Origin: Dokdonia sp.
GTDB taxonomy: Bacteria > Bacteroidota > Bacteroidia > Flavobacteriales > Flavobacteriaceae
Assembly (NCBI GenBank): GCA_020630915.1
Contig: JAHDIF010000001.1
Span: 62,001-126,000, forward strand
Direction: 5' to 3'
Length of the DNA: 64,000 nucleotides
The translations under genes were made by a program, and so were the position numbers. Shown here piece by piece: positions 1 to 64,000 of this stretch (within the stretch, counting starts at the first letter, position 1; each line of letters starts with the position of its first letter). The notes under the pieces were generated by a model. The model made no database searches. It was not told where the DNA came from and saw only the letters and a program-made list of their open reading frames with translations.

Positions 1-2
1 TT

Positions 3-404
3 GCTCAGAGTATTGCCGGAGTGAGCTTAAATGTTCCCATCTTTAGCTCTGGAATGCGCAATGCTAAAACCGCAAAAGCCAAGATAGCACTAGAGCAAGC
101 TACTTCAGATCTTGAAAATACCATACAACAGATAGAACTCGCTTTCGCGAAAGCAAAAAACGACCACGAATTTGCCATAAATACTTTTCAAAACAAAAAG
201 GACAACCTAGCTCTTGCCGAACGCATCGAAAACAAAAATCGAATCAAATTTCAAGAAGGTGTAGGCTCTAGTTTTGATTTAAGGCAAGCCCAAACACAAC
301 TATACGGAATACAACAAGAAGTATTACAATCTATGCTCAACATTGTAACCACAAAAGCCGAATTAGAAACGGTCCTCAATACACCTAATTATAGTAGTAA
401 GTAG
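3..404 (+). CDS. TolC-family outer membrane efflux protein, C-terminal part
   Basis: The reading frame is open from the left edge, so this is the C-terminal part of a longer gene. The visible ~133 residues start with a hydrophobic strand and the phrase NVPIFSSGMRNAKTAKAK, then long amphipathic helices and the motif GVGSSFDLRQAQTQL, typical of the second repeat of TolC-type outer-membrane channels (OEP family). The fusion protein and RND pump genes follow on the same strand, so it should be the outer-membrane exit duct of that tripartite pump. A GCTTTCGCGAAAGC palindrome lies inside the gene at 141 and is read as AFAKA. Family assignment is firm; substrate is unknown. Confidence 0.85.
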   Translation, partial: AQSIAGVSLNVPIFSSGMRNAKTAKAKIALEQATSDLENTIQQIELAFAKAKNDHEFAINTFQNKKDNLALAERIENKNRIKFQEGVGSSFDLRQAQTQLYGIQQEVLQSMLNIVTTKAELETVLNTPNYSSK

Positions 405-410
405 GATGGG

Positions 411-462
411 GAGTTGAGGAGTTGAGGAGTTGAGGAGTTGAGGAGTTTAGGAGTTTAGGAGT
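411..462. repeat. 8-bp tandem repeat between tolC-like gene and four-helix-bundle gene
   Basis: Six full units and a half unit: four of GAGTTGAG, two of GAGTTTAG, then GAGT. It begins 7 nt after the tolC-like stop codon. With an 8-bp period and a TGA in each of the first four units, the array puts a stop codon in every plus-strand frame. Confidence 0.9.
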
Positions 463-487
463 AAAAATTAAAACATTAGATGAAAGA

Positions 488-850
488 ATGAAAATATTTG
501 GGTTTGAAAAATTGAGCGTCTGGCAAAAAGCGCGCGTGCTTTCTAAAGTAATTTATGAAGAAACACAGTCCTTCCCTGCAGATGAAAGATTTGGTCTTGT
601 AAGCCAGATGCGTCGTTGTGCCATCTCCATATCATCTAACATAGCTGAAGGCTCTGGAAGACATACATCAAAAGATAAAGCCAGATTTACAGAAATATCT
701 TACGGCTCTGCACTAGAGTTATTAAATCAAGTCATTTTATGTAATGACCTCAATTTTATTTCTCCAGAAAAATATCATCATATAAGACAATCTATTTCAG
801 AGATCACCGCAATGCTTGATGGATTGCATAAATCCCAACTTAAACAGTAA
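488..850 (+). CDS. Four-helix-bundle protein (S23 / 23S rRNA intervening-sequence family)
   Basis: A 120-residue all-helical protein. FEKLSVWQKARVLSKVIYE, then RFGLVSQMRRCAISISSNIA followed by EGSGR, is the signature of the four-helix-bundle family first described from ORFs in spirochaete 23S rRNA intervening sequences (TIGR02436-like). The biochemical role is unknown. The length is normal and the frame intact. It sits between the tolC-like gene and the membrane-fusion gene of an efflux operon, a place where no such protein is expected, and short 8-bp tandem repeats lie on both sides. I infer a later insertion. The family call is secure; the cellular role is not known. Confidence 0.85.
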   Translation: MKIFGFEKLSVWQKARVLSKVIYEETQSFPADERFGLVSQMRRCAISISSNIAEGSGRHTSKDKARFTEISYGSALELLNQVILCNDLNFISPEKYHHIRQSISEITAMLDGLHKSQLKQ

Positions 851-874
851 CATATGAAAATTAACGCTCAACAT

Positions 875-896
875 ATCGACTCATCGACTCATCGAC
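875..896. repeat. 8-bp tandem repeat upstream of membrane-fusion gene
   Basis: ATCGACTC repeated 2.75 times between the four-helix-bundle gene and the membrane-fusion gene. The unit differs from the array at 411-462 but has the same 8-bp period. It lies in the leader of the next gene if the lipoprotein start at 926 is correct. Confidence 0.8.
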
Positions 897-925
897 AAAA
901 TTTCTTCCAACAAAAATCAACCAAT

Positions 926-2095
926 ATGAAATTTGCCATTTTATTAACCCTTTCAGCTGCTCTACTTGGCTCTTGCAGCGGCGACCACACCCAATCCACA
1001 GAAGCAATTATAGCATCAGAAAATGTAGAAGCTCTTCAAAATAAAAAAGCCGAACTCAATGCATCTGCAGCGACTATTAAGGAAGAACTTGCACAAATAG
1101 AAAAAGCACTCGAGACCCTAAATCCTGCAGAGAAAAAAGAGGTTCTTGTGACTACAGCTATGGTTAAAGATACACTGTTCAATCATTTTGTAGAGATACA
1201 AGGTAGCGTTGATACCAAACAAAATGTACTAGTATATCCAGAATATCAAGGTACTTTACTCAGAGTAAATGTAAAAAAAGGACAGCGCGTTTCTAAAGGG
1301 CAAACACTTGCTAGTATAGACGACGGGGGACTAGGAAGCCAAGTAGCACAACTAGAAACCCAAGAGGCGTTGGCAAAAACCACCTTTGAAAGACAGCAAC
1401 GTCTATGGAACCAGAAGATAGGATCTGAGATTCAATTCTTACAAGCAAAGACACAGTACGAGTCTGCACAAAATATGGTCAAGCAAATGAAAAGCCAGCT
1501 AGGCAGAACGGTGGTAAAAGCTCCTTTCTCTGGTGTAATAGATGATGTGATTACAGAACAAGGTACCGTCGTAGCCCCAGGAATGCCTCTTTTTAGAATT
1601 GTCAATCTGAGCAATATGTATGTAAGCGCAGAAGTACCAGAAACCTACCTCAAGACCATTCAAAAAGGAAAAGACGTGAGCGTTTATTTTCCAGTATTGG
1701 ATGAAACCGTGGAGACCACTATAAGACAAGCAGGAGATTACATCAACCCTGCTAACAGAAGTTTCCCAATAGAAATAGATGTGCCAAACAAAAAAGGAAA
1801 CATCAAACCTAACCTTACCGCGAGACTCTCCATCAATGATTATACATCAGATAACGCCATTTTAATCCCTCTCAATGTGATTAATGAAAATGCCGAAGGT
1901 GAGCAGTATGTGTATACAGCTTTCGCGAAAGCGGAAGACAACACCACCGTAGCAAAACAGCAAATCATAACTACAGGACTTTCGCAAGGAGATAAGATAG
2001 AGGTTCTCACAGGACTTAAAGCGGGAGACCAGATTATTGTGGAGGGAGCACGATCTGTAAAAGACGATCAAGAAGTAAAAATCTTAACGTACTAA
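926..2095 (+). CDS. RND efflux periplasmic adaptor (membrane fusion) lipoprotein
   Basis: Periplasmic adaptor of a tripartite RND pump, 389 residues from this start. I chose ATG 926 rather than ATG 854 because it yields a proper SPII signal, MKFAILLTLSAALLGSCSG, with lipobox LGSC; the earlier start would add 24 residues read through the tandem repeat. A coiled coil (about residues 25-60) is followed by a biotinyl-lipoyl-like half (LLRVNVKKGQRVSKGQTL), a helical hairpin, the second lipoyl half (VVKAPFSGVIDDV) and beta-barrel domains. The RND pump starts 4 nt after the stop codon, so they are co-transcribed. A GCTTTCGCGAAAGC copy lies at 1919. Confidence 0.92.
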   Translation: MKFAILLTLSAALLGSCSGDHTQSTEAIIASENVEALQNKKAELNASAATIKEELAQIEKALETLNPAEKKEVLVTTAMVKDTLFNHFVEIQGSVDTKQNVLVYPEYQGTLLRVNVKKGQRVSKGQTLASIDDGGLGSQVAQLETQEALAKTTFERQQRLWNQKIGSEIQFLQAKTQYESAQNMVKQMKSQLGRTVVKAPFSGVIDDVITEQGTVVAPGMPLFRIVNLSNMYVSAEVPETYLKTIQKGKDVSVYFPVLDETVETTIRQAGDYINPANRSFPIEIDVPNKKGNIKPNLTARLSINDYTSDNAILIPLNVINENAEGEQYVYTAFAKAEDNTTVAKQQIITTGLSQGDKIEVLTGLKAGDQIIVEGARSVKDDQEVKILTY

Positions 2096-2099
2096 GACT

Positions 2100-5000
2100 A
2101 TGAACGCAAAGAAACAAAAGAAAGTAGATAAGGAATTTGGCTTAGCAAGTTGGGCCATAGATAATCCCACTATTATCTATGTATTGATGGGACTATTTCT
2201 TGTGCTTGGTATGAGCGCTTACTTAGGAATGGCTCGTGAGAACTTCCCAGAAATAAACGAAACCAAAATTTATATATCTGCACCCTACCCCGGTAACACG
2301 GCAGAAGATATAGAACGTCTTATTGTAGACCCTCTAGAAGACAAACTTCAAAATCTCTCTGGCGTTGTAGAAGTGCTGTCTACTTCTCAAGAAGATTATG
2401 CCATCATCACTGTAGAGTTTGATTACAAGATGGATGTGCAAGTCGCAAAGCAGCGCGTTAAAGACGAGGTAGACTCTCAAACCGCAAACGAAGACTGGCC
2501 CACCTTTAATGGTGCAAAAGTAGAGCCTAATGTCTTTGACCTAAGTATCTCAGAAGAGACTCCTATTCTTAATGTAAACGTTTCTGGAAATTACCCTGTA
2601 GATAAGCTTAAAGACTATGCTGAGTATCTACAAGATGAAATCGAAAGTCTTAAAGAAATAAAGGAAGCGACTATACGTGGTGCGCAAGAGCGTGAGGTAG
2701 AAGTTGCTGTAGACATCTACAAAATGATGGCTGCCAAAGTCAATTTTGACAACGTACTAGGCGCTATTAGTAATGGTAATATGACGCTCTCTGCAGGAAA
2801 TCTAGTTTCCAGCGGACAACGTCGTAACATACGTATATTAGGTGAAATACAAACTCCAGAAGAACTTGAAAACTTTGTGGTAAAATCAGAAAACGGCGCG
2901 GTATACCTTAAAGATATTGCAACAGTAACGTTTACAGAAGAAGATAAAACTACATATGCACGTGACCTCACCCTAGAAAAAGGAGAGTCTGTAGATGATG
3001 AAAACGTGAGCGAAAGCGTCGTGATGCTGGACGTAAAAAAACGCTCTGGCGAAAATATGATTGAGGCCGTTGAACAAATAACAGAGATCATTAAAAGCGC
3101 AGAGGCTAATGTATTCCCTCCTGATGTAAAAATCACCACCGCAAATGACCAAAGTGCAAAAACGGAGAACCAAGTAAACGACCTGGTAAACAATATCATA
3201 TTCGGGATTATTCTAGTAGTAGGCGTCTTGATGTTTTTCCTAGGATTTAAAAACGCCCTATTTGTTGGTTTTGCGATTCCTATGTCTATGTTCATGAGTT
3301 TTATGATACTCAACTTAATGGGGTATACCATGAACACGATGATCCTTTTTGCCCTTATTATGGGATTAGGAATGCTGGTAGATAACGGTATTGTAGTTGT
3401 GGAGAACGTGTATCGCTTAATGGACGAAGAAGGCATGTCTCGCATAGAGGCTGCAAAAAAAGGAATAGGTGAGATCGCCTTCCCGATTATAATTTCTACC
3501 CTAACCACGGTAGCTGCATTTGTACCACTAGGATTATGGCCAGGATTGATGGGACAGTTTATGATTTATTTCCCCATCACGCTTTCAGTAGTATTAGGAT
3601 CTTCGCTATTTGTAGCGATTTTCATTAACTCGATGCTGGTGTCTAAGTTTATGAAAACGGATGAGAAAACGCTTTCGCGAAAGCTTCTTACTCGCATCTC
3701 CCTTATGATGCTTCCTATTGGACTCTTAATCCTATTTGTAGGCGGACCCGTAAGAGGTTTTGGAACATTAGTATTAGTCACTATCGTCCTGATGTGGGTA
3801 TACAAATATGTACTACACGGTGCTGCCGAAGTTTTCCAGCGTCGCTTTTTAACGTGGTTAGAAAATAGATACAGAAAATTTTTAGGTTGGGCATTAAAAG
3901 GATGGAGACCTTTAGGGTTTGCCTTTGGAATATTTTTTATGCTCATAGCTACTTTTGCAGCCTTTGGTGGTTCCGTAGGAGCTGGACGAACCGCGATAGA
4001 GTTCTTCCCGGACAACAAGCCTAATCAGATTATTACCTATATAGAATACCCAGAAGGTACCGCAATTGAGAAGACAAATGCTATTACTAAAGAGATAGAG
4101 CGTCGTATCTTTAAAGTATTTAACGACGCTCAATATTTAGAAGGATCTGATTATAATGCACTGGTAGAAACATCCGTTTCTCAAGTGGGTGAAGGCGCTG
4201 GAAATCCGCAAACAGACGGCGGAAGCTCAGCCGAAATGCCGCATAGAGCTAAAATTACCGCAACGATGCGAGAGTACAAATTCCGTAATGGCGCAGACAG
4301 TGAAGAACTACGATTTAAGGTACAAGATGCATTAAAAGGAATTTATCCAGGTGTTGTAATTACTGTGGAGAAAGATGCTGCTGGACCACCACAAGGGTAT
4401 CCTATCAACCTTGAATTAGAAGGAAATAATTATGAAGAGTTGATCAGTGCAGCAGAAAAAATGCGCAACTATATCAATGCTCGTAACGTCCCTGGAGTAG
4501 ATGAAATTAAGATTGATGTAAATAGAGGAAAGCCAGGAACACAAGTAATTGTAGATCGTCAGAAAGCAGGAGAACTAGGAGTGGCGGTAGGACAAGTAGG
4601 AATGCAGTTACGTAATGCCATTTTTGGAAGCAAAGCTGGTGTCTATAAAAAGGATGGAGAAGATTATGATATTTACGTGCGTTTTAAAGAAGACCAGCGA
4701 TACAATAATTCTGCATTGTTTAATCAAAATATCATCTTTAGAGATCCTGCTACAGGGCGTATTAAAGAAATACCTGTATCTGCGGTAACGACTACAAAGA
4801 ACACCTCTTCTTTTAGCGCTATTAAACACCGTGATTCTAAACGCGTGGTGACAGTGTATTCTGCACTTGCTGCGGGCTACACAGATGCTGGTGTTGTGGT
4901 TGCCGCTATACAAGAAGAAATGCAAAACTTTACAGACCTCCCTAAAGGAGTAAAAGTAAATTACACAGGGCAGATAGAAGAACAAAACAAAGAAATGGCA

Positions 5001-5681
5001 TTCTTAATGAGTGCATTTTTTGGAGGTCTAGGCTTAATTTTCTTTTTATTGATCTTCCAATTCAGTTCTATCTCAAAGCCAGTCATTATAATGATTGCTA
5101 TTTTTTTAAGCTTTATAGGGGTCTTTGGAGGAATTATAGCCAGTGGCTCCTCATTTGTAATCATTATGACAATGATGGGTATTATATCACTTGCAGGTAT
5201 TGTTGTAAATAATGGGGTAGTATTATTAGACTACACCCAGTTATTGGTAGACCGAAAAGAAGTAGCACAAGGATTAGAAGGCAAACAGATGCTAGATGTA
5301 GCCACCACAAAAGAGGTGATTATAGAAGGAGGACGTGCGCGTCTACGCCCAGTATTACTCACGGCCATCACTACGGTATTGGGGTTAATACCGCTCGCCA
5401 TAGGTATCAATATTGATTTCTTTGGGCTCTTTCAAGAATTTGATGCAGGCATTTATATAGGTGGAGATAACGTTATTTTCTGGGGACCGCTGGCTTGGAC
5501 CGTAATATATGGTCTTATTATAGCCACCTTCTTAACCTTAATCATTGTACCGTTATTATACTATATAGTATATCGTATAAAGTTCTATTTTAGAGGATCT
5601 AAGGCAACAGCGGCACAAGAGCTTGCAGAGGGCTCTTTTGAAGATGATGGTATTGAATTTGCCATTCCAGAGGGAGAGTAA
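2100..5681 (+). CDS. RND-family efflux pump inner-membrane permease
   Basis: Proton-driven AcrB/MdtB-type transporter, 1193 residues, longer than the usual ~1030-1060. It has an N-terminal membrane helix, porter domain, TM2-6, an extra hydrophobic pair (about residues 540-580), a second porter domain and a C-terminal helix bundle. TM4 reads GMLVDNGIVVVENV: the first Asp of the AcrB Asp-Asp pair is kept (residue 428) and the second is Asn. In TM10 the AcrB Lys position is Asn (GIVVNNGVVLLD, residue 1037). Such variants are common in Bacteroidota RND pumps, so I do not read this as inactivation. It ends the operon with the TolC and adaptor genes. The substrate cannot be predicted. A palindrome copy lies at 3671. 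Confidence 0.95.
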   Translation: MNAKKQKKVDKEFGLASWAIDNPTIIYVLMGLFLVLGMSAYLGMARENFPEINETKIYISAPYPGNTAEDIERLIVDPLEDKLQNLSGVVEVLSTSQEDYAIITVEFDYKMDVQVAKQRVKDEVDSQTANEDWPTFNGAKVEPNVFDLSISEETPILNVNVSGNYPVDKLKDYAEYLQDEIESLKEIKEATIRGAQEREVEVAVDIYKMMAAKVNFDNVLGAISNGNMTLSAGNLVSSGQRRNIRILGEIQTPEELENFVVKSENGAVYLKDIATVTFTEEDKTTYARDLTLEKGESVDDENVSESVVMLDVKKRSGENMIEAVEQITEIIKSAEANVFPPDVKITTANDQSAKTENQVNDLVNNIIFGIILVVGVLMFFLGFKNALFVGFAIPMSMFMSFMILNLMGYTMNTMILFALIMGLGMLVDNGIVVVENVYRLMDEEGMSRIEAAKKGIGEIAFPIIISTLTTVAAFVPLGLWPGLMGQFMIYFPITLSVVLGSSLFVAIFINSMLVSKFMKTDEKTLSRKLLTRISLMMLPIGLLILFVGGPVRGFGTLVLVTIVLMWVYKYVLHGAAEVFQRRFLTWLENRYRKFLGWALKGWRPLGFAFGIFFMLIATFAAFGGSVGAGRTAIEFFPDNKPNQIITYIEYPEGTAIEKTNAITKEIERRIFKVFNDAQYLEGSDYNALVETSVSQVGEGAGNPQTDGGSSAEMPHRAKITATMREYKFRNGADSEELRFKVQDALKGIYPGVVITVEKDAAGPPQGYPINLELEGNNYEELISAAEKMRNYINARNVPGVDEIKIDVNRGKPGTQVIVDRQKAGELGVAVGQVGMQLRNAIFGSKAGVYKKDGEDYDIYVRFKEDQRYNNSALFNQNIIFRDPATGRIKEIPVSAVTTTKNTSSFSAIKHRDSKRVVTVYSALAAGYTDAGVVVAAIQEEMQNFTDLPKGVKVNYTGQIEEQNKEMAFLMSAFFGGLGLIFFLLIFQFSSISKPVIIMIAIFLSFIGVFGGIIASGSSFVIIMTMMGIISLAGIVVNNGVVLLDYTQLLVDRKEVAQGLEGKQMLDVATTKEVIIEGGRARLRPVLLTAITTVLGLIPLAIGINIDFFGLFQEFDAGIYIGGDNVIFWGPLAWTVIYGLIIATFLTLIIVPLLYYIVYRIKFYFRGSKATAAQELAEGSFEDDGIEFAIPEGE

Positions 5682-5708
5682 TAAAACAGGCTATATTTTG
5701 TTAATATA

Positions 5709-5843
5709 AAGAGGCTATCTAAAAAGTAATTGTTTTCGTCAAACTGAACTTGTTTCAGTTTCACATAGTTCTGGCACACAGTGTGATGGGATTCCGAAAT
5801 AAATTCGGAATGACGAGTTTTCTAACTTTTTAGATAGCCTCTT
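5709..5843. repeat. Composite inverted repeat (terminator arms around REP-like hairpins)
   Basis: Outer 19-bp arms AAGAGGCTATCTAAAAAGT (5709-5727) and its exact reverse complement (5825-5843), followed by a T run. Between them lie smaller hairpins: AAACTGA...TCAGTTT, CACAC-A-GTGTG and ATTCCGAA-ATAAA-TTCGGAAT followed by TGACG. The outer arms resemble the compact terminator at 25046-25079. It lies downstream of the RND gene and may act as its terminator. Confidence 0.8.
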
Positions 5844-5932
5844 TTTTAACACAAAGAAGATTCCTTTAACACCTTGTTAGCTATTTAAAATTTTCATTTT
5901 CTGTACATTATAGGAAAACAAAAAAATAGAAA

Positions 5933-6433
5933 ATGAAAAATTATGCACTCCCCATTAGATATGGGATCGCCATGGGCGGATTACTCATAGGTTACTTTTT
6001 AATTATTGCGCTTTTTGACTGGCATACCAATCCACTATTTAGCCTCTTTAATGGTGTTATTACTGGATTCGGTATTTACGAAGCCGTAAAAGGAATAAAG
6101 CTCCGTAAAGGAAATTCCTTCTCTTATGGAGACGGGTTCACGACTGGAGTTGTATCTGGATTTATTGCAACCCTTATGTTCACAGCTTTCTTTGGCCTAT
6201 ATGCAGGTAACATAGCACCCACTTTTCTTGAAAATCTTGTAGGTCCTTGGAACGGTACCACCAGCCTTGGTGCTACAATTTTCACAGTAGCCATAGGAGG
6301 ATTTGCAACTTCTATTGTACTTACGCTCTCCCTAATGCAACTTTTTAAACCCACGTGGAATGCTCACGGATATTCGGCTAAAGAAGTCATTCAGGCGATG
6401 AAAAAGCATGAAGCTCGTGAAGCAAATGCATAA
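5933..6433 (+). CDS. DUF4199 family integral membrane protein
   Basis: A 166-residue protein with four predicted membrane helices (about residues 10-30, 34-52, 70-92 and 108-132). The spacing of helices and the segment KGNSFSYGDGFTTGVVSGF match the DUF4199 family of Bacteroidota, whose function is unknown. The frame is intact and of normal length. It stands alone between the composite repeat and the rplU promoter, and a GCTTTCGCGAAAGC palindrome begins one base after its stop codon. Family recognition is good; nothing can be said about function. Confidence 0.8.
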   Translation: MKNYALPIRYGIAMGGLLIGYFLIIALFDWHTNPLFSLFNGVITGFGIYEAVKGIKLRKGNSFSYGDGFTTGVVSGFIATLMFTAFFGLYAGNIAPTFLENLVGPWNGTTSLGATIFTVAIGGFATSIVLTLSLMQLFKPTWNAHGYSAKEVIQAMKKHEAREANA

Positions 6434-6434
6434 A

Positions 6435-6448
6435 GCTTTCGCGAAAGC
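6435..6448. repeat. GCTTTCGCGAAAGC palindrome
   Basis: Exact 14-bp palindrome one base after the stop codon of the DUF4199 gene. One of seven exact intergenic copies in the window. Confidence 0.95.
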
Positions 6449-6467
6449 GTAAAAAATCAATTCAACC

Positions 6468-6498
6468 TTTGTAAATTAATAGATTAGCGATATATTTG
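6468..6498 (+). promoter_or_regulatory. Bacteroidota-type promoter for rplU-rpmA
   Basis: TTTG at 6468-6471 and TATATTTG at 6491-6498 are separated by 19 nt and match the Bacteroidota -33 TTTG / -7 TAnnTTTG consensus. A leader of roughly 50 nt would precede rplU. Confidence 0.7.
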
Positions 6499-6558
6499 CA
6501 CCCGCTTAAACCGAAAGGTGACGGCATTTTAATTAATAATAACTAGTAATTAATCGCT

Positions 6559-7272
6559 ATGTACGCAATTGTAGAGATAGCAGGGCAGCAATTTAAAGTT
6601 GCAAAAGACCAGAAAGTCTTTGTACACCGTCTGTCTACCGATGAAGGGAAAAAAGTGTCTTTTGACAATGTTCTTTTAATTGGAGACGGTGACAATGTTA
6701 CTATCGGCGCCCCGGCTATAGACGGAGCTCAAGTAGGAGCTAAAGTCTTAAGACACCTTAAAGGTGACAAAGTAATCGTTTTCAAAAAGAAAAGACGTAA
6801 AGGATACCGTAAGAAAAATGGACACCGCCACTCTCTTTCTGAAATCGTAATTGAAAGCATCGTGGCTTCGGGCGCCAAAAAGGCGGCCAAATCCTCAAAT
6901 GAGGGAGCTAAAAAAGCAGCACCAAAAAAGGAGACTAAAAAAGCTGAACCAAAAGCAGCAACTCCTAAGAAAGAGGCAGCTCCAAAGGCAGTAGCTAAGA
7001 AAGCTCCAGCTAAGAAAGCTTCTTCTAAAGGAGACGATCTTAAGAAAATTGAAGGAATCGGGCCAAAAATCGCTCAGACTCTTACAGATGCTGGTGTTGC
7101 AACATTTGCACAACTTGCAAAAACAGATGCAGCAAAAATTTCTGAAATCATCGCAGGTGTACGTGGAAATCACGTGACAGACACTTGGCCTAAGCAAGCA
7201 GAACTTGCTGCAGAAGGAAAGTGGGATGAGCTTAAGAAATGGCAAGACGAATTAGATGGTGGTAAGGCTTAA
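6559..7272 (+). CDS. rplU: 50S ribosomal protein L21 with C-terminal HhH-like extension
   Basis: Large-subunit ribosomal protein. Residues 1-105 are ordinary L21 (MYAIVEIAGQQFKVAKDQ at the start, FKKKRRKGYRKKNGHRH near the end). A lysine/alanine-rich linker (about 108-155, several AKKA-type units) follows. The C-terminal ~75 residues (DDLKKIEGIGPKIAQTLTDA, TFAQLAKTDAAKISEI) form a helix-hairpin-helix-type domain resembling those of DNA-binding proteins and the L21/unknown-domain fusions of other flavobacteria. L21 alone is about 103 residues; this protein has 237. Co-transcribed with rpmA. The fusion is intact; the role of the added domain is unknown. Confidence 0.95.
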   Translation: MYAIVEIAGQQFKVAKDQKVFVHRLSTDEGKKVSFDNVLLIGDGDNVTIGAPAIDGAQVGAKVLRHLKGDKVIVFKKKRRKGYRKKNGHRHSLSEIVIESIVASGAKKAAKSSNEGAKKAAPKKETKKAEPKAATPKKEAAPKAVAKKAPAKKASSKGDDLKKIEGIGPKIAQTLTDAGVATFAQLAKTDAAKISEIIAGVRGNHVTDTWPKQAELAAEGKWDELKKWQDELDGGKA

Positions 7273-7298
7273 TAACCTATCTACCTAAGTTTAATAAG

Positions 7299-7318
7299 AT
7301 TCCCGCCTCTGCGGGAAT
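7299..7318 (+). repeat. REP-like hairpin just before rpmA
   Basis: Perfect 8-bp stem ATTCCCGC-CTCT-GCGGGAAT ending 14 nt before the rpmA ATG. A close variant sits at the same distance before groEL (23307-23326) with a compensated base-pair change. Confidence 0.8.
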
Positions 7319-7332
7319 GAAAAAAGAACAAA

Positions 7333-7593
7333 ATGGCACATAAAAAAGGAGTTGGTAGTTCTAAAAACGGTCGTGAATCTCAGTCGAAACGCTTAGGTGT
7401 TAAGATTTTTGGAGGTCAGGCTGCAATAGCAGGGAACATCATCGTACGTCAAAGAGGAAATACACATCACCCAGGTGAAAACGTGTATGGTGGAAAAGAT
7501 CACACACTTCACGCAAAAGTGGATGGTGTTGTAAAATTCACTAAAAAGAAAGACAACAAGTCTTATGTTTCTGTAGTACCATTTGAAGCATAA
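7333..7593 (+). CDS. rpmA: 50S ribosomal protein L27
   Basis: An 86-residue large-subunit protein located near the peptidyl-transferase centre. [20 protein letters not shown] at the N terminus and [20 protein letters not shown] in the middle are the L27 hallmarks. The start gives the direct MAHKK form, without the cleaved N-terminal extension of Firmicutes. It follows rplU in the usual order, with a 60-nt spacer that contains a hairpin 14 nt before the ATG. A strong terminator follows at 7625, so rplU-rpmA should be a two-gene unit. Confidence 0.98.
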
Positions 7594-7624
7594 ATCAAGA
7601 GAATTTCTTTTCAAGAATATAAGA

Positions 7625-7652
7625 AACCCTATCACATTGATAGGGTTTTTTG
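7625..7652 (+). terminator. Rho-independent terminator after rpmA
   Basis: Stem AACCCTATCA / TGATAGGGTT with a 3-nt loop, followed by a T run. Confidence 0.85.
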
Positions 7653-7699
7653 CTTACCAGTTGTTTTATAAATGAGAGAAACAAATTACTCCTTAGAAT

Positions 7700-8248
7700 A
7701 TGAAAAAAGTCATTTACCTCTTATTAATAGCACTTCTGCAATCTTGTTTTCCCGTGAGTATCGCTCCCAACTTAGAAAAAGGAGAATTATTTGAAGCTTG
7801 TAAATTCAAGAAACAATTACCTAATCAGTATTCTTACATCTTCACAGACCCGAAAGATGCTAACGAATTTTACTATTTTATAAGTTCAAAATTCCCTTCT
7901 AATGAAGACGGTGATTCCGAAACTAATGTTCCTGTTTTTATAAAAGATAGACAGTATTTTGTGACATTTTATGAAACAGAAAAATCATCAAAAGCCGTAA
8001 ATCTACTTCCTATGTTTACAAATGGTGTTTTAGAAAAAAATAATATTCCCTTAAGAACAGACCAACCTTTTATATTAAGAGACGGCACTTGGTATATTGC
8101 ACTTATTATTACAGATGAAGACTATAACGATGCCCTTTCACCATCGTATAATCATCATAATGACGTTATGCAATTTTCACGTTCTTTACAAAACGAATAC
8201 CTAATTACAAACAATTACAATAGTCTACTTTTAAAAGAGACAAAGTAA
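7700..8248 (+). CDS. Hypothetical lipoprotein
   Basis: A 182-residue protein of unknown function. The N terminus MKKVIYLLLIALLQSCFPVS has a charged start, hydrophobic core and lipobox LLQSC, so it should be an SPII lipoprotein. The rest is soluble, mixed alpha/beta, with no motif I recognise; aromatic and acidic residues are common (NEFYYFISSKFPSNEDGD). It lies alone between the rpmA terminator and a convergent minus-strand gene. Intact signal and codon usage like its neighbours support a real gene. Confidence 0.7.
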   Translation: MKKVIYLLLIALLQSCFPVSIAPNLEKGELFEACKFKKQLPNQYSYIFTDPKDANEFYYFISSKFPSNEDGDSETNVPVFIKDRQYFVTFYETEKSSKAVNLLPMFTNGVLEKNNIPLRTDQPFILRDGTWYIALIITDEDYNDALSPSYNHHNDVMQFSRSLQNEYLITNNYNSLLLKETK

Positions 8249-8325
8249 AGTAATAGTTTTATGCTTTAACCTTGATATCTTCTTTAAGTAATGTGCTCGC
8301 CCACAGGTAGGTCACATTAGATCTA

Positions 8326-8338
8326 TTTCGCGAAAGCG
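8326..8338. repeat. Degenerate copy of the palindrome
   Basis: TTTCGCGAAAGCG: the core and right arm are intact while the left arm GC is replaced by TA. It lies between two convergent genes, just past the end of the minus-strand gene. Confidence 0.7.
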
Positions 8339-8342
8339 TTAT

Positions 8343-9038
8343 TCAATCAATTAAATTATCAGTCCCTAGATAATCATCATTTTTATTATAGTACCAGGCA
8401 CGATTCTTAGGCATTTTAATGTCCTTTACCAGTATTTCATCAGAAAGTAATATATATTCACCTGTTTTCTCATCCTCGCTCTTAAAGAACTGGTATACCT
8501 CCATTGCGTAGGTTTCGGGATTAAAATAAAATTGCCAAATATCCGATCCTACTTCATTATCATAAGCAACTCTCAAAACGAGATACTCTTTGCCTTTAAA
8601 CGTAGTTTTTGTAACCGAAGGATCAATATTTGTTCCAGGATCTTTAAGCTTCATAGGAAGACCATATAAGTAGGTGTAGTAGTTTCTAAACATGACGGTT
8701 CGATCGCATTGTGCATCATAGGTAGATGAGTTTACAACCTTCCCTTCCTCGTCGGTAAAACGACATTGAGTTCCAGCAATCTCCCGAAACGTCTTTTTAC
8801 CGTCTTGTACAGAGCTTACATTAAAGAATTCTTTGGGCAAATCTATGGTTACAATACTTTCACGATCTGTCATAGCGGGACCCGCAAATTGTAGTTTTAA
8901 TTCTCCCGCAAAAGTTTCCCAATTTCCGTTAGGGTCGTGATAGGCGATGGCTTTTTCCAACAACGCAGCTCCTGTAAGATTTTGTGCGATGATAGTATAT
9001 GTTGCAAGCCACAAAAATAGTGATACGATGTATTTCAT
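8343..9038 (-). CDS. Secreted protein of unknown function (DUF6503-like)
   Basis: A 231-residue exported protein from ATG 9038. I preferred this over the start at 9068 because MKYIVSLFLWLATYTIIAQN is a clean signal peptide, whereas the longer form puts ten residues in front of it. The mature part is a beta-rich domain resembling the DUF6503 family, with GNWETFAGELKLQF near its start and FYFNPETYAMEVYQFFKSED near its end, like lipid-carrier or outer-membrane-linked beta-sandwich proteins. It lies downstream of the gldN terminator and so is probably transcribed separately. The function is unknown. Confidence 0.7.
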   Translation of the reverse strand: MKYIVSLFLWLATYTIIAQNLTGAALLEKAIAYHDPNGNWETFAGELKLQFAGPAMTDRESIVTIDLPKEFFNVSSVQDGKKTFREIAGTQCRFTDEEGKVVNSSTYDAQCDRTVMFRNYYTYLYGLPMKLKDPGTNIDPSVTKTTFKGKEYLVLRVAYDNEVGSDIWQFYFNPETYAMEVYQFFKSEDEKTGEYILLSDEILVKDIKMPKNRAWYYNKNDDYLGTDNLID

Positions 9039-9117
9039 AATATGATTATTAGAGAGGAGAAGATACATTAATAATACTATTAATTTAAGTCATTCATTTC
9101 AACCAAGAAACATAAAA

Positions 9118-9147
9118 AAACCGCCTTCGTAATTACGAAGGCGGTTT
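9118..9147 (-). terminator. Terminator after gldKLMN
   Basis: A perfect 30-nt palindrome: arms AAACCGCCTTCGTAA and TTACGAAGGCGGTTT with no spacer. The A run to its left reads as a T run on the minus strand, so it should end the gldKLMN transcript, 21 nt past gldN. Confidence 0.85.
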
Positions 9148-9167
9148 CAATTATTCAAACAGAATTA

Positions 9168-10058
9168 CTAGTAATTCCAAAGGTCTTGTTCTAGATCTCG
9201 AATACGTTCTTTAATGCGATTAGACTCTAAGAGCTGCATCATCGCATTGTTATTAATGTATTCTTTTACTTGTCTATCACCTTGCACATTATCTTCTCTG
9301 TAGATCGTACCATTAAATCGCCTACTATTAAGTAAATGATCAAAGGAAATAGGCATTGATGTATTCTTTCTATTAAAAGCTTTAGCCTTATGAAGAACAT
9401 CTCGTGCTCCTGGGAACCATACCCAAAAAAGTTCGATATCTTCTTGTTGGCCTTCATCTAGAAAGTTAACGTCACCAGATACTGGCGCAAACCCAAGTAA
9501 ACGATACTTAAGCTCACCTTGACGCTTATCTACATACCAATAGCCACGCATGTGGTATGCATTAATATCGTAAGCGGTGATGCGCTTTGTTTCGATATTA
9601 TAATCTGAAATAGGCAAACCTTCATTCAATTCTCTATAACCATCATCCGTAGTATCAGTTTTAACTAATGCTGCAGCGATGTCATCAAACGTAATTTTCT
9701 CTGTAAAATATGAATCTGAATAAATAGCGTCTATTTCTCCATTATTAACAGCCTTTACAACTACATCATATAATGATCTTCTGTCAGATCCTATGTTCAT
9801 AGTGTCTACAGGGTAGTATAACGGAAAATTAACACGTTCATCTAGATCAACAACTTCCCACGTATTTTTTGCCCATAGGACATCACGCTTTTCTACATAC
9901 CCATAAGGTAATGGAGAGTCATTATCATTAGCCTCTTGCTCATCTGTGATCTCAAACATTTCTTCTGGAGTCTTCGCGTTCAAGATATTTCCTTGAGCAA
10001 AGACAGGTGCAGAAAGTAAAAGACCTAAGGCTACTAAGATTGCATTTTTAAGATTCAT
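9168..10058 (-). CDS. gldN: Type IX secretion / gliding motility protein GldN
   Basis: Periplasmic component of the type IX secretion system that forms, with GldK, rings under the outer membrane. It has 296 residues; the signal peptide MNLKNAILVALGLLLSAPVF ends at AFAQ. The mature chain has typical GldN phrases: PYGYVEKRDVLWAKNTWEVV, LDERVNFPLYYPVD and WVWFPGARDVLHKAKAFNR. Last gene of gldK-gldL-gldM-gldN, 12 nt after gldM and followed by a terminator. Length is normal for flavobacterial GldN. Confidence 0.95.
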   Translation of the reverse strand: MNLKNAILVALGLLLSAPVFAQGNILNAKTPEEMFEITDEQEANDNDSPLPYGYVEKRDVLWAKNTWEVVDLDERVNFPLYYPVDTMNIGSDRRSLYDVVVKAVNNGEIDAIYSDSYFTEKITFDDIAAALVKTDTTDDGYRELNEGLPISDYNIETKRITAYDINAYHMRGYWYVDKRQGELKYRLLGFAPVSGDVNFLDEGQQEDIELFWVWFPGARDVLHKAKAFNRKNTSMPISFDHLLNSRRFNGTIYREDNVQGDRQVKEYINNNAMMQLLESNRIKERIRDLEQDLWNY

Positions 10059-10070
10059 AATTTGTTCTTA

Positions 10071-11642
10071 TTAGTTTGTCAACTCAATGATAACAGGCGA
10101 TACTTTACGTAGCTTGTAACCTGAGTTTCCTTGTATTTGTGCTTTAATATCAAATATCTGTACTGCAGCACCTCTCTTTGCTTTTCTCAAAGCACTTTTA
10201 GCCTGCGCATTTAATCTTGTTCCTTGTACTTGAACTGTTGCAGCACCAGGAGCTTTAAACTTAAAGCTCGTTACTTTTAGATTTAGATCAAAATCAAAAT
10301 CAACTAAGGCTGCACCCACAGGAGCACTACCTACAGCTTCTCTAGACATTTTAAGATTACCAGAATCATCATTACGCATTGTACCTGTAGGTCGTGGAAT
10401 ATCTTTGATACGGAAAGTAGCCTTATCGCTCACTGGTCCTCCACCGTCAGGTAGTGTCGCATTTACACTTATCGTAACTTCTTTACCTGTGCCAGGACTC
10501 ATAGTATAGGCATTTCCTGATTTTCTACTTAAACTACCAGATGAAGCTCTAGCATTTACTTTATTAGGATCCAATCCTGCAAAATCAATTGTCATTGGGT
10601 TAACAACCCCACGATAGACAACGTTCATTTTGTCTGCAGCGATAGTAGCTGAATTAGGCTTAGCTATGGTAGTCCACTTTTGATCTACTGGCACTTCTAC
10701 CTCTTTACCATCTTGTAAGAAAATGAGATTACCAGTAATCTTGTGATCTCCAACTCCTCCTGATCCTACTTTTAATTTAACACGACCACCTTCAAACTCA
10801 TATCTATCCCCGATCGGTCTTCCGTCAACTAAAAGCTCAACTCTCTCTGGCTTTGTAGATTCATCTACACGTCCTAAAGAAATTGTTCCGTCAAAAGTTT
10901 CTCCCGAATAGAAAGCACCTTTCTTTTGAGTCATCACAGTTGTATAGTTTTGCTCATTAATATTAGTAAGTGCCTTTAAGTTTCCTGACAACAATTTAGC
11001 ATATAACTCATTCTCAACGACTTTGATATCGTTTTGCATCTGTGTCATCTTAGTTATTGAAGATACCATCGGAAATCCTACGAAATGATAGTTAATGTAA
11101 TCTTTTTTAATACCCTCAGAATCTGGAACATCTTCTGTTGAAAAATCTGTTTTAATCTGCTCAGCTAATTCTGGATTAGTATCTCCTATAAGTGCAACCA
11201 TACCATTACGGTATGCGTCTACTTTATCTAAGAATTCCTGACCTCTCGCAGATATTTTTCCACTTTTATAGTAAGTTTCATCTAGATACTGGGTTTTGTC
11301 CATAGACTCGAAATCCAATCTATCTTCAACTTTATTACCAGCAAAAATATCTTCTTTTTGAGAATCTAAGTAATCGTAGAGTGTTTTGGACAAATCCGAT
11401 GCAGATTGAGCAGTTGCTGCTGCAGTTTTAAACTCTTCGTTCTCTCCAGACTTTGCCTTCAAATTATTTAGAGCTAAGTCATTCTTAGTTGCAAAACTGC
11501 TATTAGCTCTATCTAATTTTGAATTAATCGATCCAAATGCCGATAACACTTCCTTCGACATATTTAATGCAAGCATCGCTATAAACACTAAATACATCAG
11601 GTTAATCATTTTCTGCCTTGCAGATAATTTTCCTCCTGCCAT
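10071..11642 (-). CDS. gldM: Type IX secretion motor protein GldM
   Basis: Inner-membrane-anchored rod of the T9SS motor. It has 523 residues. The start MAGGKLSARQKMINLMYLVF runs into one membrane helix (about residues 12-32, FIAMLALNMSKEVLSAFGS), followed by an all-helical periplasmic domain and three beta domains, as known for GldM. The helix packs with those of GldL to form the proton-driven motor. The gene lies 48 nt after gldL and 12 nt before gldN in the standard order. No sign of damage. Confidence 0.96.
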   Translation of the reverse strand: MAGGKLSARQKMINLMYLVFIAMLALNMSKEVLSAFGSINSKLDRANSSFATKNDLALNNLKAKSGENEEFKTAAATAQSASDLSKTLYDYLDSQKEDIFAGNKVEDRLDFESMDKTQYLDETYYKSGKISARGQEFLDKVDAYRNGMVALIGDTNPELAEQIKTDFSTEDVPDSEGIKKDYINYHFVGFPMVSSITKMTQMQNDIKVVENELYAKLLSGNLKALTNINEQNYTTVMTQKKGAFYSGETFDGTISLGRVDESTKPERVELLVDGRPIGDRYEFEGGRVKLKVGSGGVGDHKITGNLIFLQDGKEVEVPVDQKWTTIAKPNSATIAADKMNVVYRGVVNPMTIDFAGLDPNKVNARASSGSLSRKSGNAYTMSPGTGKEVTISVNATLPDGGGPVSDKATFRIKDIPRPTGTMRNDDSGNLKMSREAVGSAPVGAALVDFDFDLNLKVTSFKFKAPGAATVQVQGTRLNAQAKSALRKAKRGAAVQIFDIKAQIQGNSGYKLRKVSPVIIELTN

Positions 11643-11690
11643 GTCTTTATATTTTTAAAGTTAGTTATTAGTTATAGTAACTAACGTTAA

Positions 11691-12323
11691 TTATTTAGAC
11701 ATTGCAGATAACATACCTCCATAAACTCCATTTAATGAAGAAAGGTTTGTTGCAAGACTTTCCATTTGTTCTTTAAGTTTTCCTGCATTTGCAGTTACTT
11801 GCTCATTGATCTCTGCCTGACGGCTAGAAGACTCTACTTGTACTTTGTACAAACTGTTTAAAGATTCCATTTGCGCTGCTGCCAATGCCATCTCTTCACT
11901 ATACTTCTTTGTAGAGCTCATTGCTTCGGCCGTAGGAGCCATTCCTTTTGCAGCCCCTTCGAAGCTACGGATGCTATCTCCAAGACTTGTCATCAATTCT
12001 GAATCTATCTTAGCTCCTTTAAGCATTTCATCTAATTTTTTAGATAAAAGACCTTCTGCATCTTGAGGCGCTTCTTTTCCTTTTTTTCCTTTTCCTTGCC
12101 CTCCAGCAAGTTCTGGATACACTAATGACCAATCTAGATCTTCTTCAACTGACTCAAATGCGGATACAACAAATACTGCTGCCTCAGTTAATAGTCCTAT
12201 AATAAGCATCTCGTTCCCATAAGGCCAGTGCATAATTTTAAAAAGTGCACCAACGATAACAACCGCTGCTCCAAGTCCGTAGACCATATTCATTAATTTC
12301 TTTCCAGATTTTGACTTTGCCAT
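11691..12323 (-). CDS. gldL: Type IX secretion motor protein GldL
   Basis: Inner-membrane stator-like protein of the T9SS/gliding motor, 210 residues. Two membrane helices near the N terminus (about 12-30 and 36-56) contain KIMHWPYGNEMLIIGLLTEA; the acidic residue in the second helix is the one tied to proton use in this family. The rest is a cytoplasmic coiled coil rich in Glu, Ser and Met. Placed between gldK and gldM on the minus strand. Length and layout are normal. Confidence 0.96.
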   Translation of the reverse strand: MAKSKSGKKLMNMVYGLGAAVVIVGALFKIMHWPYGNEMLIIGLLTEAAVFVVSAFESVEEDLDWSLVYPELAGGQGKGKKGKEAPQDAEGLLSKKLDEMLKGAKIDSELMTSLGDSIRSFEGAAKGMAPTAEAMSSTKKYSEEMALAAAQMESLNSLYKVQVESSSRQAEINEQVTANAGKLKEQMESLATNLSSLNGVYGGMLSAMSK

Positions 12324-12395
12324 AATAATAGTTTTTAGTTTAGTTAAGTTTTAATTTAGTTAAGTATTCAATATATAATTGGGGTAATATATTCT

Positions 12396-13766
12396 CTATT
12401 TAGGTGCTTTACGCATATTCACTTTTTCGTCAATACCCATAAAATCTTGCACTGTACGGAAACCTATGTAGCTACGTGCACTGTCTTGATATTCATAATC
12501 ACGCGAACTTACTTGCAAGAAATAAGCAACGTCTTTCCAAGAACCTCCACGTATTACTTTCCTTCTATTGTTAGGATCGTTTACATTAGGATTAATAGTA
12601 GACATATACTCATAAGAATTAGGATCGTAAGAAGATGCTACCCACTCTGCTACATTACCTGCCATATTGTATAGGTTGTAATCATTAGGCTCGTAAGCAT
12701 CTGCCTCCACAGTGTATAAAGCTTGATCAGCTCCATAATCACCTCTAAGAGGCTTAAAGTTTGCTAAGAAACATCCTCTATCATTTTTAGCATACGGACC
12801 TCCCCAAGGGTAATCTCCACCTTCTAGACCCCCACGAGCAGCATACTCCCACTCTGCTTCACCAGGTAATCTAAAACGATTTACGTATTGTCTCTTTTTA
12901 GTTTTTTGATAAGAATTCTTATACAATGTCCTCCACTCACAAAAAGCTTTTGCCTGCATCCAGCTTACCCCTACAACAGGATACTCTCCATAAGCATCGT
13001 GCCAGAAATAATCATTGTGCATAGGTTCATTATAAGAATATGCAAAGTCCTTTACCCATACAGTAGTGTCTGGATATACCTTTACTTTTTCAGTCTTAAT
13101 GTAGTCCTTGCGCTTCCCGCCTTTTTCACGAGCCGCCGCTTCTATATCTAAATACGTGTATCTAAACTCTAATTTATCAACATCAATAGTACGTTGTCCA
13201 TTGTATGCCTCTTCCATGGGAATATACATCGTATCCATCACTTCAGAGTAATACTCATCTGGATATTCTGAAGTATCCCAAAGAATATCAATATCCTTAT
13301 TGAGCTTTCTACCTTCAAACCCAGTTTCTCCCAGACCATAGTAGTTATCATACATATATTGCTCATACGGTGTCATATTATCTGGATCTGCATCACTAAA
13401 TGCATAATCTCCAATACCACCACTTCCAGGAGTCTCTCCCAGTTCATCCGCAAGAATAGCAAGCTTTGTTCTAACAGTAGAATCTCTTACCCATTCCACA
13501 AATTGTCTGTACTCAGCGTTTGTGATTTCGGTTTCGTCCATGTAGAAAGAACGAACTGTTACCGTTTTTGTAGGGGCATCCTCTACGGCAGCAAGATCGT
13601 CATCACTTTTACCCATGATAAAAGCACCACCAGAGACTAGTGTCATACCATAAGGCTTTTCAGGGTTCCATCGCTTGCCTTTTACGCCAACAAGCTCTCC
13701 GCGATCTCCACTGCTACAACTAGACAGCACAGCAATTATCGCAATAAATGCAACACACTTTTTCAT
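12396..13766 (-). CDS. gldK: Type IX secretion lipoprotein GldK
   Basis: Outer-membrane lipoprotein that forms the T9SS periplasmic ring with GldN. It has 456 residues, N-terminal SPII signal MKKCVAFIAIIAVLSSCSSG, then a formylglycine-generating-enzyme (SUMF1/FGE-like) fold: MTLVSGGAFIMGKSDDD, DETEITNAEYRQFV, NMAGNVAEWVASSYDP and RKVIRGGSWKDVAYF. In this family the fold is structural, not catalytic. First gene of gldKLMN on the minus strand, so the promoter should lie in the ~110-nt AT-rich gap at 13767-13874; I could not fix its boxes. Confidence 0.96.
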   Translation of the reverse strand: MKKCVAFIAIIAVLSSCSSGDRGELVGVKGKRWNPEKPYGMTLVSGGAFIMGKSDDDLAAVEDAPTKTVTVRSFYMDETEITNAEYRQFVEWVRDSTVRTKLAILADELGETPGSGGIGDYAFSDADPDNMTPYEQYMYDNYYGLGETGFEGRKLNKDIDILWDTSEYPDEYYSEVMDTMYIPMEEAYNGQRTIDVDKLEFRYTYLDIEAAAREKGGKRKDYIKTEKVKVYPDTTVWVKDFAYSYNEPMHNDYFWHDAYGEYPVVGVSWMQAKAFCEWRTLYKNSYQKTKKRQYVNRFRLPGEAEWEYAARGGLEGGDYPWGGPYAKNDRGCFLANFKPLRGDYGADQALYTVEADAYEPNDYNLYNMAGNVAEWVASSYDPNSYEYMSTINPNVNDPNNRRKVIRGGSWKDVAYFLQVSSRDYEYQDSARSYIGFRTVQDFMGIDEKVNMRKAPK

Positions 13767-13874
13767 ACTTTTTAGGTTAAGTTTTCTAGATTTAAGGACG
13801 TAAACCTATTTATTTATTTCCAAATAAACAATTTATTTACCTAAAACCTTCAATCTATTATTCGTTACTACTGG

Positions 13875-15041
13875 TTATACTTCGTTCTTTTTACGCGCCT
13901 TATACCATCTTTCTGGGATACTCTGGTTACAAGCATCAAGATAGTCTTGGTAGGTGCAAGGTAATAACGTGTGCCTTTTTAATTTATTATTCAATCCAGA
14001 AATAAATGGTATTTCTATCCACCATCTCTGTGTTTTTTCGCTTTTATAAAACGTAAGCACCTCTTCTTCAATAGGTACTTGGTAAGTTAAGAAATTATTT
14101 TTCTCTATATCTAGATTTTCGCTTGCGCGAAAATTCACACCCTCCACAAAATACCAGATCACCTGAGCCACTAGCATGGCAGCCTTTTCTTCTTGTGCGT
14201 CATTTTTATATTCAAAAACTCCAAAAGCTGAAACCCGATCACTAATACCTGCATATCTCGCAATGGCACAAATTTCTTTACCATCAAAACCATTAGGCGC
14301 CTTATTATGCCGATAGCTAAGCTCGCTACTCTTAATAGCTCCCATATCAATACCCACTACATCTGCATCTCGCATTACAGGCTCTACGATTTCTAGATTT
14401 GCCGAGACATTACCTAACCTATAGGCATCAAAATGAAGTTTCTTCATCAGATCGATCTCCTCTTGAGGATTGAAATATGTCTGAAAACCAATATTACTAT
14501 AATTAAAGAGATTGTAAGGTTGATCTACAATAATCTTTCCTACATAAGAATTATTTGCGATTGGTTTTGTCGAATCCCCAAGATCAAAACAGTGATCTAC
14601 ATTTACCAGATTTACCATTTGATCTAATTGATCATAAGCTCTATATATAGGATACATGAGATCGTGACTTCCTCCTATAAATACAGGGATAATATTTTTC
14701 TTCACTAAAAACTGCGTCACTTCTTTTACAGCGAAGTATGTATCTTCTACACTATCCCCTTTATCTATATCGCCTAAATCAGCAATGGTTGTATGCCAGT
14801 TTCCTGGAAAAAGTTCATATAGAGCTCTTCTAATCTCTGTGTATGACAATGTTTCTCCTAGGTTATTAGGATCTCGCCTGTTTTCGCGTAAGCCTATTAA
14901 AGCTATTTGAATACCCTCAAGACTAGGAAAACCCTTTTGCTCGCTATGAATGTGTATTGCATTACCTAAACACTGGTAATGCATTAACTGTACGTGTGCT
15001 AGCGCTACATCTGCTACGGGTAGCAAATAATCTAAGATCAT
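13875..15041 (-). CDS. Arginase-fold (formimidoylglutamase-like) protein with altered metal site
   Basis: A 388-residue member of the ureohydrolase fold, usually labelled formimidoylglutamase in flavobacteria. The first metal motif is present as FIGGSHD. The second, normally DAHxD, reads NVDHCFD, so Cys stands where the ligand His should be and His is one place early. The third, normally DxD, reads VVGIDMGAI, with Gly for the second Asp. I infer weak or lost Mn binding, so this may be a non-catalytic relative. No other histidine-degradation gene is nearby. It lies 3 nt after topA and upstream of gldK on the same strand. Confidence 0.8.
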   Translation of the reverse strand: MILDYLLPVADVALAHVQLMHYQCLGNAIHIHSEQKGFPSLEGIQIALIGLRENRRDPNNLGETLSYTEIRRALYELFPGNWHTTIADLGDIDKGDSVEDTYFAVKEVTQFLVKKNIIPVFIGGSHDLMYPIYRAYDQLDQMVNLVNVDHCFDLGDSTKPIANNSYVGKIIVDQPYNLFNYSNIGFQTYFNPQEEIDLMKKLHFDAYRLGNVSANLEIVEPVMRDADVVGIDMGAIKSSELSYRHNKAPNGFDGKEICAIARYAGISDRVSAFGVFEYKNDAQEEKAAMLVAQVIWYFVEGVNFRASENLDIEKNNFLTYQVPIEEEVLTFYKSEKTQRWWIEIPFISGLNNKLKRHTLLPCTYQDYLDACNQSIPERWYKARKKNEV

Positions 15042-15044
15042 AGG

Positions 15045-17537
15045 TTATTTCTTTTTTGCAGTCGCCTTTTTACGTGTGATCTTTTTCTTTTTAGGAGCAT
15101 TTTTCTCAATTATAGCTTTCACCTCATCCAGGGTTAATTTTGCAGCATCAACCGTTTTAGGTAACTCTATCTTAGTCTTTCCTTTAATAATATTGGATCT
15201 ACCCCATCTAGCTTTCTCCACACGAATCCCTTCTTCTTCAAAGTTATGGATTACTTTATCGATCTCTTTTTGCTTCTTTACTTCAATAAGCTCTACAATA
15301 TCTGCATCAGAAAGATTGTCAAAATCGTATTTCTTATTGACATTGATAAACATTCCGTTCCACTTTATAAATGGACCGAACCGTCCTGTACCTTTTTGCA
15401 CAGGAAGGTCTTCATACATATATATAGGAGCATCTGCCTTTTGTTTTTCTTTGATGAGCTCTACTGCCTCCTCAAAATCTACCTGCATAGGATCTCTACC
15501 CTTAGGCAGGGACACAAATGCCTTTCCAAACTTCACATAAGGACCATAACGTCCATTATTTACAGACACCTCTTCTCCTTCGTATTCTCCAAGATCTTTA
15601 GGAAGTTTAAAGAGATCCATTGCCTCTTCGTACGTGATACTACTTAACTGCTGATCGGGACTGAGGCTCGCAAATTTAGGCTTCTCTTCGTCCTCTACGG
15701 AACCTATTTGAACCATAGGTCCAAATTTTCCTAAGCGCACGCTCACGGGTTTTCCAGATTCTGGATCTGTTCCTAGCACACGTTCTCCCACTTCACGCTC
15801 GGCATTTTGCTCTACATCTTTTACATGCGGGTGAAAGTCTTTGTAAAAGTCCTTCATCATCTTCGTCCACTCCTGCTTTCCTTCGGCTATCTCATCAAAG
15901 TCTTGCTCTACTTTTGCCGTAAAGTTGTAATCCAATATATTTTCAAAATGATTTACTAAAAAATCATTTACTACCATTCCTACATCTGTAGGAACAAGTT
16001 TACCTTTATCAGACCCTACGGTCTCAATTAATTGTTTTTCCTTTACGTTTCCACCCTTGAGGGTAAGCACATCATAAGAACGCTCTTTACCATCTACCAT
16101 TCCTTTTTCGACATACTTTCTATTCTGGATGGTTGTAATGGTAGGCGCATAGGTAGATGGTCTTCCTATTCCTAACTCTTCTAACTTTTTTACGAGAGAA
16201 GCCTCTGTATATCTATAGGGAGGTCTCGTAAATCGCTCTGTTGCGGTGATATAAGAGTTATCTAATGACTCACCTTCTTTAAGTGCAGGCAACAACCCAG
16301 TCTCTTCTTGATCTTCGTCATCACTACCTTCTAGGTATACTTTTAAGAATCCTTCAAATTTAAGAACCTCTCCATTTGCGGTAAGATTATCTGTACCCGC
16401 AGAAGATGCTATTTGCACATTCGTACGTTCCAACTGCGCCTCACTCATTTGAGAGGCAATTGCCCTCTTCCAGATAAGTTCGTACAAACGAGCTTGATCT
16501 CGATCTATATTTACACTGTGTTTAGAAAAATCTGTAGGTCTGATCGCTTCATGCGCTTCTTGGGCTCCTTTTGATTTTCCTTTATAATTGCGCTCTTTGC
16601 TAAAACTTTCTCCGTAAGCTGTAAGAATTTCTTCTTTGGCGGCATTTTTTGCATCTACAGATAAGTTTACACTGTCTGTTCTCATATATGTAATGAGTCC
16701 AGCTTCATAAAGACGCTGTGCCATAGTCATTGTCTTACTTACCGAAAAATACAATTTTCTACTTGCCTCTTGTTGCAAGGTAGACGTAGTAAATGGCGGT
16801 GCTGGAGACTTCTTAGCCGGTTTTGTTGTAAGCGCTGCCACTTTAAATTGTGCCGTCGCGTTTTTAGATAAAAAAGATTCCGCTTCTTTTTTAGAAGTAA
16901 TATTTTTAGGAAGTTTCGCTTTAAATGACTTGCCAGCTTCATTTTTAAACTCGGCATCTATTCTATACGAGGCCTGTGCATTAAATTTTTGAATCTCACG
17001 CTCACGCTCTACAATAAGACGAACGGATACAGATTGTACACGCCCCGCAGAAAGACCTCCTTTTACCTTCCTCCAGAGCACAGGAGACAATTCATATCCT
17101 ACCAGTCTATCGAGCACGCGTCGTGCTTGTTGAGCGTTTACTAGATCATAATCAATCTTACGAGGATTCTCGATAGCTCTTTTAATTGCCGTCTTTGTAA
17201 TCTCATGAAAAACAATACGCTTTGTGCGCTCTGGATCCAGGTCTAGTGCCTGTTCTAGGTGCCAAGCAATGGCTTCTCCCTCACGATCCTCATCACTTGC
17301 GAGCCATACCATTTCGGCTTTTTTTGCCAGATCTTTTAGTTTCTTTACAACTTTCTTCTTGTCATCAGAAACTTTATAGTTGGCCTTAAAATCACCGTCT
17401 ACATTTACTCCAAGTTCTTTAGATGGCAGATCTGCTATGTGACCAAAACTACTCTCAACCTTATAATCAGGTCCTAAAAATTTTTCTATTGTTTTGGCCT
17501 TTGCGGGTGACTCCACAATGACTAGATTCTTTGCCAT
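15045..17537 (-). CDS. topA: DNA topoisomerase I
   Basis: Type IA topoisomerase that relaxes negative supercoils, 830 residues. The N-terminal Toprim domain begins KNLVIVESPAKAKTIEKFLG and has the acidic motif ASDEDREGEAIAWHL; the nucleophile is the Tyr in GLITYMRTDSVNLS. The C terminus has no Cys4 zinc fingers. It carries topoisomerase C-terminal repeats (NGRYGPYVKFG, TGRFGPFIKWNG) and a Lys-rich tail. Stop lies 3 nt from the arginase-fold gene, which is probably co-transcribed. Confidence 0.97.
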   Translation of the reverse strand: MAKNLVIVESPAKAKTIEKFLGPDYKVESSFGHIADLPSKELGVNVDGDFKANYKVSDDKKKVVKKLKDLAKKAEMVWLASDEDREGEAIAWHLEQALDLDPERTKRIVFHEITKTAIKRAIENPRKIDYDLVNAQQARRVLDRLVGYELSPVLWRKVKGGLSAGRVQSVSVRLIVEREREIQKFNAQASYRIDAEFKNEAGKSFKAKLPKNITSKKEAESFLSKNATAQFKVAALTTKPAKKSPAPPFTTSTLQQEASRKLYFSVSKTMTMAQRLYEAGLITYMRTDSVNLSVDAKNAAKEEILTAYGESFSKERNYKGKSKGAQEAHEAIRPTDFSKHSVNIDRDQARLYELIWKRAIASQMSEAQLERTNVQIASSAGTDNLTANGEVLKFEGFLKVYLEGSDDEDQEETGLLPALKEGESLDNSYITATERFTRPPYRYTEASLVKKLEELGIGRPSTYAPTITTIQNRKYVEKGMVDGKERSYDVLTLKGGNVKEKQLIETVGSDKGKLVPTDVGMVVNDFLVNHFENILDYNFTAKVEQDFDEIAEGKQEWTKMMKDFYKDFHPHVKDVEQNAEREVGERVLGTDPESGKPVSVRLGKFGPMVQIGSVEDEEKPKFASLSPDQQLSSITYEEAMDLFKLPKDLGEYEGEEVSVNNGRYGPYVKFGKAFVSLPKGRDPMQVDFEEAVELIKEKQKADAPIYMYEDLPVQKGTGRFGPFIKWNGMFINVNKKYDFDNLSDADIVELIEVKKQKEIDKVIHNFEEEGIRVEKARWGRSNIIKGKTKIELPKTVDAAKLTLDEVKAIIEKNAPKKKKITRKKATAKKK

Positions 17538-17661
17538 ACTTCCTTTTTTTTCGGATTACAAAAGTAGCGCAAATATTTAATTTCCAATTTTTAAATTGAA
17601 AATACTGGGCTTTGCTCAAAGCGGAGGCCTATAAAAAACGTGTGTGATTTTGTGGGTTTGC

Positions 17662-17675
17662 GCTTTCGCGAAAGC
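17662..17675. repeat. GCTTTCGCGAAAGC palindrome
   Basis: Exact copy between topA and the small truncated lipoprotein gene, about 28 nt past the stop of the latter on the minus strand. Confidence 0.95.
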
Positions 17676-17702
17676 ATAAAAGGCATTTTTTTAAACAGTT
17701 AT

Positions 17703-17987
17703 TTACTGCCCTAAACTCCAAAGTGTTTTTGGGTTTTTTAAATCAAAAACACTATCCAGATGGGATATAAAGGTATCGGTAGCACATGAGTTCATTGCAA
17801 GATCACCTGCTAGCAACGTCATATCGTATTTTGTAAAATCAAAGGAGTATAAGAGCTTATAAATACTATCATTAGACTCAGTACGCGTGTGAGATATATA
17901 GATATTGGAGGCAGCGACATCTGTATCAACCTTACTACAAGATACGATTACTAAAAGAAAAACGACCCCAAAACAAACCTTATGCAC
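17703..17987 (-). pseudogene. Small lipoprotein, probably truncated metallophosphoesterase
   Basis: 94 residues with SPII signal MHKVCFGVVFLLVIVSCSKV. The chain ends DMTLLAGDLAMNSCATD ... KTLWSLGQ. This resembles the first part of a calcineurin-like phosphoesterase, where a GD motif is followed some 30 residues later by GNHD; here the frame stops exactly where GNHD would begin. The next 165 nt toward topA contain no continuation in any frame that I can see, only a palindrome copy. I infer a 5' remnant of a longer gene. The alternative is a genuine small lipoprotein. Confidence 0.5.
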
Positions 17988-18055
17988 AGTGCAGCTTTAA
18001 AAAATTCTAAAGTAATGAAACTAACACCTACATTAAATTAAAAGAAAACTGACAC

Positions 18056-18087
18056 TTTGTCATAATTACTTATTCAACGTATCTTTG
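18056..18087 (+). promoter_or_regulatory. Bacteroidota-type promoter for miaB
   Basis: TTTG at 18056-18059 and TATCTTTG at 18080-18087, spacing 20 nt. It matches the -33/-7 consensus and lies about 37 nt upstream of the miaB start. Confidence 0.7.
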
Positions 18088-18124
18088 CACGATCATTGAC
18101 AATAAATAGGAGTCAATACGCCAC

Positions 18125-19573
18125 ATGGAGAAAATAATAGACGAAAATAAACAAGGAGAAGCATTAGATCTGCAAGGAAAAGGGGCAAACACCAAGAAAC
18201 TTTTTATAGAAAGTTATGGTTGCCAGATGAACTTTTCTGACAGTGAGGTTGTAGCTTCTATCCTGGCCAACGAGGGATATAATACTACAAAAAATCTTGA
18301 GGATGCAGACCTAGTACTCGTAAACACCTGTTCGATTAGAGAAAAGGCAGAGATTACCGTACGCAAACGATTAGAAAAATACCAAGCTGTAAAGCGCAAG
18401 CAAAACCCGAACATGAAGGTAGGTGTGTTAGGGTGTATGGCTGAGCGTCTGAAAAGTAAATTTCTTGAAGAAGAAAAAATTGTAGACCTCGTTGTAGGTC
18501 CCGATGCTTATAAAGATATTCCTAACCTCCTAAGTGAGGTAGAAGAAGGCCGCAATGCTGTAAATGTAATCCTCTCAAAAGAAGAAACGTATGGCGATAT
18601 TTCACCAGTACGATTACAAAGCAACGGCGTGACCGCTTTTGTATCTATCACAAGAGGTTGTGATAATATGTGTACCTTTTGTGTAGTGCCATTTACCAGA
18701 GGTCGTGAGCGTAGCCGTGACCCTCAATCCATATTAGAAGAAGTAAATGATCTGGCTCAAAAAGGATTTAAAGAAATCACCTTACTTGGGCAAAATGTAG
18801 ATTCTTATCTATGGTATGGCGGCGGACTCAAAAAAGACTTTGCAAAGGCCAGCGAGATGGCAAAGGCAACTGCTGTGAACTTTGCCCAGCTTATGGATAT
18901 GGTTGCTAGAGCACAGCCCAAAATGCGTATACGCTTCTCAACATCCAATCCTCAGGATATGACCTTAGATGTTATTGAGGTAATGGCAAAACATAGAAAT
19001 ATATGTAACTACATACACCTTCCAGTCCAAAGTGGTAGTGATCGCATATTAAAATTAATGAATAGACAGCACACAGTAGCAGAGTACAAAAAGCTTATAG
19101 ATGATATCAAAGCACTTATCCCTAATATCGGGATTAGCCAAGATATGATCACAGGATTCCCTACCGAAACAGAAGAAGACCATCAAGCCACTCTTGAACT
19201 CATGAAATATGTGAGGTATGACTATGGATTTATGTTCTATTATTCTGAACGTCCAGGTACTATGGCTGAGCGTAAAATGGAGGATGACATCCCTTTAGAA
19301 GTAAAAAAACGTCGCTTACAAGAAGTAATTGATTTACAACGAGACCTTTCTAGAGATAATCTTAAAAACTATTTAGGACAAACCGTAGAGGTTCTTATAG
19401 AAAAAACCTCTAAAAAAAATGAAGATGAATGGAGTGGTCGCAATGATCAAAATATTGTCACGATTTTACCTAAAGAAAATTACAAAGTAGGTGATTTTGT
19501 AAATGTGATAGTAGAAGAATGTACCACAGGAACCCTTATGGGACGACCTGTTGGGTTGAGTGAAAATAATTAG
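18125..19573 (+). CDS. miaB: tRNA-2-methylthio-N6-dimethylallyladenosine synthase
   Basis: Radical-SAM methylthiotransferase that adds the 2-methylthio group to i6A37 of tRNAs reading UNN codons, 482 residues. The three N-terminal cluster cysteines are in ESYGCQMNFSDSE, LVNTCSIREKAE and VGVLGCMAERLK; the radical-SAM CxxxCxxC is in RGCDNMCTFCVVP. A TRAM domain ends the chain (about residues 410-475). It has an extra ~25-residue N-terminal segment common in Bacteroidota. A consensus promoter lies upstream; an interrupted palindrome and a 7-bp tandem repeat follow. Confidence 0.96.
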   Translation: MEKIIDENKQGEALDLQGKGANTKKLFIESYGCQMNFSDSEVVASILANEGYNTTKNLEDADLVLVNTCSIREKAEITVRKRLEKYQAVKRKQNPNMKVGVLGCMAERLKSKFLEEEKIVDLVVGPDAYKDIPNLLSEVEEGRNAVNVILSKEETYGDISPVRLQSNGVTAFVSITRGCDNMCTFCVVPFTRGRERSRDPQSILEEVNDLAQKGFKEITLLGQNVDSYLWYGGGLKKDFAKASEMAKATAVNFAQLMDMVARAQPKMRIRFSTSNPQDMTLDVIEVMAKHRNICNYIHLPVQSGSDRILKLMNRQHTVAEYKKLIDDIKALIPNIGISQDMITGFPTETEEDHQATLELMKYVRYDYGFMFYYSERPGTMAERKMEDDIPLEVKKRRLQEVIDLQRDLSRDNLKNYLGQTVEVLIEKTSKKNEDEWSGRNDQNIVTILPKENYKVGDFVNVIVEECTTGTLMGRPVGLSENN

Positions 19574-19579
19574 AAGTAT

Positions 19580-19613
19580 GCTCCTGCCTGCCGGCAGGCA
19601 GGTTCGCGAAAGC
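19580..19613. repeat. Palindrome interrupted by a 20-bp palindromic insert
   Basis: GCT + 20-bp self-complementary insert (19583-19602) + TTCGCGAAAGC. Removing the insert restores exactly GCTTTCGCGAAAGC. The insert is built of CCTG/GGCAGG units around CCGG. A second case, 62704-62734, has an insert at the same base. Confidence 0.9.
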
Positions 19614-19656
19614 AAACCTAACAGAACCACAACTAGACAAAAAACACAAACTAATA

Positions 19657-19700
19657 ACTACTGACTACTGACTACTGACTACTGACTACTGACTACTGAC
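19657..19700. repeat. 7-bp tandem repeat before the sigma-54 activator gene
   Basis: Six copies of ACTACTG plus AC, ending 10 nt before the ATG. With a 7-bp period and TGA across each junction, stop codons appear in all three plus-strand frames. Confidence 0.9.
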
Positions 19701-19710
19701 TATAAAGAAA

Positions 19711-20979
19711 ATGGAAGGAATACAGACTACAAAACAACGATTCGGGATCATAGGAGATCACCCAGGACTTAATCGCGCGATAGAAAAAGCGATCCAAGTG
19801 GCACCTACAGATATCTCTGTGCTTGTAACTGGAGAATCTGGAGTAGGTAAAGAAAGTATTCCCAAAATTATACACTCGCTCTCACATAGAAAGCATAATA
19901 AATATATAGCTGTAAACTGTGGAGCAATTCCTGAAGGAACAATAGATTCAGAGCTTTTTGGTCACGAAAAAGGAGCCTTTACCGGAGCTACGCAAACCCG
20001 TAGTGGTTATTTTGAAGTAGCAGATGGTGGCACCATATTTTTAGATGAAGTAGGAGAATTACCGCTTCCTACCCAAGTACGCCTACTACGTGTTTTAGAA
20101 AATGGAGAGTTTCTTAAAGTAGGATCTTCAAAAACCCAAAAAACAGACGTGCGCATTGTAGCTGCCACAAACGTCCAGATGTTTGAAGCTATCAAAGAAG
20201 GGAAGTTTAGAGAAGATCTTTACTACAGATTAAGTACCGTAGAAATAGGTTTGCCCCCTTTGAGAGATCGTAAAAGTGATATTCATTTACTTTTTAGAAA
20301 GTTTGCATCAGACTTTGCGATGAAATACAAAATGCCTACTATACGTCTAGATGAGCCAGCGGTGCAATTACTTCTTAATTACAGATGGGCAGGAAACATT
20401 AGACAGTTACGAAATGTGGCAGAACAAATTTCTGTATTAGAGCAAAATCGCGCTATCAATGCAGACACATTAAGAAACTACCTCCCAGATACAGGATCAC
20501 GTCTTCCTACGGTAATAAAGACGAAAGAAAGTTCAGATTTTTCTAATGAGCGAGAGATTTTATATAAAGTCCTTTTTGATATGAAAAGTGACCTTAACGA
20601 TCTCAAAAAACTCACCTTAGAGCTTATGAAAAATGGCAATACTAAGGATGTAAGAGAAGAAAACGAGTCTCTCATCAAAAAGATTTACAGTGATGACACT
20701 GACAAGTCAGATTATACTGGAGAGGAAGAAGTTCTTGAAGTATTACAAATACCACAAAAATCAAGTATTGTGCCTAGTACCCCTCAAGAGATCATAGAAG
20801 ACCCTTATCACTTTGCAGAAGAGATCGAAGAAGAAGAAACACTCTCTCTCCATGATAAGGAATTGGAGCTCATTAAGAAATCTTTAGAACGACACAAAGG
20901 TAAGCGCAAAGCAGCCGCAGAAGAACTAGGAATAAGCGAGCGCACCTTATATCGTAAGATCAAACAATTCGATTTGTAA
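19711..20979 (+). CDS. Sigma-54-dependent transcriptional activator without sensor domain
   Basis: AAA+ enhancer-binding protein, 422 residues. The AAA+ domain starts almost at the N terminus: Walker A TGESGVGKES, the sigma-54 contact loop GAFTGATQ, Walker B GGTIFLDEVGE and arginine finger region FREDLYYRLSTVEIGLPPLR. An acidic linker (about 265-375) precedes a Fis-type helix-turn-helix, AAAEELGISERTLYRKIKQF. There is no receiver, PAS or GAF domain, so control must come from elsewhere. It starts a run with lptE, a TPR-like gene, secG, groES and groEL, a gene order I recall from other flavobacteria. Confidence 0.92.
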   Translation: MEGIQTTKQRFGIIGDHPGLNRAIEKAIQVAPTDISVLVTGESGVGKESIPKIIHSLSHRKHNKYIAVNCGAIPEGTIDSELFGHEKGAFTGATQTRSGYFEVADGGTIFLDEVGELPLPTQVRLLRVLENGEFLKVGSSKTQKTDVRIVAATNVQMFEAIKEGKFREDLYYRLSTVEIGLPPLRDRKSDIHLLFRKFASDFAMKYKMPTIRLDEPAVQLLLNYRWAGNIRQLRNVAEQISVLEQNRAINADTLRNYLPDTGSRLPTVIKTKESSDFSNEREILYKVLFDMKSDLNDLKKLTLELMKNGNTKDVREENESLIKKIYSDDTDKSDYTGEEEVLEVLQIPQKSSIVPSTPQEIIEDPYHFAEEIEEEETLSLHDKELELIKKSLERHKGKRKAAAEELGISERTLYRKIKQFDL

Positions 20980-21031
20980 AATATGTATCTTGCTTAACCA
21001 ATTTTTAACACGACCACCGCGTTGAGTTTTT

Positions 21032-21547
21032 ATGAATAGACTTAAAACCATAGTACTTATAGCTATCCTTGCGACCATTACACAAAGTTGTGGCATATAC
21101 TCTTTTAGTGGAGTATCTATAGGATCAGACGTAGAAACCTATCAAGTAAATTTCTTTCAAAATGAAGCCGCTATTGTAGAGCCAGGTATAGATAGAACCT
21201 TCACATTACAACTTCAAGACCTTATACAAGATCAAACCAGTTTAAGTCTCACAAACTCAAACGGACATCTTGTATATGAAGGCGAAATAGTAGAATACTA
21301 CATTGCACCGCAATCATCTACTTCAGATAACACTGCCGCACAAAACAGGCTTACTATTGCTATAAATGTGCGATTTTACAATAATAAAGTTCCTGATGGA
21401 TCAGAAGATTTTGAAAAACGTTTTTCCTTTTTCTCAGATGTACCCGCAAGCTCTCAATTTATAGGAAGCACACTAGACACTGCCCTTGAAGAAATATACG
21501 AACGTATTACTCAAGATATTTTTAATGCCTCACTTGCAAAGTGGTAA
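21032..21547 (+). CDS. lptE: LPS assembly lipoprotein LptE
   Basis: Outer-membrane lipoprotein partner of LptD in lipopolysaccharide insertion, 171 residues. SPII signal MNRLKTIVLIAILATITQSC is followed by GIYSFSG, the typical opening of Bacteroidota LptE. The body has the alternating alpha/beta pattern of the family (NRLTIAINVRFYN, SEDFEKRFSFFSD). The stop codon overlaps the next ATG by one base, so translation is likely coupled. lptC is present elsewhere in the window; lptD is not. Confidence 0.88.
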   Translation: MNRLKTIVLIAILATITQSCGIYSFSGVSIGSDVETYQVNFFQNEAAIVEPGIDRTFTLQLQDLIQDQTSLSLTNSNGHLVYEGEIVEYYIAPQSSTSDNTAAQNRLTIAINVRFYNNKVPDGSEDFEKRFSFFSDVPASSQFIGSTLDTALEEIYERITQDIFNASLAKW

Positions 21548-22434
21548 TGAACTCTCAAACCTTTACATATCTACTAGAAAACCCTGATGCCATTACCGTG
21601 GCACAGACTAAAGAAATACGAGAACTGCTAGGCGAGTTCCCGTACTTTCAAAGTGCACACGCACTCTATCTTAAAGGCCTTAAAAGTCAAGGTAGTTTTA
21701 CCTATAATAAAGCACTTAAAGTTACCGCTGCCCATACCACAGATCGCACAGTATTATTCGATTATATTACGTCTCCTCTATTCTCTCAAAACGAAATAAG
21801 CACACAGATAAAACAGCAAGAGCTGCGTCTTGCAAATATTACTGTGTCTGATGCAAACGATGTATCACTACAAGTAGAGCAGGAAGAACTGGAAAAAGCA
21901 GGCCAAATATTAAATCCTGATCTTTTTATAAAGAAAAAAGATTCTCTCATTACCCCAATAACACCAGAGGAAGTTCTAGAAGTAGGTAAACCTTTAGATT
22001 TTAATTCTAGTGAAACTCATTCTTTTGCGGAGTGGCTTAAGCTTGCAGCTTTTAAACCTATTCAAAGAGAAAAAAGTCTGACGGAAGAAACCACAGTTAC
22101 TGTAGAGGAGCTCGAGAATAAAGAAGAGGTACATTTAGATACGCTTTCGCGAAAGCGTAAAGAAGAAATTATTGACTCCTTTATAGAAACCCGCCCTAAA
22201 ATAAAGGTAACGCCTTCTAAAAACAAGCAAAACACAAACCTCGCAAAACGGGCTCTCATACCACAAGAATCCTTGATGACAGAGACTTTAGCTCGAGTTT
22301 ACTTAGAACAAAAAAATTATAAAAAAGCAAAGCAATCCTACCGTATTTTAAGTTTGAAATATCCAGAAAAAAGTGGTTTCTTTGCAGACCAAATTCGTGC
22401 AATACAGCAATTAGAAGAAAATAAAGAATTATGA
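21547..22434 (+). CDS. Conserved Bacteroidota protein with TPR-like C terminus
   Basis: A 295-residue soluble protein; no signal peptide. I start it at ATG 21547, which overlaps the lptE stop by one base, rather than the in-frame GTG two codons upstream. The N-terminal part (FTYLLENPDAITVAQTKEIR, EFPYFQSAHALYLKGLK) is conserved in flavobacteria at this position; the C terminus ETLARVYLEQKNYKKAKQSY is one clear TPR hairpin. The middle is charged and variable. Palindrome copy at 22143 is read as TLSRKR. Function unknown; position suggests envelope biogenesis or protein export. Confidence 0.75.
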   Translation: MNSQTFTYLLENPDAITVAQTKEIRELLGEFPYFQSAHALYLKGLKSQGSFTYNKALKVTAAHTTDRTVLFDYITSPLFSQNEISTQIKQQELRLANITVSDANDVSLQVEQEELEKAGQILNPDLFIKKKDSLITPITPEEVLEVGKPLDFNSSETHSFAEWLKLAAFKPIQREKSLTEETTVTVEELENKEEVHLDTLSRKRKEEIIDSFIETRPKIKVTPSKNKQNTNLAKRALIPQESLMTETLARVYLEQKNYKKAKQSYRILSLKYPEKSGFFADQIRAIQQLEENKEL

Positions 22435-22778
22435 GTACGTTGTTTTATATATTTTTAGGATTGATCATTTTTGTCGCTTTCCTACTGGTGGTGGTTATTA
22501 TGGTACAAAACCCAAAAGGTGGAGGATTATCTTCTTCTTTTGGAGGAGGGGGCACACAACAAATGGGTGGCGTACAGAAAACAACAGATTTTCTGGATAA
22601 AGCTACTTGGGGATTAGCTACATTATTGCTAGTGCTTATTTTGTTAAGTAATATTTCTATTTTTGGAAATCAAGAAGAAGGATCTCAAGTATTCGACCAG
22701 GATGCTGTAACAGCACCAGCACCAGATACGACTAATAATGGTTTGACTGTTCCCGCAGATGATACTGACACACCGTAA
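22431..22778 (+). CDS. secG: Preprotein translocase subunit SecG
   Basis: Auxiliary membrane subunit of the SecYEG translocon, 115 residues. Two membrane helices (about 3-23 and 56-76) flank VQNPKGGGLSSSFGGGG, the conserved cytoplasmic loop of SecG. The acidic, Pro/Thr/Asp-rich tail is typical of Bacteroidota. The ATG overlaps the previous stop codon (ATGA), so it is translationally coupled. A terminator follows, separating it from groES. Confidence 0.95.
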   Translation: MSTLFYIFLGLIIFVAFLLVVVIMVQNPKGGGLSSSFGGGGTQQMGGVQKTTDFLDKATWGLATLLLVLILLSNISIFGNQEEGSQVFDQDAVTAPAPDTTNNGLTVPADDTDTP

Positions 22779-22803
22779 ATAGCTACACATATAATATAAT
22801 AAG

Positions 22804-22832
22804 ACCGACTCTTTTACCGAGTCGGTTTTTTT
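22804..22832 (+). terminator. Rho-independent terminator after secG
   Basis: Stem ACCGACTC / GAGTCGGT with a 7-nt loop followed by a run of T. Confidence 0.88.
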
Positions 22833-22846
22833 ATGCGCTGTAATTT

Positions 22847-22879
22847 TGTCAGTCGTTGAGGACTGGCATAATTTCTGTC
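22847..22879 (+). promoter_or_regulatory. Candidate control site of groES-groEL (inverted repeat plus -24/-12-like element)
   Basis: TGTCAGTC-GTTGAG-GACTGGCA (22847-22868) is an inverted repeat with one mismatch. It overlaps TGGCATA (22864-22870), and CTGT follows at 22875-22878. This loosely resembles a sigma-54 -24/-12 promoter (TGGCAC-N5-TTGC), but the -12 half is poor. No CIRCE element is present. Confidence 0.4.
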
Positions 22880-22931
22880 CTTTACGCTAGCGTAAAATTT
22901 AATTTTAATAACTAAAAATACGATTCAAAAA

Positions 22932-23207
22932 ATGGCTTTAAACATCACACCACTAGCAGATCGCGTGGTCATAGAACCACTAGCAGCCGAGACGCAAACA
23001 GCCTCTGGACTTTATATTCCAGACTCAGCTCAAGAAAAGCAACAAAAAGGTAAAGTTGTCGCTGTAGGCGCTGGTAAGAAAGACCACAAAATGACCGTAA
23101 AAAAAGGAGACACCGTTCTTTATGGAAAGTACGCGGGTACAGAACTTAAAATGGATGGTAAAGATTATATGATTATGCGTGAGGACGATATCCTTGCAAT
23201 AGTATAG
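22932..23207 (+). CDS. groES: Co-chaperonin GroES
   Basis: A 91-residue co-chaperonin that forms the heptameric lid of the GroEL chamber. [20 protein letters not shown] at the start, the mobile loop [16 protein letters not shown] and the end [10 protein letters not shown] are standard. The gene stands 153 nt past secG behind a terminator and a candidate regulatory site, so it should have its own promoter. groEL follows after 134 nt that hold a palindrome-based repeat and a hairpin. Confidence 0.98.
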
Positions 23208-23212
23208 TGTCC

Positions 23213-23277
23213 TATGCTTTCGCGAAAGCGAACTTGCGAGGTTCACAACAACCAGGAGAGCGCAACAGTGAAGCATA
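23213..23277. repeat. ~60-bp repeat built on the palindrome (copy 1)
   Basis: Begins TATGCTTTCGCGAAAGCG and ends GAAGCATA, so the outer ends TATGCTT and AAGCATA are inverted. It contains the exact 14-bp palindrome (23216-23229) and the shared phrase GGTTCACAAC. It aligns over its length with 40766-40829. Confidence 0.75.
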
Positions 23278-23305
23278 AAATATTTAAAAAGTTAATAAAT
23301 CATAA

Positions 23306-24973
<1,668 letters not shown>

Positions 24974-25045
24974 GCGGGAGCTCCGCCAGGCGATGAGTAG
25001 CCACTTTCAGATAAGTGGCACGACAAATCGCGATAAGCAATAAAA

Positions 25046-25079
25046 AAGAGGCTGTCTAAAATAGATAGCCTCTTTTTGT
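25046..25079. terminator. Bidirectional terminator between groEL and DUF3347 gene
   Basis: AAGAGGCTGTCTA ... TAGATAGCCTCTT with a 3-nt loop and one G-T wobble, A run on the left and T run on the right. Its core is nearly the same as the outer arms of the composite repeat at 5709-5843. Confidence 0.85.
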
Positions 25080-25101
25080 TTAGTTCTTAAGTCCATAAGA
25101 A

Positions 25102-25668
25102 CTACTCAATCTCACTATCTACTACGCCACAAGTAAGCATTTTATCTCCGTAGTAGGGATTTCTTACTTCTTTAGAGTCAGATAGCCAGTAGGCTCCTTT
25201 TCCATTAAAGGCCATTGGACAATATTGTTTGTAGATTGTTCCAGAAGCCACATTTTTAGACAAGAGGACTTCTAGATCTTGAGAGACTATTTCAAAAGCA
25301 GCGCGTTGTTTTGCTACATCGCTCTCACTTATAATAGTTTTTACAGCTTTTCTTGTGGTATCAGAAACATCACTAATACCATCTAGTGACTTACTTAACA
25401 GCACCGCATTCTCTTGTGCGTTAGTAGCATTTGTATTCACCAAAGCGCTCTTTACATCAAGGTAGGCTTCATAAACATCATCATACAACTGATCGTTAAA
25501 AGTAACTTCGCTAACAGAAGTAGTCTCATTTAGATCTTTTGTGCTTGTGGACACCTCTTTCTCTGTAGCTGTTTTACTGTGAGTAGGTGCTGTCTTTATC
25601 TCAGCATCCGTATTTCCTTTACAGGATAGTATTATCAAAAAAGTCATTAGGCTATACAGTATCTTCAT
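25102..25668 (-). CDS. DUF3347 domain lipoprotein
   Basis: A 188-residue SPII lipoprotein (MKILYSLMTFLIILSCKGN). After a Thr/Ser/Lys-rich linker (about 20-50) comes a helical DUF3347 domain (DQLYDDVYEAYLDVKSALVN) and the ending YCPMAFNGKGAYWLSDSKEV ... GDKMLTCG, with the Cys, Met and Cys residues typical of the family. DUF3347 is often attached to or near CusB-type metal efflux adaptors, so copper or other metal handling is plausible. Here it lies 36 nt after the XrtF-associated gene and may be in its transcript. Confidence 0.82.
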   Translation of the reverse strand: MKILYSLMTFLIILSCKGNTDAEIKTAPTHSKTATEKEVSTSTKDLNETTSVSEVTFNDQLYDDVYEAYLDVKSALVNTNATNAQENAVLLSKSLDGISDVSDTTRKAVKTIISESDVAKQRAAFEIVSQDLEVLLSKNVASGTIYKQYCPMAFNGKGAYWLSDSKEVRNPYYGDKMLTCGVVDSEIE

Positions 25669-25704
25669 AATTATACGATTTTAGACTACAAAGATAGTTG
25701 TCAG

Positions 25705-26136
25705 TCAAAAATTCACCTTACGATAATAAAAAAATGCGGGGAGCAATATAAAAATTAACAACGGCTGTATTAAGAATCTTCGCGTGTAAAACAGACTGCC
25801 TGCCTCCCCTACTTGATAAGAATGTAAGAGATAAAAAAACACCCCAAGAAGTATTACAAAAAGAAATCCAAAAAGTACTAAGGCAAATTTTAAAATTCCT
25901 TTTTCCATAAATACCACCCATAAAATAATAAGTGATAAAATCATGTGAACGGTGTATCTCATTCCCATATGAAAGAGCAATTTACCCATATTCATATCTG
26001 GCAACTCTGCGATTTGATAATACCCTTTGAAGAAAGAAATTAAAGGATCATAAAAGAGTTCGCTTTCGCGAAAGCGTATAAAAGCAAACCCCACAAAGCA
26101 TAGAATAGCAATTAAGAAGCGAAATGTCTTGGGCAT
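25705..26136 (-). CDS. Exosortase F-associated membrane protein
   Basis: A 143-residue membrane protein with about four helices (residues 5-23, 55-75, 82-103, 117-138). FYDPLISFFKGYYQIAELPD and the ending RRFLIQPLLIFILLPAFFYY match the XrtF-associated family (TIGR04127-like), known only beside exosortase F in flavobacteria. It lies 3 nt after xrtF and must be co-transcribed. Its role is unknown; helping XrtF act on its substrate is inference. A palindrome copy at 26062 is read on the minus strand as RFRES. Confidence 0.85.
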   Translation of the reverse strand: MPKTFRFLIAILCFVGFAFIRFRESELFYDPLISFFKGYYQIAELPDMNMGKLLFHMGMRYTVHMILSLIILWVVFMEKGILKFALVLFGFLFVILLGVFFYLLHSYQVGEAGSLFYTRRFLIQPLLIFILLPAFFYYRKVNF

Positions 26137-26139
26137 TAC

Positions 26140-26676
26140 TTAGCTCTTTTTATACGAATTAATCCATCCTAACCACAGGAGAAAAACAGTACCGTATATT
26201 ACTGCAGGGAATATTGTACCGTGCAATAACTCCGTGTGCTCTGGATATTCTATTATACCAGCAGTAAGCAAAGCAATACGCAATACATTCATACCATAAA
26301 TAAGTGCTAACCCTCCAAAAATGAATAGAAATGTCTTTTTCTTTCCGTCAAAGAAGGCGATTATAAATGCTACAAAAAGTAACATTACACTTATAGCATT
26401 GCATCCCTCTACTACTCTTGCAAGCACTCTGCCTGATCGCATTATATTCATTGCTGGCTCTCGTTTGTTAGGTTCAATACTTACATCATACCCTAGTGAG
26501 TTAATTACAGACTCGCTTTGAACTGCAACAAGATGCGTCGCAATATCTGGATAGTACTGCTCACTAGATCCATATTTGAGATACATCTGGTACACAAAAA
26601 AAAGCACCAAATAACTCCCCACGAACGTAAGGATAAAACGTATGACCGACTTATATTTGCGCAATAATTCTTTCAA
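26140..26676 (-). CDS. xrtF: Exosortase family protein XrtF
   Basis: A 178-residue transmembrane cysteine transpeptidase of the exosortase/archaeosortase class. The catalytic triad is visible: Cys in VVEGCNAISVMLLF, Arg in GMNVLRIALLTAG and His in TELLHGTIFPAVIY, each at the edge of a membrane helix. The short form with about four to five helices is normal for XrtF. Exosortases cut proteins with a C-terminal sorting tail; I find no such target in this window. The operon continues with the XrtF-associated gene. Confidence 0.9.
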   Translation of the reverse strand: MKELLRKYKSVIRFILTFVGSYLVLFFVYQMYLKYGSSEQYYPDIATHLVAVQSESVINSLGYDVSIEPNKREPAMNIMRSGRVLARVVEGCNAISVMLLFVAFIIAFFDGKKKTFLFIFGGLALIYGMNVLRIALLTAGIIEYPEHTELLHGTIFPAVIYGTVFLLWLGWINSYKKS

Positions 26677-26710
26677 CAGGAAAAGTTTAGCCCCTAAAAT
26701 ACAAGAAATA

Positions 26711-27166
26711 ATGACGTTTCAAGATTTAAAAAACAACGTATCTCAAATCTTATCGAGCAATGAAACAAATAAAACTACAAAGCTCACGCTGGTTTGCGAG
26801 CTCCTGCAAGGGAATGTAGATTATTATAACTGGGTAGGCTTTTACTTTGCAAACCACGAAGCACGCACACTACATCTAGAAGCATTTGCTGGAGAACCTA
26901 CAGATCACACCGTGATTCCCTTTGGGAAGGGTATTTGCGGACAAGTAGCTGTTTCTAATGAAAATTTTGTGGTGCCAGACGTGTCTGCCCAGGACAATTA
27001 TATCGCTTGTAGTATTACGGTAAAAAGTGAGATTGTTGTTCCACTTTTCAAGGATGGTAAAAATATAGGACAGATTGATATAGACTCTCACACACCAGAC
27101 CCATTTTCTAAAGAAGATGAAATTTTTCTGGAATGGGTAAATGAGCAGGTAACAAAGATACTTTAA
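26711..27166 (+). CDS. msrC: Free methionine-(R)-sulfoxide reductase-type GAF protein
   Basis: A 151-residue single GAF domain. Start ATG 26711 is chosen because the longer frame from 26642 would overlap the divergent xrtF gene. FGKGICGQVAVSNENFVV and DNYIACSITVKSEIVVP match fRMsr (YebR), which reduces free Met-(R)-sulfoxide with thioredoxin. Two of the three family cysteines are present (Cys76, Cys100, 24 residues apart as in the E. coli enzyme). The position ten before Cys76, the third Cys in E. coli, is His66 here. Activity is therefore likely but the resolving chemistry may differ. Confidence 0.8.
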   Translation: MTFQDLKNNVSQILSSNETNKTTKLTLVCELLQGNVDYYNWVGFYFANHEARTLHLEAFAGEPTDHTVIPFGKGICGQVAVSNENFVVPDVSAQDNYIACSITVKSEIVVPLFKDGKNIGQIDIDSHTPDPFSKEDEIFLEWVNEQVTKIL

Positions 27167-27177
27167 TCACCACCTCT

Positions 27178-28434
27178 TTACATCCCTGTTCGAATGGCTT
27201 CTACAGGATCTAACCTAGAAGCTCCTATGGCAGGTATAATACCTGCAACAATTCCAATTAGGAATGTTGTAGACAGTCCAATAAACACATTACCAAAGGA
27301 CAAAACAAATTCAAAACTATCTACACTGGCAGATAAGATAACAGCTATTAGCCACACAAAGAATAATCCGATAAGTCCTCCAAAAATAGAGAGCAAAATG
27401 GATTCAAATAAAAACTGAAAAAGGATAAATCTCCTTTTTGCTCCTAAGGCTTTCTGGATTCCAATGAGATTGGTACGCTCTCTCACACTTACAAACATAA
27501 TATTAGCAATCCCAAACCCACCTACAAGTAATGCAAAACCTCCTATACCCCAACCTACACCTGTAAGGAAACCTATTATATTGTCTATAAAGGCCGTAAA
27601 ACCTTTAAGTTGGTTAATAAAAAAGTTGCTTACCTCATCTGTTTTCAAGCCCCTCTTGTTGCGTAATTTTTGCTCTGCTAGTGCAAGAAACTCTGCATCA
27701 TCTACACCTGATTCTGGCAATAAGATAATCTGAGGAAAAGTAGATCTGTTGTTATCACCATAAATTTTTCTTGTGAGGTTTACAGGAACTAAGACGATTT
27801 CATCCTTAGAATCGTCAAAAAGGCCGCCTCCTTCTTTTTTAAGAACACCTATAACCGTAAGCTTTCTGCTATAAATTCTTATTTTTTTCCCAATCGCATT
27901 AACTCCTTCGCCGAACAGCTTATTTCGTATTTCATTACCAATTACAATTACACTTGCTCCGGCGACAGACTCTGCTTCATTAAAGTATCGCCCTTGTTCA
28001 AATTGTAATGCCTCAATATCATAATAACCATCAGTTGTTGCACCTATTCCTACATTTTCTATAACCTCATCATTATACTTAATAGTCTGAGACGGCACAT
28101 TAAGCACATAAGACATGGCCTTGACATCAGACATCGTTCTATCTAAATATTGAAAGTCTTCATACTTTACAAGAGGAAATTGTTCTCTTTTCCACCTTGG
28201 CACTTCTGTAGGCCCGAAAGAAACGTGGCATAAGATCATTGTATTTTGATCTAAGGAAGACAAACTTCCTTTAATTTCTCTCTCTAAAGAATCTACCGCG
28301 GCAAGCACACCAATAATAGAGAAAATACCCACAGTAACACCCATAAGAGACAAGAACGTTCTAAGCTTGTTATTGCGTAATGCATTAAGTGCAAATCTAA
28401 AGCTCTCTTTAAGTACGCGTAAGTATATTAACAT
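27178..28434 (-). CDS. MacB-type ABC transporter permease
   Basis: A 418-residue permease of the MacB/FtsX class: N-terminal helix (NKLRTFLSLMGVTVGIFSII), a large periplasmic MacB-PCD domain, then three helices with GGFGIANIMFVSVRERTNLI and IGIVAGIIPAIGASRLDPVE. The start is ATG 28434; the codon before it is TTG. Such permeases work as dimers with a LolD-like ATPase in lipoprotein or peptide export. No ATPase gene is adjacent, so it probably uses one encoded elsewhere. It is convergent with the fRMsr gene and divergent from purH. Confidence 0.88.
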   Translation of the reverse strand: MLIYLRVLKESFRFALNALRNNKLRTFLSLMGVTVGIFSIIGVLAAVDSLEREIKGSLSSLDQNTMILCHVSFGPTEVPRWKREQFPLVKYEDFQYLDRTMSDVKAMSYVLNVPSQTIKYNDEVIENVGIGATTDGYYDIEALQFEQGRYFNEAESVAGASVIVIGNEIRNKLFGEGVNAIGKKIRIYSRKLTVIGVLKKEGGGLFDDSKDEIVLVPVNLTRKIYGDNNRSTFPQIILLPESGVDDAEFLALAEQKLRNKRGLKTDEVSNFFINQLKGFTAFIDNIIGFLTGVGWGIGGFALLVGGFGIANIMFVSVRERTNLIGIQKALGAKRRFILFQFLFESILLSIFGGLIGLFFVWLIAVILSASVDSFEFVLSFGNVFIGLSTTFLIGIVAGIIPAIGASRLDPVEAIRTGM

Positions 28435-28579
28435 CAAGGAATTTTCTAAAGATTAAAGATAAGACGTCTATGTTGAAAATATGTTACAACTTCTTAAAAT
28501 TTACCCATAACTAAGGCATTAAGAACGTATCTAAATTCCTATTTTTACAGCTATTCTAAAATTTTGTTATAAGCATAGC

Positions 28580-30112
28580 ATGAGCGACATTAAAAAAGCG
28601 AGTTCCGCATTAGTTTCTGTATTTAGTAAAGACGGTCTTGCACCCCTAGTAAAAAAGATGCACGAGCTGGGCATTACCCTATATTCAACTGGAGGCACAG
28701 AAAAATTTATTAAAGATTTAGGAATTCCTGTTGTTGCGGTTGAGGATGTTACTTCCTACCCCTCTATCTTAGGAGGGCGTGTAAAAACATTACACCCTAA
28801 GGTTTTTGGAGGTATTTTGAACCGTCAAGATCACCAAGGAGATATCGCCGAAATGGAACAATATGAAATACCACAACTGGATATTGTTATTGTAGATCTA
28901 TACCCTTTTGAAAAAACAGTTGCCTCTGGTGCCTCGGAGCAAGATATTATAGAAAAGATAGATATAGGCGGTATTTCTCTAATACGTGCTGCGGCAAAAA
29001 ACTTTAAGGATACCCTTTGTGTATCTTCCATGGAAGATTACAATGAAGTTTTAGAAATCCTAACGAACAATAATGGAGGAACCACCATTGCAGATCGTAA
29101 ACGGTATGCAGCAAAGTCATTTGCGGTTTCATCTCATTACGATACAGCAATCTTTAATTATTTTAATAGCGATCATAGCATCCCGGCACTTAAAATAAGT
29201 GAAAATAAAGGGCAAGTACTGCGTTATGGTGAGAATCCTCACCAAAGAGGGTTTTTCTTTGGGGATTTTGACGCCATGTTCGATAAATTACACGGCAAAG
29301 CATTATCATACAACAACCTACTAGATGTAGATGCGGCTGTAAACCTTATGAATGAATTTACAGGTGAAGCTCCAACCTTTGCCATACTTAAACATAATAA
29401 TGCCTGCGGTTTTGCACAAAGAGATACCGTTTATCAAGCCTATGTAGATGCGCTTGCTGGAGATCCTGTATCTGCTTTTGGAGGAATTTTAATTGCTAAT
29501 ACAGAAATAGATCAAGCTGCTGCGCTAGAAATTCACAAGTTGTTTTGCGAAGTGGTAATTGCACCCTCTTTCTCATCAGAAGCCTTGGAAACACTTAAGG
29601 GAAAAAAGAACAGAATACTATTAATCCAGAAAGAAGTAACACTTTCTGAAACAACCGTAAGAACTTGCCTTAACGGTGCTTTAGTACAAGACAGAGATGC
29701 AAAAACAGATGCTCAAGAAGATTTAACGCAAGCCACAAACAATAAACCGTCTGATCGTGAGTTAGAAGATTTATTATTTGCCTCTAAAATCTGTAAACAT
29801 ACCAAGTCTAACACGATTGTACTGGCTAAAAATAAACAACTTTGTGCCAGCGGTACAGGACAAACCTCTCGTGTAGATGCCCTAAGACAAGCTATAGAAA
29901 AAGCTACCGCTTTTGGTTTTGATTTGCAGGATGCAGTAATGGCGAGTGATGCGTTCTTCCCTTTTCCAGATTGTGTAGAGATTGCAGATAACGCTGGAAT
30001 TACTTCGGTAATACAGCCTGGAGGCTCGATCAAGGACCAACTTACTATAGATTATTGTAATGAAAACAATATTTCGATGGTATTAACAGGAACAAGACAT
30101 TTTAAACATTAA
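28580..30112 (+). CDS. purH: Bifunctional AICAR transformylase / IMP cyclohydrolase
   Basis: Catalyses the last two steps of de novo IMP synthesis, 510 residues. The N-terminal cyclohydrolase domain has STGGTEKFIKDLGIPV and LGGRVKTLHPKVFGGIL; the C-terminal transformylase domain has LRYGENPHQRGFF, ILKHNNACGFA and SDAFFPFPDCVEIA. Length is that of the standard enzyme. It is a single gene with no purine riboswitch that I can see upstream. A palindrome copy at 30127 separates it from mreB. Confidence 0.97.
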   Translation: MSDIKKASSALVSVFSKDGLAPLVKKMHELGITLYSTGGTEKFIKDLGIPVVAVEDVTSYPSILGGRVKTLHPKVFGGILNRQDHQGDIAEMEQYEIPQLDIVIVDLYPFEKTVASGASEQDIIEKIDIGGISLIRAAAKNFKDTLCVSSMEDYNEVLEILTNNNGGTTIADRKRYAAKSFAVSSHYDTAIFNYFNSDHSIPALKISENKGQVLRYGENPHQRGFFFGDFDAMFDKLHGKALSYNNLLDVDAAVNLMNEFTGEAPTFAILKHNNACGFAQRDTVYQAYVDALAGDPVSAFGGILIANTEIDQAAALEIHKLFCEVVIAPSFSSEALETLKGKKNRILLIQKEVTLSETTVRTCLNGALVQDRDAKTDAQEDLTQATNNKPSDRELEDLLFASKICKHTKSNTIVLAKNKQLCASGTGQTSRVDALRQAIEKATAFGFDLQDAVMASDAFFPFPDCVEIADNAGITSVIQPGGSIKDQLTIDYCNENNISMVLTGTRHFKH

Positions 30113-30126
30113 TTGATGGGGATTAC

Positions 30127-30140
30127 GCTTTCGCGAAAGC
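30127..30140. repeat. GCTTTCGCGAAAGC palindrome
   Basis: Exact copy 14 nt past the purH stop codon, extended to ACGCTTTCGCGAAAGCGT and followed by five A. Confidence 0.95.
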
Positions 30141-30231
30141 GTAAAAACCTCCTCAAAATCGGGTTAATTTTTTGTACATTTAGCTACACTCGATTCTAAA
30201 CCAGAATAACCTCTAATACTAAAATCACCTT

Positions 30232-31260
30232 ATGGGATTTTTTGATTTCCTTACAGAAGACATTGCCATAGACCTTGGAACGGCAAATACCCTAATTATT
30301 CACAACGATAAAGTTGTGGTAGATAGCCCTTCTATAGTAGCACGTGATCGCACGACCAAAAAGATTATTGCAGTAGGTAAGGAAGCTGCCCAGATGCAGG
30401 GAAAAACGCATGAAAATATCAAAACTATTAGACCTCTTAAGGATGGGGTAATAGCAGATTTTGACGCTAGTGAGCAAATGATTAGTATGTTCATTAAAGA
30501 GATTCCTGCGTTAAAGAAAAAACTATTCCCGCCATCTCTTCGCATGGTTATTTGCATTCCTTCTGGAATCACAGAGGTAGAAATGCGTGCGGTAAAGGAA
30601 AGTGCAGAGCGTGTAAACGGGAAAGAAGTATACCTTATACACGAGCCTATGGCCGCAGCTATAGGTATAGGAGTAGACATCATGCAACCTAAGGGTAATA
30701 TGATTGTGGATATAGGTGGGGGTACGACAGAGATTGCAGTTATTGCCTTAGGAGGTATTGTATGCGATAAGTCGGTTAAAATTGCAGGTGACGTATTTAC
30801 AAACGACATCATTTATTATATGCGTACCCAGCACAACTTATATGTAGGTGAGCGCAGTGCAGAAAAGATTAAAATACAAATAGGTGCCGCGACAGAAGAT
30901 CTAGAAGTACCGCCAGAAGAAATGAGTGTACAAGGGCGTGACTTGCTTACAGGTAAACCTAAACAGGTACAAATATCTTATAGAGAAATCGCTAAAGCCT
31001 TAGACAAGTCTATTTTAAGAATAGAAGATGCCGTAATGGAAACGCTTTCTCAAACACCTCCAGAACTAGCCGCAGATATTTATAACACAGGGATATATCT
31101 CGCTGGAGGAGGTTCTATGCTCAGAGGACTAGACAAACGACTCTCGCAAAAGACAGATCTACCTGTATATATTGCAGAAGACCCTTTAAGAGCCGTCGTA
31201 AGAGGTACCGGAATCACTCTAAAAAATATACCGAAGTACAAGAGTGTTCTTATAAAATAG
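30232..31260 (+). CDS. mreB: Rod-shape determining protein MreB
   Basis: Bacterial actin that guides side-wall peptidoglycan synthesis, 342 residues. Phosphate loop DLGTANTLII, second phosphate motif NMIVDIGGGTTEIAVIALG and adenosine motif AGGGSMLRGLDKRLS are all intact. First gene of mreB-mreC-mreD-PBP2-rodA, all on the plus strand with short gaps or overlaps. Length is normal. Confidence 0.98.
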   Translation: MGFFDFLTEDIAIDLGTANTLIIHNDKVVVDSPSIVARDRTTKKIIAVGKEAAQMQGKTHENIKTIRPLKDGVIADFDASEQMISMFIKEIPALKKKLFPPSLRMVICIPSGITEVEMRAVKESAERVNGKEVYLIHEPMAAAIGIGVDIMQPKGNMIVDIGGGTTEIAVIALGGIVCDKSVKIAGDVFTNDIIYYMRTQHNLYVGERSAEKIKIQIGAATEDLEVPPEEMSVQGRDLLTGKPKQVQISYREIAKALDKSILRIEDAVMETLSQTPPELAADIYNTGIYLAGGGSMLRGLDKRLSQKTDLPVYIAEDPLRAVVRGTGITLKNIPKYKSVLIK

Positions 31261-31266
31261 TGACAC

Positions 31267-32088
31267 ATGCAACAGATTATTAGTTTTTTACTTAGGAACA
31301 AGAACTTCCTTTTGTACCTTTTATTACTAATAATTTCTCTTGTTTTTACCATACAATCACACGCGTATCATCGCAGTAAGTTCATCAACTCAGCAAACCT
31401 TCTTTCTGGAGGTATTTATGAAACTCTAAGTGATGTTCAAGGATATTTTAAACTAAAATCTCGCAATCAAGAACTCGTAGAAGAAAATGCACGCTTGCGC
31501 GAAATACTACATTTAAAAGCTGCCGATGAACCCATCCCACTTTACTCGGGTATAAAAAATACTAATTACGAATTCTCACCAGCAAAAATTGTAAAAAACA
31601 GCTATTCGAAAACCGATAATATCATTACTGTAAAAATAGGAGAACGCGATAGTATACAGCCAGACATGGGAGTAGTTACAAGCAAAGGAATAGTAGGAAT
31701 TATAGACAATACCTCTACTAATTATAGTACCATCCTATCCATCTTAAATACTTCATTTCAAACCAATGCGAAGCTAAAAAATACAGAACATTTTGGAACG
31801 CTTAAGTGGGATGGAAATGATCCAAATATTGTGCAACTAATAGATATGCAAGAGCAAGCTCCTGTGACTATAGGAGATACCATTGAGACCAGTGGTCGTT
31901 CATCTATTTTTCCCAAGGGAATTACCATAGGCACCGTAGAAAACAAAACTCTAGACGCAAGCAAAAATTTTTACACACTTACCATAAGACTCGTTAATGA
32001 CATGACAGATATAGGGTACGTATATGTTATAAAAAACAAAAACACCCAAGAGATAGACTCACTAGAAACACCTTTAATTGATGAATAA
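31267..32088 (+). CDS. mreC: Rod-shape determining protein MreC
   Basis: Periplasmic scaffold of the elongasome, 273 residues. One N-terminal helix (about 13-31, FLLYLLLLIISLVFTIQSHA), a coiled coil with QELVEENARLREILHLKA, then the two beta domains (GVVTSKGIVGIIDNTS, IETSGRSSIFPKGITIG). It starts 6 nt after mreB and overlaps mreD by 8 nt, so coupled translation is likely. Confidence 0.95.
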   Translation: MQQIISFLLRNKNFLLYLLLLIISLVFTIQSHAYHRSKFINSANLLSGGIYETLSDVQGYFKLKSRNQELVEENARLREILHLKAADEPIPLYSGIKNTNYEFSPAKIVKNSYSKTDNIITVKIGERDSIQPDMGVVTSKGIVGIIDNTSTNYSTILSILNTSFQTNAKLKNTEHFGTLKWDGNDPNIVQLIDMQEQAPVTIGDTIETSGRSSIFPKGITIGTVENKTLDASKNFYTLTIRLVNDMTDIGYVYVIKNKNTQEIDSLETPLIDE

Positions 32089-32587
32089 AAGTATCATTAA
32101 ATCGGTTGTGCAATTTATACTGTTGATGCTCTCACAAATTGTTATTTTTAATAACATAGACTTCTTAGGCTATATAAATCCTTACCCTTATATTTTATTT
32201 CTTCTTTTATTTCCATTTACGTCTAACCGCTCTTTACTCATATTAACCGCCTTTGTCTCTGGACTTTTGATGGATATATTTGGTGATAGTGGAGGGATTC
32301 ACGCTGCAGCCTGTTTAACACTAGCCTACCTTAGACCTGTAGCCCTAAGAATTGCATTTGGGGTAAGTTATGAATATAACACCATACGTATTTCGAATAC
32401 AACCTTGTACGAACGTTTTGTATATATAACTATTCTAGTTGTTATACATCATTTTGTTCTTTTCTTACTAGAAGTATTTAACATTTCTAGTATACTTTAC
32501 ATTCTTCAAAAAACGTTGTTTACTAGTATATTTACCATACTACTTTGTATCTTATTTACAATCTTTTTTGGCAGACCTAAGCAATGA
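32081..32587 (+). CDS. mreD: Rod-shape determining protein MreD
   Basis: A 168-residue inner-membrane protein with about five helices that anchors the MreBCD complex. I start at ATG 32081; a TTG one codon upstream is less likely. SNRSLLILTAFVSGLLMDIF and the following SGGIHAAACLTLAYLRP are the conserved MreD features. It overlaps mreC by 8 nt and the next gene by 4 nt (ATGA). Confidence 0.93.
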   Translation: MNKSIIKSVVQFILLMLSQIVIFNNIDFLGYINPYPYILFLLLFPFTSNRSLLILTAFVSGLLMDIFGDSGGIHAAACLTLAYLRPVALRIAFGVSYEYNTIRISNTTLYERFVYITILVVIHHFVLFLLEVFNISSILYILQKTLFTSIFTILLCILFTIFFGRPKQ

Positions 32588-34491
32588 GAAAAATTTTACT
32601 ATTAGCACTTGTATTAACCACGGGGCTCATATTTATAGGTCGTCTTTTTTATTTACAAATTTACGATACCTCAGCCACCACTCTATCTAAGAATAATGCC
32701 ATAAAAGTGGTTTATGATTATCCTCAGAGAGGTCACATCTATGACCGAAATGGAGCTTTGCTTGTCACCAATCAACCCTCCTATGATCTTATGGCAATTC
32801 CAAAGGAGATTAAACCTTTTGACACCTTAGCTCTCAGTAAACTTATAGCAGTAACCCCTGATAAACTTCGAAAAGAGTTAAAACGCGCTTGGAACTACTC
32901 ACCTAGACAGGCGCAAGTAATCATACCTACTCTCTCTAAAGAAGAGTATGCCTTCTTGGGAGAACAATTACGCAAGTATGAAGGTTTTTACATACAGAAA
33001 AGAAGCTTGCGAGATTATCAAATAGATTTTGGCGCTAACTTTCTTGGTTATATACAAGAGGTAAATCGCTCTACGATAAAAAAAGATCCTTACTACCAAT
33101 CTGGAGATTTAATAGGACGGCAAGGTGTCGAGCAACAATATGAAGATATATTACGTGGGATAAAGGGTGTAAAACGATATCAGAAAGATAGATTTAATAG
33201 AGCGATAGGACCCTACAAAAATGGGCTGTTAGACACCTTGCCAGTACCTGGTAACGATGTCACACTTACAATAGATGCAGAGCTACAGCGATATGCTGAG
33301 ACTCTTCTTACAAATAAAAGAGGAGGTATCGTTGCTCTAGAACCCAGTACTGGAGAAATTTTAGTTCTTGCCTCTGCGCCTAACTATGATCCCTCAGATC
33401 TTGTAGGACGTAAACGTAGTAAAAACTATACAAAGATGTACTACGATTCTATTTCTAAACCTTTAACAGATCGCGCCCTCCAAGGTCAGTATGCTCCAGG
33501 CTCACCATTTAAAGCTCTCACGGGACTAATAGGACTACAAGAAGGCGTTATCGGTTTAAATGAAAGTGTGTACTGCAAGGGAAGTTACAATTATGGTGGG
33601 CGCAAACCCTTAGGCTGCCATGCCCACAAGAGGTCTGTTAATCTTGTAAGTGGTATTGCACATTCTTGCAATAGCTATTTTGCTACTGTATACAGAAAAA
33701 CCATAGATAAATTTGAAACTCCTCAAAAAGGAATGAATGCTTGGAAACGGCATTTAGAAAGTTTTGGACTTGGCAATTACATGGGGTATGATCTACCTAC
33801 TGGGAAAAAAGGTCTTATTCCTGGGGCAGATTTTTACGACCGCTACTATGAATTTTACTGGGGCCCCACTACTAATATCTCTAATGCAATAGGACAAGGA
33901 GAAGTATTAACAACTCCTATACAAATGGCAAATTTTACAGCTGCCATTGCAAATAGAGGGCACTTTTTTAGACCTCACATCATTAAGAACATTAAAGGTG
34001 TTGATTCAATTCCCGCTATTTATACTAATAGAAATAACACAACCATTAACCCTTCTCATTTTGAACCAGTTGTACAAGGGTTAAATGATGTTTACAATTT
34101 TGGTACTGCAAAATCATTACAAGTGCCTGGTATAGATATCTGTGGAAAAACTGGAACTGCAGAAAACTATGTGAAAATAGATGGAAAGAGAGTACAACTT
34201 ACAGATCATTCTACTTTTGTGGCATTTGCCCCCAAGGATGATCCTAAAATAGCAATTGCCGTTTTTATTGAAAATGGTTATTGGGGATCGCGTTACGGAG
34301 GCAGAATCGCTTCACTACTTATAGATAAATATCTAAATGGAGAAGTGGTCCGTAAAGATTTAGAACATTGGATTCTAACCCATAGTCTAGAAGAAGAATA
34401 TGCTAAGCCTTTGTCAGGAAAGCCCTTTCCAATAAATGACGGAAAAAAAATCAGTGCCAAATTTTTAGCAGAAGTAACAACCCAAGAATGA
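32584..34491 (+). CDS. mrdA: Penicillin-binding protein 2 (elongasome transpeptidase)
   Basis: Class B transpeptidase that cross-links side-wall peptidoglycan together with RodA, 635 residues. An N-terminal membrane helix and PBP dimer domain (GHIYDRNGALLVTNQPSYDL) precede the transpeptidase domain with all three active-site motifs: SxxK in APGSPFKALTG, SxN in AHSCNSYFATV and KTG in ICGKTGTAENY. Start overlaps mreD and stop overlaps rodA, each by 4 nt. Normal length. Confidence 0.96.
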   Translation: MRKILLLALVLTTGLIFIGRLFYLQIYDTSATTLSKNNAIKVVYDYPQRGHIYDRNGALLVTNQPSYDLMAIPKEIKPFDTLALSKLIAVTPDKLRKELKRAWNYSPRQAQVIIPTLSKEEYAFLGEQLRKYEGFYIQKRSLRDYQIDFGANFLGYIQEVNRSTIKKDPYYQSGDLIGRQGVEQQYEDILRGIKGVKRYQKDRFNRAIGPYKNGLLDTLPVPGNDVTLTIDAELQRYAETLLTNKRGGIVALEPSTGEILVLASAPNYDPSDLVGRKRSKNYTKMYYDSISKPLTDRALQGQYAPGSPFKALTGLIGLQEGVIGLNESVYCKGSYNYGGRKPLGCHAHKRSVNLVSGIAHSCNSYFATVYRKTIDKFETPQKGMNAWKRHLESFGLGNYMGYDLPTGKKGLIPGADFYDRYYEFYWGPTTNISNAIGQGEVLTTPIQMANFTAAIANRGHFFRPHIIKNIKGVDSIPAIYTNRNNTTINPSHFEPVVQGLNDVYNFGTAKSLQVPGIDICGKTGTAENYVKIDGKRVQLTDHSTFVAFAPKDDPKIAIAVFIENGYWGSRYGGRIASLLIDKYLNGEVVRKDLEHWILTHSLEEEYAKPLSGKPFPINDGKKISAKFLAEVTTQE

Positions 34492-35747
34492 GTATCCCAT
34501 CTCGTCATAAAGGAAGTTTTGACTGGGTTTTGATACTTATATACCTTGCCCTTGTCACGATAGGGTGGATTAATATTTACTCTACTACGTATGACCCTGA
34601 TGTGGTAAGCTTCTTTAACCTGTCTAACTTATATTTCAAACAGTTACTTTGGATAGGGTTTGGAATACTGCTCATTATAGTCATTCTCTCCCTAGATGTT
34701 AAGTTCCTTGAACGGTTCTCCTCTATATTTTACATTGTAGCATTGCTCTTATTATTGGGACTATTCGTATTTGGTAAAAATATTAATGGTGCGACCAGTT
34801 GGTATGCTATTGGACCATTAACCTTACAACCTAGTGAGTTTGCAAAAGCGGCTACTGCACTTGCTATAGCCAAATATCTAAGCGACCTACAAACAGATAT
34901 TAAAACATTACAAGGTCAATTACGGGCCTTTCTTATTATTGCCTTACCCGCAATTATTATCATACCCCAGCCCGATCCTGGTAGCGCATTAGTGTATGCA
35001 GCCTTTTTCTTTCCACTATATAGAGAAGGTCTGGCAGGAGTGTACTTGCTATTAGGGTTTACAAGCATTGTGTTATTTATATGTACGCTACTATTCGGTA
35101 CTCTAGTTATAAGCTGTGCTATTTTACTGATAGGTAGTGTACTATTTTATATTAATAGAAAGAAGAGGCCATCCAAGCGTCTTTACATAGGAGCTATACT
35201 TATTACTTGTCTCTTTTCTTTATCTGTAAATTACATTTTTAATAATGTATTTGAACAGCGCCATCGAGACCGATTTAATATAGCCTTAGGCAAGGAAGTA
35301 GACACTCAGAGTATAGGATACAATACACAGCAAAGTGAGATAGCTATCGGTAATGGAGGATGGACAGGTCAAGGTTTTTTACAAGGCACACAAACTACAG
35401 GAGACTTTGTTCCTGAGCAAGAAACTGACTACATATTTAGTGCGGTGGGTGAAGAATGGGGATTTTTAGGGAGTGCCTTAGTCGTGCTTCTTTTCGTAAT
35501 CTTAATTCTGAGAATTATCCAACTATCTGAAAGACAAAAAAACGAGTTTAGTAGAATTTACGGATATAGTGTAGCGGGAATTTTATTTATCCACTTTACC
35601 GTTAATATTGGAATGGTGACAGGACTCCTACCTACTGTTGGAATTCCACTACCATTCTTTAGCTATGGAGGGTCTGGACTTTGGGCTTTTACCATCTTAC
35701 TTTTTATATTTGTAAAACTAGATGGCAACAAGGTAAATGAGTGGTAG
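34488..35747 (+). CDS. rodA: Peptidoglycan glycosyltransferase RodA
   Basis: SEDS-family glycan polymerase, partner of PBP2, 419 residues with about ten membrane helices. The catalytic Asp lies in IPQPDPGSALVYAAFF; EQETDYIFSAVGEEWGFLG and VGIPLPFFSYGGSG are SEDS signatures. It overlaps the PBP2 stop by 4 nt and ends the rod-shape operon. A palindrome copy follows 5 nt after the stop. Confidence 0.96.
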   Translation: MSIPSRHKGSFDWVLILIYLALVTIGWINIYSTTYDPDVVSFFNLSNLYFKQLLWIGFGILLIIVILSLDVKFLERFSSIFYIVALLLLLGLFVFGKNINGATSWYAIGPLTLQPSEFAKAATALAIAKYLSDLQTDIKTLQGQLRAFLIIALPAIIIIPQPDPGSALVYAAFFFPLYREGLAGVYLLLGFTSIVLFICTLLFGTLVISCAILLIGSVLFYINRKKRPSKRLYIGAILITCLFSLSVNYIFNNVFEQRHRDRFNIALGKEVDTQSIGYNTQQSEIAIGNGGWTGQGFLQGTQTTGDFVPEQETDYIFSAVGEEWGFLGSALVVLLFVILILRIIQLSERQKNEFSRIYGYSVAGILFIHFTVNIGMVTGLLPTVGIPLPFFSYGGSGLWAFTILLFIFVKLDGNKVNEW

Positions 35748-35751
35748 GTAC

Positions 35752-35765
35752 GCTTTCGCGAAAGC
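35752..35765. repeat. GCTTTCGCGAAAGC palindrome
   Basis: Exact copy in the 23-nt gap between the convergent rodA and nuclease genes. A transcript from either side would carry the hairpin, so terminator function is possible. Confidence 0.95.
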
Positions 35766-35770
35766 ATATT

Positions 35771-36580
35771 TTACCTAAAACTCCATCCCTTATAACTTGA
35801 CTTTGCCTCAAGTTCTGCTTCTTGAGTATCCTCAAGTTCTGGAAAAAAGTCTATTCCTGTTAACTGTTCTATCTTATCTACAGAAGTAACAAACTCATAC
35901 AAAGGCTTATCCGAAGGTTCGTGTTTCATCAAGAAAGCAAGCATACGCACATTTCCTCCTGACCTGTCGTATACGATTTTATAAAAGCTTCCAGGCACCG
36001 TTACATCTTCGGTACCAATAGCATCTATTTTGTCCTCTAAAATCCCTCCTGTAACAATATATACACCATCGTACTTTTTTGCCCAGTAGCGTACCTTTTG
36101 CTCTAATCTATTCCAGACTCCTGCATTAAACTCGTGCTCCTGCGGACTTATATTACTAGTTAAGAAAGTCTCATAATAAGCTTCTTCACTAAATTCTCTA
36201 TCACCAGCTGGACACAAGTGCCCTCTATCATAACCAGATTTTTTATAATTACGCCAGTGTGCACTTTTTGTTTTAACAGCAGGATCAACTTCAAAATAGG
36301 GACGTTTAAAATCGCTATTACGCACCTGCTTTTGAGTAAGCTCGTATGCCACCCACTCTGCCTGCTCATGCTCCTCACTATAACTCAACGAATAATAATT
36401 ATGATGTACTACCTGACCTGTAGTACTCTTGGGTAAGAAATAGGTATTAGTCGCTTCCTTTTTTACTTTGCCTTCATTTACAATAGGTGCATCAATAGTT
36501 TGATGTGCGTATTTTTCAAAAAGTAAATAGGCGATCATAAAAATAACGACGAGTATAGGATATGTGTATTTTCTTTTCAT
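35771..36580 (-). CDS. DNA/RNA non-specific endonuclease, membrane-anchored or secreted
   Basis: Member of the beta-beta-alpha-metal NUC1 (Serratia-type) nuclease family, 269 residues. N-terminal hydrophobic segment TYPILVVIFMIAYLLFEKYA is a signal or anchor. The catalytic signature is in KKSGYDRGHLCPAGDREFS; the metal-binding Asn region is FLTSNISPQEHEFNAGVWNR. It is likely extracytoplasmic, used for nutrient scavenging or defence against foreign DNA. It ends 1 nt before the start of the OppC-type gene and is probably co-transcribed with it. Confidence 0.92.
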   Translation of the reverse strand: MKRKYTYPILVVIFMIAYLLFEKYAHQTIDAPIVNEGKVKKEATNTYFLPKSTTGQVVHHNYYSLSYSEEHEQAEWVAYELTQKQVRNSDFKRPYFEVDPAVKTKSAHWRNYKKSGYDRGHLCPAGDREFSEEAYYETFLTSNISPQEHEFNAGVWNRLEQKVRYWAKKYDGVYIVTGGILEDKIDAIGTEDVTVPGSFYKIVYDRSGGNVRMLAFLMKHEPSDKPLYEFVTSVDKIEQLTGIDFFPELEDTQEAELEAKSSYKGWSFR

Positions 36581-36581
36581 T

Positions 36582-37679
36582 TTATGTTTTTACATCTAAT
36601 GCATCCCTCAATGCGTTTCCAACAAGCATAAAAGCCATCACCAATAACATAATAGCCAGACCTGGAATTATGGCGAGGTAGGGTTTTCCTAAAATAATAT
36701 AACTATAGTGATCTTTAATCATTCCTCCCCAACTGGGTGTAGGAGGTTGTGCTCCTATCCCCAGAAAACTAAGTCCACTTTCAATCAAAATAGCTCCAGC
36801 AAAATTAGCAGCACATATTACAATAAGGGGTCCAAATACGTTAGGAATTATATGCCTAGTAATAATACGATAATCTGTAAACCCCAATGCTCTTGCTGCT
36901 GTAACATATTGCATTTTTTTGACTCCCATTACTTGTCCTCTTACGACACGCGCTACCTCCACCCACATTGTAAGACCTACAGCTATAAAAACCTGCCAAA
37001 ATCCCTTTCCTAAAGCTAGGGTTATGGCAATTACTAAAAGTAATGTAGGAATAGACCACGTCACATTTATAATCCACATAATAAGCGCATCAACCTTACC
37101 GCCATAATAACCAGCTAATGAACCCATGAGCAGGCCTATAAGCAATGAAATAAATACAGCAACAAAACCAATGGCAAATGAAATTCTAGCACCAATTATT
37201 ATCCTACTCAGAAGGTCTCTACCATACTTATCTGTACCTAGAATAAATTTTTTGGGAGCAATATTCGCTTTCGCGAAAGCTACCGCATCTCCTTCTATGG
37301 TAAGCTTTTTCTCCAAGCCCTTTACATTCTCTCCAGTATACAGAAAGTAGGTTATACTATTCTCTTCGGTTGCATAAGAGTCAATTGCGATCTCCGTGTC
37401 GCTTACTTCTTCTCCTAAAAACCATTTTGATAACCACCTTTGGTTACTATCACGATCAGAAGGTATGGTAAGTATTAAAGTTTCAAAACCTGGCCCCTTG
37501 GAATGAATAGATAGATGCATTTGATTTGCATTTTTACTAGTATCAGGAGCAATAATATACCCAAAAAGAGCAACCAACCCGCAAATAACAATATATCCTA
37601 AACTCAAAACGCCCCAAAAATTCTTTCTAAACTTTTGGAGCGCAAGACTTGTAAGCGAACTTGATTGTTGAGACATCAT
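36582..37679 (-). CDS. OppC/DppC-type ABC transporter permease
   Basis: A 365-residue inner-membrane permease. An N-terminal helix (FWGVLSLGYIVICGLVALFG) and a ~110-residue periplasmic domain precede five helices of the BPD transport domain; the ATPase-coupling EAA loop is AARALGFTDYRIITRHIIPN. Such proteins import peptides together with an OppB-type permease, ATPases and a binding protein; none of these is next to it. Start overlaps the stop of the protease gene. A palindrome copy at 37267 is read as VAFAKANI. The substrate is unknown. Confidence 0.88.
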   Translation of the reverse strand: MMSQQSSSLTSLALQKFRKNFWGVLSLGYIVICGLVALFGYIIAPDTSKNANQMHLSIHSKGPGFETLILTIPSDRDSNQRWLSKWFLGEEVSDTEIAIDSYATEENSITYFLYTGENVKGLEKKLTIEGDAVAFAKANIAPKKFILGTDKYGRDLLSRIIIGARISFAIGFVAVFISLLIGLLMGSLAGYYGGKVDALIMWIINVTWSIPTLLLVIAITLALGKGFWQVFIAVGLTMWVEVARVVRGQVMGVKKMQYVTAARALGFTDYRIITRHIIPNVFGPLIVICAANFAGAILIESGLSFLGIGAQPPTPSWGGMIKDHYSYIILGKPYLAIIPGLAIMLLVMAFMLVGNALRDALDVKT

Positions 37680-39838
37680 TAGTCTTTTACAGACGCTATT
37701 TTAGATTTTCTAATATTATTTAGCTTTAAATCTTGTAATACATTTAAGGCTTCTTCTACATAGACATCTTTTCGTAGGCTCTTATGCCATCGAGTACGTT
37801 TTTCTTTTAAGACGGTATCTTTTTCAAAAAGTGATTCTTCATACGGTAGCGATCGATAAGAAAGATTAGAATCATACTCATCCATGGCGTCAAACTTCTT
37901 TGCAAGGGCTTCACTTTCATTTACTCTTTTTTTATACCCCTCATAAGTAAGTGACCATTTTGTGTCATCACGTCTTTCTTTGAGCCATTTTGCATAGTCA
38001 TCTATTAACTGCAGTTGCTCACTCTTTTTCATTCTCGCAACACTCTTATTAATCGTTTCTTCAAAGTCTATATAGCCATCCCAAGTATCGTAATCTGCTG
38101 CTTTAATCTTATCCCATGGCAAAGGGTTTTCTGTATCTCGCTCTCCTATATCTACATAGCTAAACTGATCTGGAACCACTACATCACTCTTTACACCTTC
38201 TAATTGCGTAGAGCCACCATTAACTCTATAAAATTTTTGAGTTGTCATTTTTAAAGCTCCTATATCTCCTAGGTCGTTGGTTCTTAAATATCTATTTAAG
38301 TCCAGAACATTTTGCACTGTACCTTTCCCGTAGGTTTGCTTCCCGCCAATTATGATAGCGCGCTTATAATCTTGCATCGCCGCAGCAAGAATTTCACTAG
38401 CCGAAGCAGAAATCTCATTTACCAAGATTACTAATGGACCATCCCATAGCACGGAGTTATCTTCATCTCTTAGTATTTCTGGAGCGTCAGTATTATATTT
38501 AACCTGTACTACAGGACCTTCTTTGATAAATAATCCAGCAATATCTACCACCGTTTTAAGAGAACCTCCTCCATTATTACGTAAGTCTATAATTAGACCT
38601 TCTATATTTTCATTTTTAAGTCGTTCTATTTCTTTGGCGACATCTGCAGCGGCATTTCGCTGGTTATAATTATCCATATTGAAATAGAACTTAGGAAGGT
38701 TAATGATCCCATAATTACGATCATCTTTATCTACAAAGGCAGATTTTGCATATACCTCCTCTAACTCTACAATATCTCTAGTAATTTCTATATCTCTATA
38801 ACTACCGTCAAGTTTACTCTTTACATTTAGAATAACTTTAGTGCCTTTAGGACCTTTGATAAGTTTAATTGCATCATCAAGGCGCATACCCACAATACTT
38901 GTAGGCTCTTTATCATCTTCTTGCGACACTTTTAAAATAATATCTCCTTCTTGCAGTTCTTCTCCTCTCCAAGCGGGACCTCCAGAAATTATATCTGTAA
39001 CTCGTACCTCTCCATTTCTTTTTTGTAATCTAGCCCCAATACCTTGAAATTGACCACTCATTTGCTGGTCAAAACGATCCTTAGCAACCGGAGGAAAATA
39101 ATATGTATGAGGATCGAACTCTTCTACAATAGCATTTAGAAACATCGCAAAATAATCCTTACGTTCTAACTCATTTGTAAATTCAAAAAATTCTTCCATA
39201 TTATCTGCTACTTCCTCTCTTGCCTTTACTTCTAACTGCTCATCTGAAAGTATTTCTTTAGGCTCGTCGGTCTCGGCTGTAGTAGTCTCATCTTCTTCCG
39301 TCTCCCTTTCTTGGTCTTCCTTTTTATCGTAAAATGAGCTTAGAGCATTAAGTTTAAGCTGTTGTCTCCAGCGCTCCTTAAGAGCTTTTTTATTTTTTAC
39401 AAAAAGTTGAGCCTCATACTCCGTATCTAAAATTTCCTCTTTGGAAAAATCAAAAGGCTTCGAAAGCACCTCTTGTTGTATCTTATTTGCCTCCTCCTGA
39501 CGTTCTAATAGTCTAGTATAGGTAACATTAAAAAAGGTAAGATCCTTTTCTTTAATCATGTCATCTATTTCCTTTTTATACTGGCTAAACTCTTCTATAT
39601 CCTTTTTATAAAAATAACGTCTATACGGATCCAATGCATCTATAAAGTCATTAAAGACATTTTCAGAAAACTCATCATTAATGTCCTTTGCATCATAATG
39701 TCCTCTTTCTAAGACATATCTTATGAGATCTATAAGGGTCTTATCTTTATCTGGATCATCAAAAGATTTAGTAGTAAAACTGCAACTAGCTGCAGAAAAT
39801 AACAGTGCTAAACCTATCAATTTCAAGTTCCTTTTCAT
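37679..39838 (-). CDS. prc: Carboxy-terminal processing protease (Prc/Tsp, S41A family)
   Basis: Periplasmic serine protease that degrades or trims proteins from their C termini, 719 residues. Start at ATG 39838 gives the lipoprotein signal MKRNLKLIGLALLFSAASC; an in-frame ATG six codons upstream is less likely. A helical N-terminal domain is followed by a PDZ domain (GGPAWRGEELQEGDIILKV), the S41 core with Ser in NEISASASEILAAAMQ and Lys in GGKQTYGKGTVQNV, and the Prc C-terminal domain. Together with the peptide permease it fits protein quality control and peptide recycling. Confidence 0.93.
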   Translation of the reverse strand: MKRNLKLIGLALLFSAASCSFTTKSFDDPDKDKTLIDLIRYVLERGHYDAKDINDEFSENVFNDFIDALDPYRRYFYKKDIEEFSQYKKEIDDMIKEKDLTFFNVTYTRLLERQEEANKIQQEVLSKPFDFSKEEILDTEYEAQLFVKNKKALKERWRQQLKLNALSSFYDKKEDQERETEEDETTTAETDEPKEILSDEQLEVKAREEVADNMEEFFEFTNELERKDYFAMFLNAIVEEFDPHTYYFPPVAKDRFDQQMSGQFQGIGARLQKRNGEVRVTDIISGGPAWRGEELQEGDIILKVSQEDDKEPTSIVGMRLDDAIKLIKGPKGTKVILNVKSKLDGSYRDIEITRDIVELEEVYAKSAFVDKDDRNYGIINLPKFYFNMDNYNQRNAAADVAKEIERLKNENIEGLIIDLRNNGGGSLKTVVDIAGLFIKEGPVVQVKYNTDAPEILRDEDNSVLWDGPLVILVNEISASASEILAAAMQDYKRAIIIGGKQTYGKGTVQNVLDLNRYLRTNDLGDIGALKMTTQKFYRVNGGSTQLEGVKSDVVVPDQFSYVDIGERDTENPLPWDKIKAADYDTWDGYIDFEETINKSVARMKKSEQLQLIDDYAKWLKERRDDTKWSLTYEGYKKRVNESEALAKKFDAMDEYDSNLSYRSLPYEESLFEKDTVLKEKRTRWHKSLRKDVYVEEALNVLQDLKLNNIRKSKIASVKD

Positions 39839-39987
39839 AAAATGGTGTATTTGCATTTTTTAACCAACAAGTTACATTAAAAATTGTGCCAAGAATTAAA
39901 AGCACCTTGTAATGTTTTGTTAAACCTACCTCGCTTACATACAGTAGCAATTTACGTATTTTAGCATATAGAAACCAATTTTTTACA

Positions 39988-40761
39988 ATGGCAAAAAAGC
40001 CCCTTATTTTAGTTACCAATGATGACGGTATTACTGCTCCTGGAATACGCAACCTAATTGAGATAATGAGCACCTTAGGAGATATAGTGGTAGTAGCTCC
40101 TGATAGTCCGCAAAGTGGTATGGGTCACGCCATTACTATAAACGACACCCTTTATTGCGACCCTGTAAGCATAGACAAAAATGCTCCATATAAAGAGTAT
40201 AGCTGCTCAGGCACACCCGCAGATTGTGTAAAACTAGCAACACAGCAAATCTTAAAAAGAAAACCAGACTTATGTGTAAGTGGTGTAAATCACGGCAGTA
40301 ATTCTTCTATAAACGTAATTTACAGTGGGACTATGAGCGCTGCAGTAGAAGCAGGCGTTGAGGGTATCCCAGCCATAGGGTTTTCCCTATTAGACTACAG
40401 TCACGATGCAAATTTTGAACATTGCAAGACATACATTAAAAATATTGCAAAGCAAGTACTGGAGCAAGGATTACCTAAAGGGGTTGTTCTTAATGTAAAC
40501 TTCCCGAAAATTTCTAACCAACCTCTTAAAGGAACGAAAATATGCAGACAAGCAAATGCTCTTTGGGTAGAAGATTTTGACAAGAGAGTAAATCCGCAAG
40601 GGAGAGATTACTACTGGCTTACCGGAGAATTTATAAATAAAGACAAAGGAGAGGATACAGATGAGTGGGCTCTCGCAAATAATTATGTTTCTATTGTCCC
40701 TGTGCAGTTTGATCTCACCGCGCATCATTTTATTCAAGACTTAAATAACTGGGAATTTTAA
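39988..40761 (+). CDS. surE: 5'/3'-nucleotidase SurE
   Basis: Survival protein SurE, a metal-dependent nucleoside monophosphatase, 257 residues. The metal site opens with LVTNDDGITAPGIRNL; further motifs are SPQSGMGHAIT, CSGTPADCVK, VSGVNHGSN and YSGTMSAAVEAG. Divergent from the protease gene with a 131-nt gap that should hold both promoters. Length is normal. A palindrome-based repeat separates it from the next gene. Confidence 0.96.
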   Translation: MAKKPLILVTNDDGITAPGIRNLIEIMSTLGDIVVVAPDSPQSGMGHAITINDTLYCDPVSIDKNAPYKEYSCSGTPADCVKLATQQILKRKPDLCVSGVNHGSNSSINVIYSGTMSAAVEAGVEGIPAIGFSLLDYSHDANFEHCKTYIKNIAKQVLEQGLPKGVVLNVNFPKISNQPLKGTKICRQANALWVEDFDKRVNPQGRDYYWLTGEFINKDKGEDTDEWALANNYVSIVPVQFDLTAHHFIQDLNNWEF

Positions 40762-40765
40762 AAAT

Positions 40766-40829
40766 ACGCTTTCGCGAAAGCAAACCTGTGAGATTCACAA
40801 CGATAGGAAGACCACAGCATCAAAAGCTT
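40766..40829. repeat. ~60-bp repeat built on the palindrome (copy 2)
   Basis: Contains the exact palindrome (40768-40781) and then a sequence that aligns with copy 1 at 23213-23277, sharing AAC-TG-GAG-TTCACAAC and an AAGC-type end. It fills the gap between surE and the small membrane protein. Confidence 0.75.
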
Positions 40830-40839
40830 AAAATTATAT

Positions 40840-41118
40840 ATGAAAAAAGAAATACTGATTGGTGTCCTCACTGGGGTTATGGCAAATGCGCTAGGCGTTA
40901 TTTTATATATTCTAGCGTTTTCAGACAAGGGAATTGACGCCACTATACAACAATCGCTATCCGAAGGTTTTTTTGGAAAAATAGTTACGCTAGGTGCGAT
41001 CCTTAATCTCCTTGCATTTTTTCTTTTTATTAAAAAGAAACAAGACTACAGGGCAAGGGGTGTTCTACTAGCAACAGTAATTATTGCTATTGCTGTGATG
41101 ATTCGTAAATTTATCTAG
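40840..41118 (+). CDS. Small integral membrane protein
   Basis: A 92-residue protein with three predicted helices (about 5-28, 45-64, 71-89). KKEILIGVLTGVMANALGVI opens the chain and a basic KKKQDYRARG loop separates the last two helices. I do not recognise a named family. The stop codon overlaps the lpxB GTG by one base, so it is co-transcribed and probably translationally coupled with lpxB; a role in the envelope is inference. Confidence 0.7.
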   Translation: MKKEILIGVLTGVMANALGVILYILAFSDKGIDATIQQSLSEGFFGKIVTLGAILNLLAFFLFIKKKQDYRARGVLLATVIIAIAVMIRKFI

Positions 41119-42236
41119 TGAAATATTATATCATAGCAGGAGAGGCAAGCGGCGATCTTCACGGATCTAATCTTATAAAAGCACTTTATAAGGAAGACCC
41201 AAACGCGACCATACGTTTTTGGGGTGGAGACCTTATGCAGCAAGCTGGTGGAGAACTCGTAGTTCACTATAAAGATAGAGCCTTTATGGGATTTATTGAA
41301 GTGATCTTTAATCTAAGAAAAATTCTTGGATTTATAAAAAAATGCAAGCAAGACATCACTTCTTTTCAACCAGATGCCTTGATACTAATTGATAATTCTG
41401 GCTTTAATTTACGTATTGCAAAATGGGCCAAACCTCTAGGATTTAAAACGCACTATTATATCAGTCCTCAAGTATGGGCTTCTCGCGCTGGGCGTGTTAA
41501 AGATATCAAAGCCTCTGTAGATCATATGTACACTATACTTCCTTTTGTAAAGGATTTCTATAAAAAATATGACTATAGTGCTCATTTTGTCGGGCACCCC
41601 TTACTTGATGCTCTGGCAAACAGATCTGTGATACACCCAAAAGAATTTAATAAAGCGCATAATCTAAGTGACGAGCCTATTATCGCGCTGCTACCTGGCA
41701 GCAGAAAGCAAGAAATAAAAGCAATGTTAGAGATTATGCTAAGCGTAGTCCCTAGTTTTCCGTCCTATCAGTTTGTTATTGCTGGGGCACCTAGTCAAGA
41801 TGCAAGTTTTTATGCTTCTTTTATTGAGCAAATACCGCAAGTGCATTTTATTACTAACAAAACCTATGACTTACTTGGCGTGGCCCACGCAGCTGTCGTA
41901 ACTTCTGGCACCGCTACTCTAGAGACAGCTCTTTTTAAAGTACCCCAAGTAGTTTGTTACAAAGGGAATCGTATTTCTTATGAGATCGCAAAGCGCATCA
42001 TTAAACTAGATTACATTTCTTTGGTAAACCTAATTATGGATAAAGAAGTGGTTACGGAACTTATTCAGCAAGAATTTACTACTAAAAAACTTACTAAGGA
42101 ACTTGAATTCGTTCTAGATCATTCGCGGCGCAAGCAAATGTTTAGCGACTATTATGAATTGGAACAGCGCTTAGGAGGTAAGGGAGCCTCTGCAAAAACG
42201 GCAAAACTTATTGTTCATAGTCTTGGTGATAACTAG
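41118..42236 (+). CDS. lpxB: Lipid-A-disaccharide synthase
   Basis: GT19 glycosyltransferase that joins UDP-2,3-diacylglucosamine and lipid X in lipid A synthesis, 372 residues. MKYYIIAGEASGDLHGSNLI at the N terminus, PQVWASRAGRVKDIKA and ALLPGSRKQEIKAM are the LpxB signatures; the nucleotide site ends with TSGTATLETALFKVPQVVCY. It starts with GTG overlapping the previous stop. lptC and lptE in the same window belong to the same LPS route. Confidence 0.96.
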   Translation: MKYYIIAGEASGDLHGSNLIKALYKEDPNATIRFWGGDLMQQAGGELVVHYKDRAFMGFIEVIFNLRKILGFIKKCKQDITSFQPDALILIDNSGFNLRIAKWAKPLGFKTHYYISPQVWASRAGRVKDIKASVDHMYTILPFVKDFYKKYDYSAHFVGHPLLDALANRSVIHPKEFNKAHNLSDEPIIALLPGSRKQEIKAMLEIMLSVVPSFPSYQFVIAGAPSQDASFYASFIEQIPQVHFITNKTYDLLGVAHAAVVTSGTATLETALFKVPQVVCYKGNRISYEIAKRIIKLDYISLVNLIMDKEVVTELIQQEFTTKKLTKELEFVLDHSRRKQMFSDYYELEQRLGGKGASAKTAKLIVHSLGDN

Positions 42237-42245
42237 GAGAAGTGC

Positions 42246-42259
42246 GCTTTCGCGAAAGC
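42246..42259. repeat. GCTTTCGCGAAAGC palindrome
   Basis: Exact copy 9 nt past the lpxB stop, extended on both sides to CGCTTTCGCGAAAGCG. Confidence 0.95.
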
Positions 42260-42298
42260 GTAATTTTTATACATATTTATAGCTCGTAATACAACTCC

Positions 42299-42769
42299 AT
42301 GAAACAACTACTACCTGCAATCGCCCTTCTTTTTTTGATCACCTCTTGCGGAAGTTCTAAAAACACCTACAAGAGTCCATCAAAAAGCAAGGCTGACCGC
42401 ATTATAAATCAAGCTCAAGCTTTTGCGGGCACTCCCTATAAATGGGGAGGTACTACCCGCAAAGGGATGGATTGTTCTGGATTGATATATGTTGCTTTCC
42501 AGAAGGAAAATATAACGCTGCCACGTGTTTCTAGAGATATGGCCACAAAAGGAAAACCAGTAAAAAAAAGTGCTATTAAAAAAGGGGATCTCGTATTTTT
42601 TAACACCAATAAAAATAGCCGAAAAATCAATCATGTAGGACTGGTTACTCAAGTAAAGGCAGGAGTTATTTACTTTATGCACGCGACCACATCAAAAGGA
42701 GTACTCACCTCTTCTCTAGAAGAACGCTACTGGAAAAGTGCTTACAGTCAAGCTCGTAGAGTTTTATAG
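42299..42769 (+). CDS. NlpC/P60 cell-wall hydrolase lipoprotein
   Basis: A 156-residue C40-family peptidase that cleaves peptidoglycan stem peptides, anchored as a lipoprotein (MKQLLPAIALLFLITSCGSS). The catalytic Cys is in GTTRKGMDCSGLIYVAFQ, the first His in SRKINHVGLVTQV and the final polar residue region in GVIYFMHATTSKGV. Length is typical of single-domain members. It lies between lpxB and comEC, 62 nt after the former. Confidence 0.93.
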   Translation: MKQLLPAIALLFLITSCGSSKNTYKSPSKSKADRIINQAQAFAGTPYKWGGTTRKGMDCSGLIYVAFQKENITLPRVSRDMATKGKPVKKSAIKKGDLVFFNTNKNSRKINHVGLVTQVKAGVIYFMHATTSKGVLTSSLEERYWKSAYSQARRVL

Positions 42770-42823
42770 TTTGTAAAAAATTCTTATTTTCAAGAAAATA
42801 TGTAGTTCCAGCTCCTAGTTTTC

Positions 42824-44854
42824 TTGAATTTGAAGCATCTTAACTTCCCTGTCTTATATAGCTGCCTTAGTCTTATGGTAGGTATCATTCTCGTAGATTA
42901 TGTAGATGTACCCGTCACTATACTGGCTAGTATTTTAGTTGGACTTTTAACGCTGCTCATTACCATACACATTGTAATACAAAGGAGCCGCTATTTAGAG
43001 TTATTTTCTGTTTGCATTGGGGCTTTTTTTATCTGCACTGGCTACCTTTTGCACAAGAGTGTATTACCCGAATATAATACATATCACTACACGCACTTTA
43101 CTTCTAGCAATGTAGAAACCCTATTTATAGAAATTAAGGAACGTCTAAAACCTACAAGCTATCAAGATAAATTTGTAGGTGTTCTTAAAAAAATAGATGG
43201 TGAACGAGCAAGTGGTCTTATCCTAATTAATATAAACAAAGACAGTCTTAGTAAGCGCACTTTACAAGTAGGTGATCATATACATATTAGAACTGCAATT
43301 GACAAAGTTCCCACTCCTAGAAATCCGTATCAATTTGATTACGGCAATTATCTTAAACGTAAAAAGATCTATGGCCAAGTAACTGTAAAGAAATATTCTA
43401 TATTGAATTCTGAATCCAAGAGTAATGGTATTCAAGTGGTTGCAGGACGCTTTCGCGAAAGCATACAAAAAAAATTAAAATCACATGCGTTTACTAAAGA
43501 GCAATTAGCCATCATTAATGCCCTTGTTTTAGGGCAAAGACAAGGTATTGATACCGAAATGAATAAGCAGTATGCAGCGGCAGGAATGATGCATATACTG
43601 GCAGTTTCTGGATTGCACGTAGGGATTATTTTACTCCTACTAAGACTCGTGACGAGACCCATATCAGGTTATAAACTAAGATATATTAGATCGGGTTTAA
43701 TTATTATTCTTATATGGTTATTTGCCATTCTTACAGGGCTCTCACCCTCTGTTTTACGAGCTGCCACTATGTTTAGTTTTTTAGAGGCAAGTGTGCTTTT
43801 GGGCTCAAAGAAAGAGAGTGGTAATGCGTTGATTGCTTCGGCTTTTGTATTGTTGTTATTTGATCCATTATTAGTATATCAAGTAGGTTTTCAATTGAGC
43901 TACCTTGCTGTCTTAGCAATCTTATGGATACAACCCTGGCTTAGCGCACTACTTACTATTAAGAATCGAATTCTTCGTTTTTTCTGGAATACGGCTACTG
44001 TGACCACCGCAGCACAGCTGGGCGTAATGCCTTTAAGTTTATTCTATTTTCATCAATTTCCTGGATTATTTTTAGTCAGTAATCTCCTAGTACTTCCGCT
44101 TCTAGGGGTACTATTAGGCGCCGGAGTTTTTGTAGTTATCCTAGCGGCACTAGATATATTACCGGACTTTTTAGTAACTAGTTTTGGAGCGGTAATAGAT
44201 ACTCTTAACCTTTTTATAGGATGGGTAGCCTCCAAGGAAGAATTTGTCTTTAGACATATTTCCATCTCCATATTTCTTATGCTAGGCATATACTTACTAA
44301 TCGTATCCAGTATTGCTTTGTTTAAAAAATATAGTTTTAGGAGGCTCTTGTTTACATTAACCAGTATTCTAATAGTTACTTTAATTCTAGCCTTTGAAAA
44401 AACAAATGTGCGCCAAGGTCAATTTATTATCTTTCACAAAAGCAAACAAACACTTGTAGGACAGTTTAACCATAGCGAGTTGATGCTGCAAACAGAAGAT
44501 TCTCTCTGGGATTATCACAATGATAGTAGAATACGTTCTTTGCAAGATAATAATAACCTAAGGCACATTACATCATCTAACTTGCAAAATATTATTTCTT
44601 TCAAGAGCAAGAAGGTCTTAATAATTGATAGCCTAGCCGTATATACTATTAAGAACTTCATCCCGCACTACATACTTCTCACCCAATCCCCAAATATAAA
44701 TCTAGAACGCTTGATTGATCATTACCCAAAGGCTCATATTATTGCAGACGGCAACAACTACAAAAGTGACATTGATCGTTGGAAAAAGACGTGTCGCAAA
44801 AGAAAAATCCCTTTTCATAGCACGTATGAAAAGGGAGCTTATATTATTGAATAG
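42824..44854 (+). CDS. comEC: ComEC/Rec2-type DNA-uptake membrane protein
   Basis: A 676-residue channel protein for natural transformation. No ATG fits; translation probably starts at TTG 42824 (or TTG 42830). N-terminal helices and an OB-fold DUF4131 region precede the competence domain with MMHILAVSGLHVGIILLLLR and LSPSVLRAATMFSFLEASVL. The C-terminal ~130 residues occupy the place of the metallo-beta-lactamase-like domain but have no HxHxDH motif, so any nuclease activity must come from another protein. A palindrome copy at 43449 is read as RFRESI. The short C terminus is common in Bacteroidota. Confidence 0.9.
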   Translation: MNLKHLNFPVLYSCLSLMVGIILVDYVDVPVTILASILVGLLTLLITIHIVIQRSRYLELFSVCIGAFFICTGYLLHKSVLPEYNTYHYTHFTSSNVETLFIEIKERLKPTSYQDKFVGVLKKIDGERASGLILININKDSLSKRTLQVGDHIHIRTAIDKVPTPRNPYQFDYGNYLKRKKIYGQVTVKKYSILNSESKSNGIQVVAGRFRESIQKKLKSHAFTKEQLAIINALVLGQRQGIDTEMNKQYAAAGMMHILAVSGLHVGIILLLLRLVTRPISGYKLRYIRSGLIIILIWLFAILTGLSPSVLRAATMFSFLEASVLLGSKKESGNALIASAFVLLLFDPLLVYQVGFQLSYLAVLAILWIQPWLSALLTIKNRILRFFWNTATVTTAAQLGVMPLSLFYFHQFPGLFLVSNLLVLPLLGVLLGAGVFVVILAALDILPDFLVTSFGAVIDTLNLFIGWVASKEEFVFRHISISIFLMLGIYLLIVSSIALFKKYSFRRLLFTLTSILIVTLILAFEKTNVRQGQFIIFHKSKQTLVGQFNHSELMLQTEDSLWDYHNDSRIRSLQDNNNLRHITSSNLQNIISFKSKKVLIIDSLAVYTIKNFIPHYILLTQSPNINLERLIDHYPKAHIIADGNNYKSDIDRWKKTCRKRKIPFHSTYEKGAYIIE

Positions 44855-44863
44855 CTTTAGGGT

Positions 44864-45406
44864 TTATTTAGCTCTAAAGGTATACTTGAATTGTTCCTGA
44901 TATGCCTGCCATTTCTCAGCAGTGGTTAGGTCTTTATAGTCTCCATTTGCAATCATCTTTAAGTAGATTTCCAATTGCTTAGGTGTTTTATAACCTACAA
45001 CTGGTTGTATGTAATTTCCTTGCTCATCAAAAAATACGATACTCGGGTAGCCTCGTAACTTCATTGCCTGCGCAAACTCATGCTGACTATTACGCCCTCT
45101 TCTATTAGGGTCGTGACGCGGGTTTGTATACAAATTATCTAAGTAGTTTACTTCTTCAGTTCCCTCTGCATTAAACTTTACAGCATAATAGTTTGTATTA
45201 AGAAAGTCTGCAACGTCCGTATTTTGAAATGTATTTTTATCCAATAATTTACAAGGACCACACCAATCGGTATAGGCATCTACCATAATAGGTTTAGGAT
45301 CATTTTTTTGAGCCGCTAGTGCCTCATCAAAGGTCATCCAGTTTACTTTTTGAGCCGTAAGAGTACCCATTATTAAAAAGGCTACTACGTATACTAATGT
45401 CTTCAT
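44864..45406 (-). CDS. Periplasmic thioredoxin-like protein
   Basis: 180 residues. Signal peptide MKTLVYVVAFLIMGTLTAQK, then a thioredoxin fold with the redox site YTDWCGPCKLLDKNTF and a cis-Pro region LRGYPSIVFFDEQGNYI. It resembles the DsbD-C / thioredoxin_7 group found in Bacteroidota envelopes. Probable role: disulfide reduction or isomerisation in the periplasm. It lies downstream of the peptide-transporter operon but a terminator separates them; convergent with comEC. Confidence 0.88.
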   Translation of the reverse strand: MKTLVYVVAFLIMGTLTAQKVNWMTFDEALAAQKNDPKPIMVDAYTDWCGPCKLLDKNTFQNTDVADFLNTNYYAVKFNAEGTEEVNYLDNLYTNPRHDPNRRGRNSQHEFAQAMKLRGYPSIVFFDEQGNYIQPVVGYKTPKQLEIYLKMIANGDYKDLTTAEKWQAYQEQFKYTFRAK

Positions 45407-45455
45407 TAACTGTATTTTTAATTATGTCTATTCTTGCACGCTAAGCTTACAAACA

Positions 45456-45484
45456 AAAAACGTTCCAAGATAAGGAACGTTTTT
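45456..45484 (-). terminator. Terminator after the DPP-IV/POT operon
   Basis: Stem CGTTCC / GGAACG extended by A-T pairs to AAAAACGTTCC / GGAACGTTTTT with a 7-nt loop. The left A run reads as T on the minus strand. Confidence 0.82.
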
Positions 45485-45505
45485 CTATAATGAATAGTGT
45501 GCTTT

Positions 45506-47254
45506 TTATTTTACACCGTGCATGAGACGTTTTAGTAAAGGGTTCATAAGCATTACTAAAACTCCTGCACCTGCTGGTATAAAGAAAAATAACATAAAAA
45601 ATGTAGAGAGTGAATACTCTTCTGTTACTTGATCAATCATCCCACCAGTACTTCCGGCAAGCTTATTCCCTATGGCAATTGCTAAATACCAAATTCCAAA
45701 CATAAACGCGATCATTCTAGCAGGAACCAATTTACTTAAGTAAGACAATCCCACTGGAGACAGACATAATTCTCCCATAGTATGGAAAAAATATGCAAAA
45801 ACTAACCAAATCATACTTACCGCTGCTGTTTTAGCTCCTTGTGGAATATCTGAAGATCCGTAAGCTAATGCAAGAAAACCAATACCTAATAAAATTAGTC
45901 CAAAACCATATTTTACAGCAGCACTAGGGTTGTATTTACTTTCCCATAATCTAGAAAATAGAGGGGCGAAAATTATAATAAACAATGAGTTTAATACGCT
46001 AAACCAAGAAGCTGGAACCTCCGGAGCTTCAGCAGTAAACTGCTCATAAAGCATCGTTATTACGAGTGCCCAAATAATAACAAAACTAACAGCTAGAATT
46101 ATATTACCCAGTGCATACTTACTAAAAGTATTTTTAAATAGTTTCCAAAGCACCCAAGTGATTACTGCTAAGGGTATAATGGTAATTAGGGTATTTACGA
46201 TAATAAAAATCTTACCAGCTCCACCTTCAAGAACTCTATCTGTATAATCACCCGCAAAAATGGTCATAGACCCTCCTGCCTGCTCAAAAGCAGCCCAAAA
46301 GAAAACAGTGAAGAATGCAAATATTGAAACAGCTATCATCTTATCTCTAACAATAGTAGTATAACGTGCAATCCTAGAAATCAACAAGAAAATAAAAAGC
46401 ACTAAGGCCAATAAAATCATAAAGTTAGATCCTGAAAGATTACCCACATTAAAATCAAAAAGATTAGTGCCCCCAATCTTAGACATTGGATCGTTTATTA
46501 TCCAAACAAGACCTATAACGGCACTTACAACTATAAGTACCTTATCAACCATCGTAAACGGGTTTAATTTATCTACTGCTTCATCTATAGTAGGTCTTCC
46601 TGTTTCTTCATCTGGTTTCAAGCCAATATGCCCAAATATCCCTTGGGTAAAGTAAAATTGTAACATACCAAAAAACATAAAAATCCCAGCTAGACCAAAG
46701 CCCCAGCCCCAGCCCCACTGTTCTCCAAGATATCCGCACAATAGAATTCCTAAGAAGGCACCCGCATTTACACCCATATAATAGATTGTAAAAGCACCGT
46801 CTTTTTTATGAGAGTGATTGTCGTACATCTGTGAAATAATAGATGTCATTGTAGGTTTAAAAAAGCCGTTACCCGCGACTAGCAAGAAAAGCCCAATGTA
46901 AAGCATAGCAGGTGTTTCGAGTGCCATTGCTGCGTGTCCTAAAGTCATAATAAGTGCTCCAAGTACTACAGCTTTTCTATAACCGATAAGCTTATCTGCA
47001 ATATATCCACCTATTATCGGTGTTAAGTACACAAGAGAGGTGTATGTTCCGTATAATGCTAGTGCATGTTCTCTGGGCCACGCCCATCCTTCATCAAATA
47101 GTGAGGACGTTAGAAACAAAACCAAAAGTGCCCGCATTCCATAGTAAGAAAAACGCTCCCACATTTCTGTAAAGAACAAAACGAATAATCCTGAGGGATG
47201 TCCTAATACACTAGACTTAGGATCAAAAAAATGGTCTGTTGTGTCCGTATTCAT
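45506..47254 (-). CDS. Proton-coupled oligopeptide transporter (POT/PTR family), long form
   Basis: Imports di- and tripeptides with protons, 582 residues. The ExxER motif is in FFTEMWERFSYYGMRALLVL; GGYIADKLIGYRK and the FYxxINxG-like FTIYYMGVNAGAFLGI are family signatures; TM7 reads FFWAAFEQAGGSMTIFAG. Between TM6 and TM8 it has about four more hydrophobic segments than the neighbouring paralogue, some 120 residues. Last gene of DPP-IV / POT / POT on the minus strand. Confidence 0.93.
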   Translation of the reverse strand: MNTDTTDHFFDPKSSVLGHPSGLFVLFFTEMWERFSYYGMRALLVLFLTSSLFDEGWAWPREHALALYGTYTSLVYLTPIIGGYIADKLIGYRKAVVLGALIMTLGHAAMALETPAMLYIGLFLLVAGNGFFKPTMTSIISQMYDNHSHKKDGAFTIYYMGVNAGAFLGILLCGYLGEQWGWGWGFGLAGIFMFFGMLQFYFTQGIFGHIGLKPDEETGRPTIDEAVDKLNPFTMVDKVLIVVSAVIGLVWIINDPMSKIGGTNLFDFNVGNLSGSNFMILLALVLFIFLLISRIARYTTIVRDKMIAVSIFAFFTVFFWAAFEQAGGSMTIFAGDYTDRVLEGGAGKIFIIVNTLITIIPLAVITWVLWKLFKNTFSKYALGNIILAVSFVIIWALVITMLYEQFTAEAPEVPASWFSVLNSLFIIIFAPLFSRLWESKYNPSAAVKYGFGLILLGIGFLALAYGSSDIPQGAKTAAVSMIWLVFAYFFHTMGELCLSPVGLSYLSKLVPARMIAFMFGIWYLAIAIGNKLAGSTGGMIDQVTEEYSLSTFFMLFFFIPAGAGVLVMLMNPLLKRLMHGVK

Positions 47255-47264
47255 AATCTTAATT

Positions 47265-48656
47265 TTAATTGTCGGCTAATTCAAAGCCTTCGGCTTCTTC
47301 GTACTTCATTTCTCTCTCATTATCTTCTGCTCCGTGTGTGAGACTCTCAAGTTTCTTTCTAAAAACCATTACAACGAGACCAAAGATGACACAGAAACCA
47401 GCGATTCCTGTAAAAATGGTAAACTCTCCTAATTTTTCTGATGCCTCACCTAAAAGACCTGCCAGTTTATTTCCAAAGCCGGTCATAGCAAAATAAACAC
47501 CCATCATAATAGAGGCGTATTTTACCGGTGCTAGTTTGGTTATGTAAGACAACGCTACTGGTGAAATACAAAGCTCACCTATGGTATGAAATAGGTAAGC
47601 TAATACTAACCAGAACATTGCAGATGAACCAGTACTTTCAAACTCAGAAGATGCAGCTGACATAAAGAAGAAACCTGTCCCCATAATAATTAAACCCATT
47701 ATCATTTTAAATAAAGATGTAGACAATTTTCCTTTTAATTTTCTTTTTGCCCAATAGGCTGCAACCGTAGTCCCCAGAAATATTATGAACATAGCATTTA
47801 AAGATTGAAACCAAGATGCAGGGACTTCAAATCCCATAAGCATTCTGTTAGTATTGTCCTTTGCGTATATATTCATAAGTCCTCCAGCTTGCTCAAAGGC
47901 TCCCCAGAACACAATAACAAGTAAAAAAGAAATAAATAGAACTACAATCCTATCTTTCTCAACCTTTGTTAAAGGTCTCTTGAGTGCTTCTTTATCTTCT
48001 TTGTTAGTAGATTTTCCAAGATAATTCCCTACGTGTTTTAAATGTTTTTGTCCAGCTACATATTGAATAAGACCAAGAGCCATTCCAATACCTGCAAGAC
48101 CAAATCCATAGTGCCATCCATATACTTCCCCCACATATCCCACAATTAGACTAGAAAGAAAAGCTCCCACATTAATACCTATATAAAATATAGTAAAACC
48201 TTTATCTCTTCGAATATCTCCTTGCTTGTAAAGCCCTCCTACCATCGTAGAAATATTAGGTTTAAGCATTCCTACACCAGAAATAATAAGTCCTAATCCA
48301 GTATAAAATGCCCACATCTCTTCAATGGCCAATATACTGTGTCCTGCAACCAATAATATTCCACCTACTAATACCGATTTTCGTTGACCTAGTATTTTAT
48401 CTGCTATTATCCCTCCAGGAATGGATGCCACATAAACGAGCATTGTATAGGTCCCATATAGAGAAAGTGCGTCTCCATTAGACCATCCTAGACCAGCATT
48501 ATCTGCTGTAGCCTCTGCTACTAGGTACAATACTAGTATCGCTCTCATCCCATAGTACGAAAAACGTTCCCACATCTCTGTAAAAAATAGCACATACAGC
48601 CCTACCGGATGTCCAAATAATTCCTTTTCATGGGCCTGTTTAGTAAGTGTAGACAT
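47265..48656 (-). CDS. Proton-coupled oligopeptide transporter (POT/PTR family), short form
   Basis: A 463-residue paralogue of the adjacent transporter, with the same landmarks: FFTEMWERFSYYGMRAILVL, GGIIADKILGQRKS, GFTIFYIGINVGAFLSSLIV and VFWGAFEQAGGLMNIYAKD. It has about 12 helices and lacks the inserted helices of the long form; the sequence on both sides of the missing segment is intact (FEVPASWFQSLNAMFIIFLG), so this is a true compact form and not a frameshift. It lies 24 nt after the DPP-IV stop and 10 nt before the other POT gene. Confidence 0.93.
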   Translation of the reverse strand: MSTLTKQAHEKELFGHPVGLYVLFFTEMWERFSYYGMRAILVLYLVAEATADNAGLGWSNGDALSLYGTYTMLVYVASIPGGIIADKILGQRKSVLVGGILLVAGHSILAIEEMWAFYTGLGLIISGVGMLKPNISTMVGGLYKQGDIRRDKGFTIFYIGINVGAFLSSLIVGYVGEVYGWHYGFGLAGIGMALGLIQYVAGQKHLKHVGNYLGKSTNKEDKEALKRPLTKVEKDRIVVLFISFLLVIVFWGAFEQAGGLMNIYAKDNTNRMLMGFEVPASWFQSLNAMFIIFLGTTVAAYWAKRKLKGKLSTSLFKMIMGLIIMGTGFFFMSAASSEFESTGSSAMFWLVLAYLFHTIGELCISPVALSYITKLAPVKYASIMMGVYFAMTGFGNKLAGLLGEASEKLGEFTIFTGIAGFCVIFGLVVMVFRKKLESLTHGAEDNEREMKYEEAEGFELADN

Positions 48657-48680
48657 ATATAATTGTGTTTAGTTAGGTTA

Positions 48681-50870
48681 TTAAAGTTTTTCCTTGATAA
48701 AATTAGTCATCATCGTATACAGATGGTAGCGTGTATTGCCTCCATAAATACCGTGATTTTTATCTGGATAATTAAAGTAGGTAAATTGCTTATTTGCCTG
48801 CACAAGCGCTTCGACCAAGCGCGTGGTATTCTGTACGTGCACATTATCATCTGCGCTGCCATGCACGAGCATAAAATCTCCTTTAAGCTTCTCTACGTGA
48901 GACATAGGTGAGTTTTTATCATATCCCGATGGGTTTTCTTGTGGTGTTTGCATATAGCGCTCTGTGTAGATAGTATCATAAAAACGCCAACTCGTAACTG
49001 GTGCTACTGCAATGGCCATTTTAAAGGTATCTGCTCCTTGAAACAAACAGTTAGACGCCATAAAACCTCCGTAACTCCATCCCCAGATTCCTATTCTATC
49101 TGCATCAATATACGCGCGCTTTCCTAAAGCTTGCGCTGCGGCGATTTGATCTTGTACTTCGTATTTACCTAATTCCTTTTGAGTAACTTTCTTAAAGTCT
49201 CTTCCTTTAAGCCCTGTTCCTCTTGGGTCTACACAAACTACAATATAACCTTCTTGTGCTAGCATCTGGAACCAATAATCATTAGTCCCGCCCCAACTAT
49301 TTTTCACACTCTGAGATCCCGGCCCAGAATACTGCGTCATGAATACAGGATATTCTTTAGCATCATCAAAATCGGATGGCTTAATCATATACGCATTAAG
49401 TGAAACGCCATTTACCTCTAAGTTAAAGAACTCTTTTTGAGAAGTATTGAAACCTTCATACGTACTTTTAAGAGCATTATTATCTTTAATCGTCTTAATG
49501 ACCTTCCCGTTCTTAGCACTATTTAATGTAAACTTCCAAGGTGTATTTACATCGCTAAATGAATTAATAAAATACGTGAAGTCTGCACTAAAGTCTGCGC
49601 TATTAGAACCTGAGGCCACCGCAAGGTTTTGCTTTTTTCCTCCATGAAGTTCTATAGCATATACACCTCGATTGATAGATCCATTTTCTGAACTTTGATA
49701 AAAAATACGATCTGTATTTTGGTCATACCCGTAATAGCTCGTCACCTCCCACTCACCAGAAGTCACTTGCTGGCTCACAGAGCCATCTGCATTATGGTGA
49801 TAGATATGATTCCACCCATCTTTTTCACTGGTCCAGATAAAGCTATTATCTTCCAGAAACGTAAGATTATCTGTAACATCTACATAGGCATCATCTGTAT
49901 CTTTAAGAAGTAATTTCGTTTGATACGTATCTGCATCAAACATATATAAATACAGCTCATCTTGATGCCTATTAAGTGTTTGTATTGAGAGTTCACTAGC
50001 ATTTTTACTCCACTTTATACGAGGTATATAATACGCATTTTCTATATCTAGATTTACTCGTGTTGCCTGTACTCTTCGCGAACCTTTCATATCTAGTGTA
50101 TGCACAAAAACACTTACCTCTGCATTGGCCTCTCCAGCTTTAGGGTATTTAAAAACTTGTTGTTTTTGGTACAATTCTTTGCCATAAACATCCATAGAGA
50201 ATTCTGGCACTTTGCTTTCATCAAAACGTATGTAGGCTATCTTATTACTATCTGCACTCCAATCAAAGGCGCGTACAAAGGCAAATTCTTCCTCATATAC
50301 CCAATCTGTAATACCGTTTATGATGCTATTTTTCTCTCCATCATAGGTAATCTGATCTGTCCTTCCCGTAGCAATCGTAAAAACATACAAGTTATTATTC
50401 TTACCATAGGCAATCTTAGTACCGTCTGGAGAGAACGTAGGCTCTTGGATAAGATCATCAGATACTTTGGTTAGCTTTCGCGAAAGCGTATTATACACAT
50501 AATATTCTCCCAATGTAGACCTTCTAAAGATAGATTGAATCCTTGTAGACAATAAAACCTGCTCTTCTTCAGGACCAAATTCATAGCTTATAAAGTAGTC
50601 TAAGCCATCTATTTCTTTGCTATTAACCGGAGTTTTTACTTTGGCACCACTCTCATAATTATAGATATCTACCGTAGCTGAGCGTGTTGCGCGATCAAAA
50701 TTTTGAACAGCATATTCTGTACCATTAGACATAGAATGCAATGCTTGCAAACGTTCTGTTCTAAAGGTATTATCCTTCCATATATCATCTAATGTAATTG
50801 ATTTTTTTTGAGCAAAAACAGTGCTCGTTGCCATAAGAATTAGGGCAATTAAAAAAGTATGTAATCGCAT
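48681..50870 (-). CDS. Dipeptidyl peptidase IV (S9B family)
   Basis: Exported serine protease removing X-Pro dipeptides, 729 residues. Signal peptide MRLHTFLIALILMATSTVFA ends AFAQ. A beta-propeller (DPPIV_N, about 100-460) contains the acidic N-terminus-binding pair in DWVYEEEFAFVRAF; the hydrolase domain has the nucleophile in GIWGWSYGGFMASN, Asp in VHGSADDNVHVQ and His in PDKNHGIYGG. Followed by two POT genes, it fits a peptide-degradation-and-uptake operon. A palindrome copy lies at 50474. Confidence 0.95.
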   Translation of the reverse strand: MRLHTFLIALILMATSTVFAQKKSITLDDIWKDNTFRTERLQALHSMSNGTEYAVQNFDRATRSATVDIYNYESGAKVKTPVNSKEIDGLDYFISYEFGPEEEQVLLSTRIQSIFRRSTLGEYYVYNTLSRKLTKVSDDLIQEPTFSPDGTKIAYGKNNNLYVFTIATGRTDQITYDGEKNSIINGITDWVYEEEFAFVRAFDWSADSNKIAYIRFDESKVPEFSMDVYGKELYQKQQVFKYPKAGEANAEVSVFVHTLDMKGSRRVQATRVNLDIENAYYIPRIKWSKNASELSIQTLNRHQDELYLYMFDADTYQTKLLLKDTDDAYVDVTDNLTFLEDNSFIWTSEKDGWNHIYHHNADGSVSQQVTSGEWEVTSYYGYDQNTDRIFYQSSENGSINRGVYAIELHGGKKQNLAVASGSNSADFSADFTYFINSFSDVNTPWKFTLNSAKNGKVIKTIKDNNALKSTYEGFNTSQKEFFNLEVNGVSLNAYMIKPSDFDDAKEYPVFMTQYSGPGSQSVKNSWGGTNDYWFQMLAQEGYIVVCVDPRGTGLKGRDFKKVTQKELGKYEVQDQIAAAQALGKRAYIDADRIGIWGWSYGGFMASNCLFQGADTFKMAIAVAPVTSWRFYDTIYTERYMQTPQENPSGYDKNSPMSHVEKLKGDFMLVHGSADDNVHVQNTTRLVEALVQANKQFTYFNYPDKNHGIYGGNTRYHLYTMMTNFIKEKL

Positions 50871-51044
50871 AAATCGTTATAAGATTATAATAAGGTTGCC
50901 AATTTTACTAAAAAAAGGGGAGAAAACAGGTGTTTTGATGTTAAATACTCATTGATTGTTAAGAAATCGTTATGTAATATACATACGCCCTCCTGCCTTT
51001 CTCAACTTTCTCGTTATCTTTGTGACTTCTTCAAATAATACTAC

Positions 51045-52358
51045 ATGACCAACGCTATCTCGGGTTTTTCTAAACTTTCTAAAGCCGAAAAAATAAGCTG
51101 GATCACAAAAAATTATTTCAATGGTGATCAAAAATCCAGCAAGCTTTTACAAACTTACTGGAACTCAGACGAGCAGCTTCAGCAGTTACACGATGAGTTT
51201 ATAGAAAACACTATCTCCAATTATTACTTACCTCTAGGTGTAGCGCCCAATTTTATGATTAATGGGCAAAACTATACAATTCCTATGGCCATAGAAGAAA
51301 GCTCTGTTGTGGCAGCAGCTAGTAAAGCCGCTAAGTATTGGAGTGCAAGAGGTGGTTTTAAAACTACTGTTCTTAATACAAAAAAAGTAGGACAAGTACA
51401 TTTTACGTACACCGGAGATAAGGAAGTACTTACTTCGTTTTTTCAAGACATACTCCCTATTGTATATAAAGAAGTGCAACACATCACCACGAATATGGAG
51501 AAACGAGGCGGTGGTATTTTAGATATTGAGCTTCGTGACAAAACACAAGATATCCCTCACTATTACCAGTTGCATTGCACCTTTAACACACTAGATGCGA
51601 TGGGTGCCAACTTTATAAATAGCTGTCTAGAGCAATTTGCAAAAACTCTAGAAGAACGGTTTGAGGGAGATACCCGCTTTCGCGAAAGCAAAGACAAACT
51701 CAACATAATTATGAGCATCCTGTCTAATTATGTTCCAGAATGTATTGTACGTGCAGAGGTGAGTTGCCCTGTAAATGACTTATCAGAAAGAAACATTGAA
51801 GGAAAAGAATTTGCCGAAAAATTTGTGCAGGCAATCCGCATCGCAGAGGTTGAACCCTACAGAGCAGTAACCCATAACAAAGGCATTATGAATGGTGTAG
51901 ATGCCGTTATTCTAGCAACAGGGAACGATTTTAGAGCTGTAGAAGCCGGAATACACGCATATGCCGCCCGTAATGGCAGTTATAGCAGTCTTACGGGTGC
52001 AACTATTGAAAATGACATCTTCACCTTCTGGATAGAGCTACCGCTCGCTCTTGGGACTGTAGGAGGTCTTACAAAATTACACCCGCTAGTAAAATGGTGT
52101 TTGCAATTATTACAAAATCCCTCTGCGCAAGAATTGATGCAAATTGTTGCCGTCGCTGGCCTCGCTCAAAATTTTGCAGCCGTAAAATCACTTACGACTA
52201 CTGGCATCCAACAAGGTCATATGAAAATGCACTTGATGAACATCCTTAACCAACACAGCGCAACTGCACAAGAAAAGAAGGCAGCCGTTGAGCATTTTAA
52301 AACCACACCTGTCACGCATAGTGCCGCAGTAACTTTTATAGAAAACCTACGCAAGTGA
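51045..52358 (+). CDS. Hydroxymethylglutaryl-CoA reductase (class II-like)
   Basis: Converts HMG-CoA to mevalonate, 437 residues. ISGFSKLSKAEKISWI at the start, NYTIPMAIEESSVVAAASKA, NTLDAMGANFINSC and the nucleotide loop PLALGTVGGLTKLHP are HMGR motifs. The soluble form without membrane helices is the bacterial class. A GHMP kinase overlaps its end, which points to a biosynthetic mevalonate route to isoprenoids, as usual in Flavobacteriaceae. A palindrome copy at 51676 is read as RFRES. Confidence 0.93.
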   Translation: MTNAISGFSKLSKAEKISWITKNYFNGDQKSSKLLQTYWNSDEQLQQLHDEFIENTISNYYLPLGVAPNFMINGQNYTIPMAIEESSVVAAASKAAKYWSARGGFKTTVLNTKKVGQVHFTYTGDKEVLTSFFQDILPIVYKEVQHITTNMEKRGGGILDIELRDKTQDIPHYYQLHCTFNTLDAMGANFINSCLEQFAKTLEERFEGDTRFRESKDKLNIIMSILSNYVPECIVRAEVSCPVNDLSERNIEGKEFAEKFVQAIRIAEVEPYRAVTHNKGIMNGVDAVILATGNDFRAVEAGIHAYAARNGSYSSLTGATIENDIFTFWIELPLALGTVGGLTKLHPLVKWCLQLLQNPSAQELMQIVAVAGLAQNFAAVKSLTTTGIQQGHMKMHLMNILNQHSATAQEKKAAVEHFKTTPVTHSAAVTFIENLRK

Positions 52359-53257
52359 CCCAAAAATACTACAGTCACGGAAAATTATTACTCACAGGAG
52401 AATACGTAGTTCTTGATGGCGCTCTATCCCTCGCGCTACCCACTAAAAAAGGGCAGTTTCTTGAGGTAACGAAAACAGCAGGATCTCGCTTACATTGGCA
52501 AAGCTTTCTACAAGACAAAAAGCTATGGATAGATACCTCTTTCGATCTGCCTCTTAAAAAGAATTTTTCTAACGACAATGACATATTACATAGACTAGAA
52601 GAGGTTTTTTTTGAAGTCTATAAAAAAAGTCCCTCTTCTTTTAAAGAAGGAGTAACATTTAAGAGCTTCTTAGAATTTGATCGTTCTTGGGGACTGGGTT
52701 CTAGCTCCACACTCATTGCTAATATAGCGCAGTGGGCAGCTATAGATCCCTATGAGTTACTTGAGAACACCTTTGGCGGTAGTGGTTATGATATTGCTTG
52801 TGCCTCTGCAAAAGGACCCATCACATTTTCATTAGAGGAGAAAAGACAAAAAGTACAGGAAGTTCACTTTAACCCTCCTTTTAAGGAAGAAGTATTTTTT
52901 GTGCACCTCAATAAAAAACAAAATAGCCGTGAGAGTATTAAGCACTACAGGGCCACTCACAAAATTGATTTGAAACTCGCTATTCATACAATTTCTCAAA
53001 TTACAGCTGCTTTTATTAAGACACAACAAACAAGCGATTTTGAAAAGTTAATTTACACGCACGAAAACCTTATATCAAGTATTATCAAAACCCCTACAAT
53101 TAAAGAGCAATTTTTCTCGGACTATCCTAGAGCTATCAAAAGCCTAGGAGGGTGGGGAGGTGATTTTATACTGGTAATGGGTACTCATAAGGATATGGTC
53201 TATTTTAAAGATAAAGGGTACCACACCATTATCCCATACGAAAAAATGATATTATAA
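52355..53257 (+). CDS. GHMP kinase, probable mevalonate-pathway kinase
   Basis: A 300-residue GHMP-family kinase. Motif 1 is SHGKLLLTGEYVVLDGALSL, the ATP motif 2 is SWGLGSSSTLIANIAQW and a GGSGYDIACASAKGPI segment holds the catalytic Asp region. It starts with GTG, overlapping the HMG-CoA reductase stop by 4 nt, so the two are coupled. That context favours mevalonate or phosphomevalonate kinase, but sequence alone does not decide which step. A bidirectional terminator follows. Confidence 0.85.
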   Translation: MTQKYYSHGKLLLTGEYVVLDGALSLALPTKKGQFLEVTKTAGSRLHWQSFLQDKKLWIDTSFDLPLKKNFSNDNDILHRLEEVFFEVYKKSPSSFKEGVTFKSFLEFDRSWGLGSSSTLIANIAQWAAIDPYELLENTFGGSGYDIACASAKGPITFSLEEKRQKVQEVHFNPPFKEEVFFVHLNKKQNSRESIKHYRATHKIDLKLAIHTISQITAAFIKTQQTSDFEKLIYTHENLISSIIKTPTIKEQFFSDYPRAIKSLGGWGGDFILVMGTHKDMVYFKDKGYHTIIPYEKMIL

Positions 53258-53259
53258 TT

Positions 53260-53287
53260 AAAAAGGGTCGCTAACGCGACCCTTTTT
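53260..53287. terminator. Bidirectional terminator
   Basis: Arms AAAAAGGGTCGC and GCGACCCTTTTT around a TAAC loop, between the convergent GHMP kinase and foldase genes. Confidence 0.9.
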
Positions 53288-53307
53288 AATATCTATGCAA
53301 CTGCTTT

Positions 53308-55425
53308 TTAATAGAAAGTTGCTCTATTATCTTCTATATCTGCCGCTTCTTTAAGAGCTTCAAGAACCTTTGCAGTAACACCCGCTCTGGCTGTATTTGC
53401 AACTTGATTAGCATATACCCCATAATTCTCTAAGGTCGGTGCTTCGGTTATTTTTGTAGCTTTTACTATATATACTCCTCTTTCACCTTGGATAGGATCT
53501 GACACCTCTCCTTCTTTAAGTGCAAAAGCTGCGCCTACCACTTTAGGCTCATTTCCTGCACCTGCAATCGTCGTACTCGCCATATTGATAGCACCTGCAG
53601 TTTTTACTATTTGACCTTGACTGCTCGCTATCTCATCTAGCGTACTTCCAGAAATACCAGACATTATTTTTGAAGCTTTCTTTTCATTTCTTAAAATAGG
53701 TGTTACTCTACCGGAGACATCTTCTACAGCCATGAGACCTTTCTTTCTTTTTGTAGTAAGCTGAGCAACAATATAACCATCATTAGTCTGGAAACGTTTA
53801 ATATCTCCCACACTTGCATCTTCTTCAAAAGTCCATTGTACAATGCTACGCTGACTTCCCTCTCCAGGCAAACTTTCTTCCATAGCTAGCATTCGATTTA
53901 CAGGGCGTACTGTATATCCTTTATCCTTAGCCACCTCGGCAAAGTCACCATCGTTTGCCGCAATCTCAAATTTTTGTGTTGTGTTATATACTTCTGAGAT
54001 CGTTTTATCTGAAGGAAGAATCTCTTTAGCAACTGTTGCCACTTTAATAGCTTTCTTTTTACCTGTTTGCTTTTGAACTTCTATTATATGAAAACCAAAG
54101 TCGGTCTTAACAACTTTAAGATCCCCTACATTTCCTTCAAAAATAAAGTCATTGTATTCTGGAGTAAACTGTCCATATGGAGTATTTTCATATTCTCCAC
54201 CATTATCCTTACTTCCTTGGTCATCAGAAAACTCTTTTGCTAGGTCAGCAAATTTTGACCTGTTTCTTCTAACTACATTGTACAGACTATCTGCAGTAGA
54301 TTGCGCAACCTCCTTAGTTCTTGTCGCCTGAGAACGAAGTGCTCCTTGATACGCAAGTAATATGTGTCTTGAACTCACTGAATCTGGTATTTGCTTAGTC
54401 TCTACAATACGAGCTAGCTTCATATAGTTTCCATCTTTGTAAGGACCATACACGGCTCCTACCCCTAATTGCATTAGGGTATCTGCCGCTACCTTAGGCA
54501 ATTGATTCTTAAACATAAAACGATCCTGGTAAGGCAGATCTGAATTCTCTGCAACAAATTCTGCTATATCTTGTGCTGCTGCAAAACCTGGAAGGGTGTC
54601 ATTTAATTTTGTCGCTCTATTAGGCAACACACGCTCATTAATAAGTTTAGCAAGAGACGTTTTAAGAGCATTCTCATCCTCTAAAGATGCCTTTTCTTCA
54701 AACTTCACATAACGTATACTTCTAGATGCTTCTGTTTCAAATTCATCTTTATGATCTTTAATATAGGATGCAATCTCCTCCTTACTTACCTCAACATCTT
54801 CATCTGGAATGGTTGTGTAAGGGATTTGAACAAATTGAATATCTACTTTATTCCCATCTAGTTTATAAGCCACTTCACCGTCCTTAAGTGTTGCACCTAA
54901 GCCTGCTTTTACAAGATTGTAGTAAATGTTTTGTTTCTCTGTTGTTGCAAGGCTATTTTCAAAAGTTACCCAAGATGCATAATCATCTGGATTTCCACTT
55001 TCTTTAAGCGTGGCGATAAACTCTTGCATTTTCCCCTCAGAGAAAAACCCTGTATCGTCCTGAAAACGAGTATCATTCTGAAGTGCTGTTTTCAATAACT
55101 CATTAAGTCTATCTGGCCCCACAGCAATTCCTAGCTCTTCATACTCATTTTCTAATACCACACGATTCACCTCTTGATTCCATACCGTATTTACGGCTCT
55201 CGTTTGTGTCGCGCTAGGCCCTAAATTACGTGACTGTTGCTCTACTTTTCTAGCAAAATCATCTCGATCTATGTTCACACCATTAATGGAAGCTACTCTG
55301 TTTTGTTTGGCAGAATCAAAGCCTCCATTTTTAAATACATCTGCAAGTACAAATGCAAATAATGCCATTGCTATAATAATGATCAAAAAAAGTGATCGTT
55401 GTCTAATTTTATTTAAAATTGCCAT
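53308..55425 (-). CDS. PpiD/SurA-type periplasmic peptidyl-prolyl isomerase
   Basis: Membrane-anchored foldase, 705 residues from ATG 55425. I prefer this start because MAILNKIRQRSLFLIIIIAM is the standard PpiD-type N-terminal anchor; the longer frame adds 21 unlikely residues. A SurA_N_3 chaperone region follows (about 35-330), then a parvulin domain with SRHILLAYQGALRS and NGGEYENTPYGQFTPEYNDF, and a second, less regular PPIase-like segment. It should help fold outer-membrane and T9SS substrates. First gene after the terminator on the minus strand. Confidence 0.9.
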   Translation of the reverse strand: MAILNKIRQRSLFLIIIIAMALFAFVLADVFKNGGFDSAKQNRVASINGVNIDRDDFARKVEQQSRNLGPSATQTRAVNTVWNQEVNRVVLENEYEELGIAVGPDRLNELLKTALQNDTRFQDDTGFFSEGKMQEFIATLKESGNPDDYASWVTFENSLATTEKQNIYYNLVKAGLGATLKDGEVAYKLDGNKVDIQFVQIPYTTIPDEDVEVSKEEIASYIKDHKDEFETEASRSIRYVKFEEKASLEDENALKTSLAKLINERVLPNRATKLNDTLPGFAAAQDIAEFVAENSDLPYQDRFMFKNQLPKVAADTLMQLGVGAVYGPYKDGNYMKLARIVETKQIPDSVSSRHILLAYQGALRSQATRTKEVAQSTADSLYNVVRRNRSKFADLAKEFSDDQGSKDNGGEYENTPYGQFTPEYNDFIFEGNVGDLKVVKTDFGFHIIEVQKQTGKKKAIKVATVAKEILPSDKTISEVYNTTQKFEIAANDGDFAEVAKDKGYTVRPVNRMLAMEESLPGEGSQRSIVQWTFEEDASVGDIKRFQTNDGYIVAQLTTKRKKGLMAVEDVSGRVTPILRNEKKASKIMSGISGSTLDEIASSQGQIVKTAGAINMASTTIAGAGNEPKVVGAAFALKEGEVSDPIQGERGVYIVKATKITEAPTLENYGVYANQVANTARAGVTAKVLEALKEAADIEDNRATFY

Positions 55426-55502
55426 CCTTGTTATGTTTATGCTACAATAGTGGGCGAAAATACCATTTTCTCCTAAAATAAAAAACAAAAAAGCGTGATG
55501 AT

Positions 55503-56801
55503 TTACCCTACTCCTAAACGTACTTCTATACGCTCAATTTTTGTGTTAGAAGTCTCAAGAATATGGTATGAGATTTCTCCTACTTCTATCGTCTCACCCT
55601 TCTCTGGAATCCCTTCCGTATGATGCACAACTAAACCTCCTAAAGTTTCATAGTTCTCACTTTCAGGAAGTTCTATTTTGTATATTTCATTAATATAGTC
55701 TACTTCTAATCGCGCAGAAAACCTGTACGTATAGGCATCTATCATTTGTTCTTCGAGTACTACACTATCATGTTCGTCTTCTATTTCTCCAAAAAGTTCT
55801 TCTACAATATCCTCTACCGTCATCATTCCACTAGTACCTCCATACTCATCTATGACTACTGCTATACTCTGTCGCTTTTTTGTAAGTACGTTTAGCACAT
55901 CTTTTACAAGCATCGTTTCTGGCACATATACTACTGGCATAAGCACACTACTAATGGTTTTGGGCTTTTTAAAAAGTGCAAAGGTGTGTACATACCCAAC
56001 AATATCATCTATAGTTCCTTTATAGACTAGTATTTTAGATAAACCTGTTTCTATAAATTTCTCAAGCAAATCAGATGGAGGTGTTCGCTCTTCTATGGCA
56101 AGAATTTCTGTTCTTGGTATCATCACTTCGCGTGACTTTACTTCAGAAAATTCAAGTGCATTCTGGAAGATTTGTATTTCAGAGTCTACCTCTTCTTGGT
56201 CGGATACAGATTCCATTTGTTCTGAAATGTAATTTCCTAGTTCCACTTTCGTGAAAGCTAACTGCACCTCATCGCCTTCGGTTTTAAAAAAACGCTTTAA
56301 GACGAAGTCTGAAATCCAGATCACAAAACCGCTCAGCACACCGAAAAGAACGTAAAAAAAATAGGCAGGTATGGCAAAAACCTTGAGAAGCTTGTTTGCA
56401 TAAATTTGAAAAAACACTTTGGGCAAAAACTCGGCCGTGAGAAGAATAACCACAGTAGAGATAATGGTCTGACTCAGTAAACTGAATTCTGTTATAAAGT
56501 TTTGCAACCATCCCATGTTTTCGCCGAAAGGCAACCCCATCAACCATTCTTGCAACACATCTCCCATAAAATATCCATAGACCACAAGGGCAATGTTATT
56601 ACCCAGAAGCATCGTCGCAATAAACTTGGAGGGTTTTGCGGTAAGTTTTTTTAAGATATTGGATAAAAAGTCATCTTGCTTTTTCTCGATTTCTATGTGG
56701 ATCTTATTTGCAGAGACATAGGCAATTTCCATTCCTGAGAAAAAGGCCGATAGTAATAAAGTGGCAATGATTACAAGTACCTGAACTTCTATACTACCCA
56801 T
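55503..56801 (-). CDS. DUF21/CBS/CorC-HlyC membrane protein (hemolysin C family)
   Basis: 432 residues. A DUF21 (CNNM) membrane domain with SAFFSGMEIAYVSANKIHIE and three to four helices, a CBS pair (MIPRTEILAIEERTPPSDLL, VLTKKRQSIAVVIDEYGGTS) and a CorC_HlyC C-terminal domain (DAYTYRFSARLEVDYINEIY). The family is linked to Mg or other divalent cation export; a hemolytic role is not implied. GldE is a relative, but this copy lacks a gliding-gene context. It starts next to the small membrane gene at 56802. Confidence 0.9.
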   Translation of the reverse strand: MGSIEVQVLVIIATLLLSAFFSGMEIAYVSANKIHIEIEKKQDDFLSNILKKLTAKPSKFIATMLLGNNIALVVYGYFMGDVLQEWLMGLPFGENMGWLQNFITEFSLLSQTIISTVVILLTAEFLPKVFFQIYANKLLKVFAIPAYFFYVLFGVLSGFVIWISDFVLKRFFKTEGDEVQLAFTKVELGNYISEQMESVSDQEEVDSEIQIFQNALEFSEVKSREVMIPRTEILAIEERTPPSDLLEKFIETGLSKILVYKGTIDDIVGYVHTFALFKKPKTISSVLMPVVYVPETMLVKDVLNVLTKKRQSIAVVIDEYGGTSGMMTVEDIVEELFGEIEDEHDSVVLEEQMIDAYTYRFSARLEVDYINEIYKIELPESENYETLGGLVVHHTEGIPEKGETIEVGEISYHILETSNTKIERIEVRLGVG

Positions 56802-56996
56802 TTAAGGATTGTTACGTTTTTCAAATTTTTTACGGAAGTGTCTTCTAAAAAAGAACATCCCAATACTTATTACTGTAAAAAACAGAAAGAGATAGGCTTT
56901 GTTTCTATCTTCATTCCACTTTGCGTAGGTTTCTATGGCACCTAGCACGGCTACTACTGCATAGAGCCACTCCGTATATTTTGCGTATCGCATCAT
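56802..56996 (-). CDS. Small membrane protein
   Basis: 64 residues with two hydrophobic segments (about 9-24 and 33-50) and a basic C terminus FRRHFRKKFEKRN. Unknown family. Start overlaps the lptC stop by 4 nt and its stop abuts the next gene, so it is embedded in the operon. That tight packing is the main reason to believe it is real. Confidence 0.7.
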   Translation of the reverse strand: MMRYAKYTEWLYAVVAVLGAIETYAKWNEDRNKAYLFLFFTVISIGMFFFRRHFRKKFEKRNNP

Positions 56997-57574
56997 TGTT
57001 CTTGCTGTTCTTCTTGGGATTCTTCTTTTACGTATTGCTTACTAACGTTATTTAAAGATACAAAATTTGTGAAGTCTTTGTTAGAATCAAACAGATCTCC
57101 GTCATTACTAGAACCATCTGCCGTTACTAGACGATACGGTTGATCTGTAAATATCCAGTTGTTTGTTTGATCCCAATATAATTGGGACGCATTTAGAGTA
57201 ACCGAATCACTTGTAAATAGGGTTACATTATTTTGTAAGTCTATGAGGTTTGTTTGTTCATAGCGTATGGCATACTCTGAGGTAATCACATTTTCCTTGC
57301 CATCGTCATCCCTAAAGGTGACCTCTACTCCTTCTGGAAATTCTTGATATGGGAATCCCGCATTTGCATAGTTGAGCATAGAAGCGGCTTTGAGATGAGA
57401 AGTTACCTTACCTGAGTCTGTATATTTTAAGTTGATACCTGTTCCCTGCGCAATAGGTCCGTCCGATTTGATTCGTGATTTACGTATCTCTTCCCCCTTG
57501 CCTTTGCAGCTAAAAAACAAAGTCACAGCAAATGCTGTGACTAAGTATAGACTATATGTTACAATTCTACTCAT
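56993..57574 (-). CDS. lptC: LPS export protein LptC
   Basis: Bitopic inner-membrane protein that passes LPS from the LptBFG complex to the periplasmic bridge, 193 residues. N-terminal helix (YSLYLVTAFAVTLFFSCKGK) also contains a lipobox-like Cys. The beta-jellyroll shows EFPEGVEVTFRDDDGKEN, ITSEYAIRYEQTNLIDLQNN and LNASQLYWDQTNNWIFTDQP, the Bacteroidota LptC pattern. Start overlaps the upstream TPR gene's stop by one base (TAATG). Confidence 0.9.
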   Translation of the reverse strand: MSRIVTYSLYLVTAFAVTLFFSCKGKGEEIRKSRIKSDGPIAQGTGINLKYTDSGKVTSHLKAASMLNYANAGFPYQEFPEGVEVTFRDDDGKENVITSEYAIRYEQTNLIDLQNNVTLFTSDSVTLNASQLYWDQTNNWIFTDQPYRLVTADGSSNDGDLFDSNKDFTNFVSLNNVSKQYVKEESQEEQQEQ

Positions 57575-58953
57575 TAAAGATTAGGAACTCGCACGCTTGA
57601 TCCGATCCAACAGTTAAACTTCACTGTTGTTCCTGCCTTATTTTGTGAGAAGATCATTGCCTTATCTGGAGCTTTTGCTCTGTAAGATGCAGCAGTTCCA
57701 TTTGCTGTTTTAGCAAGTGATGGGTTTACACGTCCTGCTCTCTCTGCGGTGTTTGCCGCTAGCCAGTAGGTAGCTCTTTTGTCAAAAACACTGCTACCAC
57801 AATTATTAGCACTTGCTGCATACATTGCTGCAATGTTTAAGTAACATCTTCCCATAGAAGGATTTTCTGCCAAAGCCTTATTATATAGACCTCTTGCTTT
57901 CCCATAGCTTCCAGCTTTCTTAGCTTTATTAGCTAATCTGTAATAAGCATCTGCTCTTTCTAATGGATCTGTTTCAAGATCAATAGACTCTTGGTAATAT
58001 CTAGCTTCTGCCGCTGCATCACCTCTTTTTCCAGCAAGAATACCTAAATACTTCGCACTCTTAGCAGAAGGTTCTAGTCTGTGTAACTCCGTTACTAAAT
58101 TTTGGAATAAACTAGAATCTGTACAATCCTTACCTGCAAGTCTTCCAGCCGCTTTTCTAATCCAGTCGATATCATTCTTCATAGAATCAAAATCTTTCTG
58201 GTATAAAGGAATAAGGTTATCACAGTTTCCTAAAGCCCCAAGAGCGCTATCTGTACTTCCTCCAAAAATTCCAAACGCCTTGAGGTTTGTTTCATATCCT
58301 TTAACTCGTTTTGCTTCTTTTGCAGATAATTTCTGTCCAGCATCTTCTTTATCTTTTAACTTCTGAAGCTTAGCATCTAGTTTAGAAGCCTCTTTATTCA
58401 ACTTTATTTGCGTTTCGTCGTATAGATCAAAAACTTCTTGTAGTTGCACATCTCCAGACTTGTAAAGATCTACCGCTAGTTTAAATCTCGCATAGATACT
58501 TTTTGCACTTGTTATTGAAGTTGCATCTTTTGCAAAAGCAGCTTTAAATGCATCAAACTGTGATTTTTTAGTACCTATCTCGTTATCAAATAGTATTTGA
58601 GCTTGATCTGCTGCATTTTTGCCTTTGGGCGTTTTTGCAGGAAAATATTGTTCTCTCTGCTTCATAAACTCTATTAAGTCTAAAGCAATCGCTCTTTTCT
58701 GGTCACCTGTAGCTTTCTTAAGGTCTGCCTTTAATAACTGAGCTCCTCTTTGATATAAAGCTAGAGACCAAGTAGGACAATCTTTTCTTAATTTTTCAAA
58801 ATGTGGTCGAGCTGTTTCCCAATTCTTTACTTTTGCTGCTTCGTTAAAAACAGAGCCCGTAGTCATGCACTCTTCGCTTATCTGAGCTTGCATACCTGTT
58901 ACTCCAACAACAAGGAATAAAGCAGTAAGAAATGTGGTTACTTTAGTTTTCAT
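57574..58953 (-). CDS. Secreted tetratricopeptide-repeat protein
   Basis: 459 residues with signal peptide MKTKVTTFLTALFLVVGVTG ending near MQAQ. Helical throughout; TPR-like pairs are clearest at YYQESIDLETDPLERADAYY, LANKAKKAGSYGKARGLYNK and ALAENPSMGRCYLNIAAMYA. No catalytic motif. Conserved next to lptC, coaX and an outer-membrane protein in flavobacteria, so a role in envelope assembly is plausible. Coupled to lptC by the TAATG overlap. Confidence 0.82.
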   Translation of the reverse strand: MKTKVTTFLTALFLVVGVTGMQAQISEECMTTGSVFNEAAKVKNWETARPHFEKLRKDCPTWSLALYQRGAQLLKADLKKATGDQKRAIALDLIEFMKQREQYFPAKTPKGKNAADQAQILFDNEIGTKKSQFDAFKAAFAKDATSITSAKSIYARFKLAVDLYKSGDVQLQEVFDLYDETQIKLNKEASKLDAKLQKLKDKEDAGQKLSAKEAKRVKGYETNLKAFGIFGGSTDSALGALGNCDNLIPLYQKDFDSMKNDIDWIRKAAGRLAGKDCTDSSLFQNLVTELHRLEPSAKSAKYLGILAGKRGDAAAEARYYQESIDLETDPLERADAYYRLANKAKKAGSYGKARGLYNKALAENPSMGRCYLNIAAMYAASANNCGSSVFDKRATYWLAANTAERAGRVNPSLAKTANGTAASYRAKAPDKAMIFSQNKAGTTVKFNCWIGSSVRVPNL

Positions 58954-58971
58954 AGTCTAGGTTTTATGCTA

Positions 58972-60219
58972 TTAATTAAATTTTCTTTTGAGGAACCAAA
59001 TATCATTTAATGATAAACTCAATCCAACGTTAAAAAAGTTTTCTTGTACTAAATTTGCTGTAGTTGTTCCTCGTTGACCATACTCAAAAGTAAGGTTTAA
59101 GTTACTTATATTTCGTCTAGCTGGTAGTCCTACTCCAAAAGATATGCCAAACTCATTTATATTTTCGTTAGACACCACCAGTCCTGTATCTTCATATCTA
59201 AATCCAGCTCTATACGTCACGCGCTCAAAATAGCTAGAAACAGAATTATAATTAGGAACATAAAATCCTCCTACATTTAATGAAGACCCATCTACAAAAC
59301 TCGCTTGCTCTGCGTTAAAAGATCTATTTGTAAAGTTGCTGGTCTTTCTCGTAGTGTACTCTGCCCCTACAAACCATTTATTAGGAGCTCCTAATCCTAA
59401 TCCAATTGTGGTAGATGAGGGAAAATCAAAATCAGAATCTGCAATATTACTATCAACGATATCCAATTCTTGAACGAGCCCTAAATCATTTGTAACTACA
59501 GACGCGATCTGCCTATCGTTCTCAGACGAGAAATTAGATGAAGGCACATACTTAATAGAAGAACGCAACTCTAACTTATCAGATAGCATTGTCTCGTATT
59601 GTGCTCCAAACTCCCATACAAATCCGCTCAAATCAGACCTGTTACTCTCTAAGGTACCTAGCTCAACGTCATCCTGAATCCTTAAAGTTTCATTCTGAAT
59701 ATTACCAAAATTATAAGTAGCTGATACGCCTAAACTCAGTCCCTTGTACACCTCGTATCCTCCAGATAGAAAAACACGATTAAGACCTCCTCTTCCATCA
59801 AAAGTAGTAACAAAATCGTCTTGAATATCTTCAATATCATATCCAACCGCTGTCCAAGGCATTAGGCCAAAACTTACACCTCCCTTTTTTGCTACAGGAA
59901 ATCCTAAAGCAACATAATCAAAGGTTGTGTTTGTGCCTTTACTCGTATTATTTGATTCGTTAAAAGTTACCGTATTGTGATTTGCCCCTACCGTAAACGT
60001 CACAAATCGAAGCTTTGCAAGTTGTGCTGGATTAGAAAGATTGAGGTGAAGACTATCGCTATACAGACCTAATCCACCCATCCCTCTATTTTCTACTGTT
60101 CCTTTAAATTGCTGTACACCTATCCCATAAAAAGAATAGGGCGACGAGGTACCGCCTTCTTGTGCATTTGTCTTAAAAACAAGCACTAATACTACTAGTA
60201 GTATAACTTTTTTAATCAT
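58972..60219 (-). CDS. Outer-membrane beta-barrel protein
   Basis: 415 residues. Signal peptide MIKKVILLVVLVLVFKTNAQ, then SSPYSFYGIGVQQFKGTVEN and GMGGLGLYSDSLHLNLSNPA, the opening of the FadL/PorV-like barrels of Bacteroidota; alternating strands follow and the chain ends in WFLKRKFN. The function is not known; it could be a porin or assembly factor. It overlaps coaX by 8 nt and lies 18 nt before the TPR gene. Confidence 0.82.
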   Translation of the reverse strand: MIKKVILLVVLVLVFKTNAQEGGTSSPYSFYGIGVQQFKGTVENRGMGGLGLYSDSLHLNLSNPAQLAKLRFVTFTVGANHNTVTFNESNNTSKGTNTTFDYVALGFPVAKKGGVSFGLMPWTAVGYDIEDIQDDFVTTFDGRGGLNRVFLSGGYEVYKGLSLGVSATYNFGNIQNETLRIQDDVELGTLESNRSDLSGFVWEFGAQYETMLSDKLELRSSIKYVPSSNFSSENDRQIASVVTNDLGLVQELDIVDSNIADSDFDFPSSTTIGLGLGAPNKWFVGAEYTTRKTSNFTNRSFNAEQASFVDGSSLNVGGFYVPNYNSVSSYFERVTYRAGFRYEDTGLVVSNENINEFGISFGVGLPARRNISNLNLTFEYGQRGTTTANLVQENFFNVGLSLSLNDIWFLKRKFN

Positions 60220-60937
60220 TCGAGTTTATTAAAATGTAATTAAGGCCCTCCAGCAAAAAATTAGAGAGCGCAAATATGCTATTTTTTAATCGTTTTGACA
60301 AGAATTCTCCATCTCCACCAGTAATTACGACCGTTTGTACTTGAAATTCTTCCTTATATCGACTTATAACGCCATCTATCTCTGCTAAGACGCCATTAAT
60401 TACACCAGAAAACATGGCGCTTTCCGTCGTATTTCCAACAAGTTCTTGTTCTTGTACTCCAGAAAGTAAAGGAAGATTAGCCGTGTAGTTATGCATCGCT
60501 TCATACCGCAGCCGTATTCCCGGTGCAATGGCTCCTCCCCAATAGCGTGCTTTTTCATCTAGGTAATCATATGTGATACAAGAACCTACGTCAATAACGA
60601 GACCAGATGTTTGGGGGTACGCTTTCGCGAAAGCGGCCATCAAACCTATTCTATCAACTCCCAAAGTCTCAGGAGTTTTATACATATTTATAAATGGCAC
60701 CTTTGTCTCATGAGTCAATAGGATTGTAGGAAATCTAAGCTGTACGGATCTTCTTTGTTTTTCAGATAATCTTCCTACAGAAGAAATAATTGCTTTAGTG
60801 ACAGGATATTTTCCTGCGAATATTCCTATCTGAGCTATAAAATCATTCCTGTCAATATATACAAGCTCTTCCAAATGAGTATTGTCAAAAACCGCAGCTT
60901 TAACCCTCGTATTCCCTACATCAATAATTAATTGCAT
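60212..60937 (-). CDS. coaX: Type III pantothenate kinase
   Basis: First enzyme of coenzyme A synthesis, 241 residues. ASKHA phosphate loop IIDVGNTRVKAAVFD, substrate loop TPETLGVDRIGLMAAFAKAY and the second phosphate motif GLVIDVGSCITYDYLD are present; the adenosine motif is VVITGGDGEFLSKRL. Short length is normal for Bacteroidota. First gene of the coaX / outer-membrane protein / TPR / lptC operon. A palindrome copy at 60621 is read as AAFAKAYP inside the active-site region. Confidence 0.95.
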   Translation of the reverse strand: MQLIIDVGNTRVKAAVFDNTHLEELVYIDRNDFIAQIGIFAGKYPVTKAIISSVGRLSEKQRRSVQLRFPTILLTHETKVPFINMYKTPETLGVDRIGLMAAFAKAYPQTSGLVIDVGSCITYDYLDEKARYWGGAIAPGIRLRYEAMHNYTANLPLLSGVQEQELVGNTTESAMFSGVINGVLAEIDGVISRYKEEFQVQTVVITGGDGEFLSKRLKNSIFALSNFLLEGLNYILINSND

Positions 60938-61211
60938 ACATACCTTTTGAAGTGATCAAAAATACAAATTGATATTCCCCTTGCTGTTAACGGAATTATA
61001 AAAGGTGCTCCTTTCTTAAAATCTTAGGGTTATTAACAATATTTGTGCTTTTCAACGAAAAACGCTCTGCCTTTTGCCGAGTAGATTGTAAAAAACCATA
61101 CTTTTATAAACATTAGTGAATAAAGCTCTTATAACTAAGAGGCTAAAAAACTCATAATGAAGTGTTTAATTAGGAGATTTACTCCATATTAACCCCATAA
61201 ACATTTTTATT

Positions 61212-61337
61212 ATGAAAAAAATGATTTTCGCTGCAATTTGTGCAGTAACGATTCTTGCAGTAAGCAGTACAGTAAATGCTGCTCCAAGTGAAAAAAGTAT
61301 TGACAAAGCAAAATATGAAGTCCCACCAAACGGATAG
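61212..61337 (+). CDS. 41-residue secreted peptide
   Basis: ATG 61212 opens a 41-codon frame with a full signal peptide, MKKMIFAAICAVTILAVSST ending VNAAPS, and a mature tail of about 18 residues (SEKSIDKAKYEVPPNG). The next gene starts inside it at 61315, 23 nt before its stop and in another frame, so translation may be coupled. I do not recognise a named family. The classic signal peptide and lack of other coding here support it, but its short length keeps confidence moderate. Confidence 0.6.
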   Translation: MKKMIFAAICAVTILAVSSTVNAAPSEKSIDKAKYEVPPNG

Positions 61338-61797
61338 AAAGAAAAGACTCATTTTAGGAGGTGTGATTGCTTTTTTATTAGCAATCACACCTTTTTTATT
61401 TTATTTATACAAATATGCCCCAGATGATTCAAAAGTTTGGAAAACACCTTTAGGCACCATAGAGAGCGGCAGGTTTAATTACGTTCAAAGCTATATACAC
61501 GCCTTGTTTACAAAAATCACTTTCGTTATTATCACTTCCTTATGGTTTATTTCTTCTAGGGATTGGTGGAAATGGGCTATATTAATCCCACTTACCATGT
61601 TTCTTTTTCAGTTGATTGGAGTGATTAACTATCAAGAAAAATTTATAGACGAGTTTGACTTTTGGTACGCACTCCCTATTATTATACCTACCTTATTAAC
61701 TCTTATTTGGATAGGGAACGAAATAAACAAAACAATTGGGGATATTGATCTAAGGGAAGAACTAGAGGAAGAGCTAGAGCAGTATGACACCACTTAA
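61315..61797 (+). CDS. Small integral membrane protein overlapping the secreted peptide gene
   Basis: 160 residues from ATG 61315. Three membrane segments (about 13-31, 58-95 as two parts, and 118-137), with the phrase SRDWWKWAILIPLTMFLFQL and an acidic tail DLREELEEELEQYDTT. No known family. I reject the in-frame TTG at 61276 because it lies deep in the peptide gene. The overlap with the preceding small gene suggests that the two form one transcript. Confidence 0.7.
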   Translation: MKSHQTDRKKRLILGGVIAFLLAITPFLFYLYKYAPDDSKVWKTPLGTIESGRFNYVQSYIHALFTKITFVIITSLWFISSRDWWKWAILIPLTMFLFQLIGVINYQEKFIDEFDFWYALPIIIPTLLTLIWIGNEINKTIGDIDLREELEEELEQYDTT

Positions 61798-61834
61798 TCC
61801 TCCTACAGGCATTTATTTTTTTGTGAAATTTCTA

Positions 61835-62023
61835 TTACGCATCTGCTTTTGACAAACATTTATATGTGAGTACGTAACTCCAATCATTTGCAATTTTTGT
61901 AAAACTACCGGCATAGGTGTGATCATGATGCCTCTTAAGGTGCTTATGTAAATCTTTCGCATCTCTGTAATAAAAGATATGCCTACTTTTAAAAAAATGA
62001 TATAACAATAATGCATCGTAAAC
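61835..62023 (-). pseudogene. Short open frame without ATG, possible gene remnant
   Basis: An open minus-strand frame of 62 codons with protein-like content: HFFKSRHIFYYRDAKDLHKH, RRHHDHTYAGSFTKIANDWS and the end YKCLSKADA. It has no ATG or GTG; the only start is TTG at 62008. It lies between the membrane-protein gene and tRNA-Phe. A longer alternative frame in this region has poorer composition. Either a small TTG-started gene or the 3' remnant of a decayed one. Confidence 0.3.
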
Positions 62024-62037
62024 TCATCTAAAAACAA

Positions 62038-62062
62038 AAAACCCGATCAAAGATCGGGTTTT
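62038..62062 (-). terminator. Terminator after tRNA-Phe
   Basis: AAAACCCGATC / GATCGGGTTTT with a 3-nt loop; the A-rich left flank gives the U run on the minus strand, 5 nt past the tRNA. Confidence 0.85.
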
Positions 62063-62066
62063 AATG

Positions 62067-62139
<73 letters not shown>

Positions 62140-62324
62140 TCGCGTAAGCGGATGCAAATATAAAACCTTTCTTAAACCTTACAACTACTTTTTAAAAAAA
62201 AATCCAAAAATACCTTACACACATTCTTCATCAAAAAAGTAAGGCAACCTCTTCTCACAATTTGTCGTAAGTAATTGTACAACGTTTCGATTAACTATAT
62301 ATTTAACCTCCTTAATATAATACT

Positions 62325-62660
62325 ATGGCAGATACATATTACGATCCTAAAGATTTACGAAAATTTGGAAAAATCACTGAGTGGAGTGAAGAACTTGGTA
62401 CCAAATTTTTTGATTGGTATGGAGCCGTTTTTCAAGAAGGCGCACTATCGCAAAGAGAGAAATCTCTCATCGCACTCGCTGTAGCACATACAGAGCAGTG
62501 CCCCTATTGCATTGATGCCTACACAAAGGATGGGCTTCAAAGAGGGATCACAAAAGAAGAAATGATGGAAGCAGTGCACGTAGGCGCAGCCATAAAAAGT
62601 GGAGCCGCCCTTGTACACTCTACCATGATGATGAATAAAGTTAATAAATTAGATGGATAA
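62325..62660 (+). CDS. Arsenosugar-cluster peroxidase-like protein (AhpD/CMD fold)
   Basis: 111 residues, carboxymuconolactone-decarboxylase/AhpD fold. Redox motif HTEQCPYCIDAYTKDGLQRG has a CxxC; in many relatives of this subfamily (TIGR04169-like) the first position is selenocysteine, here both are Cys. It lies directly upstream of arsS and, from that context, belongs to arsenosugar biosynthesis; its exact reaction is not known. A damaged palindrome sits in the gap to arsS. Confidence 0.88.
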   Translation: MADTYYDPKDLRKFGKITEWSEELGTKFFDWYGAVFQEGALSQREKSLIALAVAHTEQCPYCIDAYTKDGLQRGITKEEMMEAVHVGAAIKSGAALVHSTMMMNKVNKLDG

Positions 62661-62703
62661 TCTGTAAGGTATCCCACAACACACGTCTAATTGAGCTTAG
62701 CAC

Positions 62704-62734
62704 GCTCCTGCGGAAAAGGCAGGTTTGCGAAAGC
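62704..62734. repeat. Palindrome interrupted by a 17-bp hairpin insert
   Basis: GCT + 17-bp insert (62707-62723, CCTGC ... GCAGG) + TTTGCGAAAGC. Without the insert it is the 14-bp palindrome with one change (C to T). The insertion point is the same as at 19580-19613. Confidence 0.8.
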
Positions 62735-62773
62735 GTAAAACACAAAACACCCTCATTGAGGGCAATACCATAT

Positions 62774-63829
62774 ATGTCAGCAACAAAATCGCTCAAAAAA
62801 ACAGGAAGTGAACTCGCACAAGCAAATAAGCAGCTGGAAATTTTATCTGGAGGTATCTTTAAAGACGAGCTCCCCACCTTCGCAAAAAAAATAAAGGAAA
62901 CCAATCAGCTTCCCCTAAGGCCTCGCAAACTTGAAATTCTACAAATTAATGTAGGATATATGTGCAATCAGGTATGCGATCATTGCCACGTAGATGCTGG
63001 TCCAGATCGTAGAGAAATTATGACCTGGGATACGATGGAACAATGCCTTGAGGTAATACGCAATACAGGAGCACACACCTTAGATTTAACAGGAGGTGCC
63101 CCAGAGATGAATCCTAATTTTAGACGGTTTGTGGAAGAAGCGAGCAAAGCTGGAATCAAAGATTTTATCGTGCGTAGCAATCTTACGATCATTCGAGCCA
63201 ATAAAAAATACTACGATCTACCTGACTTTTTCAAAAAACACAATGTACACGTAGTCTCTTCTATGCCTCACTGGACACGCGGAAAGACAGACAAGCAAAG
63301 AGGTGATGGTGTTTTTGATAAATCTATCAAAGCACTGCAAGAACTTAATGAACGTGGTTATGGGATGCCAGGCAGCGACCTTCGTCTAGATCTTGTGTAC
63401 AACCCTTCTGGTGCATTTCTTCCAGGGGATCAAGCAAGTATGGAGAAAGACTTTAAAAAAGCGTTGATGGAGGATTTTGGCATTCAGTTTCATAGCTTAT
63501 TCGCTATTACAAACCTTCCTATTGCACGCTTTCTGGACTACCTCATCGCCTCAGAAAATTATGAAGATTATATGTACCAACTCGTAGAGGCGTACAATCC
63601 TATGGCTGTACAAAATGTGATGTGTACCAATACTATATCGATAAGCTGGGATGGGTATCTATTTGATTGTGACTTTAACCAGATGTTGCAACTACCCGTA
63701 AATAGTAAAGTAAAACACATATCGCAATATAACGAAGAGGTACTCCAAGACAGAGATATCGTCATCTCTCAACATTGTTATGGGTGTACTGCTGGAGCTG
63801 GAAGCAGCTGTCAAGGAACCGTTGCATAA
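62774..63829 (+). CDS. arsS: Arsenosugar biosynthesis radical SAM protein ArsS
   Basis: 351 residues. I use ATG 62774; a TTG six codons upstream is less likely. Radical-SAM CxxxCxxC is in NVGYMCNQVCDHCHVDAGP, the SAM-binding GGE-like motif in LDLTGGAPEMNP. The C-terminal DUF3641 region has MCTNTISISWDGYLFDCDF and HCYGCTAGAGSSCQG. This matches ArsS (TIGR04167), which builds the 5'-deoxyadenosyl-arsenic precursor of arsenosugars. The expected ArsM-type methyltransferase and other partners would lie beyond the window. Confidence 0.93.
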   Translation: MSATKSLKKTGSELAQANKQLEILSGGIFKDELPTFAKKIKETNQLPLRPRKLEILQINVGYMCNQVCDHCHVDAGPDRREIMTWDTMEQCLEVIRNTGAHTLDLTGGAPEMNPNFRRFVEEASKAGIKDFIVRSNLTIIRANKKYYDLPDFFKKHNVHVVSSMPHWTRGKTDKQRGDGVFDKSIKALQELNERGYGMPGSDLRLDLVYNPSGAFLPGDQASMEKDFKKALMEDFGIQFHSLFAITNLPIARFLDYLIASENYEDYMYQLVEAYNPMAVQNVMCTNTISISWDGYLFDCDFNQMLQLPVNSKVKHISQYNEEVLQDRDIVISQHCYGCTAGAGSSCQGTVA

Positions 63830-63834
63830 TCGCT

Positions 63835-64000
63835 ATGAAGTCTGCCTTTTTATACCTTATATTTTTAAGCAGTTTACTTGCTTCTGCACAGTCAGACATA
63901 GACCTGCTGCTTAAGGAATATAACAATCGTACTGTTCCCTATATTTCAGTAGAGCAATTGTATAAGAAAAAAGGAGAATATCTCATTCTAGATACTCGTA
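63835..64000 (+). CDS. Rhodanese-like protein, N-terminal part
   Basis: ATG 63835, 5 nt after the arsS stop; the frame runs off the window after 55 residues. Signal peptide MKSAFLYLIFLSSLLASAQS, then VPYISVEQLYKKKGEYLILD and TR, the start of a rhodanese fold; the active-site Cys would lie outside. Rhodanese-like proteins are known companions of ArsS. Confidence 0.75.
   Translation, partial: MKSAFLYLIFLSSLLASAQSDIDLLLKEYNNRTVPYISVEQLYKKKGEYLILDTR

Follow-up and report, generated by a model that had tools for sequence, protein, structure and literature searches.

A strict, highly iterated palindrome in Dokdonia and other Flavobacteriaceae, perhaps a tag of self DNA

Palindromes that are strict and highly iterated have long been an unsolved puzzle, as in the case of HIP1 (GCGATCGC) of the cyanobacteria. 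HIP1 lies both in and between genes, is limited to its lineage with some exceptions, and its positions are conserved. The sites of Noc, SlmA and matS are also palindromic and dispersed over the chromosome, and consist of tens of relaxed sites with a bias toward the origin or terminus. Elhai (2015, PMC4390886) tied HIP1 to orphan methyltransferases. For the uptake sequences of Pasteurellaceae (USS) and Neisseriaceae (DUS), Redfield et al. (2006, PMC1626085) list a set of properties and describe sequences that are not palindromic and occur near one per kb.

In this study, we found that the 14-bp palindrome GCTTTCGCGAAAGC is repeated in the window, which is the whole 64-kb stretch of Dokdonia DNA that was analysed. 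The sequence-only reading had counted 17 exact copies, ten in genes and seven intergenic, and all of them are present where it placed them, in agreement with the open reading frame (ORF) list. It had also noted that intergenic copies often follow a stop codon, and five of the seven start no more than 15 bp from one (6435, 30127, 35752, 40768 and 42246). The copies are as follows; no strand is assigned to the palindrome, and a minus sign marks genes on the reverse strand.

141..154, inside an OEP-family efflux gene (21..404); absent at this position in the genome G397
1919..1932, inside a HlyD/CusB-like gene (854..2095); common to G397
3671..3684, inside an AcrB-family gene (2100..5681); absent at this position in G397
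6435..6448, directly past the stop of 5933..6433; absent at this position in G397
17662..17675, intergenic, upstream of a topoisomerase gene (15045..17537, -)
22143..22156, inside ORF 21541..22434, which has no Pfam match
23216..23229, intergenic, upstream of a cpn60-family gene (23342..24973)
26062..26075, inside ORF 25705..26136 (-), which has no Pfam match; common to G397
30127..30140, shortly past the stop of 28580..30112; common to G397
35752..35765, flanked by convergent ORFs
37267..37280, inside a transport permease gene (36582..37679, -); common to G397
40768..40781, shortly past the stop of a SurE-family gene (39988..40761); common to G397
42246..42259, past the stop of an LpxB-family gene (41118..42236); absent at this position in G397
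43449..43462, inside comEC (42824..44854), read as RFRES
50474..50487, inside an S9 peptidase gene (48681..50870, -); common to G397
51676..51689, inside an HMG-CoA reductase gene (51045..52358); common to G397
60621..60634, inside a type III pantothenate kinase gene (60212..60937, -)

The palindrome is kept with great strictness. At up to two mismatches the window holds 20 matches (17 exact, none with one mismatch and three with two), whereas 100 shuffles that preserve dinucleotides averaged 0.25. The source genome (G000, 2.97 Mb) contains 685 copies, or about one per 4.3 kb, and none in the reversed-sequence control. Exact copies far exceed one-mismatch forms, with 102 against 22 in a 452-kb sample of G000 and 212 against 16 in 780 kb of G397. 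Relative to an expectation from base composition, the G000 sample, window included, showed ratios of 1.5e5 for exact copies and 683, 37, 3.8 and 1.4 for one to four mismatches. Over-representation falls about 220-fold in G000 and about 630-fold in G397 from exact to one mismatch. The corresponding drop is 92-fold in H. influenzae and 82-fold in N. gonorrhoeae according to Bakkali (2007, PMC1939737). These counts confirm that the original observation is real and genome-wide.

The palindrome was found at 288–905 copies in all 18 Dokdonia genomes examined, in all 23 examined genomes of a second genus, which we infer to be Nonlabens, and in the lone genome G190, while the other 391 of 397 sampled Flavobacteriaceae have only 0–19 copies. 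The genus g145, which TopA places within the Dokdonia/G190 clade, is almost without it (9 and 6 copies in its two genomes). Motif-poor genomes were searched for alternative dialects or a replacement palindrome (26 genomes, 29 stretches of 20 kb, four further stretches below 1.4 kb being left out), with nothing convincing found. Two related Nonlabens phages carry no copy, and palindrome-bearing segments, including efflux-gene segments, recur in other genera; both were counted for the exchange of tagged DNA considered below. Among viral contigs, 11 of 120 stretches carry two or three copies at a density close to that of the hosts, and this was counted against it, as was the turnover of intergenic sites. 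No recognisable paper on this palindrome was found in our search, outside which fell subscription papers, preprints and supplements.

The sequence-only reading proposed that the force acts on DNA and not on a peptide, and the evidence bears this out. Coding copies occupy all reading frames. The peptides themselves are seldom made by other codons, as AFAKA was coded by the palindrome in 87 instances and otherwise in 3, FRES in 36 and 7, and LSRK in 39 and 10, which rejects peptide selection. Moreover, protein identity to other genera is 18% at the palindrome residues compared with 50% elsewhere; the palindrome within genes overrides the protein code. The copies prefer non-ORF DNA about fivefold, with 42 of 102 sites outside ORFs in G000 (9.2 expected) and 110 of 212 in G397 (19.0 expected), and about half still lie inside ORFs. 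Intergenic copies are most frequent a few bases after stop codons. A copying process had been suggested as well; one that works by insertion of the palindrome is unlikely because 26 of 30 alignable coding sites have no gap at the palindrome. The sites arise via base substitution where this is tolerated. A mobile repeat of the REP type, with a conserved unit beyond the palindrome, intergenic location and insertion, is likewise disfavoured, as the copies do not show these features.

Palindrome positions are mostly kept between species at 70–78% DNA identity, coding copies above all. Among six Dokdonia, 60 of 61 scored pairwise comparisons were shared; intergenic turnover is under-reported in this figure because scoring was confined to sites, mostly coding ones, that lay 10 or more bases within a BLAST alignment. 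Of the three intergenic sites of the source genome in that region, only 40768 had a counterpart, and in G397 only. Between the source genome and G397, 14 sites were shared, 8 belonged to the source genome only and 6 to G397 only, and it is the intergenic sites that turn over. The comEC copy uses the same codons in six of six Dokdonia, the source genome included, and in G190, the latter at 37% protein identity. Between Dokdonia and Nonlabens, 15 of 162 queried coding sites were alignable, a biased sample because most Nonlabens loci were chosen for holding the palindrome; two had it at nearly the same place, two elsewhere in the aligned part and 11 nowhere in it. Both near-coincident cases are one gene, queried from G000 and from G397, with the palindrome in a different frame. 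Nonlabens homologues of the transport permease gene (36582..37679) hold it at almost the same position in a different frame. Many sites have been kept for long times. The relatives conserve both the abundance of the palindrome and many of its positions, so the sequence-only reading, which is partly supported overall, withstands the refutation that it had itself named.

The copies are also spaced more regularly than random. In G397 the gaps have a coefficient of variation of 0.74, and only two are below 800 bp compared with 15.7 in gene-structure-aware randomisations, none of 2000 being equally low; counts per 20 kb are under-dispersed (variance/mean 0.44). In 124 kb of the source DNA with 30 sites, spacing was likewise regular (P 0.026). 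The copies thus repel each other at short range (<800 bp). Two stretches around the longest palindrome-free gaps had no match in Rfam. On both sides of the 14-bp core, symmetric preferences extend about 20–25 bp: TAC or TTC adjoins the core, followed by a G/T-rich arm on the 5' side and an A/C-rich arm on the 3' side, and these weaker-conserved segments are strongest about one helical turn from the core.

Taken together, the palindrome looks like a DNA tag for a putative reader protein, which may recognise DNA of the cell's own kind. The pattern best resembles the uptake sequences, and we tentatively prefer to read it as a tag of self DNA that biased exchange maintains. The 14-bp palindrome would be the core of a symmetric recognition element with weaker flanks, read by a highly specific and probably dimeric, putative DNA-binding protein belonging to a DNA-exchange system. 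Tagged DNA would be preferentially taken up, or exported, and then recombined into kin, so that the tag accumulates by biased replacement, as is thought for uptake sequences in Pasteurellaceae and Neisseriaceae, and may identify self DNA in Dokdonia, Nonlabens and G190 alike. Seven kinds of property in the list of Redfield et al. (PMC1626085) are matched by the palindrome, namely exact excess, non-coding preference, regular spacing, stability, substitution origin, phyletic pattern and flank segments. Like USS and DUS, it has hundreds of exact copies with few single mismatches, spaced regularly, preferring non-coding DNA with many coding copies, arising by substitution and stable in position for long; the weak flank segments resemble those of the H. 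influenzae USS. Unlike them, it is palindromic with a 14-bp core and symmetric flanks, occurs in a different phylum and is about four times sparser, at about one per 4 kb.

ComEC, found in 24 of 24 genomes searched, is in favour of the exchange tag, but it occurs also in the motif-poor G144, and the ComEC tree gives no resolved branching near G144 and G190 and carries a long-branch warning. The secretin belongs to the classical uptake route by type IV pili. With secretin (PF00263) as the test of pilus machinery, 24 of 32 motif-rich genomes, including the single-contig G397, were without a match. The carriers therefore do not have a secretin-dependent machine in common, in contrast to USS and DUS; its presence did not correlate with the palindrome (8/32 motif-rich and 9/28 motif-poor genomes). 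No gene for the reader protein or receptor was found in the genomes examined, and we found no data on DNA uptake or competence in either Dokdonia or Nonlabens. A wider proposal, a cross-genus exchange community of marine flavobacteria that uses this tag with a secretin-independent machine and has invented uptake-sequence biology independently in another phylum, is less likely than not in our view. If the exchange tag is true, uptake specificity extends to the phylum Bacteroidota, and segments of such origin would be recognisable in other genera by the palindrome. The exact motif occurs here in both near and more distant genera, one lineage within the clade has lost it, site positions are finely conserved and the hosts include named culture-collection strains; the uptake, methylation and chromosome-structure hypotheses are therefore separable by simple experiments.

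The main rival is a chromosome-organising or segregation protein, a real possibility, whose dimer on about 50–60 bp would bend or bridge DNA every few kilobases, with selection maintaining the sites at this density. The sequence-only reading had already named a nucleoid-protein site, next to an uptake signal, among the possible roles. An intracellular dimer accounts for the perfect symmetry no less well, and the symmetric flanks, even spacing with short-range repulsion, deep conservation of positions and fairly uniform density around the G397 chromosome all fit. On the other hand, intracellular DNA-binding proteins usually have a much looser consensus, a contrast with uptake sequences drawn in PMC1626085, and g145 dispenses with the palindrome, with no replacement in the 29 stretches above. 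Hundreds of strict sites also differ from those of Noc, SlmA or matS. Across 39 bins of 20 kb, G397 showed no bias toward the origin or terminus, which speaks against a matS-like site confined to the terminus. A chromosomal ParB match occurs in 31 of 31 genomes and a second, weaker one in seven; only one of these is motif-rich (G418), so no Noc-like paralogue accompanies the palindrome, which counts against the organiser and disfavours a Noc-like reading.

A donor-side drive, in which the palindrome serves as a signal for packaging or processing by a gene-transfer particle, a vesicle or a conjugative system, is improbable in our judgement. Drive, spacing and strictness would be the same here with no call for a secretin, and tagged efflux-gene segments do lie in other genera.

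Still less probable is a HIP1-like role, in which the centre (CGCG or TCGCGA) carries the mark of an orphan methyltransferase and the site is maintained by methyl-directed repair or by regulation. The likeness to HIP1 noted in the sequence-only reading stands for abundance, strictness and conserved sites, and for the presence in and between genes in a limited lineage; the palindrome is another, longer sequence at lower density. A role as a target of cytosine methylation is not supported. The test covered PF00145 and PF01555, with the N6 families PF02384, PF02086 and PF07669 outside it. PF00145 (C5) matched in 7 of 11 motif-rich genomes and was absent from G403, G411, G426 and G190; PF01555 (N4/N6) matched in six of six motif-rich genomes outside Dokdonia and in none of five Dokdonia; G403 and G411 lack both. 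Each family is missing from some carriers, which rejects a cytosine methyltransferase as the common factor, unlike in HIP1. In addition, CGCG is not enriched in the source sample (543 observed, 571 expected), and the preferences reach about 20–25 bp past the core, farther than methyltransferases read.

An RNA-level element (a 3'-end hairpin, terminator or processing site) is very improbable: intergenic copies do concentrate after stop codons and an extended 24-mer gives a good fold as single-stranded DNA, but one natural copy does not, about half of the copies lie within ORFs, the downstream side is A/C-rich rather than U-rich, and only 3 of 59 two-mismatch variants stay palindromic (about 1.5 expected), so it is the sequence and not the pairing that is kept.

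The sequence-only reading had listed 17 exact copies of the 14-bp palindromic motif in the window, and a sequence match found every one at its listed coordinate; the division into ten copies within ORFs and seven outside likewise agreed with the ORF list. The window holds no copy with one mismatch and three with two mismatches, while only 0.25 copies with up to two mismatches were expected. The whole genome (G000; 2,967,236 bases, with the window in its contig 6) carries 685 copies, and the motif read backwards, as a control, occurred nowhere in it. Exact copies outnumbered single-mismatch copies by 102 to 22 in 452 kb of G000 and by 212 to 16 in 780 kb of the Dokdonia genome G397, which consists of one contig, and over-representation dropped sharply with each added mismatch in both samples. 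At 21-5681 of the window, OEP, HlyD/CusB-like and AcrB-family efflux genes adjoin, with one copy of the palindrome in each.

The earlier proposal that the force acts on the DNA or RNA and not on a peptide was borne out at the level of DNA, as all three reading frames are used and the peptide AFAKA was encoded by the motif in 87 cases versus three by other sequence. For 30 of the 162 coding sites, a homologue existed in the other-genus DNA at hand, part of which was retrieved because it contains the motif, and a few genes were counted from both species. At these sites the five motif residues showed 18% identity to the homologues, compared with 50% elsewhere, and 26 of the 30 had no gap at the motif. 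These alignments show that base substitution creates the motif where conservation is weak, and that the motif sets the residues there. In comEC, RFRES is encoded by the identical 14 bases in all six Dokdonia and in G190, the motif-rich lone genome of genus g191, while ComEC of the motif-poor genome G144 and of four Nonlabens has different residues at this place. By eye, AFAKA-coded copies in two fetched stretches (L128:2360-3577 and L407:723-1556) lie close to where apparent signal peptides end.

With simple ORF calls (80 aa), sites were 4.6 and 5.8 times commoner outside ORFs than expected, most often a few bases past a stop codon, and tandem, convergent and divergent gaps showed no marked preference. 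The spacing was too even: the coefficient of variation of the gaps was 0.74 versus 0.96 in randomisations preserving gene structure, and two gaps were below 800 bp versus 15.7 in those randomisations. Each of 39 samples of 20 kb from G397 held one to eight copies (variance/mean 0.44), with no terminus empty of the motif among them, and the 30 sites in a 124-kb sample of G000 gave weaker evidence of evenness (P 0.026). The longest motif-free gap in the contiguous G397 sample, 16.8 kb, is nearly filled by one ORF:

L292:5125-19980, 4,951-aa ORF without a motif copy, G397

The flanks of the core are symmetric at the G397 and G000 sites. A C directly precedes the core in 86% of 101 G397 sites and in 53% in G000, with T at -3 in 82% and 70%, respectively; in the Nonlabens samples, TTC or TAC mostly precedes it. 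The 5' side is also elevated in G+T: in G000, G397 and Nonlabens alike the fraction is 0.70-0.72 at -9 to -12, an excess that fades by about -20 to -25 and is much smaller further out in places (e.g., 0.518 at -61 to -100 in G397). This bias was seen in intergenic copies and in every coding frame, and was weaker and patchy in G190 (40 half-sites). The symmetric core context and the flank preferences suggest a two-fold symmetric binding unit that would span about 55-60 bp.

At least one copy is present in 80 of 397 Flavobacteriaceae genomes, a set that includes G000, and only six have hundreds (G000, G206, G190 and three of genus g11); the remaining 391 have 0-19. All 18 Dokdonia genomes searched (369-905 copies) and all 23 searched of genus g11 (288-857) are motif-rich, as is G190 (408), the one genome of g191. 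We infer that g11 is Nonlabens, the other genus dominating the named matches listed; as a weak check, BLAST against named loci matched G413, G416, G418 and G426 to Nonlabens alone, yet it did likewise for G190. Counts of 19 and 16 (G287 and G076, both genus g77) and 17 (G051) are intermediate. Stretches around the copies were read in seven low-copy genomes, and four of these (G087, G215, G078 and G101; stretches L124, L125, L127 and L128), as well as a named uncultured Aquimarina contig (L041), have two copies exactly 933 bp apart with near-identical flanks. In G101 both lie in a TolC-like gene adjoining a CusA/AcrB-like gene (named by eye from translations). These segments are probably horizontally moved metal-efflux DNA from motif-rich donors.

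Over 115 kb aligned at 74% identity, G000 and G397 share 14 sites, with eight in G000 only and six in G397 only. Across a 17-18-kb region of six Dokdonia, the site was shared in 60 of 61 scored pairwise comparisons, at identities of 69.8-78.0% for 14 of the 15 pairs and 94.6% for one; most intergenic sites of the region lie outside the alignments, and one of the three own intergenic sites has a counterpart, in G397. A TopA tree (one gene, one tree, the 30 rows closest to the own protein) placed Dokdonia, G144 and G190 in one clade (100/100), with G144 beside G190 (98/90). Genus g145, inside the Dokdonia/G190 clade, is nearly motif-free (nine and six copies in its two sampled genomes). Because the comEC site is common to G190 and Dokdonia, the motif was probably ancestral in the Dokdonia/G144/G190 clade and lost in g145. 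Of 15 places in g145, ten loci were retrieved, about seven of them distinct, and simple calling put the copy within an ORF in all ten, as expected of putative relics kept by protein constraint. Nonlabens G010 has a TopA match outside the closest ones listed, and 13 of the 15 alignable Dokdonia sites, a biased sample, have no motif at the matching place in Nonlabens; the motif was therefore either gained twice, perhaps because its reader was transferred, or dates further back and was lost many times.

A protein, presumably a dimer, would read the motif. Passages of Redfield et al. 2006 (PMC1626085) note that the strict consensus of uptake sequences is anomalous for ordinary binding sites. Like the uptake sequences described there, the motif has a strict consensus, regular spacing, a preference for non-coding DNA, an origin by substitution and stable single sites, but it differs in density and palindromy. 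According to passages of PMC7965970, the relative Riemerella columbina shows natural competence with a preference for its own DNA, although an uptake sequence was not established there, while Flavobacterium johnsoniae is not competent. Because these traits and the Riemerella columbina precedent fit, our tentative first choice, held at somewhat below even confidence, is an exchange tag, by which the motif would serve DNA exchange. Close behind comes a chromosome-organising protein as the reader, given the symmetry, the even spacing and the lack of a secretin common to the carriers (8/32 motif-rich versus 9/28 other genomes); ComEC was found in all 24 genomes searched, motif-poor G144 included. 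As for other readers, PF00145 (C5 methyltransferases) was missing in 4 of 11 motif-rich genomes; PF01555 was missing in all five Dokdonia tested and matched in all six other motif-rich genomes tested, once weakly; G403 (single contig) and G411, both motif-rich, had neither; and no extra ParB paralogue was tied to the motif. The features tested for HIP1, ParB and matS systems did not appear in this motif. We filed it with highly iterated palindromes and uptake sequences, as a candidate, not proven, uptake sequence; the 14-mer is absent from the main texts of the literature searched, and the main text of a HIP review (PMC4390886) leaves flavobacteria and Bacteroidetes unmentioned.

Two related Nonlabens phages (35.7 kb) contain neither the motif nor TCGCGA. 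At least 120 stretches of the viral contigs scanned have a copy; among those listed, 109 have one and 11 have two or three in 6.5-15 kb, so the motif may be carried by phages or prophages whose hosts are motif-rich. Viral contigs L188 and L222, each with three copies in 11-12 kb, a density as in the hosts, are possibly such prophages.

Two other repeated sequences were noticed as well. The 14-bp palindrome GTAAAACGTTTTAC occurs twice in 20 kb of G144 (L336), but two further 20-kb samples of that genome did not have it among their repeated words. In genome G006 (L326), GTTCCACGTGGAAC occurs twice in 20 kb, and we take it to resemble parS.
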